Source: a virus. From it: 26,519 bases of DNA. Below the pieces are notes generated by a model. That model ran no database searches. It was not told the origin of the DNA and saw only the letters and a program-made list of their open reading frames with translations. The DNA is taken from the IMG/VR virus record IMGVR_UViG_3300010354_000530, positions 1 to 26,519 of that record; one strand, written 5' to 3'. The translations under genes were made by a program, and so were the position numbers. How positions within the stretch are numbered: the stretch's first letter is position 1; every line of letters begins with the position of its first letter. Of the stretch, positions 1 through 26,519 are shown one piece after another.

Positions 1-62
1 ATAGTACCGTCAGCAATGGTAGTTAGAACTGTACCATCACTTTTAACAATTGTATATGCCAT
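1..62 (-). CDS. Tail-fibre-like structural protein, N-terminus only (runs off left edge)
   Basis: The ATG at 62-60 opens a frame that stays open to the window edge and reads MAYTIVKSDG, then TVLTTIADGT. This opening (MAYTI-K-DGT-...-T-ADGT) is one I recognise from tail-fibre or adhesin-like virion proteins of marine T4-like phages. There it precedes a conserved 'GKNYxGYGE' type segment that would lie outside this window. A good Shine-Dalgarno (GGAG, 9 nt upstream of the ATG) and a GATAAATA late-promoter motif at 84-91 support this start. It is the last gene of the block, following the 206-aa structural protein after a 29-nt gap. Only 20 codons are visible, so fold and receptor-binding role are inferred from family resemblance alone. 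Confidence 0.72.
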   Translation of the reverse strand, partial: MAYTIVKSDGTVLTTIADGT

Positions 63-83
63 AATCAATCACTCCGATGAATT

Positions 84-91
84 TATTTATC
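84..91 (-). promoter_or_regulatory. T4-type late promoter motif GATAAATA
   Basis: The minus strand reads GATAAATA just after the stop codon of the 206-aa gene and 21 nt before the ATG of the tail-fibre-like gene. T4 late promoters use TATAAATA, and marine T4-like phages use the looser NATAAATA, read by the phage sigma factor gp55 with gp33 and gp45. The same octamer recurs at 870-877 and 24066-24073, which raises confidence. The transcription start itself is inferred. Confidence 0.55.
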
Positions 92-712
92 TTAAATAGT
101 TACTAAATTAGTCAGGCTCTGAATCCTCACCGTATAATCTATCTGTATCTGTCTATTCAAAGACTTTTGTACAGGGTGGAAAATCACATGGGTCAATAGT
201 CTTGTTATGACATTTCCATTGCTATCCGTACCGTAATTTGCTAATAATCCCAATTCGTCAAAAACATAACTTGAGTCAGTTTGAGTACTGTTATCAAAAG
301 CAGCCTGTCCAGCTGGTTCACCGTAATCTAGTAAACACTGGACTAAAATATCTGTATATAATCTTCCTGTGGTATGGAAGACTGTCATCTTGTTTCTAGT
401 AGGGTCTAGGTTAAAAACACTAGTATCGTCTACTATCTTAGCGTAGGTTTCATTATAAAGAGCGGCGTTTTGCCCAGTTGTATTGGGCGGCAGATATGTA
501 ATAATACCTGTTTCATCTACGCTAGCACCACCATTTCCAAAAGCCATTTGGTATATTTCACCATAACCACGACTGCTGAGTGTATCTGCTATAGCCTCAC
601 TCATGTTTTCATAGTTGATGGCATTATGTTTATCCACAAAAACTTCTCCATTATTTGGATCATAGATTTTGAGAAATCCCTCAACTTTATATGATAAGGT
701 TATCACAGACAT
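92..712 (-). CDS. Virion structural protein of marine T4-like phages, function unknown (206 aa)
   Basis: This is a 206-residue protein without signal peptide or membrane segment. It opens with a short beta-like unit (residues 9-28, GFLKIYDPNNGEVFVDK) followed by NAINYENMSEAIA. It ends in a block rich in alternating hydrophobics (about 169-206) that includes THVIFHPVQKSLNRQI. I associate this N- and C-terminal signature with small virion proteins encoded next to the baseplate wedge genes in marine myoviruses, but I know of no assigned function. It does not resemble T4 gp8, despite occupying a similar place after the gp6/gp7 positions. The ATG at 712-710 overlaps the stop of the preceding small gene by one base (TAATG) and has a strong Shine-Dalgarno GAGGGG 7 nt upstream, so the start is well supported and translation is probably coupled. 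It likely forms part of the baseplate or fibre attachment; this is inference from context. Confidence 0.85.
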   Translation of the reverse strand: MSVITLSYKVEGFLKIYDPNNGEVFVDKHNAINYENMSEAIADTLSSRGYGEIYQMAFGNGGASVDETGIITYLPPNTTGQNAALYNETYAKIVDDTSVFNLDPTRNKMTVFHTTGRLYTDILVQCLLDYGEPAGQAAFDNSTQTDSSYVFDELGLLANYGTDSNGNVITRLLTHVIFHPVQKSLNRQIQIDYTVRIQSLTNLVTI

Positions 713-864
713 TAATCATCCCCTCGCTTCTGAACTAGCACTTCTTTTGAATTTGGATCAAAAATTTTCACGCTTGAGGAGAAATAAAATCCCCCAACCT
801 CATTGGGTTTGGTAGAAGAGGTCTGATCCTTTTTATCAGTATTATTCGACTTATTTTCGTTCAT
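712..864 (-). CDS. Small 50-aa protein, partial paralogue of the next protein's N-terminus
   Basis: This is a 50-codon frame between the giant gene and the 206-aa gene. Residues 1-22 are polar and low-complexity (Asn, Lys, Thr, Ser, Asp), probably disordered. Residues 24-50 (GGFYFSSSVKIFDPNSKEV, then LVQKRGDD) match residues 6-28 of the next protein: across the 15 aligned positions from VKIFDPN to VQK, nine are identical. An in-frame upstream ATG at 879-877, directly after the giant gene's stop, would add five residues (MINKE). I prefer 864 because the promoter motif at 870-877 overlaps the upstream ATG, but neither start has a strong Shine-Dalgarno. Its stop overlaps the next ATG by one base. 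Small proteins of this kind (polar head, then a GGF..SS..VKI-DP motif) are familiar to me from marine T4-like phages, without known function. It could be a partner or competitor of the 206-aa protein's N-terminal unit. Confidence 0.7.
   Translation of the reverse strand: MNENKSNNTDKKDQTSSTKPNEVGGFYFSSSVKIFDPNSKEVLVQKRGDD
720..725 (-). promoter_or_regulatory. Ribosome binding site of the 206-aa structural gene
   Basis: The minus strand reads GAGGGG, 7 nt before the ATG at 712-710. It lies inside the last codons of the upstream 50-codon gene, whose stop codon shares one base with this ATG. It is the strongest Shine-Dalgarno in the window and fixes the start of the 206-aa protein. Confidence 0.75.
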
Positions 865-869
865 TTCTT

Positions 870-877
870 TATTTATC
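870..877 (-). promoter_or_regulatory. T4-type late promoter motif GATAAATA
   Basis: The minus strand reads GATAAATA directly after the stop codon of the giant gene. With usual T4 late spacing, transcription would begin near 862-866, so this promoter would mainly serve the 206-aa gene and the genes beyond it. It would make the 50-codon gene nearly leaderless if translated from this transcript. It lies in one of the few non-coding stretches and matches the octamers at 84-91 and 24066-24073. Confidence 0.5.
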
Positions 878-879
878 AT

Positions 880-3800
880 TTAGGTTACATCCTGATATAA
901 GAATTCAGCAGGGGTTGTTGTACTAATCTGCAATGGATCTCCATCAACCGTGTTATATACATACGAGTTCCAAACCATATTATAATCTAGTTCTGCAAGC
1001 ATATTATTAGACAATCTGCTATAAACCTCTGAATAAATTGGAATGTATGGTTGAATTCCAGTAGCATTGAATCCACGCTGTAATCCTGACAGTCTGTTGT
1101 TCACTAAATCTACTGTTTCGAACTTAATTTGTTCTCCATTTATGTAGATTATTTTACCTTCCAATGTTGTAACAGTCAGTGAATCACCGGGCTGTATATA
1201 TGATCCGGCAGTAATTTTTACTAACGGAGACAATGCTTCTACAACAATTTCATATGCACTTGTTGGTATTAATCCTAATCTTGCAGGGTCGTTATTGTAT
1301 ATTGTAACGTTAGAAATTAGGTTCTTGTCTGCTGCCAAACCAATTGTGTAAATTCCATTTACTGCGGCCGGCGTAGTCACAGACTGAACGCTAACGTCTG
1401 TAAGTCTGGTTACGTCATCCACTTCAATGTACTCATCAAGTTCATATAATGGGGCAGTTAACCATGTTCTTGCTAAAGTATTGGCTCTATAAACTACCGG
1501 TTCATTTCTTTGATTTACTATTAACTGATATACTTCTTCATCTGGTGTTGAGTTTGGTACCATACTGGTAATAATAACTTCATCACCCGGTACAATAGTT
1601 GTCAATATACTCAAGTTATTGTAACTATTTAAATATAGTTTGCTTGACGGTACACGATATCCATTTACAGTTACCCACAAGCGATCTACGTTGTACTGCT
1701 CCCATTGAGATACGTTAACTGTATTTGCAGGAGTGTCATTAGTTAAAACAAACGTGTCACCACCTCTTGTTTCAGAAATTGTGAACAATGTTAGACCAAC
1801 TTTTTCTTTCACATAATATGTTCTTCCTGCAATAATGTTACCCATTATTGGATCATCTATATCTATTCCTGGAGAGGTAAAGATTACAGGAGTATCTACA
1901 ACTAATTCTGAATTAGATGCTACTGAAATTCTATTTGTAGTAGCAAAAGTTTCTGTCGCAGTTGTTGTAGTTATAATGAACAAACCATCTCTCCAAATGT
2001 ATCCACCACCCGTGTAAGTAGATACATCTGTTACTGGATAATTTGTAGCAGTTGGTCCAGGATTGTATGCTTGCAGATACAAATCAACTATCTGTGTCGT
2101 AACAATTTTAACGTAATATATATTATTGTTCAACTGTGTACTACCTTGAACACCGTCAATTCTAACCAATGTATTTTCTGTTAAATTGTGTGGTACTCCA
2201 GTTGTAACTCTTACTGCAGGAGTTCCACCAACTATACAAATTACATTTCCTGTATCGTTTGTTAATGTTACTACGTTTCCGTTTTCGTCTGCAATGACCA
2301 CTGATCCAGCACTAAAGTATTTTACGAAATATATTAAACCAGTCGTATTAAGTGTGCCAAATGCAGTGCCCTTAAACTGTATTGTTTGTCCTACAACAAA
2401 GTTTAGTGTAGAAGTTACTGTGATATCATAGTAATCCGCAGTACCCGTTCCAGTACCTGCACCTGTAGCAACAAACGTCTCACCTACAGTATTACTTGCG
2501 GCACCTATCAACGTGAAGTCAGTGGTTCCTATAGTTGCAATAACATAAGGTCTACCTATTACAAATGCTCCTGCACTTACAGTTGTGATATTTGTTGCAG
2601 TTGCATTAGTAGTTGCTAATGCCGGTGTAATACTATTGTTAATATTTGTAATATCTGCAACAGTCAATCCATTAACAGTAGCAATCATTGAACCTGTATC
2701 GTCTGTCAATGTTAATGCTGTTCCTGACAATTGATCACTTATAACAAACTGTGTACTATTCCATATCTCAGTGATAAAGTATGTTGTGCCTGCAACAATA
2801 CCATCTAGAGTTGGGGCTGTAAATACGATTGAATCACCTACATTTAACCCGGTCGTATCATATCCGGGTGCGCATGTTAACCAATTAAGTTCTTCATCAA
2901 ATGCAGTAGTATCATAACCTACGAAGGCAGTACCTGTACCGGTTCCTGCACCGGTTGCTATAAATGATAATCCTGGAGTATTACTTGCTGCACCGATAAG
3001 AGTAAAGTCTGTAGTACCTACGGTGTCAATTACATATTCGTATCCAATATCAAAATCACCTGCATTTATTACCGCATCAAACGGGAACTCACTGTGATTA
3101 GTACTTTCTACAACAATTTGTACGAACGCTGAACCAGGAGTTCCTGTAATACCATATTGTGAATTAAAGTATTGACGATCAGTTGAATTGTATGTGGTTA
3201 CCGCAACAGTGCTTCCATTTGGTGGAGGACTATCAAATAATATTGTATTAGTAACGCTACTAATTGTATACAATGCCTGTGTAATTCTTAATCCATTAAT
3301 TTCTACAATTGCATTATATGGATTATCTTCACCCACATAATTGTTTAGTGCAAATGAAGATGTAGAACCATCACCAGTAAACAACTGAACTTCAGGTATA
3401 GTGAATGCATATTGATCAGGTGTTGTTTCCCCAAACACACTGTATACTAGATAGTCTACAGAATTATCATATTGGGCCGCTAATACCATCTTAGCAGAAA
3501 CACCATTGGGTTGTATACCAAATGCAAAATCATTTGTTACAAATGATGCACCACCTGTTGCGTTTGTTAATGGAATAACTGAGCCGCCTGGTGTTGCAGA
3601 TACCGTAAATTCATTACTATCTATAATAGCACTAATATAATAAACTGTTTGCGGAATTAATACACCACCAAACATCGTGTTGCTAAACACTATAGGAGTA
3701 TTAACAATTAATCCGCCCGTTGAGTTTGTAGTTATAGCATTATTTGAAGATTTGGTTCTAGTTACTGCATTCGTTTTACCTAGTACTAATTTAGTACCAT

Positions 3801-6800
3801 TATGATAAACAGCAGGGTCGGTCCAAACACTACCTGTACCAGTTTGTATAATTGCAGTCATTGACCCGGTTGCAGTAGTCAATATTAATGTTGGTCCAGC
3901 CGTACCTGTTATTGCATTATAACTTGCAGAAACGGTGATACTACTTGTTACAGTACTGATTGACTTAACATAATATATGGTATCTTCTATAACATTACCA
4001 AACGTTACACCTTGGAAGTATATAGGAGAATTAACTGTGAACTGAGTTACATCGTCACAAACGATGGTATTATTAGTACCGTTTGTTGCAACTGCTGTCA
4101 CTTCAATTGAATGTGAACCCGGTCTTATTACACCGCTGCCTTGGAAATATAACTCTGAGTAATTACAGTTTAAATATATTTCGTCAAATCCAGTCACTGT
4201 GTTGTTTCTGATAGGATCAGTTTTTGTATTTGCCTTAACTAACTGGTCTCCGTTACCAACTTCGTACACATCTACTCTTAATCTATCTGTTGATGGACTC
4301 AAATAGTTCAAAGGAGTGTTTAATGTTAACGTTTCATTTATATAATCTACAGTGTAATCAAGTGTTTCATACAATGAAGTGCTTAAACCTGTTGCCCCGT
4401 CTATCACAAAGCATGCTATTTGAGCAGGACTTAACACGCTTCCTGTCCAATCATATACCGTTTGTGATGCTGACGTTGGAGTAAATTCATATGAGACTAC
4501 GTTATAACCACTATGTCCGTATGTAGTTATTGGCCAGTTTGTTCCAGGACGAGTAGTTACAGTCATTGTTAATTCATCCGTTACAACACCTGGTACTAAT
4601 TCTTCTGGACCGTAACCTGCTTGGAATGGGTCACCTACTACGTCATATACAGTGGGTGCTACTACAAACAATGAAGAACTTTCCCACGTTACTCCGTTGT
4701 CTATACTCTTTAGGATTGTGTTATTGTCACCGACCACAACCCAAGTATTTCCTGAAACATAGTTTAGACCATTCAAATTCTCAACTGTTCCTGAAGTTCT
4801 TTCAGTCCAAGTTACACCGTCTGGGCTAGTCGTGATTCTACCCAAATCGCCTACTGCCATAAATTGTGAGTTAGCCCAAAGAACATCACGTAATGTTTCT
4901 GTTCTTGGGTACTTGTACATAATTGTTTGTGCTGGTATAGAACCTGCACCTGACAAGTCGATTGGAGGATTACCAATTGCATCTGTAATTTGAATCTGTG
5001 TAGAAGATATTACAGTATGTACATAGTATGTTGTACCGCTACTCAAAACATCGAATGAATCTGTAAATCTAACAGCATCATTTACTGCTAGTCCGCTTAT
5101 TGAACTAATACCCAATACGTCAGTAGAACCATTGATACCTGTTACTTGTGTTTCAGTTACGCCAATCCAATCTGTTCCGTTTTGTGAATAGTAAATTATA
5201 CCATCTTCACCGACAATCAATGCAATAGAACTGTTAGAAGTAACTCCATACATTCCCTTCTTAGTTGCAGAAGGAAGTTGAGTCCATGCTATTCCATCAG
5301 TTGTTTGAACAATAATGTTAGTGTCAACTATCTGTGTCAATCCAGTTGAATAGTCATAACGCTGACCTTTACCTACAGCAATGAAACCATCAAATATAGT
5401 TACTGGACCTGATAACAATGTTATAGGTGCAACACCATATAATGTATTATTCAATACAGTATTAAAGTTGAAACTTTCTCTCCAAACGTAAGTATCATCA
5501 CTGCGTACAATACTATCACCTACTGCCATGTAATACCCGTTCTTGTATGCAACAGAATATAGTGACAATGCCGCTATATTAATTGAAGTCATATCATACG
5601 GTATATCATCATATGGAGTAGAACCATATGGAGTGAAGTACCCGTTAGTTGTCCAAGTAATTCCGTCATTACTTCTATAGATAGGTGTTGCACTATTTGT
5701 AGAAGTAATAATATAATATCCACCTGCATAAATGATATCGGTTGCGCCGATACCAACATTTGCTAATTTAGCAATTGCCCAACTATCGCCAGTTGCGCTT
5801 CCCAATACAGCCGAATATGTTGGTATGTTTGCTGCGGCTAAATAATGAGAGCCGTTCCACAATACTGATGTAATGTCAACTTCAGTAGGATAGAATTCTT
5901 GTCCTTGTAATACAGTGTCTAATGTGAACTGCTCTGCCGGAGCAAAAGGATTTCCTAAGTATGTTGAATTTGGATACGTGATACCAGTGTACAGTTGAGT
6001 TAAATCAACACCTGGCATATTATCAGTTGGCTGATAGTAACCAATTGTTCTATCTAATGCATTCAATCTACGATCAGAAGGATCTAATAATTCCCACTTA
6101 CCAAATATAAATTCATCATCATTATTACTGATCACACAGATATAAACTCTGTTATTAAATTTCACAATGCTTTGATTGAAATAGAATGGTTCAGGTAACA
6201 ATGCAAAACTGCCTGCCTTAGCCATCGTCATAGAACCACTTGCATTGCTTGCAAAATTAATTACGCTTCCACCTGGATTGGTTGTTAATCTTACAGTGGT
6301 TGATGTTGGTTTATCATAAATGTAATATGTTTGTCCTAAAGAAATTTCTGCTGAGAATATTGTTCCTGTAAAGACTACTGGATCATTGAGATTAAACTCT
6401 GCTGAACTTGTAACAGTAACTCTATCATTTGATGCTGTAACTGCTGTAGCAGTAGTTGTTGTAAACCCTACGAATGGGAAATCGATTCCACTTACAGGAA
6501 CTTGCATCAATGGATCAGAATAAACTTCAAATTGATTTGGTGTTATTACTTTCAAGTAATATCTTTCTTTTGCACCAGGAACCGTACCTGAGCAAATTAC
6601 ATCAGTAATTCTACCAGCAACGCCAGGTCCGCCGCTTGTATCAATCGTGTTAACTATCATAGTTAAATCATTGGCAGGACTTGTTCCACCTAATTGATCA
6701 CCTGTAATTACAAGTTGGTTATCTACTGCAAAACCATAGCCTCCGTTTGTTATTAATACTCTATATCCACCGAGTATGTAACTTACGTCAAATATTGGCA

Positions 6801-9800
6801 GTGTTGGTGATACTTCACTTGAACTTGGGAACTGTACTAAATTGAAGTCTGTATTAGTATAGCCCAATGTTGTGCCACTTAACTTGATATATGGATCTCC
6901 AGTACCGGTCATTAATCCATTAGATGTTGTTAATGTTTTAACTGGTCCACCGTCTGTTGCAGATATCTTAAATTTAGTACCACCAACACTTGGATGTAAT
7001 CCATAGGCTGTACCTGTACCGCTACCGACACCAGTTGCAGTAAATGTAGTACCAGGATTATTATCCGCTGCTCCAATAGCAACGAAATTAGTTGTACCCG
7101 GAACTTCAATAGTATATGATTTACCAACAACAAAACTGCCAGCATCTGTTACAAAATATCTTACATAATATTCATCGCTAATAACGATTCCACCTAATGA
7201 TTGACCAGTGAATATAATTGGCATTCCAACATATAGGTTGTCTGTAGAATCGCAATTTAAAATGTTATAAGAACCGTCAGTATTATAGACCTCTGTTTCT
7301 AATGCAGGGAAATATGTACCCGGATTCATTGGATCTTCTAATCCAGTATACTCTTCTATGTAATAAGTTACACCTGCTGTCAATAACGAGCCAGCTGGGG
7401 GTGTCTCTACTTGAATAGGCATATCGACATAAAAATTGTCAACGCCGCCTGTTGAAGTTTTGACTCCAATCTTATTGTTTTCTAAGGTCGCTGTTAATGT
7501 TCTTTCAATTAAATTAGTAATTTCACTACCTGGAACATCTATGTCTGCATATTGACCTGATGTTTCATAGAGTATAAATTGCTGACCATTAACTTGACCA
7601 GGACTTACTGGCAACGAAACGTTTACAGTCATTGAACCTGTAGCAGTAGTTAAAGGTAGTGTGTTAATTTGACTTGTTAATGTACATCCGGTATTACTTG
7701 CGGCAGATACAGTTGTTAGGCTAAATATTGTTCCGTTAATAGTAGCAGATACTTTAATTTGAGTAGCACTTACAATTTCTGCAACATAATATGTTGTACC
7801 TGATACTAGTCCACCAAATGATGTAACATCGGACCCTGCAATTTGCATTTGATTAAATATTACCGGTTCGTTAACGGTTAAGTTATCATTACTTTCAATT
7901 GTTATTACATCGGTACCTGTTGTAGTTGCTACAACACTTAGCATTAACGGATCGTTTGATTCAGACATAGTAAATGTCTGATTGTCAACAACTGTAGTCA
8001 CATAATAAACTTGATTTTGTGTAACACCACCGTATGTTGTTCCTGTAAAGAACAATGGCAGTCCAACGTAGAACCCGACAGTTCCTCCAGTACCTATATC
8101 ACTTAACGGTACTGTTACTCTATTAGTTGCTGCCTGTGTTGCAGTCGCAGTTAAGATACCTGGGTAGTTTACTGTCAATACCGCCGTATCAACAACTTGT
8201 CCAACATATGCGAAGGCTCCTGGAGCAGAAGGGATGACAACAGTGCTAAAGCCAGTTAATTGTGGTCCGTTTTCAGTAGCGGATACAGTAAAGTCTGTGA
8301 TATTAACTATACTATGAACATAGTAAGTTGTCCCTGTAACTAATGGGCTAGGAATTTGTCCACTAAATTTAATTGGCATTCCAACATAGAAGCCAATAGT
8401 TGAACCTGAACTATTTGGATCACCAGCGCCATCATCATAAGGCTTTAGTCTAATTAAACTTCCTGTACTAACTGTTCTATCCACAGTGCGTACAAAACTT
8501 GACCAAGTTAAATCTCTATCATTTACAACACTGATAATTTCAAACGCTACACCCTGTGCTGATGCAAGGATATCTTCAATCGGTGGTTGAGTTGAATATA
8601 ACTGTACCGCAGAACTAGAAACTTTCTCGCTATTAGAATAACTTCCTGCAAAGAAAGCACCATAATACTGACCTGCTTCCCAATCTTGAACTTGTGAGGT
8701 GTACGTTGTTCTATCAAAACGTAGTTTGATATTGTTTTCACGCACAGGACTTGCAGAACTGATAGCACTAGCCTTAGCACCTAAATTCAATGTGTGGTCA
8801 TTACCACTACCGTCATTGTAAATTTGAATCCTATCTCTATCGTTTAATGCATCCCCGTAACTTGAATATAATCCAATTACTGATGTTGGATCACTTTCTA
8901 ATAAGTTTACATAGTACCATTGTCTGTCTACTAGACCACCAATAGCACTACCTATTTCACCTTTTCTATACTGTATCAAGTCTCCGGTACGTAAGTTAGG
9001 AGCATATAGTCTAATAGTATTGGTTAATGAGTTTACGTCTGCACTTGTAAAGATAATTTGTATTGCCGGGTCGATTCTGATTTCAGGTAATACTGGATAT
9101 CCTTGACCTGGATCAATTACATTAATTTGTAATACAGAATCCAATGTCATAACTGCTTCTAGTACGGCTGCTCTTAATGGGGCGCCGTACACGGCTTCAT
9201 CAACATATGCTATAACTCTAGGAGGGTCAATGTATCCTCTACCACCATTCAGTATAATTACAGGAGGTAAATCAATTAATATTTTTTCACCCGGTATATG
9301 ATCAGATATAGGGGTATTGTTGTATCCTCTTATGATACCACTTAGTGCGTTAGTTGCTCTATCTACATATGAGTAACTAATTAATTCTTCTCCAATTCTT
9401 ATAACACCATTGATTGGGAAACCCTGTGCGTTATCAACAAGTACAACTCTTGTACCCAATGTCAGGTAAGAAGTCAATATAGTGATTTCAAATTCTGTTT
9501 GACCACCTATACTTACGCCTCTATTTTGGAACCATTGATTATATGGTTGAGTTTGCCATATTGGACTAGTTGGTAGATATTGACTATCTAATGATACGTT
9601 ACTCTGTACCAATTCAGGAGTAATATATTGTTGCAATGATGCATTATATGTTGCAGGAAGATCAAAGTCAGTGATGTTACCTTCAAATACTTCTTCTCCT
9701 GTGTACTTGAATACAAATTCTTTAACCACAACGTGATATGGTTTTACCTCATTGATATAACCTGCCAAGAAATCTTGATTATCGCTTTGGAATACTTCAA

Positions 9801-12800
9801 TAGGACGTAGTTCACGAATCTTGTGTGACACATCAACCAATGAAGTTTTATTTAACCAAGGTAGATAATTTTGCGATTCATCAGTTTCACTTTGAATATA
9901 TTCAAATAACAGCACTAATGATTTGTTTCTGAATATTAACAATTCATCAGTATAAATTTGTTCGTTTAATGCACGAATAATATAACGTGTTTCTTCGCTT
10001 GGGAACTCATCATATGCGCTGGTATCAAAGAAGTTGTCGCCGAAGCCTGTCTTGCCGGCTGCGTAATCCCATAGATACAATTTGAATTGTATTGTACCTT
10101 GTTGTAATCCAATTCGTGACCATACACCGTCACCGTCGTAACGATATACTTCAAACTTACCATCTCCGTTAGTATTAACAGTAACAATTGTATTTACGGG
10201 TACTGTTAATGTTGCTAGGTCTGCATAAATTTGAACTTGCAATACCGATTTAGTATTATTATCGTATCCAGTTGCCCACCAATTGACATACTCCCAGTAG
10301 TCTGTAGTATTAAAGAATTCTCCTTCTGCAAACAAGAAACTTGCATTTCTTCTTGTTTCAGAAATTGGGAACTGTGCTAATACTTCATTAGCATAAGTTA
10401 GATAATTCTTTAATGCTTCAAATCTGTCAAAGAAGAAACTTTGACGAGGTCTTGCTAATACACCTGATTGCACTGCCTTTGGCAACCATGGATTAGGTAC
10501 TACTTCACCGGTTTCGTCTACCCCGGATAAACTGTCTAGCATTCTATCATACAATGACTCAGGTCTATTATTTCCTGTAGGAGTATTGCCATGTATATTT
10601 GCATCAAATCCATGTGTTAATAATTCGTTTGGCAATCCAGGTAAGAAGTCATCAGCATAATTTGCTCTTATTAATGTATACTCATTATGTCCTGTATCGT
10701 CGCCTCTACCATTTGAATATCCGATATGCAATACTGAGTCATTTGCGTTATAATATTGATCACAATTGTATATTGCATACACGTTCTGTAACAAAGGTGC
10801 AAAGAAACCAATGCCTGAATTTTTTGGATTAGTGATGTATGTTTCAATAATAGAGTCAGATAACGTTTTACCTTCTTTTCTAAAGATTAAATTACTATTT
10901 CTTACCCAAAAGAAATACAATGGAGTAACTACATCACTTGCGCTTAATATATTTTGTGTTGAGAATAGTGTTATGTCAAACGGTGTACCCGGGCCTGTAT
11001 ACTCACTTGGTGGAACATTACTTGATACCCAACTGTATACAGCAACGTCACTACCTGGGAAAACAGTTCCCCAATATTTTGCATTATAATTTGCATCATT
11101 GTTTTGATGATAATTTACAAAGCGTACATTTGTTGTGTTAAACCAAAGTTGACCAACTTGTTTTGATCCCCATGTCATACCTGGCTGATCTGCGTCAGTA
11201 CTATTATATCTTGCTGGATCGTTATTTGATACCACATCGATATTTTCTCTACATGCACCTAATATCTTGCCTTGCAGTGGGTCAATGTAATCTAAATTAA
11301 CAAGTGTGTTATTAGTTTCTGCACTAAACAATTGTATGTTTTTAATTTTATTAATATCTACAATTGGAGAAGATTCTCTATATACAGACCAATCAGATTC
11401 ACCTGTAGGATTAATATATATTACTACTTGACCATCATAGACTTCAGGTAAAAAGTTTGGAGAACCTATTAATACTCTGTTATTAGAAAACGATAGTGCT
11501 TGACCATATAGCGGATTAAATCCATATTCTAAATTCAAGTTATTAACACTTTGTGCATATACATATTGACCAGGATCATTTAGACTTTCATTATAGTTAG
11601 CCAAATAATCAAACATATATACTGCGCCACAATTTGGACTTGTATCTACAGACTGTGTAGCATTATTATCAAATATTGTATCGTTCTCTAATGTTTCGTC
11701 ATCACTGAAATCAAAACGTGTGCCAGCAAAACGTATGCCGACCGGTGCGCTAATTACAACTGAATTTAATTCATTGAATTTAATATTATAACCAAATTGA
11801 GTTGGGCCAACAGCATGAGGAGATCTAATTACTTGTGTTTGAGTATATACATTAATTCCTAACTCAGACAATGTGTTTGAGTTTAATGCTGATAGCAATA
11901 GTTTTTCATTAGGCTGTGCCAAGTCAGTATTAATTACCTGAATAATAAGTTTATTGTCGTCGGTTGCACCCGCTGTTATGTTAGTAATCTTTTCTTGAAT
12001 GATTGCATTGGCTGCTACTGTAGCATTACCCGGTGGTATTGTAACGCTGTAACCATTAATTAATATTGTTCTATTAGTAGTTACATTTACTTCGTTAGTA
12101 CCTATAACTACACCATATTTACTTCCACCATTTGTATAACGGTATACGCCGCCTTCTTCGTTTTCATCTGATAAATCAAACGGTGCACCTATTAATAGGT
12201 CTGTACCTGCGTTATTTACTGCTACGCTGTATCCATATTGAACACCTACTCTAGGATCGTTTCCTGTAGTAAATGATTGAATTAATGTGAACTTGTCTCC
12301 ACTAATATTAATAATATCACCTGCCATTAATGGAGCAGTATAATAGAAACTTGAACCTATTACACTATAGTTATTATCTGCAATTAATGTTCCGTTAACA
12401 GTTACATATAATGGTTCAAGTTGTAAATATCCGTTAATTGTTAGACCTGCTTCAGGTGCTAATGTTACTGAAGTAGAACTTGAACGTGATTCTTTGACTG
12501 TAATTCTAGTTGAACTTACTACAGTATTAATGTAATAAACTTTATTAGCCTGCAAGCCAGTGCTACCAAAATTAGAACCACTGAATACTATAGGATAATT
12601 TTCATACCCTGTAAAGTCTACGTTAACTCCAATTTGATTTGAAGCATATACTTGTGTTGTTGCAGAATTTAATGTAGTGCCTGTCCAAGCCAAATTAAAA
12701 GTTTGAAGTCCCGAAGTATTAAGTTGTGCTTCAAATGTTTGTATGCTTCTGCTATACGCATAAGCCTTACCCCAATTTAATATTGAACCGCTATAGTCAA

Positions 12801-15800
12801 CATATGGCGCGCCAATTACGACTGTATCACCATTGTAATCCGTTGATATTGAATGACCGAAATTATCTCCGCTAGACAAACCTAGAACAGAACCATCAAT
12901 AATATTGACTAATTCATAATTTACTTGTCTTGCTCTACCTGTTTCTCCAACTGTTCCGGTGCCTGAAGCGATGAACACTTCGCCTATTTGATTATAGGTT
13001 GTAGTTGGTGTGGTGCTTATTGTTGCAAAATCCGTATCACCTACATTAGTAATTGCGTAAGTTTTACCTACAGTTAAGTAACCAGCATCAACTTCAAAAC
13101 TTTGGCGTCTGTAAACATAAACCTGATTGTTATCAACATCTGAAACGTATAGCCAATTACCATCGCTTGATGCTGATATCGAACTGCCCCAATTAGTTAC
13201 ACCACCTGGTGCACTGATTGCAGTTTGATAAGTTATAATGTCATCTGATAATATACTATCGTTAACATAATAAATGTAAACTTTAGGAGTACCGCTAGTT
13301 GGTTCAGAAACAAATATTGTGTTATTGACAATTAATACTTGTGAGCCAAAACTTGTACCTTGAGTTAATGTTTGAATATTGTCATATTCATTGGTCAATC
13401 CATTCAATACATAGCGATATACTTTTCCTAACCCCGCATCTGCGAATAGATAACCTATTCTAGGAGTATATGCTACTGCACTACCAAAAGTACTAGAAGA
13501 AGCCTTAGTAACTTCTCTATCATATTGGTAGTTAATTCCCTTACGATATACAGCCCAGTTACCGTCACTGTTTTCATCTACCCATACAGTATTCTTAATA
13601 AATTCACTGTCTAACAATGGTAAATTGTTTATGTCTGATGGAGTCGCAACACGCTGAGATTGGAATCGTACTACAATACCTTCCCCATTGATTAGACCGT
13701 CATTAGTTAAGAATGTAAGATTAACTAAAATTTCAAATAAATTAACTACCTCAACAACAAAATAATATCCATCAACGTTAGAGTTGAAGTTTATTATAGC
13801 GATCGGATCTAATTTTGTTAGATTATGCGGCTCAGCAAAAGTTACTGTTGAAGTACCATTTGGATTACTTCTTACACTTACTACTCTTCCGTTCTGTACT
13901 GGAGTAAGTACTTGCCATCTTCCTAAATAGTCTGCTAACCAAACATAATTTCTAACATAGAAATCTTGTATAGGGACAATTTGTCCGTTTTTATTAACTG
14001 CATTTGGTAAACCTGAGTAGAAATATGAACTCATCTTTACGTCATTAAAGTTCACGTAGCCTGCGTCAGGATATAATTTAGCAGGTGCATCTTTAGGAAT
14101 AGTTGCTAATATATTTGGATTCTGTACAGGCACACTATAATTAAAGAGATTGTATACTGGAATCTCCTGTTGCACTTCTGCTACTGAAGGACCATTTATT
14201 AAACTTACTAACGATGGGTTAGCAGTCATGTACTCTTGGTTAACTTTAAATTCGATAAAGTTATTATTTGTAATACTACCAAACTGTCCTGACTTGATTG
14301 CCCAATTTTCGTATACTTCGTAGTCAATACCACCTTGTGGTAAATTAGCGCCACGGAACGCTTCTACAGCATTTCGTGTGCCTTTGTTCTTAATTAAATT
14401 TTTATAAACATTAATTTGCGTAATGTCTGTGAGGTCTGCCAATGCTAGATAATCACGTGGGCGATATCCAATCAAACTGAAACTTAGTAAGTCTGCGTCT
14501 TGCTCAAGGTTAGCCCTATTTATATCATAGTACAACGTACTTTCATAACTACGTGTGCTTGAATTTGGTAACAACCCTTTTTGAATTTCGTTATACTCTG
14601 TTTCTTTCCACTCAGTTTCATTAAATGTGTTTGAAGGTTGAACTATCTTAAGCGCAGTCCAATATTTGTTCTTGTATAATACTATAGAACCTTTAGTATA
14701 TTTGATTTCTCTTGACCATTCTTTTACGTTATCTTGGTTGAGAATAAAGCCTGAAGCCGTTACTGTGCCATTCCATTCTGCTGTTTTTGTTCCGCGAACA
14801 GTAATACGTGTTTGACGTAAGCCAGTAATTAAGTTATAGATAACATCATTAAACAATGTTACGTTATCAAAAACAATACCATGTTCAAAGTTGCTCATGT
14901 TGAATTGACCGTACGCAATGGTATCACCTTGACTTAATGCCTTAACACTAAACATATTACCATCACGGAATACAGCCATATCAACTGCTTGTATTGGATA
15001 TAAGTTTTGATTTAATACAAAGTTAGTTTGTTGAACTGTTAATGGTTGAACTATACTATTTGGTTGGTCAATCTTTAGTAAGTTAGCGCCTGGGTTCAAT
15101 GTTAATACACTGCCTTCACCCCAACCGGTTTGTGCCCAGTATAAGAATTCAGCAATCATTTGACCCCAGTTAATTTCTAAACCATATTCTACTTGGTCAA
15201 AGATAAAGCCTTTACTATTCAACCATGCTCCATAACTTGCCAAAAACACTGACAGGTCTTGAACATTATAGAACATAGTACCATATGGTACTAATATTTC
15301 ATCACTACTATAATCTCTTGTAATTTTTACACTTGAGTCATCAACCTTAATGTTATCATAGTTACCATTGTTTAATGGAGTCAGTGTCCTAAAATAAGCC
15401 ATTGACTGTGAGTTACCATATACTGTAAACCCCAGACCGTCTATTTGAATAATTATAGAACTATAAACATTTTTATCGAATGGTTGGTTGTCGTATAATA
15501 ATACTTGATAACTTTCGTCAGGGATTAACAATGATGAATTTCTACTATTAGGTGTTCCCTTTTCAACATAGAACTTGAGTAATGTCTTATCGCTAAATCC
15601 GGCTAGTCTATAAACTAATCTTACGTCAACGTTAGACAATAGTTCTTTAATATTTTGTGTAGCAGTTATGCCCAACTGTTTTTCATAATCAACAATCCAG
15701 TTGATATAAGAAGTTTTAGGTGTTCCTGTACCATATATTTCAATGTTATTAATAACCAAATGGCTTCTATCATTAACAAGATATTGGTTAAACTCTGAAC

Positions 15801-18800
15801 TATACTTATAATTGTCTATATCTACACCTAAGTTAAAGAACTTAGCGGGTTTAGTCAATGCTAGTATTCGCATTAAGTCAAATGGCCATGTACTGCTTCT
15901 ACGATAACTAAATTCTACCGGTGCATCGTCGCCTATGTCCCATTCATTTTGGAAAGTTTGTGCATTATAGTTTCCTACAATTGCATCTAATGGCGATAAC
16001 AAGTTACCATTACTATCTACTGGTAATACTTTTAATAAGTTTGGTCTTACTTCAGCAGGGATAACATAAGGATCACCGTTATTCCAATTGATACCTTGTT
16101 CTAAATCTCCCCACAATATTAAGTTGTCACTTGTGTACGGAGCAGGACCATATCTATCTGTCCACCAAGTTGGTTGATTTACAAAACCCAACAACTCCCA
16201 CGGTGTTTGATTAGGAGTGCTTGTACCAAAATAGTATTCGTAGATACCTCTCCAATATCCTTGTTCTATAGGCTCTCTGTTAAGTTTATTGCCTGAATTT
16301 CTATAATTGAATGTAAATGGATTATTCTTATCGTAGAATTGTCTCTTGTAATTCAATCTGTTTTGACCAATCCAATTTAAGAAATTCTTTTGATAAATTT
16401 CTAAGTACTCTTCATATGTATAATCGCTGTCTCTAAAGAAACCCGGAGTAATTTCATATGCTTGAATAGGTATAGGATTACTTATCTTAAGGTTATTATA
16501 AATTCTTGTTTCAAACTCTAATAGAGCCTGATCTCTATAATCAATTAATATACCTAAAGTAGGGTCATAATCACCATAGAGTTTAGTATATGACCCGTCG
16601 TGTCCTTTAATAAAATATGTAGGTTGTGTGTAATCACTGTCTAGTACTACACCTGGGATATATGCTGGATACAATCCTAATTTAGTAGGTGTATTTGGAA
16701 TATATGAACCGTATGTCTGATTATATTCTTTTACGGTAATCTGATCCGCAGGTTGTAATGGAATAATAACAGTTAATGATTTGCTATCTGTGCTAACTGT
16801 ATATTCTTCACCTATAATCAATTGTCTTTCAACAACAGTACCTTCAATAACTCTTGACAAATAAACCAATAGTCCATAATAGTTAGCAGTTGAGAAATCA
16901 TAAATTTTGCTTAATGGATAAACGCTAGTGTCTAGGTCATTATTGAAAGTATAGGTATTAGTTATGTATGGCGCTTTACTTGGCAACATGTCAGACCAAA
17001 AGAAGGCTTGACTTTCGCTCTTAGCCGCAGATAACTGATCCAATGCATCATCTAATATGTATGACGGTGTAAATCGTTGTGGATAATCAGTGCTATTAAC
17101 AGTATCTACTAATAACGTCTTGAACTTAATGTATTCTCTGCTATTGAATAATAGCGCATCAAATAAATTATGATTTTGTTTGCGCAAGAATGCACTAGGC
17201 AATACTAAGGCAGCACTGTTCTGAATTATCTTTGTACCGTATGGTACAAGATTTCCTAAATCTCTATAGTTGTTAGAACCAAACATTGGTCCTTGGAAGT
17301 TAGGATTATTTGCGTATATAGTTTGATAGTGTGCGCGGATATCTCCAATATTTGCCGTAGTCAAATCTTGGTTCAATGGATTGTTATTTAAATTAATTGG
17401 TATAGTATAGTAAGATTTTAGACTTACTTGATCACTCAACAATAATATTTGAATTACAGTATCTTCATTGATAATATTATTCAATGTTACAGTAGTGCTG
17501 TCAGGACCAACTGATACCGTATATGAATCTGATGTTTGTAAAACATTATTAATATAAACTTGTATTGTTGGCCACTCACTTTGAGTAGCATCTAGTTTTG
17601 CAACATCACAAATATAATTTGCAGGAGGATTAGATACAAAATAATCAAAACTAAAGACTTGATATTGTACGCTAGGACCAACAGCAGTTTGCCATCCCAA
17701 TTCACGTTGATATTCATCACGTGTTCCGTAGTTCAATACATAACCTGTATTAACTTTTTCTGTTATTGGATCGGTACCGCTAACATAATCAAATGTGTCT
17801 GTGTTCAATGACACATCAAATGATATGTCACCCACGTTGTCGATTGAACTATAGCGAACTGGGAAACCTAATATAGTATCATCTAGTCCGGCCCCTATGC
17901 CATAAGCAAATAATTTTGAACCAATAAATGTGGTTCCTCTATAAACTTCAGTATCGCCAAAACTTATATTATTACTATCTACAACGTCAAACAACGGTGG
18001 TTGATTTACGTCAGTTTTCTGTTGTCCTCTTAACCAATTGATTCCGTCATAGTAATATGTGTCACCTTGATAGGTGAATCCTCTTAATATTACTGTTTGA
18101 TCTTTAGGTAACACTTCTCCGTCCGGTGCCTCAGTCAATGTAATAACTGGTAACAAACTTGAAGTTACTGTTGAGAAATTAACAATATAAATTTTATTCT
18201 TTACGTTGATGTTAGTATCTGCGGCAAACACAATTCGTGCCCCATCAAATACTTTATAGTTGTCATTTTGTTGATCATCTGCAACAAACTGTACATTGTT
18301 TATTGTTGCGAATGTAATATTATCAATCCAACTAATTGTCAATGTTGTAATACCGCTTGATTCAGTGATATCTGTAATTTGCGCATCAGATGGTAACACG
18401 CTTGGATAAGTTGTTGTTGAGGTACTAAAACGTAGGTCAGTTATATACTGTCCTATTTGGAAAGTTCCAATGATATCACTTGTTGCTATTGTTGCAGTAG
18501 TAGACGTACCACTAACAACTCCTGTCAGCGTTGCTGTATAATCTGTATATGTCTCTACATCAGGATAAAAACCAGTTTGTCCTGCTACCTGAGAAAGAGC
18601 ATCAGTTGATTTGAAATCGATAAAGTCTATTGCACTTTTACCTACTGTTCCTGCATCAAACAACTTTAAGTTAGGATAAAACTCAATAATAGGACGTTTT
18701 GCTTTAGCATCAGCGGTTGCATAAACGTTTACTATTTCTGGGTTGTTATTATATTCTGCGGTAGAATTGATAACATCAATATGGAACCAACGATTACTAC

Positions 18801-20670
18801 GTGACCAAGCATTTTTATTAATAGCATTTCTAGCAATAGTAATGTAATCCGGTAATACTGGTACAAACAGATTACTGTCGTAGTTACCAATATCATATGG
18901 TGCAGTATCATATGGTATGTAGTCACCTTCAGTAAAATCTTCAGGACATACTAAAGAAGTAACCGGTATTAATTCAATACCTGTCCCAACTCCTTCTACA
19001 TAATATTGTCCTTGTAGATAACTAGACGGAATAACGTCTCCATCAAATTCAACTTTCAATCCATTTGTAAATGTTATACCATTTGTAGATGTGAAATTCT
19101 TTTTTCCTAAAATATCAGTTTCTACATTCAATGTATTTGTGATATTGCTTTCAATGATTTTAATAATACCAACTTTAGATGGACTAGTTCCATCTTGGTA
19201 ATATAGAGTATCTAATGGTGCAGTAATTGCAGGTATCAGAGCAATTGTTCCTGCGGTGTTTCTATAGAAACCTCTATTGATCCATGCTGATCCATAAACT
19301 GGAGTAATTCTCTGCTCGGTAGGAATTACTGCTACTGGCGTAAGTCTTAGTACTGGATCACTAGGATCACCTATGTAACTTATTTGATAGAAGTTTTGAC
19401 TTACTAATGAAGTATAACCTTCTTCTAACAAACCTTGATTAATGTTACCTGTCATTGTGCCAAATGCAGTTGACAATGTTACTGGCTGTGGATCAGGACT
19501 TCCTGCTTGATATGATGTAACTGTAAACTGTGTTGAACTCAATATGCTATCTACATAATAAATTGTGCCAGATACAGCATAAGAGTCTAGTCCACCAAAT
19601 GGGGTTCCGTCAAATGTTATTGTTTGTCCTACCACTAAGTTTGCAGTAGAACTGCATGTAATTGCACCTGATACATCGGTAGCAGAAATAGTAATTGTTA
19701 ACGGTGCTACTAAATCAATATTTGTATCGTACTCACCTTCACCAAAGTATTGTGAGGTATATCCAGTTTCATTAGGTACACCAGTGTCATAGAACATAAC
19801 GGTTAGCCCGTTAAGTGACGTTACTCCATCAATACTACCTACAGCAGACAATAATTGACCATTGATTTGTGAGAATGGTACTGTACTTACAACATCTACT
19901 AAATTGTTGCCAGGATAATTATATTGGTCTTGTGCGTCTTTTGCGGGTACGGTGAATGTTACAATACCTTGTTCGGCTCCGTTATTAGATACACCAAACA
20001 CATCTCTAGTATAAACATTAGGTTGTGTTGGATTGTATCCACTAGTGCCGGGTGACGTTTGAATCCAAAACTGTGAACTTTGATTTACATAGAAATTATA
20101 TGTACCACCACGCAATAGTATTAATGTAGGGTTAATTGATCCTGCACCAGTTCCCAATGTTCTAATATTATATCCGCTTGCTAAATCTGTAACGATATAA
20201 TCGTTTGTTGCAAATACGGTTGCAGCCGCAACTTGAACAGCGGGAGGACCATCTGGTAACCAATAGTATTGGTTAAAGTTAATAATCTTATCTAAGTTAG
20301 TAAATGAATCCCATGCATAGAATTGACTTTCAAACATGCGGTCATTGTTATTAGTTACGCCGCCTTCTAATTTTAAAGAATCGATGATACCCGGATACGT
20401 GATAAAATCTTGTGCTACACTTTCATTCTTTTTAGTGAATACAACACCTGGATCTAACTGATAATCCGTTCTTACCTTAGTAGGTTCTGTAACGTAATAA
20501 TCTTTAGCGTTGACTCCGTAACCTAACTTACTACCAATGTATCCTTCAATTCTTTTTGTCAATGGAGGATTTACAAGTTGGTCTAATGTTGCTCCTAAAA
20601 ACTGACTGTTAGTTGGAGTTTGAAATATTTCTGGTAAGAAATTTAGTGTTCTTATTCTTGTTGTAGCCAT
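880..20670 (-). CDS. Giant modular baseplate/tail structural protein (6596 aa), in the gp7 position
   Basis: One uninterrupted reading frame of 6596 codons starts 6 nt after gp6 and so is almost certainly co-transcribed with it; the upstream Shine-Dalgarno is weak (AAGA). No signal peptide, membrane segment or enzyme active site was recognised. Order of parts by residue: 1-140, a conserved start (FLPEIFQTPTNSQFLGATLD, then YYWLPDGPP); 323-409, a first GTTYYV-type module; about 607-2140, non-repetitive core with Trp-rich blocks (NAWSRSNRWFH, YWRGIYEYYFG, EFLYWAQTGWGEG, GYRPRDYLALADL); 2390-3070, seven FG-GAP-like repeats; 3140-3673, second core (RPRQSFFFDRFEALKNYL); 3750-3817, LSGIIRGYNNT and GGRGYIDPPRV motifs; 4063-4818, module array; 4930-5337, seven Asp-box repeats; 5520-6319, second module array; 6503-6533, second LSGLQRG motif; end. 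T4 gp7 is about 1030 residues, so a gp7 role rests on gene order only. A structural adhesin or baseplate decoration role is inferred. Confidence 0.93.
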   Translation of the reverse strand: MATTRIRTLNFLPEIFQTPTNSQFLGATLDQLVNPPLTKRIEGYIGSKLGYGVNAKDYYVTEPTKVRTDYQLDPGVVFTKKNESVAQDFITYPGIIDSLKLEGGVTNNNDRMFESQFYAWDSFTNLDKIINFNQYYWLPDGPPAVQVAAATVFATNDYIVTDLASGYNIRTLGTGAGSINPTLILLRGGTYNFYVNQSSQFWIQTSPGTSGYNPTQPNVYTRDVFGVSNNGAEQGIVTFTVPAKDAQDQYNYPGNNLVDVVSTVPFSQINGQLLSAVGSIDGVTSLNGLTVMFYDTGVPNETGYTSQYFGEGEYDTNIDLVAPLTITISATDVSGAITCSSTANLVVGQTITFDGTPFGGLDSYAVSGTIYYVDSILSSTQFTVTSYQAGSPDPQPVTLSTAFGTMTGNINQGLLEEGYTSLVSQNFYQISYIGDPSDPVLRLTPVAVIPTEQRITPVYGSAWINRGFYRNTAGTIALIPAITAPLDTLYYQDGTSPSKVGIIKIIESNITNTLNVETDILGKKNFTSTNGITFTNGLKVEFDGDVIPSSYLQGQYYVEGVGTGIELIPVTSLVCPEDFTEGDYIPYDTAPYDIGNYDSNLFVPVLPDYITIARNAINKNAWSRSNRWFHIDVINSTAEYNNNPEIVNVYATADAKAKRPIIEFYPNLKLFDAGTVGKSAIDFIDFKSTDALSQVAGQTGFYPDVETYTDYTATLTGVVSGTSTTATIATSDIIGTFQIGQYITDLRFSTSTTTYPSVLPSDAQITDITESSGITTLTISWIDNITFATINNVQFVADDQQNDNYKVFDGARIVFAADTNINVKNKIYIVNFSTVTSSLLPVITLTEAPDGEVLPKDQTVILRGFTYQGDTYYYDGINWLRGQQKTDVNQPPLFDVVDSNNISFGDTEVYRGTTFIGSKLFAYGIGAGLDDTILGFPVRYSSIDNVGDISFDVSLNTDTFDYVSGTDPITEKVNTGYVLNYGTRDEYQRELGWQTAVGPSVQYQVFSFDYFVSNPPANYICDVAKLDATQSEWPTIQVYINNVLQTSDSYTVSVGPDSTTVTLNNIINEDTVIQILLLSDQVSLKSYYTIPINLNNNPLNQDLTTANIGDIRAHYQTIYANNPNFQGPMFGSNNYRDLGNLVPYGTKIIQNSAALVLPSAFLRKQNHNLFDALLFNSREYIKFKTLLVDTVNSTDYPQRFTPSYILDDALDQLSAAKSESQAFFWSDMLPSKAPYITNTYTFNNDLDTSVYPLSKIYDFSTANYYGLLVYLSRVIEGTVVERQLIIGEEYTVSTDSKSLTVIIPLQPADQITVKEYNQTYGSYIPNTPTKLGLYPAYIPGVVLDSDYTQPTYFIKGHDGSYTKLYGDYDPTLGILIDYRDQALLEFETRIYNNLKISNPIPIQAYEITPGFFRDSDYTYEEYLEIYQKNFLNWIGQNRLNYKRQFYDKNNPFTFNYRNSGNKLNREPIEQGYWRGIYEYYFGTSTPNQTPWELLGFVNQPTWWTDRYGPAPYTSDNLILWGDLEQGINWNNGDPYVIPAEVRPNLLKVLPVDSNGNLLSPLDAIVGNYNAQTFQNEWDIGDDAPVEFSYRRSSTWPFDLMRILALTKPAKFFNLGVDIDNYKYSSEFNQYLVNDRSHLVINNIEIYGTGTPKTSYINWIVDYEKQLGITATQNIKELLSNVDVRLVYRLAGFSDKTLLKFYVEKGTPNSRNSSLLIPDESYQVLLYDNQPFDKNVYSSIIIQIDGLGFTVYGNSQSMAYFRTLTPLNNGNYDNIKVDDSSVKITRDYSSDEILVPYGTMFYNVQDLSVFLASYGAWLNSKGFIFDQVEYGLEINWGQMIAEFLYWAQTGWGEGSVLTLNPGANLLKIDQPNSIVQPLTVQQTNFVLNQNLYPIQAVDMAVFRDGNMFSVKALSQGDTIAYGQFNMSNFEHGIVFDNVTLFNDVIYNLITGLRQTRITVRGTKTAEWNGTVTASGFILNQDNVKEWSREIKYTKGSIVLYKNKYWTALKIVQPSNTFNETEWKETEYNEIQKGLLPNSSTRSYESTLYYDINRANLEQDADLLSFSLIGYRPRDYLALADLTDITQINVYKNLIKNKGTRNAVEAFRGANLPQGGIDYEVYENWAIKSGQFGSITNNNFIEFKVNQEYMTANPSLVSLINGPSVAEVQQEIPVYNLFNYSVPVQNPNILATIPKDAPAKLYPDAGYVNFNDVKMSSYFYSGLPNAVNKNGQIVPIQDFYVRNYVWLADYLGRWQVLTPVQNGRVVSVRSNPNGTSTVTFAEPHNLTKLDPIAIINFNSNVDGYYFVVEVVNLFEILVNLTFLTNDGLINGEGIVVRFQSQRVATPSDINNLPLLDSEFIKNTVWVDENSDGNWAVYRKGINYQYDREVTKASSSTFGSAVAYTPRIGYLFADAGLGKVYRYVLNGLTNEYDNIQTLTQGTSFGSQVLIVNNTIFVSEPTSGTPKVYIYYVNDSILSDDIITYQTAISAPGGVTNWGSSISASSDGNWLYVSDVDNNQVYVYRRQSFEVDAGYLTVGKTYAITNVGDTDFATISTTPTTTYNQIGEVFIASGTGTVGETGRARQVNYELVNIIDGSVLGLSSGDNFGHSISTDYNGDTVVIGAPYVDYSGSILNWGKAYAYSRSIQTFEAQLNTSGLQTFNLAWTGTTLNSATTQVYASNQIGVNVDFTGYENYPIVFSGSNFGSTGLQANKVYYINTVVSSTRITVKESRSSSTSVTLAPEAGLTINGYLQLEPLYVTVNGTLIADNNYSVIGSSFYYTAPLMAGDIINISGDKFTLIQSFTTGNDPRVGVQYGYSVAVNNAGTDLLIGAPFDLSDENEEGGVYRYTNGGSKYGVVIGTNEVNVTTNRTILINGYSVTIPPGNATVAANAIIQEKITNITAGATDDNKLIIQVINTDLAQPNEKLLLSALNSNTLSELGINVYTQTQVIRSPHAVGPTQFGYNIKFNELNSVVISAPVGIRFAGTRFDFSDDETLENDTIFDNNATQSVDTSPNCGAVYMFDYLANYNESLNDPGQYVYAQSVNNLNLEYGFNPLYGQALSFSNNRVLIGSPNFLPEVYDGQVVIYINPTGESDWSVYRESSPIVDINKIKNIQLFSAETNNTLVNLDYIDPLQGKILGACRENIDVVSNNDPARYNSTDADQPGMTWGSKQVGQLWFNTTNVRFVNYHQNNDANYNAKYWGTVFPGSDVAVYSWVSSNVPPSEYTGPGTPFDITLFSTQNILSASDVVTPLYFFWVRNSNLIFRKEGKTLSDSIIETYITNPKNSGIGFFAPLLQNVYAIYNCDQYYNANDSVLHIGYSNGRGDDTGHNEYTLIRANYADDFLPGLPNELLTHGFDANIHGNTPTGNNRPESLYDRMLDSLSGVDETGEVVPNPWLPKAVQSGVLARPRQSFFFDRFEALKNYLTYANEVLAQFPISETRRNASFLFAEGEFFNTTDYWEYVNWWATGYDNNTKSVLQVQIYADLATLTVPVNTIVTVNTNGDGKFEVYRYDGDGVWSRIGLQQGTIQFKLYLWDYAAGKTGFGDNFFDTSAYDEFPSEETRYIIRALNEQIYTDELLIFRNKSLVLLFEYIQSETDESQNYLPWLNKTSLVDVSHKIRELRPIEVFQSDNQDFLAGYINEVKPYHVVVKEFVFKYTGEEVFEGNITDFDLPATYNASLQQYITPELVQSNVSLDSQYLPTSPIWQTQPYNQWFQNRGVSIGGQTEFEITILTSYLTLGTRVVLVDNAQGFPINGVIRIGEELISYSYVDRATNALSGIIRGYNNTPISDHIPGEKILIDLPPVIILNGGRGYIDPPRVIAYVDEAVYGAPLRAAVLEAVMTLDSVLQINVIDPGQGYPVLPEIRIDPAIQIIFTSADVNSLTNTIRLYAPNLRTGDLIQYRKGEIGSAIGGLVDRQWYYVNLLESDPTSVIGLYSSYGDALNDRDRIQIYNDGSGNDHTLNLGAKASAISSASPVRENNIKLRFDRTTYTSQVQDWEAGQYYGAFFAGSYSNSEKVSSSAVQLYSTQPPIEDILASAQGVAFEIISVVNDRDLTWSSFVRTVDRTVSTGSLIRLKPYDDGAGDPNSSGSTIGFYVGMPIKFSGQIPSPLVTGTTYYVHSIVNITDFTVSATENGPQLTGFSTVVIPSAPGAFAYVGQVVDTAVLTVNYPGILTATATQAATNRVTVPLSDIGTGGTVGFYVGLPLFFTGTTYGGVTQNQVYYVTTVVDNQTFTMSESNDPLMLSVVATTTGTDVITIESNDNLTVNEPVIFNQMQIAGSDVTSFGGLVSGTTYYVAEIVSATQIKVSATINGTIFSLTTVSAASNTGCTLTSQINTLPLTTATGSMTVNVSLPVSPGQVNGQQFILYETSGQYADIDVPGSEITNLIERTLTATLENNKIGVKTSTGGVDNFYVDMPIQVETPPAGSLLTAGVTYYIEEYTGLEDPMNPGTYFPALETEVYNTDGSYNILNCDSTDNLYVGMPIIFTGQSLGGIVISDEYYVRYFVTDAGSFVVGKSYTIEVPGTTNFVAIGAADNNPGTTFTATGVGSGTGTAYGLHPSVGGTKFKISATDGGPVKTLTTSNGLMTGTGDPYIKLSGTTLGYTNTDFNLVQFPSSSEVSPTLPIFDVSYILGGYRVLITNGGYGFAVDNQLVITGDQLGGTSPANDLTMIVNTIDTSGGPGVAGRITDVICSGTVPGAKERYYLKVITPNQFEVYSDPLMQVPVSGIDFPFVGFTTTTATAVTASNDRVTVTSSAEFNLNDPVVFTGTIFSAEISLGQTYYIYDKPTSTTVRLTTNPGGSVINFASNASGSMTMAKAGSFALLPEPFYFNQSIVKFNNRVYICVISNNDDEFIFGKWELLDPSDRRLNALDRTIGYYQPTDNMPGVDLTQLYTGITYPNSTYLGNPFAPAEQFTLDTVLQGQEFYPTEVDITSVLWNGSHYLAAANIPTYSAVLGSATGDSWAIAKLANVGIGATDIIYAGGYYIITSTNSATPIYRSNDGITWTTNGYFTPYGSTPYDDIPYDMTSINIAALSLYSVAYKNGYYMAVGDSIVRSDDTYVWRESFNFNTVLNNTLYGVAPITLLSGPVTIFDGFIAVGKGQRYDYSTGLTQIVDTNIIVQTTDGIAWTQLPSATKKGMYGVTSNSSIALIVGEDGIIYYSQNGTDWIGVTETQVTGINGSTDVLGISSISGLAVNDAVRFTDSFDVLSSGTTYYVHTVISSTQIQITDAIGNPPIDLSGAGSIPAQTIMYKYPRTETLRDVLWANSQFMAVGDLGRITTSPDGVTWTERTSGTVENLNGLNYVSGNTWVVVGDNNTILKSIDNGVTWESSSLFVVAPTVYDVVGDPFQAGYGPEELVPGVVTDELTMTVTTRPGTNWPITTYGHSGYNVVSYEFTPTSASQTVYDWTGSVLSPAQIACFVIDGATGLSTSLYETLDYTVDYINETLTLNTPLNYLSPSTDRLRVDVYEVGNGDQLVKANTKTDPIRNNTVTGFDEIYLNCNYSELYFQGSGVIRPGSHSIEVTAVATNGTNNTIVCDDVTQFTVNSPIYFQGVTFGNVIEDTIYYVKSISTVTSSITVSASYNAITGTAGPTLILTTATGSMTAIIQTGTGSVWTDPAVYHNGTKLVLGKTNAVTRTKSSNNAITTNSTGGLIVNTPIVFSNTMFGGVLIPQTVYYISAIIDSNEFTVSATPGGSVIPLTNATGGASFVTNDFAFGIQPNGVSAKMVLAAQYDNSVDYLVYSVFGETTPDQYAFTIPEVQLFTGDGSTSSFALNNYVGEDNPYNAIVEINGLRITQALYTISSVTNTILFDSPPPNGSTVAVTTYNSTDRQYFNSQYGITGTPGSAFVQIVVESTNHSEFPFDAVINAGDFDIGYEYVIDTVGTTDFTLIGAASNTPGLSFIATGAGTGTGTAFVGYDTTAFDEELNWLTCAPGYDTTGLNVGDSIVFTAPTLDGIVAGTTYFITEIWNSTQFVISDQLSGTALTLTDDTGSMIATVNGLTVADITNINNSITPALATTNATATNITTVSAGAFVIGRPYVIATIGTTDFTLIGAASNTVGETFVATGAGTGTGTADYYDITVTSTLNFVVGQTIQFKGTAFGTLNTTGLIYFVKYFSAGSVVIADENGNVVTLTNDTGNVICIVGGTPAVRVTTGVPHNLTENTLVRIDGVQGSTQLNNNIYYVKIVTTQIVDLYLQAYNPGPTATNYPVTDVSTYTGGGYIWRDGLFIITTTTATETFATTNRISVASNSELVVDTPVIFTSPGIDIDDPIMGNIIAGRTYYVKEKVGLTLFTISETRGGDTFVLTNDTPANTVNVSQWEQYNVDRLWVTVNGYRVPSSKLYLNSYNNLSILTTIVPGDEVIITSMVPNSTPDEEVYQLIVNQRNEPVVYRANTLARTWLTAPLYELDEYIEVDDVTRLTDVSVQSVTTPAAVNGIYTIGLAADKNLISNVTIYNNDPARLGLIPTSAYEIVVEALSPLVKITAGSYIQPGDSLTVTTLEGKIIYINGEQIKFETVDLVNNRLSGLQRGFNATGIQPYIPIYSEVYSRLSNNMLAELDYNMVWNSYVYNTVDGDPLQISTTTPAEFLYQDVT
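2432..2574 (-). repeat. GTTDFT-type module, copy 4
   Basis: Residues about 6033-6080 read FVIGRPYVIATIGTTDFTLI, then GAASNTVGETFVATGAGTGT and GTA. It directly precedes the GTTYYV-type unit at 2230-2440, the same order as copy 3 and the unit at 2670-2890, so the two modules may have been duplicated as a pair. Confidence 0.75.
2920..3057 (-). repeat. GTTDFT-type module, copy 3
   Basis: Residues about 5872-5917 read FDIGYEYVIDTVGTTDFTLI, then GAASNTPGLSFIATGAGTGT and GTA. It is nearly the same protein as copy 4 (GTTDFTLIGAASNT shared exactly) but differs at many codon positions, so it is not a recent DNA duplication. Confidence 0.75.
4660..5880 (-). repeat. Giant protein: seven Asp-box-like repeats, putative second beta-propeller
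   Basis: Units follow V-G-x-x-x-x-I-x-x-S-x-D-G-x-x-W. Their ends read ATGDSW (about 5780), SNDGITW (5660), SDDTYVW (5490), TTDGIAW (5295), SQNGTDW (5170), SPDGVTW (4815) and SIDNGVTW (4690); the last is a textbook Asp-box. Such repeats form BNR/sialidase-type and related propellers. No sialidase Arg triad or FRIP motif was seen, so binding or structure is more likely than catalysis. A GTTYYV-type module (about 4940-5150) separates units 5 and 6, and a segment EELVPGVVTDELTMTVTTRP (about 4540-4605) follows the last unit. Confidence 0.6.
6080..6172 (-). other. Giant protein: short aromatic module resembling a carbohydrate-binding module (copy 2)
   Basis: Residues about 4833-4863 read SIVKFNNRVYICVISNNDDE, then FIFGKWELLD. 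It shares with the segment at 14605-14702 the order beta strand, F/Y-x-N-x-Y/V-x, a polar loop and a closing W-E/K. It sits between the first module array and the Asp-box propeller. A carbohydrate-binding role is a guess from the aromatic pattern. Confidence 0.33.
6215..8480 (-). repeat. Giant protein: first array of GTTYYV-type modules (residues about 4063-4818)
   Basis: Six related units of roughly 65-85 residues occur at about 8240-8480, 7920-8150, 7680-7920, 7330-7500, 6900-7270 and 6210-6460. The shared pattern is a Thr/Ser-rich strand, a V-x-x-P-I/V-x-F-x-G segment, G-T-T-Y-Y-V, a strand ending in F-T-V-S, then an L-T-x-x-T-G-S-M-like close. The unit at 6900-7270 is split by an inserted GTTDFT-type module at 7003-7134. 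DNA identity between units is low by eye, so these are old protein-level repeats. Similar beta modules occur in structural proteins of marine phages; their function is unknown. Confidence 0.72.
7003..7134 (-). repeat. GTTDFT-type module, copy 2
   Basis: Residues about 4513-4556 read FVVGKSYTIEVPGTTNFVAI, then GAADNNPGTTFTATGVGSGT and GTA. It sits inside a GTTYYV-type unit, separating that unit's EYYVRYF strand from its KFKISATDGGPVKTLTTSNG end. This class of module is widespread in marine phage structural proteins to my knowledge. Confidence 0.68.
9650..11250 (-). other. Giant protein: non-repetitive core 2 (residues about 3140-3673)
   Basis: After the FG-GAP region the sequence returns to non-repetitive, aromatic-rich protein. 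Landmarks are MTWGSKQVGQLWFNTTNVRF, NRPESLYDRMLDSLSG, RPRQSFFFDRFEALKNYLTY, YWEYVNWWATGY and GYINEVKPYHVVVKEFVFKY. Its style matches core 1, which suggests that the FG-GAP propeller and flanking modules were inserted between two parts of an ancestral scaffold. That history is inferred. Confidence 0.5.
11460..13500 (-). repeat. Giant protein: seven FG-GAP-like repeats, putative interrupted beta-propeller
   Basis: Seven units carry the FG-GAP pattern (FG or YG, small residues, hydrophobic strand, then GAP/GSP-type turn): STFGSAVAY (near 13480), TSFGSQVLIV (13350), TNWGSSISASSDGNWLYVSD (13165), DNFGHSISTDYNGDTVVIGA (12845), VQYGYSVAVNNAGTDLLIGA (12215), TQFGYNIKFNELNSVVISAP (11775) and PLYGQALSFSNNRVLIGSP (11490). 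Integrin alpha subunits fold seven such repeats into one propeller. A GTTDFT-type module (12933-13077) lies between units 3 and 4 and a GTTYYV-type module (about 12445-12660) between units 4 and 5. Calcium-loop acidic residues are not uniformly present. Confidence 0.6.
12933..13077 (-). repeat. GTTDFT-type module, copy 1 (divergent)
   Basis: Residues about 2532-2580 read LTVGKTYAITNVGDTDFATI, then a longer loop and GEVFIASGTGTVGETG. It is the most divergent of four copies and lies between the third and fourth FG-GAP-like units. The conserved parts are V-G-K-x-Y-x-I, G-D/T-T-D-F, and F-x-A-S/T-G-x-G-T. Confidence 0.62.
14517..14524 (-). promoter_or_regulatory. Internal TATAAATA inside the giant gene, possible late promoter
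   Basis: The minus strand carries a perfect T4 late promoter octamer within codons for the core-1 region. It is intragenic and could be chance in AT-rich DNA. If active it would yield a transcript entering about 13.6 kb upstream of the end of the giant gene. Confidence 0.2.
14605..14702 (-). other. Giant protein: short aromatic module resembling a carbohydrate-binding module (copy 1)
   Basis: Residues about 1990-2022 read YTKGSIVLYKNKYWTALKIV, then QPSNTFNETEWKE. The pattern Y-x-x-G-x-x-V-x-Y-x-x-x-Y-x-A ... W is that of small CBM5/12-like or fibre-associated modules that stack aromatic residues on sugars. A similar pattern recurs at 6080-6172. Sugar binding is inferred from pattern only. 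Confidence 0.4.
19442..19704 (-). repeat. Isolated GTTYYV-type module near the N-terminus
   Basis: Residues about 323-409 read ITCSSTANLVVGQTITFDGT, PFGGL, then GTIYYVDSILSSTQFTVTSY and a closing TLSTAFGTMTG. It is the only copy before core 1 and lies some 11 kb upstream of the first array, which shows that the module inserts at scattered sites as well as in tandem. Confidence 0.65.
20250..20670 (-). other. Giant protein: conserved N-terminal domain (residues 1-140)
   Basis: This segment reads NFLPEIFQTPTNSQFLGATL, then DQLV..PLTKRIEGYIGSKLG, DYYVTEPTKVRTDYQLDPG and finally FYAWDSFTNLDKIINFNQYY-W-PDGPP. I recognise this style from the start of large structural proteins of marine T4-like phages. 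It is the most likely docking part to the rest of the baseplate, since it is non-repetitive and precedes all added modules. The docking role is inference. Confidence 0.6.
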
Positions 20671-20676
20671 GTCGTT

Positions 20677-23600
20677 TTATCTTATTTGTAATTCAGCCGG
20701 TGTTAGTGCCGGTACAACTAATACATCTTCTGCTGTGGCAGCGTTTACGAAAATTTCATATGGCATGCACTTAATTTCATATAAGTCTCCAAAAGGTTTA
20801 GTAGGATCATTTGGTACCAACACTGCTGAACTAATCAACTCTCCGCATTCGGTGTGTAGGAATGCACTTAGTTCACTAAAGAAAAATGTGTCTCCAAAAT
20901 TCCAATTATTGATATTAAAATATTTGTTCATTGCAGTAAGTACAGCACTTCTAACTTCACTATCGCTAGCATTAGTGTTACTTGCCTTAATCACTTTCAC
21001 AGTTCCTCTTAATGAAGAACTTGCTTTAGCACCAAACAAAGGCTTGAACACTACACTATTTAATATAACCGAATCGCTCAACATTTTGAAATCATTGACT
21101 TGACCATATTCTTGGTTCAACTCATTAATTGTTGGTCTATCTGGCTCTACTACAGTGTTAGTTGAATCTTGTATCCAATTTTGATATGCTGTGTAATAAC
21201 TTTGTGTTACAACATATAAGTCAATAATATTTGTTGTAGTTGGATCAATACGTGTTGTATTATTACTATTATGACGATATTGGAAACTTACACCTTGACG
21301 ACCAGGTTTCACACTATATTGTGGTTGGGGTGTCAATATATAAAATGGTGTGTTTATTGTATTGTCTTGTAGTGATCTATAAAATACATTATCACTATAT
21401 GCATAGAATAATTGCCCTTCTGGATAATCATATTTTACAACTTCGATCTGTGTCTTATTTGCATAGATATAAACTACATCGGTTGATGGGACAATTTGTT
21501 CTCTGGATAAATTAATTGCATCTTCTAATAGTTCAAAGAAAACATATATACCAATATTAGCACCACCGTTAACATATCCAGTAACTTCGTTAAAAAAGTC
21601 AGGATTTAAGATTAGTGTTCTATTATTAACGTCTGTGGCAGCAACTTCAACTTGGAAGTCATTGATATACCCATCACTTTCTACAGTTTGTCCTAAAACA
21701 TTTACTTTGATATCTCTGCCAAAAGGATAACTTGTATTTGGTTGATTGTTTGTAGACAACACACTTATAAAATCTTGTAATATTTTTCCTGAAAAAGGAT
21801 CGTAAACTAATTCGTTAGGAGATAATGTAAATCTAGTATCAGATACACTACCAAAGTAATATGTTAATGAACGATAACTTACTGTGTAACGATTAGCGCC
21901 AACGCTGGTAAACTTTACAAAATATCCTGCATCTGTAAATGGATTAATACTCCAACGTTCTTGATTTATAGGAAGTGAGTTATTGAAAACTAACGTAAAG
22001 TCTTGTGCTAACTCCATTCTAACTACGCATTCATCGATAACTTCTTGTGACAATGAATTATCAAACACTGGAATAATCTGACTTAAAATTGCACCGTTAG
22101 GAACATAGCCATTTAATGTTACAGGTCCTGTACCGTTAGGGAACGCACCGTCACCGTTATTATAACCATCACCAACAACATTTAATACTGTAGACCAAAT
22201 ATAAGTTTGGTTTGTTGGACCAGGAATACCTGAGACTAATCTATTATTGTTGTCAAAATAATAACCCGTTGGTGCTGTGAATTTACATAGCGCACCAGTA
22301 GTCACGTACTTTGCATTTTTATTTGAGTATATACCTAATGGAATAGGTACGTTTTGTGAACCGCTTACATTGTAAAAGTATCCAGACTCACTATTAGCAT
22401 CTACTGTGCTTGTCTGCCAATATACTACCCCGTCCCCTGATGCCGTATTTACGTTATATCTTGGGTAATTTTGTATATAATACTGTGTTGCTTTGTTGCT
22501 GTCTAATGCGTTAGCCAATGATGATGTTAAGAACGCACGAATATCATTGATATTAGTAATAAACAATGTTAAGTAACTATCTGTATTATTTTGATATAGT
22601 GCCCCGTCACTGCCAAAAACATTAGTACTACTGTATTTTCCAGTTGGATCAAGTAAATCTAAGTTCTTGCTAACACCTATACTGCTACGATTTATCGCCT
22701 TACTTTTAATAATAGAACTATAAAGTGTATATGGGAAGTTGTTATAATCTTCACCATTCACCATACGGTTCTGTGTATAGTAACGAGTAGGCGCACGTTG
22801 CTTAATTTCCTGTACAGGTTCTCTTTGCTGTGCATTTGATACTGCTAATGGTAATTCCAAACCAACCGTTAAGTTTTCTGTTTTACCATTTCTATTAACG
22901 TATGTAAATGTAACAGAAATACCTTGCATTTCACTAGGATCAATAGTATATGTTAGTGCATTACCAGCACGTACATATGCTCTGAATTGTCCTACAGGTA
23001 TTTCACTAAACACACCATCACCAAATACATATGTTACTTGGTCGTTAAAACGTGAGTTTACACTAAAAATCTTTTTAAATGATGTTTCTCTTTGTAGGTA
23101 TGCATCAGCATACACATTGTCAACTTTACGCCATAACAATCTGTCGCCGTTATTGTCATTTAATTGATACAACCAAGTGTCGGTATTATTAATGCCTTGA
23201 ATATCAATGTCTACAGTTTGGTTAGCAATCTGCTGTTCTAATTTAAAATCTGCGGCTTGTAATGACCCTTGTTTAAAGTAAAAGAACCATCCTGTTTCGG
23301 GACTACCATATCCTAATTTATCATTACGATATAATATATTGAATCTTTGACTTGGTGCAGGAGGAATCTCATAGATATAATCCTCATCTACACTAGTTAC
23401 ACTAACCAATTCAAAATTCATGTTTTGTCCGTCAACTGAACTATTGAATGGTACAATCGGCAATGTGCCCTGTGGAATCTGAATTGTATATTCGTTAGTT
23501 GTAATACCTAATAGGTCTGCGGTATTACCTGGTTTACCTACACGCTGGGTATTAATAAGTGTTGCGTTTATAATCGTATTAAACTGTTCTAACCAATTTG

Positions 23601-24048
23601 GGTTAGCAGGATCATTCCAAAGTATAGGAATGTTACTTAAATTAATACCATTTATGTCTGTGATATTTTGTGAGGTTTGTATACTTGTAACTTTAAGATA
23701 ACCTTGACCTGCAAGATTACGTTTTGGAGTATAACTTACTAAGTCTGCAAGTTTGATAACGCTGTCTCTACGTTCAGCAGTATCAATAAAGTTCTCACGG
23801 GCATTCAAGTCATTTCTAAAGGCCAAACCTTGACCCATAAACGCCATAACGTCTAGTAGGGCGATAAATTCTGAACTTTCAATGTAGTCATTAAAGGTCT
23901 CAGGATAGTAAAGACGTAGATAATCTATGAAACTTTTACGTAAAGTCTCATAGTCATAACTTCTAAAATCGGCTTCGCGGAAGGTTTGATAGATGGCCTT
24001 CCAATCATTTACGCCGAACAATCCTGATTGTCTTGAACTTGTAGCCAT
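20677..24048 (-). CDS. gp6: Baseplate wedge protein gp6 (1123 aa)
   Basis: gp6 dimers join the six wedges into the ring of a T4-type baseplate and carry the link to the fibre-bearing parts. The N-terminus is diagnostic: KAIYQTFREADFRSYDYETL (17-36), DYIESSEFIALLDVMAFMGQ (54-73) and LNARENFIDTAERRDSVIKL (81-100), ending in YTPKRN. The mid-protein segment RAPTRYYTQNRMVNGEDYNN (about 417-436) is the conserved block shared with baseplate J-like proteins. The C-terminal 150 residues contain FKPLFGAKASSSLRGTVKVI and TAMNKYFNINNWNFGDTFFF. It is well over the roughly 660 residues of T4 gp6; the extra length appears as beta-rich sequence in the middle and second half. The ATG at 24048 has an AAGAGA Shine-Dalgarno 6 nt upstream and a GATAAATA promoter at 24066-24073. 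It lies 46 nt after gp25 and 6 nt before the giant gene, the order seen in marine T4-like phages. Confidence 0.92.
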   Translation of the reverse strand: MATSSRQSGLFGVNDWKAIYQTFREADFRSYDYETLRKSFIDYLRLYYPETFNDYIESSEFIALLDVMAFMGQGLAFRNDLNARENFIDTAERRDSVIKLADLVSYTPKRNLAGQGYLKVTSIQTSQNITDINGINLSNIPILWNDPANPNWLEQFNTIINATLINTQRVGKPGNTADLLGITTNEYTIQIPQGTLPIVPFNSSVDGQNMNFELVSVTSVDEDYIYEIPPAPSQRFNILYRNDKLGYGSPETGWFFYFKQGSLQAADFKLEQQIANQTVDIDIQGINNTDTWLYQLNDNNGDRLLWRKVDNVYADAYLQRETSFKKIFSVNSRFNDQVTYVFGDGVFSEIPVGQFRAYVRAGNALTYTIDPSEMQGISVTFTYVNRNGKTENLTVGLELPLAVSNAQQREPVQEIKQRAPTRYYTQNRMVNGEDYNNFPYTLYSSIIKSKAINRSSIGVSKNLDLLDPTGKYSSTNVFGSDGALYQNNTDSYLTLFITNINDIRAFLTSSLANALDSNKATQYYIQNYPRYNVNTASGDGVVYWQTSTVDANSESGYFYNVSGSQNVPIPLGIYSNKNAKYVTTGALCKFTAPTGYYFDNNNRLVSGIPGPTNQTYIWSTVLNVVGDGYNNGDGAFPNGTGPVTLNGYVPNGAILSQIIPVFDNSLSQEVIDECVVRMELAQDFTLVFNNSLPINQERWSINPFTDAGYFVKFTSVGANRYTVSYRSLTYYFGSVSDTRFTLSPNELVYDPFSGKILQDFISVLSTNNQPNTSYPFGRDIKVNVLGQTVESDGYINDFQVEVAATDVNNRTLILNPDFFNEVTGYVNGGANIGIYVFFELLEDAINLSREQIVPSTDVVYIYANKTQIEVVKYDYPEGQLFYAYSDNVFYRSLQDNTINTPFYILTPQPQYSVKPGRQGVSFQYRHNSNNTTRIDPTTTNIIDLYVVTQSYYTAYQNWIQDSTNTVVEPDRPTINELNQEYGQVNDFKMLSDSVILNSVVFKPLFGAKASSSLRGTVKVIKASNTNASDSEVRSAVLTAMNKYFNINNWNFGDTFFFSELSAFLHTECGELISSAVLVPNDPTKPFGDLYEIKCMPYEIFVNAATAEDVLVVPALTPAELQIR

Positions 24049-24065
24049 AGTTAATCTCTTTTAAG

Positions 24066-24073
24066 TATTTATC
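24066..24073 (-). promoter_or_regulatory. T4-type late promoter motif GATAAATA upstream of gp6
   Basis: The minus strand reads GATAAATACTT in the 46-nt gap between gp25 and gp6. The start of transcription would fall near 24057-24061, leaving a short leader with the AAGAGA ribosome site before the ATG at 24048. This is the best-placed promoter candidate in the window. It would drive gp6 and, by read-through of the 6-nt gap, the giant gene. Confidence 0.62.
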
Positions 24074-24094
24074 ATACCTAAAAAAGCGATTTTG

Positions 24095-24553
24095 TTATTG
24101 TTGTAGAGAGGCCGTGTTAGTTTTATTATCAAAAAACAGGCTTAATGTTGTGGCACTATTGAAGGGATTTACCGCTAATTCTACTTCTAATAGAATTCCA
24201 TTTTCTTGTGGAAAGGCTTTTACGTAGTTTAATTCTATTCTAGGGTCTAAACTAGCAACTCTTCGTATTTCATTTTCTAATTGAAACTGCACATCTGCGG
24301 TGTTTGGCTCAAAAACAAATGACCAAAGAGTAGTTCCGTAGCCCGGTTGTCCAACTTTTTGTCCTTGGTGTATGTTAAGTGCGTTAACAAAGTCTTGTAT
24401 TACTAGTTGACTATCAGTTAACTTATACTTTTTTCCAAATACATATGGACGGGTTATGCTGGCAGATCCATAGTCACGGCCCAAATTATTTATAGGGTTA
24501 GTGATTCTAGGTTTATCTGCGTTGATTGTACTGAAACCGATATAGTTTGCCAT
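24095..24553 (-). CDS. gp25: Baseplate wedge / sheath initiator gp25 (152 aa)
   Basis: gp25 sits at the inner edge of the baseplate and offers the first template strand for polymerising the contractile sheath; homologues occur in all contractile tails (GPW/gp25 family, lysozyme-like in name only). Residues 64-77 (GQKVGQPGYGTTLW) correspond to the family's 'RP-F-PEFG..L' region. Residues 82-108 (EPNTADVQFQLENEIRRVAS, then LDPRIEL) carry the family's signature E-P-R motif, here D-P-R at 103-105. The end reads LEVELAVNPFNS. T4 gp25 is 132 residues, so this version has about 20 more, mostly N-terminal. The gene follows the Ala-rich protein by 8 nt. No clear Shine-Dalgarno precedes the ATG at 24553, so translation may be coupled to the upstream gene. 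Confidence 0.9.
   Translation of the reverse strand: MANYIGFSTINADKPRITNPINNLGRDYGSASITRPYVFGKKYKLTDSQLVIQDFVNALNIHQGQKVGQPGYGTTLWSFVFEPNTADVQFQLENEIRRVASLDPRIELNYVKAFPQENGILLEVELAVNPFNSATTLSLFFDNKTNTASLQQ
24487..24494 (-). promoter_or_regulatory. TATAAATA inside gp25, possible late promoter
   Basis: A perfect T4 late octamer lies on the minus strand within the first 22 codons of gp25 (codons for P-I-N-N). It could supply additional gp6 transcript, but it is intragenic and may be chance, because GATAAATA at 24066-24073 already serves gp6. Confidence 0.25.
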
Positions 24554-24558
24554 AAAAT

Positions 24559-24566
24559 TATTTATG
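24559..24566 (-). promoter_or_regulatory. CATAAATA at the gp25 junction, weak late promoter candidate
   Basis: The octamer overlaps the stop codon of the Ala-rich gene and ends 5 nt before the gp25 ATG. Transcription from it would start at or just inside the gp25 start codon, giving a leaderless message at best, so it is doubtful as the gp25 promoter. Confidence 0.25.
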
Positions 24567-26519
24567 CTAACCCTAACTTCTTCTTAAGGTCTATGTATGT
24601 AGGATCTACTGTTAACGCTAGCCATTTGCTCTTAGCGGCCTCAACACCGGGATCGCCCTGTGGTAGATCACGTTTGGCAGCATAGAATTCTTCTCTAGCG
24701 ACTCTAATTTTATCAAGGAAGGCATTTAATTCTTGTGCAGTTTTTATTTCTTCCTTAGCCTTATCTATTTGTTGTTGCGCGGCTGATTTAGCACCCTCAC
24801 TAATTTCTCCAACAAGATTTGGTTTAGGAATCTTAGGATCGCCAAACACGCTAGCAATCTGTGCTGTTAATCCTGTACGGTCTGTAGTATTAAAGCCCAC
24901 AGTAGGTAACTTAATTGAAACTGAGCCACCCGAACTTAGTGCAGATATCGCTGAAGTCAATTGCGCTGCCGCACCTGCTGCTAATCCAGAAGTTGCTAAA
25001 TTAGTCAATGAGTTCAATCCCGCAGGTAAAGTAGGTAATGGCAGTTTGTTTAGTGCCGCAGTAGCAGCCTGTTTTGCTAAATCTCCTATTGCGGCAGTGC
25101 CTGGTAATGAATTTACTGCATTAGATGCATTGTTTACTACTGCCTGTACAGTTTTTTGTCCACCGGGTAAGTTACTTAAACCGCTTGCTAACGATGAGGC
25201 ACTAGATGCTAAACCACCTACTGCTAATGATTTGGCTGCTACTCCTAAAGCGGCTACGCCTGTTCCACCACTTGTTAATGCTGATGCGGCGCCGGTCAAT
25301 GAACTTGCGGCTCCTGTTACCGCACTAGCGCCTTGGGTCAATACCCCTGCTAATGCTCCGGCAGAAGTACCGGTTAAGCCAGATGCTCCTGCTACTTGTT
25401 CTGCGGATTTTTTAGCCAACTCAGTTAAGTTTTGAGGTACACCAGCCGTCATAGGCTTAAATGATCCTGTAATGGCACTGAATGCTGATCCGGCTACACC
25501 TTTAGCACTATCTAGTAATCCAGACAAGCCTGGGGCAGAACTCATTGCACCCAATGCTTTAGATATACCACCTAAACCACCTGTCACATTTTGTGCTACA
25601 CTTGCCGCAAGATTACCTGCACCGATCGATTGTAAGGTTGCTAATCCTGTAGCACCCAACGGTCCTGTTCCGCCTGACGATATAGCACTTAACGTTGATG
25701 TTACACCTGTCGTTGCCCCTGCCATTACTAGACCTGCAAGTTGTCCTGCACTTTCTTTACCGCTTATCGCTCCGGCGGCAGTCAATGCACTTTGTGCTTT
25801 TTGTAAGTTAGCAACTTGGGCAGTTGCCTGTGCAGTTGTGTTGTTAATATAATTTGATAAAGTTTCTGCGCCTTTTTGTCCAGTAAACAACGATGATGGC
25901 ATAGATGCTGTTATGTTTGCTCCGCTGTTAACTAAACTCTGAACTAGTCTGTCCGAGCCCGGTTTTAACACTCCAGCAGACACCATCTGTGCGGGATTCT
26001 GTGCAAATGCTCCGACGGCTGCAACTTTTTGCGCCCCTTGCTGAACGATTGCGGCTCCTTGAGCAGTTGCGGCTGCAAGTGGTCCAGTGGCTGCATTTTT
26101 TGCCATAGTACCTAAAACAGCACTTGTGGTGTTCTTGTCTAATGCTCCACTGACAGCAGTTGTTGAGGGCATAGAAACCGTTGTAGCGACTGATACTGGA
26201 GTACCTGCTACCGATGCCGATGACTGGTTGACTGCTGCCTGTGCTGGTGTAGGGCTTGCCGGCAAATTTCCCTTAGCACTTAAGTCTGCTTTAACATCAA
26301 CACCTTGTCCAGCGTTTGCCCAAGGTGTGTGAGCAGGGGCACGTGTTACAATGCTTAATAACTTACCAGGACATGCGGCAAAACCCTTTACATCGTCAAA
26401 CAATGTATCAGTATGTGCAACAATTGGTATAGGATCAACTTCTTTTGGTATAGTTGATGTTGCGCCTGTGTTCAGATTAATCTTTTCTCCATTAATGTAA
26501 GTTATATTCTTACTTACAA
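24562..26519 (-). CDS. Ala/Ser/Gly-rich baseplate-region protein, 5' end beyond window (at least 651 aa)
   Basis: The frame is open from the right edge to a TAA at 24564-24562. A TTG at 26403 could be taken as a start, but 38 further in-frame codons upstream without a stop read SKNITYINGEKINL, then PIVAHTDTL, and look like genuine protein, so the true start lies outside. The visible N-terminal part (about 90 residues, including GFAACPGKLLSIVTRAPAHT, then PWANAGQGVDV) looks folded. It is followed by about 450 residues of Ala, Gly, Ser, Thr and Val in low-complexity helix-prone sequence. The end is a charged, probably coiled-coil segment (QQQIDKAKEEIKTAQELNAF) and KSKWLALTVDPTYIDLKKKL. I do not know its function. 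It precedes gp25, where T4-like phages often encode hub, spike or PAAR-type tip proteins; no PAAR motif or lysozyme domain was seen. A spike or hub accessory is a guess. Confidence 0.8.
   Translation of the reverse strand, partial: VSKNITYINGEKINLNTGATSTIPKEVDPIPIVAHTDTLFDDVKGFAACPGKLLSIVTRAPAHTPWANAGQGVDVKADLSAKGNLPASPTPAQAAVNQSSASVAGTPVSVATTVSMPSTTAVSGALDKNTTSAVLGTMAKNAATGPLAAATAQGAAIVQQGAQKVAAVGAFAQNPAQMVSAGVLKPGSDRLVQSLVNSGANITASMPSSLFTGQKGAETLSNYINNTTAQATAQVANLQKAQSALTAAGAISGKESAGQLAGLVMAGATTGVTSTLSAISSGGTGPLGATGLATLQSIGAGNLAASVAQNVTGGLGGISKALGAMSSAPGLSGLLDSAKGVAGSAFSAITGSFKPMTAGVPQNLTELAKKSAEQVAGASGLTGTSAGALAGVLTQGASAVTGAASSLTGAASALTSGGTGVAALGVAAKSLAVGGLASSASSLASGLSNLPGGQKTVQAVVNNASNAVNSLPGTAAIGDLAKQAATAALNKLPLPTLPAGLNSLTNLATSGLAAGAAAQLTSAISALSSGGSVSIKLPTVGFNTTDRTGLTAQIASVFGDPKIPKPNLVGEISEGAKSAAQQQIDKAKEEIKTAQELNAFLDKIRVAREEFYAAKRDLPQGDPGVEAAKSKWLALTVDPTYIDLKKKLGLA

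Follow-up and report, generated by a model that had tools for sequence, protein, structure and literature searches.

The window, by which we mean the complete 26,519-nt stretch analysed (positions 1 to 26,519 of IMG/VR virus record IMGVR_UViG_3300010354_000530), carries one real, uninterrupted phage gene for a giant protein of 6,596 amino acids. The gene occupies positions 880–20670 of the minus strand, starts with ATG, and contains no internal stop codon. An earlier sequence-only reading had described a single frame of 6596 codons here without stating the strand, and the frame was confirmed. The product has a computed mass of ~722 kDa and a pI of 4.3. In our assessment, it is probably a structural component of the virion of a jumbo myovirus, sitting as one chain on the baseplate wedge, in the gp7 slot, and perhaps contacting the host through arms of beta modules.

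The genomic surroundings are those of a baseplate locus. The giant gene starts 6 nt past the stop codon of a gene for a gp6-like baseplate wedge subunit (20677–24048, minus strand, 1,123 aa; PHROG 10646, E = 1e-257; PHROG 219, E = 7e-19), which is preceded by the gene for a gp25-like wedge subunit (24095–24553, minus strand, 152 aa; Pfam GPW_gp25 above the cut-off; PHROG 43). In T4, gene 6 is followed by gene 7, and the giant holds the same position immediately downstream of gp6. Both the 6-nt spacing and the T4-like order had been read from the sequence, and both were borne out. A 55-aa ORF (712–879, minus strand), which is conserved in relatives and whose stop overlaps the next start, separates the giant from a 206-aa gene (92–712, minus strand; PHROG 11259). 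Clade members show the same order gp25, gp6, giant, 206-aa gene, and cultured jumbo phages a modified version of it.

The smaller genes showed features of their own. The 206-aa protein is 86–99% identical across the clade and far more conserved than the giant; in RaK2 and XaC1, its homologue is encoded on the other strand, at a distance of some kb. The 55-aa ORF contains the motif FYFSSSVKIFDPNSKEVLVQKRGDD, conserved in relatives, and its sequence is similar to the N-terminal part of the 206-aa protein (VEGFLKIYDPNNGEVFVDKHNAI); small annotated counterparts are PA5oct gp356 and Atu_ph07 gp179. At the other end of the window, an open-ended protein of 651 aa (24562–26517, minus strand) is Ala/Ser/Gly-rich, repetitive and fast-evolving between relatives, and gave no match in the family search. 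In this region, the GC content climbs to 47% (25001–26000).

Profile searches place the giant in PHROG 10938 ("virion structural protein", model length 3,324), a known family with members among cultured jumbo phages. The match extends over the first 4,000 residues, with E-values of 2e-67, 7e-133, 7e-19 and 4e-53 for the four successive 1,000-aa pieces, and the last 2,600 residues fall outside the family profile. A profile match to baseplate families had been anticipated; matches were indeed obtained, to this jumbo-phage virion family and not to gp7-position proteins of marine myoviruses. The PHROG category of the family is "head and packaging" and not tail, which counts against the baseplate reading. 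Directly downstream of gp6 stand the homologues of RaK2 (ORF070, 3,326 aa), 121Q (gp582, 3,323 aa), XaC1 (3,332 aa), CBB (CBB_236, 3,340 aa), Vibrio phage 2.275.O (3,771 aa), PA5oct (gp355, 3,857 aa), Atu_ph07 (gp180, 4,449 aa) and Phosso (4,555 aa); the SCTP-2 homologue has 3,807 aa. Alignment with PA5oct, Atu_ph07 and RaK2 revealed blocks at residues 1–147, ~507–697, 799–2305 and ~3052–3680, with 22–37% identity. The cultured members share the four homologous blocks and the slot after gp6 with the giant, which is 1.4 to 2 times longer. CBB_236 was found in CBB virions by mass spectrometry with 21 unique peptides and 7.72% coverage (PMC5259590), and the record of PA5oct gp355 bears an "ESI-MS/MS" note; both are homologues without the long extension described below. 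Our literature searches found no description of the long form.

Although the giant occupies the slot of T4 gp7 (1,032 aa, the baseplate wedge initiator), it is six times larger and has no detectable sequence or profile similarity to it. When gp7 was compared with the cores of the family, profile against profile, the probability stayed below 1%, that is, noise only. We also built a profile of the gp7 signature (R..DFYSTKG...SYKFLFK.LYNE) with the help of T4 and S-SSM7, with S-MbCM6 serving as an independent control. This profile recognised T4 gp7 (1.6e-34), the 3,007-aa protein of S-SSM7 (1.4e-28) and the 7,022-aa protein of S-MbCM6 (3e-12), whereas the signature was found neither in the giant nor anywhere in the PHROG 10938 family. 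Ten related genomes, namely RaK2, 121Q, PA5oct, Atu_ph07, Phosso, SCTP-2, XaC1 and three large relatives, yielded no gp7 either. One gp7-like stretch in 121Q turned out to be noise on inspection. As the slot is the same and the signature is missing, "gp7" is right as a position and unproven as homology. The earlier proposal of a phage structural protein of the baseplate therefore stands with respect to the gp25–gp6 context, the virion structural family and the size of ~722 kDa, and falls short where it implied homology to gp7.

The cyanophage proteins also put the size of the giant into perspective. S-MbCM6_080 (YP_007001806.1), with 7,022 aa, occupies the same gp25–gp6–giant slot and belongs to the same size class, but it has the gp7 signature and lacks the cores of the family studied here; the two proteins have one ~130-residue module in common (E = 1e-5). 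In the S-MbCM6 giant (L201:6780–27848), the signature lies near residue 700, and the protein is annotated merely as a virion structural protein. Likewise, S-SSM7 gp7 (SSSM7_101, 3,007 aa) is very large and directly follows gp25–gp6, yet it carries the gp7 signature and has no detected homology to the family cores. The model of PHROG 701 (virion structural) spans 6,136 positions, and close relatives of the giant reach 6,718 aa. The view that the giant is exceptional in size was therefore not upheld: neither its size nor its slot is unprecedented, and its size alone is no record. Judged from sequence comparison, the slot after gp6 was inflated in at least two lineages, with proteins that are not detectably homologous outside one module.

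In these jumbo phages, gp7 has either diverged beyond recognition or been replaced. Since nearly all of them have it after gp6, the giant is the obvious candidate for the gp7 role. We tentatively suggest, as a possible though somewhat unlikely course of events, that in this lineage an unrelated wedge protein took the place of gp7 and was inflated to 6–7 kilo-residues by module gain, separately from cyanophage gp7. That the giant is instead a true T4 gp7 orthologue, so extremely diverged that insertions erased the similarity, seems unlikely to us. It would account for the slot directly after gp6 and for the failure to detect another gp7 in the related genomes, and S-SSM7 and S-MbCM6 show that gp7 can inflate while keeping just the ~30-residue signature. 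Precisely this signature, however, is absent from the giant, its family, and the seven cultured jumbo phages and three large relatives, and the profile–profile result points in the same direction.

The architecture of the giant, encoded throughout on the minus strand, combines family-wide cores with variable modules. Alignment and conservation delimit core block I (residues 1–300, 19771–20670), of which residues 1–147 are common to cultured jumbo phages, and a further block at residues 500–700 (18571–19173). Core blocks II (residues 800–2310, 13741–18273) and III (residues 3050–3700, 9571–11523) are conserved family-wide. Within block II, residues ~1982–2029 (14584–14727) form a putative mini-domain resembling CBM5/12 (chitin-binding type 3). 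The CBM_5_12 score of 17.0 bits lies below the curated Pfam cut-off of 26.2, and the T4 gp34 profile matches the same segment. Foldseek gave a probability of 1.0 at ~2 Å over 41–50 residues, with matches that include baseplate proteins of phage Milano and of the Anabaena contractile system; the similarity of the modelled fold supports the CBM5/12 identity. The variable insert between blocks II and III (residues 2310–3050) contains an FG-GAP_2 repeat detected by Pfam (12754–12876), likely a beta-propeller. A module at residues ~3757–3888 (9007–9402) recurs, with a length of ~75–130 residues, in virion proteins of cyanophages whose annotations read baseplate, neck and tail fibre. The C-terminal region (residues 6380–6596, 883–1533) is conserved across the long clade.

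Structure-based searches added little to this layout. AlphaFold models of residues 1300–2310 and 3050–4240 were of low confidence (mean pLDDT 51.5 and 55.3) and had no PDB match with E ≤ 0.001; gp7 was absent among the PDB matches listed for them. Sequence-profile searches of the PDB with the three cores returned nothing significant. Beyond the CBM5/12-like mini-domain, we detected no sequence or fold link between the giant and T4 gp7 or a solved baseplate protein. A BFVD search yielded many matches to very large phage virion proteins, including those of Atu_ph07 and a "baseplate wedge initiator" of Synechococcus phage Bellamy; with TM-scores near 0.1, we read them as indicating no more than comparable chains of beta domains.

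The abundance of beta-rich modules raises the question of whether the giant could be a tail fibre, whisker or adhesin-like protein located elsewhere, on the tail surface, neck or head, and merely co-transcribed with the baseplate genes. Its repetitive beta-rich modules, FG-GAP and propeller-like repeats and CBM5/12-like domain would suit such a protein, some of its modules are common to tail fibre and neck proteins, and relatives such as CBB bear tail whiskers on their virions (PMC5259590). Nevertheless, it is the core and not the tips alone that is conserved in the giant, and domains for fibre trimerisation or chaperone function were not detected in it. Moreover, the compact gp25–gp6–giant arrangement persists over large distances, while fibre genes usually move and diverge faster. 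Hence, we regard a fibre or adhesin at another site as improbable, and retain the baseplate wedge as the probable location.

What sets the giant apart from its cultured relatives is a clade-specific C-terminal extension, which, as judged from profile and conservation analysis, accounts for the extra length and is built around an ~80-residue beta-rich module termed R1. BLAST self-comparison of the giant revealed no repeats; profile iteration uncovered 15 R1 copies. Thirteen of the 15 form an array in the extension (residues 4040–6380, 1531–8553), which also contains propeller-like repeats matching designed beta-propellers (residues 4811–5170, 5161–6240). One copy is inserted in the N-terminal core (residues 324–408, 19447–19701), and an R1-like copy was found by profile in the propeller region (residues 2666–2746, 12433–12675). 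Several modules, including the one at residues 324–408, are lacking in some clade members. The PDB sequence-profile search found no solved relative of R1, and in Pfam, E1_FCCH and the endosialidase beta barrel matched it only below the cut-off. Another short repeat (DFTLIGAASNTPG..F.ATGAGTGTGTA) is present in three copies in the giant, at residues ~4528, 5888 and 6051, and in 0–3 copies in relatives, sometimes adjoining R1 modules.

The distribution of R1 follows relatedness. While conservation across the family is confined to the cores, residues 3700–6500 are conserved within the clade only, and the cultured members examined have neither this extension nor the R1 copy in the N-terminal core. 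The iterated profile counted 8–15 copies in the clade, with 9–15 in the long relatives, three in one relative (L055) and none in eight cultured relatives and four other contigs; tblastn with two R1 modules likewise found none in cultured phages. Across 34 proteins, the R1 count correlated with protein length (r = 0.96, not corrected for shared ancestry). We scored R1 in 83 further loci, in each case in the visible part of the sequence. Loci with at least 60% core identity and long enough sequence had about 7–12 R1 modules in that part, loci with 41–55% identity mostly 0–5 (one had 8), and those near 30% none. Frame lengths were 5.9–6.5 kaa at 60% core identity or above, and at successively lower identity ~4.2–5.4 kaa (one 6.1) and 3.8–4.1 kaa. 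Within the lineage, the protein lengthened, nearly twofold in the giant, through the gain of R1 and other beta-rich modules.

The integrity of the long frame was supported by several lines of evidence. A stop-free run of 6,596 codons has a chance probability of ~10^-220 at the local base composition, and the other five frames of 880–20670 contain roughly 8–50 stops per 300 codons. GC3 is low (0.17–0.29) along the entire gene, as expected for continuous coding, and no in-frame internal Shine-Dalgarno/ATG combination was seen. Relatives of the core are encoded on at least 598 IMG/VR contigs. The last 306 residues matched 35 of 39 IMG/VR records tested, nearly all with stop-free frames of 5,845–6,726 aa. 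The complete gene could be rebuilt from overlapping stretches in 21 IMG/VR records (5,842–6,718 aa), with both flanking neighbours unchanged, and 13 further records with a core identity of at least 60% had frames of 5,889–6,542 aa, and one more had a frame of 5,101 aa. In one relative (L060/G034), the gene is split in the record into 3,596 and 2,110 aa by a small deletion or frameshift near residue 3508–3568; this split, near locus position 17824, is the one clear exception among the relatives. Compared with the three nearest relatives (~90% identity), dN/dS was 0.03–0.10 in every region, the extension included, and all regions are under purifying selection. A mis-join or collapsed stop codons, named beforehand as what would undo the reading, can be dismissed because more than 30 other, independent IMG/VR contigs carry the same single stop-free frame of ~5,840–6,720 aa. 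Despite the very long frame on a metagenomic contig and the split gene of L060/G034, these contigs already refute the idea that the assembly produced an artefact, whether as a chimera or by fusing several genes via missing stops, and the low dN/dS and the lack of internal starts also speak against it. A search of genome contigs found distant relatives only, in metagenome-assembled genomes of mixed taxa, so that no host can be named.

Taken as a wedge protein, the giant would be made as a single chain and attached beside gp6 and gp25, where T4 has gp7. Assembly and anchorage at the wedge periphery would fall to the family-wide core (residues 1–300, 500–700, 800–2310 and 3050–3700). A string of small beta-rich modules, R1 and propeller-like repeats among them, would make up the inserts and the last 2,900 residues, joined by the CBM5/12-like mini-domain from inside the core. 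These modules would project from the baseplate rim and widen it, as arms or a skirt, and the arms would probably touch cell-surface glycans during adsorption. Against this reading count the poor structural models, the lack of a sequence or fold link to gp7 or, outside the mini-domain, to solved baseplate proteins, and the finding that, FG-GAP aside, the giant had no known receptor-binding or enzymatic domain above a curated cut-off. The data demonstrate the single gene, its synteny and family membership, homologues in virions, growth by modules and purifying selection; the location on the baseplate, the division into anchor and arms and the contact with the host surface are inferred from them.

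If gp7 was replaced and the giant inflated separately, the position downstream of gp6 would be one where phages repeatedly build very large host-contact arms onto the baseplate. The jumbo phages considered here constitute a group that has gp6 and gp25 but lacks a recognisable gp7, and one may ask what initiates the wedge of their baseplate. The giant shares its core with cultured jumbo phages, and length steps up with relatedness from about 3,300 to 6,700 aa. As these steps proceed via one repeated beta module, the family offers a concrete example, open to testing, of how very large tail structures arise in phages.

Follow-up and report, generated by a model that had tools for sequence, protein, structure and literature searches.

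The window analysed here, a stretch of 26,519 nucleotides, comes from an uncultured large phage whose giant protein carries small add-on domains in turns of two propellers. Our results point to repeated in-frame insertion of two families of small domains, the GTTDFT module (D) and the GTTYYV-type module (Y), at hairpin turns on the surface of virion proteins, a reading to which we give a probability of about 0.78. As judged from aligned sequences of relatives, occupied and cleanly empty sites alternate, the inserts are whole modules, and modules are found within modules. By the same kind of evidence, D is present at different sites of the giant protein, at two tail sheath sites and in other unrelated virion proteins. 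Finally, in the predicted structures, the host propellers keep their seven-bladed fold, with the inserts placed either in C-D and A-B hairpins, where they separate neighbouring antiparallel strands, or in a D-A loop.

In a baseplate operon of jumbo-phage type, the 6,596-aa protein occupies the gp7 position (Table 1). PA5oct has an ortholog, annotated ESI-MS/MS, whose downstream neighbours are again these two small ORFs plus a gp10-like gene.

Table 1. Features of the window; residues (aa) of the giant protein are converted by aa = (20670-nt)/3+1, and W is the window protein.
Feature	Position	Strand	Evidence or remark
phrog_11259 protein, downstream of giant gene	92..712	minus	E 5.5e-68
Giant baseplate-associated virion protein, 6596 aa, gp7 position	880..20670	minus	phrog_10938, E 8.5e-217
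D module, C-terminal region	2437..2574	minus	profile match; found in W and L002 only, site empty in 10 representatives
D module, C-terminal region	2926..3066	minus	profile match
Propeller 2, Asp-box-type, seven-bladed, aa 4922-5346	4633..5907	minus	AF2 and VIA
Y module, D-A loop between Asp-box blades 5 and 6	4912..5157	minus	match 4945-5112; insert ends by eye
Y module split by D (7006-7146) at its YYV hairpin turn	6910..7260	minus	profile matches, nested
Propeller 1, integrin-alpha-like (FG-GAP), seven-bladed, with inserts, aa 2387-3102	11365..13512	minus	PF14312, E 9.3e-9
Third insert, ILINGY type, blade-5 C-D hairpin	11851..12117	minus	DSSP mapping; boundaries approximate, by eye
Y module (GTTYYV-type), small domain in blade-4 C-D hairpin	12415..12675	minus	match 12445-12606; insert ends by eye
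D module (GTTDFT), blade-3 C-D hairpin	12925..13095	minus	profile and DSSP mapping; match 12931-13089
Baseplate wedge gp6-like protein	20677..24048	minus	phrog_10646, E 1.3e-257
Baseplate wedge gp25-like protein	24095..24553	minus	PF04965, E 6.9e-7, above gathering score

D is a module of 47 aa with 4 copies in the window, all in the giant protein, and Y a module of about 63 aa with about 15 copies; iterated profiles give 4 D and 16 Y matches in the giant protein, two of the Y matches being the halves of one D-split module. The first-pass annotation had named three copies, and the profile matches agree with its coordinates (D at aa 2528-2580, i-E 8e-14; Y in propeller 1 at aa 2689-2742, 9e-14; Y in the Asp-box propeller at aa 5187-5242, 5e-16), these E-values not being independent because the sequences searched, with the window copies among them, had served to train the profiles. 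The three copies are real, but many further ones exist, as does another insert in the C-D hairpin of blade 5. When 48 giants are searched, 103 D and 435 Y matches are found in the real sequences, and no D or Y match in the reversed or in the locally shuffled ones.

Judging by sequence searches, D is uncatalogued, no Pfam, PHROG or NCBIfam model covering it: with 43 D members, PHROGs gives 0 families at E 0.01, Pfam (maximum E 0.1) a best E of 0.005 (3 members, YjbE) and NCBIfam a best of 0.024, and none of the 43 has an Ig model among its Pfam or NCBIfam matches. Searching PDB sequences gives nothing better than E 0.29 with D and 0.059 with Y. Y is matched by PF16190 (E1_FCCH) in 1 of 47 members (E 1.1e-5; whole-segment score 19.3, under the cut-off of 29.5) and by PF12195 (endosialidase beta-barrel) in 3 of 47 (best 0.023). 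When one Y module is used to scan viral contigs, 15 loci are obtained. A tblastn of phages with D yields 3 records only; our guess is that the low-complexity filter, by masking the Gly/Thr tail of D, may explain this small number. A cultured carrier is cyanophage S-TIM54, in which a virion protein matches D at 59% identity over 39 aa. The motif strings retrieve no phage paper judging by title, which carries little weight as such strings are rarely printed, and the D and Y modules are not described in the consulted portion of PMC12619734, which concerns the same phage lineage.

Both hosts had been proposed to be propellers, and the AF2 models and PDB matches bear this out. The top PDB match (VIA) of model 1 (aa 2387-3102; pLDDT 86.3, pTM 0.89), predicted from an alignment omitting L017 and L029, is the integrin alpha-L headpiece 5e6s_C (Z 36.4, rmsd 2.5 Å, 330/716 residues aligned). 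The PF14312 match (FG-GAP repeat sequence) scores 35.8 bits against a gathering score of 23, and a BFVD search, of supporting use only, returns viral proteins, FG-GAP and integrin-like ones among them, the best hit being A0A6J5L8L4_3 at E 1.6e-25. Model 2 (aa 4922-5346; pLDDT 87.0, pTM 0.86) also aligns to a seven-bladed propeller, its top VIA match being virginiamycin B lyase 2z2o_C (Z 30.0, 2.4 Å, 271/425 aligned). Propeller 2 contains two strict matches to the S-x-D-x-G-x-T-W motif (aa 5000 and 5282), others being degenerate, and its PSII_BNR match (E 0.26) is under the cut-off; Asp-box entries are absent among the structure matches listed for model 2, which excludes nothing. The modules are not integral blades, as the seven-bladed propellers align without them over the 330 and 271 residues given above, and the predicted propellers keep the standard fold despite the inserts, as had been supposed. 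The proposed placement between blades holds for the Asp-box insert, in its D-A loop, but not for the propeller-1 inserts, which fall between FG-GAP sequence motifs and yet, by DSSP mapping of the structure, separate strands C and D within blades 3 and 4. The blade-4 Y is not directly in the propeller but within a small host domain (LAWTP...LYVTVNGTL), and the blade-5 insert is old, because it is found in the alignment rows listed.

Site occupancy was counted in 32 representatives of the 48 giants, 14 near-identical loci having been dropped from the propeller-1 alignment beforehand; propeller 1 is unscored in L007 and L027, and propeller 2 in L011, L021 and L028 (contig ends there). Of the 30 representatives scored at the blade-3 site, 3 have it empty (L023, L033, L035), 5 have an unrelated module there, 18 a single D, 2 a tandem pair of D and 2 nested inserts. 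The blade-4 site is empty in 8/30 (L022/L023, L024, L028, L030/L031, L038, L039, L040, L042) and the Asp-box loop in 10/29 (L023, L024, L031, L033, L035, L037, L038, L039, L040, L042). Four more (L017, L019, L027, L036) are without the whole Asp-box propeller, for which the tree, with 2 changes, makes two losses probable; propeller 1 is entirely absent from RaK2, PA5oct, SCTP-2 and Vibrio 2.275.O. Homologues are thus not all filled at the same sites, and the modules are extras, as first thought: since related phages are without modules at the same spots, modules come and go.

D occupies 17 site groups over the 32 representatives, and an empty homologous site is known for 15 of them, for example at W 4509 (occupied in 3, empty in 21), L036 4762 (1 and 23) and L020 3005 (1 and 20). 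The flank test merges tandem Y arrays, so that its Y numbers are not numbers of sites. Whole modules are gained or lost between relatives: 58 aa with one D (L013 versus L006), two D (L020 versus L010), a 57-aa D inside D (L034 versus L032) and 154 aa comprising D plus Y (L035 versus L033). The closest relatives (W, L001 and L002, at 89-91% identity) show no gain or loss of at least 20 aa, which indicates a slow turnover.

Modules are also hosts to modules. The D splitting a Y module in the window is found only in W, L001 and L002, and its site is empty in 21 representatives; in L036 and L034, two further Y modules have a D at the equivalent YYV turn. In L029, a beta-propeller of about 430 aa (PQQ_2, E 2.6e-10) is nested inside the blade-3 D, no second contig with it having been found. 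The use of this same turn by D in three different Y modules, and the ability of the blade-3 hairpin to take D, tandem D or an unrelated module according to clade, give moderate backing to the earlier suggestion of selected insertion points.

The spread of the modules as mobile protein domains, also suggested at first, is supported by the empty relatives of 15/17 D site groups and with the presence of D in other virion proteins, namely tail sheath, gpJ-like, adaptor and spike-like proteins. D carriers comprise 80 viral loci kept of 440 confirmed, versus 4 from cellular genome assemblies. The tail sheath of the L027 phage carries D at a site that is empty in the sheath of the L014 phage, and two sheath D sites (L109/L124 versus L049) are each empty in the other carrier; the 35/119 'empty' calls are an upper figure, because some flanks hold another D (L106:1666). 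The nearest neighbour of D lies in its own genome or clade for 0 of the 13 site groups tested out of 17 (left aside were the blade-3 group, two N-terminal groups and L024:4646), with consensus-like neighbours being favoured because the 80 viral carriers were chosen by similarity to one D. These sequence relationships suggest that D is acquired from a wide pool. Only in L032 do two copies, lying next to each other in tandem, have near-identical DNA (93.7% over 111 nt). Other same-genome pairs are far more diverged, so that no recent jump is caught, and recent within-genome copying was rejected as the main route, as only this tandem pair is near-identical and nearest neighbours are elsewhere.

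Repeated insertion could be explained as follows. D and Y would fold autonomously, and rare recombination events between co-infecting phages, illegitimate or based on microhomology, would bring in or remove their DNA. Insertions would be kept only at turns, with the insert ends side by side, because the host fold is then left intact. In the weakest of these steps, the modules might be kept because they help to bind, weakly and multivalently, extracellular glycans or cell surfaces, a role proposed for phage Ig-like domains; a surface-binding role of D is a guess. This last step alone has a rival of its own, with a little under an even chance: the inserts could be inert spacers or fold stabilisers tolerated by drift, without any binding role. 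Slow turnover, the lack of a recognisable ligand site and the presence of D in adaptor and sheath all fit such spacers, while the strong conservation of D in unrelated proteins argues for some selected role, possibly folding alone.

Other histories were considered for the modules as a whole. A common ancestor could have had them all, the lineages having then deleted them, and the blade-3 and blade-4 modules present in most representatives, the few losses (L023) and the probable double loss of the whole propeller 2 are compatible with this. Most D sites, however, are filled within a single small clade, all others that could be resolved being empty there, and losses alone would need many parallel exact deletions; this history is disfavoured, and we consider it unlikely. 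Conserved short in-frame inserts in unrelated genes can also resemble a DNA-level mobile element or a translational bypass sequence, here read in frame by chance. At residues conserved at 0.77-1.00 in 95 D copies, all synonymous codons are used, and this saturation points to selection on a folded domain. Nucleotide conservation including synonymous sites is thus not found among these copies, and a self-mobile DNA element was rejected. Furthermore, the best-matching D copies in unrelated contexts share 74-88% DNA identity, and the D block is ordered in the AF2 propeller-1 model (pLDDT about 78-92), which leaves a DNA-level origin highly improbable. Assembly chimeras or alignment artefacts appear just as improbable: the relatives are, except for the named phages, metagenome contigs, and the nested propeller of L029 comes from one contig only, but the same states recur across different metagenomes (L022 and L023; L028 and L030/L031), most loci have unbroken ORFs of at least 5,000 aa, and the junctions align residue by residue.

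Repeated insertion into turns has parallels in known proteins. In integrin alpha subunits with an I domain, this domain is inserted in the FG-GAP propeller. Propeller 1 shares this host fold, its best matches being integrin alpha headpieces, and likewise carries inserted domains, but the phage inserts are tiny, several per propeller, located in C-D hairpins and variable between relatives. Asp-box propellers can be interrupted by a lectin-like domain, as in the type 2 Vibrio cholerae sialidase, whereas the phage insert is of a different family, at D-A/A-B loops, with empty sites in homologues. Among phage proteins, according to the consulted portion of PMC9022992, Ig-like domains (Big, I-set, FN3) are small, beta-rich, variably present and found in several virion-protein classes, and in YSD1 one is inserted between core strands. 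D is similarly an add-on in several virion-protein classes, variable among relatives, but it differs by its size of about 47 aa, by having no Ig model match (0/43) and by its location in single hairpin turns, inside other modules and propeller blades. The case also shares ongoing domain exchange with phage domain mosaicism, which includes receptor-binding and baseplate proteins (Nat Commun 2023, PMC10684548, in its main text); architectures are treated there at the ECOD-domain level, and the words 'nested', 'propeller' and 'sheath' are missing from that text.

As a rule, domain insertion has to be inferred from isolated, ancient events. With many occupied and empty pairs in one family, insertion rate, site preference and structural rules become directly measurable. 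The uncatalogued 47-aa D, found in many virion proteins, provides an annotation handle, and may be a naturally tolerated insertion tag for protein engineering. More tentatively, at rather less than even odds, D could found an uncatalogued, phage-wide 'plug-in' class, pre-shaped for its two ends to fit one beta-turn, which spreads, stacks in tandem, nests in itself and in other modules, and serves as a landing site for whole domains. If so, members of the class would be found in baseplate, sheath, adaptor and fibre proteins that are otherwise unrelated, and in unrelated phages, with landing sites such as a propeller within D within a propeller, and this could be how jumbo-phage proteins reach lengths of thousands of residues. 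Insertion of D and Y may, in any case, explain how giant phage baseplate proteins have grown.

The window corresponds to the baseplate operon of a large, uncultured myophage, encoded on the minus strand.

Genes of the baseplate operon, with their positions in the window
Feature	Position	Strand
gp25-like wedge protein	24095-24553	minus
gp6-like wedge protein	20677-24048	minus
giant, 6,596 aa	880-20670	minus
55-aa ORF	712-879	minus
phrog_11259 protein	92-712	minus

In T4, the gene order is gp6-gp7. A matching order (giant, two small ORFs, gp10-like gene) occurs in Pseudomonas phage PA5oct, whose counterpart of the giant is annotated ESI-MS/MS; this makes it very likely that the giant occupies the gp7 position and belongs to the virion. 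The 55-aa ORF ends in a stretch (KIFDPNSKEVLVQKRGD) similar to the one with which the phrog_11259 protein begins (KIYDPNNGEVFVDKHNA), as though it had been partly duplicated. An Ala/Ser/Thr-rich ORF (24562-26517, at least 651 aa) is open at the contig end; its G+C content (0.47 at 25-26 kb) is clearly higher than in the remaining window (about 0.36).

Iterated profiles find in the giant 4 copies of the ~47-aa GTTDFT-type module (D) and 16 matches to the ~63-aa GTTYYV-type module (Y), including all three modules named in the first-pass annotation. These profiles were trained on the same sequences, and reliance is therefore placed on a control: 48 giants give 103 D and 435 Y matches, and their reversed or locally shuffled copies give none. 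For D, neither Pfam, PHROGs nor NCBIfam offers a curated model, and sequence search against the PDB finds no relative. At residues 77-100% conserved among 95 D copies, every synonymous codon is used, which is no effect of the search as the retrieval patterns were degenerate. Judging from this codon usage, D is kept as a protein domain, not as DNA.

AlphaFold2 models were built from alignments of the window and related loci. Propeller 1 (FG-GAP type, aa 2387-3102; pLDDT 86.3, pTM 0.89) matches integrin alpha headpieces (Z 36.4, 330 of 716 residues aligned), and propeller 2 (Asp-box type, aa 4922-5346; pLDDT 87.0, pTM 0.86) matches seven-bladed propellers (Z 30.0, 271 of 425 residues aligned). 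Both hosts of the named modules are thus modelled as propellers. The modules had been placed between blades, which holds for propeller 2, where Y lies between blades 5 and 6, but not for propeller 1. When strands are mapped onto the sequence of the latter, the inserts lie inside blades, in hairpins between strands C and D: module D in blade 3, Y in blade 4, within a small host domain, and a third insert of another type in blade 5. This last one may be another shared module, since by eye it (ILINGY..., window 11851-12117) resembles the Flagellin hook IN motif and the tail sheath of the phage of locus L027 (L049:2744-6511) matches PF07196 (E 0.0033).

Searching with residues 3101-3500 of the giant retrieves 47 related loci (44-94% identity) with long unbroken giant ORFs. 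The blade-3 hairpin was scored in 30 representatives: 18 have a single D there, 2 have two D in tandem (L028, L031) and 5 have an unrelated ~80-aa module (L037, L038, L039, L040, L042); L034 has a D nested in D, L029 has a ~430-aa segment nested in D, and 3 have an empty site (L023, L033, L035). Of the 30, 21 have the blade-4 Y, 8 lack it and show an empty site, and one is unclear. At the Asp-box loop, 12 of 29 representatives have Y alone, 3 have Y together with D, 10 have no Y and an empty site, and 4 are missing propeller 2 entirely. A stricter flank test leaves 3 empty sites at blade 4 and 6 at the Asp-box loop, the others being alignment-based. A lack of empty sites, proposed beforehand as evidence against insertion, is therefore not observed at any of the three places. 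By the flank test, the 62 full-length D copies found in 32 representatives form 17 site groups. For 15 of these, one or more relatives are empty at the homologous site, and for 12, five or more are. The window's D site at giant aa 4509 is occupied in 3 loci, its own clade, and empty in 21; the L036 site at 4762 is occupied in one and empty in 23.

Another family of inserts, characterised by 'WTWNIS' repeats and linkers rich in Thr and Ser, is seen at L017:7871-8074 (giant aa 2437-2504), in blade 2 of L017 and L018, and is absent from L021 at 90% identity. A 355-aa insert with similar repeats is found in the L019 giant (aa 4811-5165), L017 being without it.

In a tree built by a quick method from 1,021 columns of flanking sequence, with the root set by us on L037-L042, states change 6 times at blade 3, 4 at blade 4, 5 at the Asp-box site and 2 for the presence of propeller 2. 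Single-clade occupancy at most sites favours gains, the tree alone being unable to separate gain from loss. Illegitimate recombination could supply the inserts, and selection would then retain those at turns. Two results count against our reading as a whole: near relatives (89-91% identity) display no module turnover, and no recent jump is caught at DNA level, apart from one tandem pair.

Modules are also inserted into one another. The window's D at aa 4509 interrupts a Y module at the YYV hairpin, and in L036 (4762) and L034 (4552) different Y modules are split at the same turn. The ~430-aa segment of L029 matches beta-propeller models (PQQ_2, E 2.6e-10; SBBP, 2.2e-4); L029 would thus have one propeller enclosed by a module that is itself enclosed by another propeller, an arrangement known from this one contig only. 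Compared with RaK2, PA5oct, SCTP-2 and Vibrio phage 2.275.O, propeller 1 as a whole is extra. These phages align on both of its flanks, but their anchors are separated by only 84, 277, 386 and 263 residues, respectively, against 810, 895, 828 and 933 in the window, and the propeller profile has no match between the anchors in any of the four.

D is not confined to the giant. A 54-aa D query is confirmed in at least 440 of at least 599 viral stretches, 80 of which were kept, and in 4 of 586 from cellular genome assemblies. The 84 loci form 36 groups by flanking sequence, the giant-like group comprising 17, and the D profile is in the reading frame used in 82 of them (not in L080 and L136). Ten scanned carriers include sheath, gpJ-like central fibre, head-tail adaptor, tail spike, virion structural and internal virion proteins, as well as one (L094) without any PHROG match. 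Among 8 whole virus records, 7 contain D. Three matches fall outside the giant: a ~455-aa virion-like protein accounts for two (L048, L050), and the third is in the L027 phage's tail sheath (PF17482, E 1.5e-11; phrog_10581). With the L014 phage sheath, the alignment stops at residue 451 and resumes at 505, with only 9 nt between; sheaths L109 and L124 have D at another place, and each of the two sites is empty in other sheaths. The ~455-aa protein (L048:566-1933, L050:1575-2957) carries Y-like repeats and D, lies near a sheath-like ORF in both phages and matches phrog_11196 in L048; it could be a decoration protein.

Our results show that whole modules come and go at turns, that they nest and that many host proteins carry them. 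With one structural correction, the observation of the first-pass annotation is right, and its interpretation, mobile protein domains with selected insertion points, withstands the refutation put forward with it. That phage virion proteins carry promiscuous accessory domains is already known; the family, the hairpin sites and the nesting look new as far as the libraries and searches used can tell. For Ig-like domains, one paper describes the role in tail tubes as unclear (PMC9022992) and another suggests mucus binding (PMC6867891). By analogy, our guess is that D and Y might add weak surface binding.
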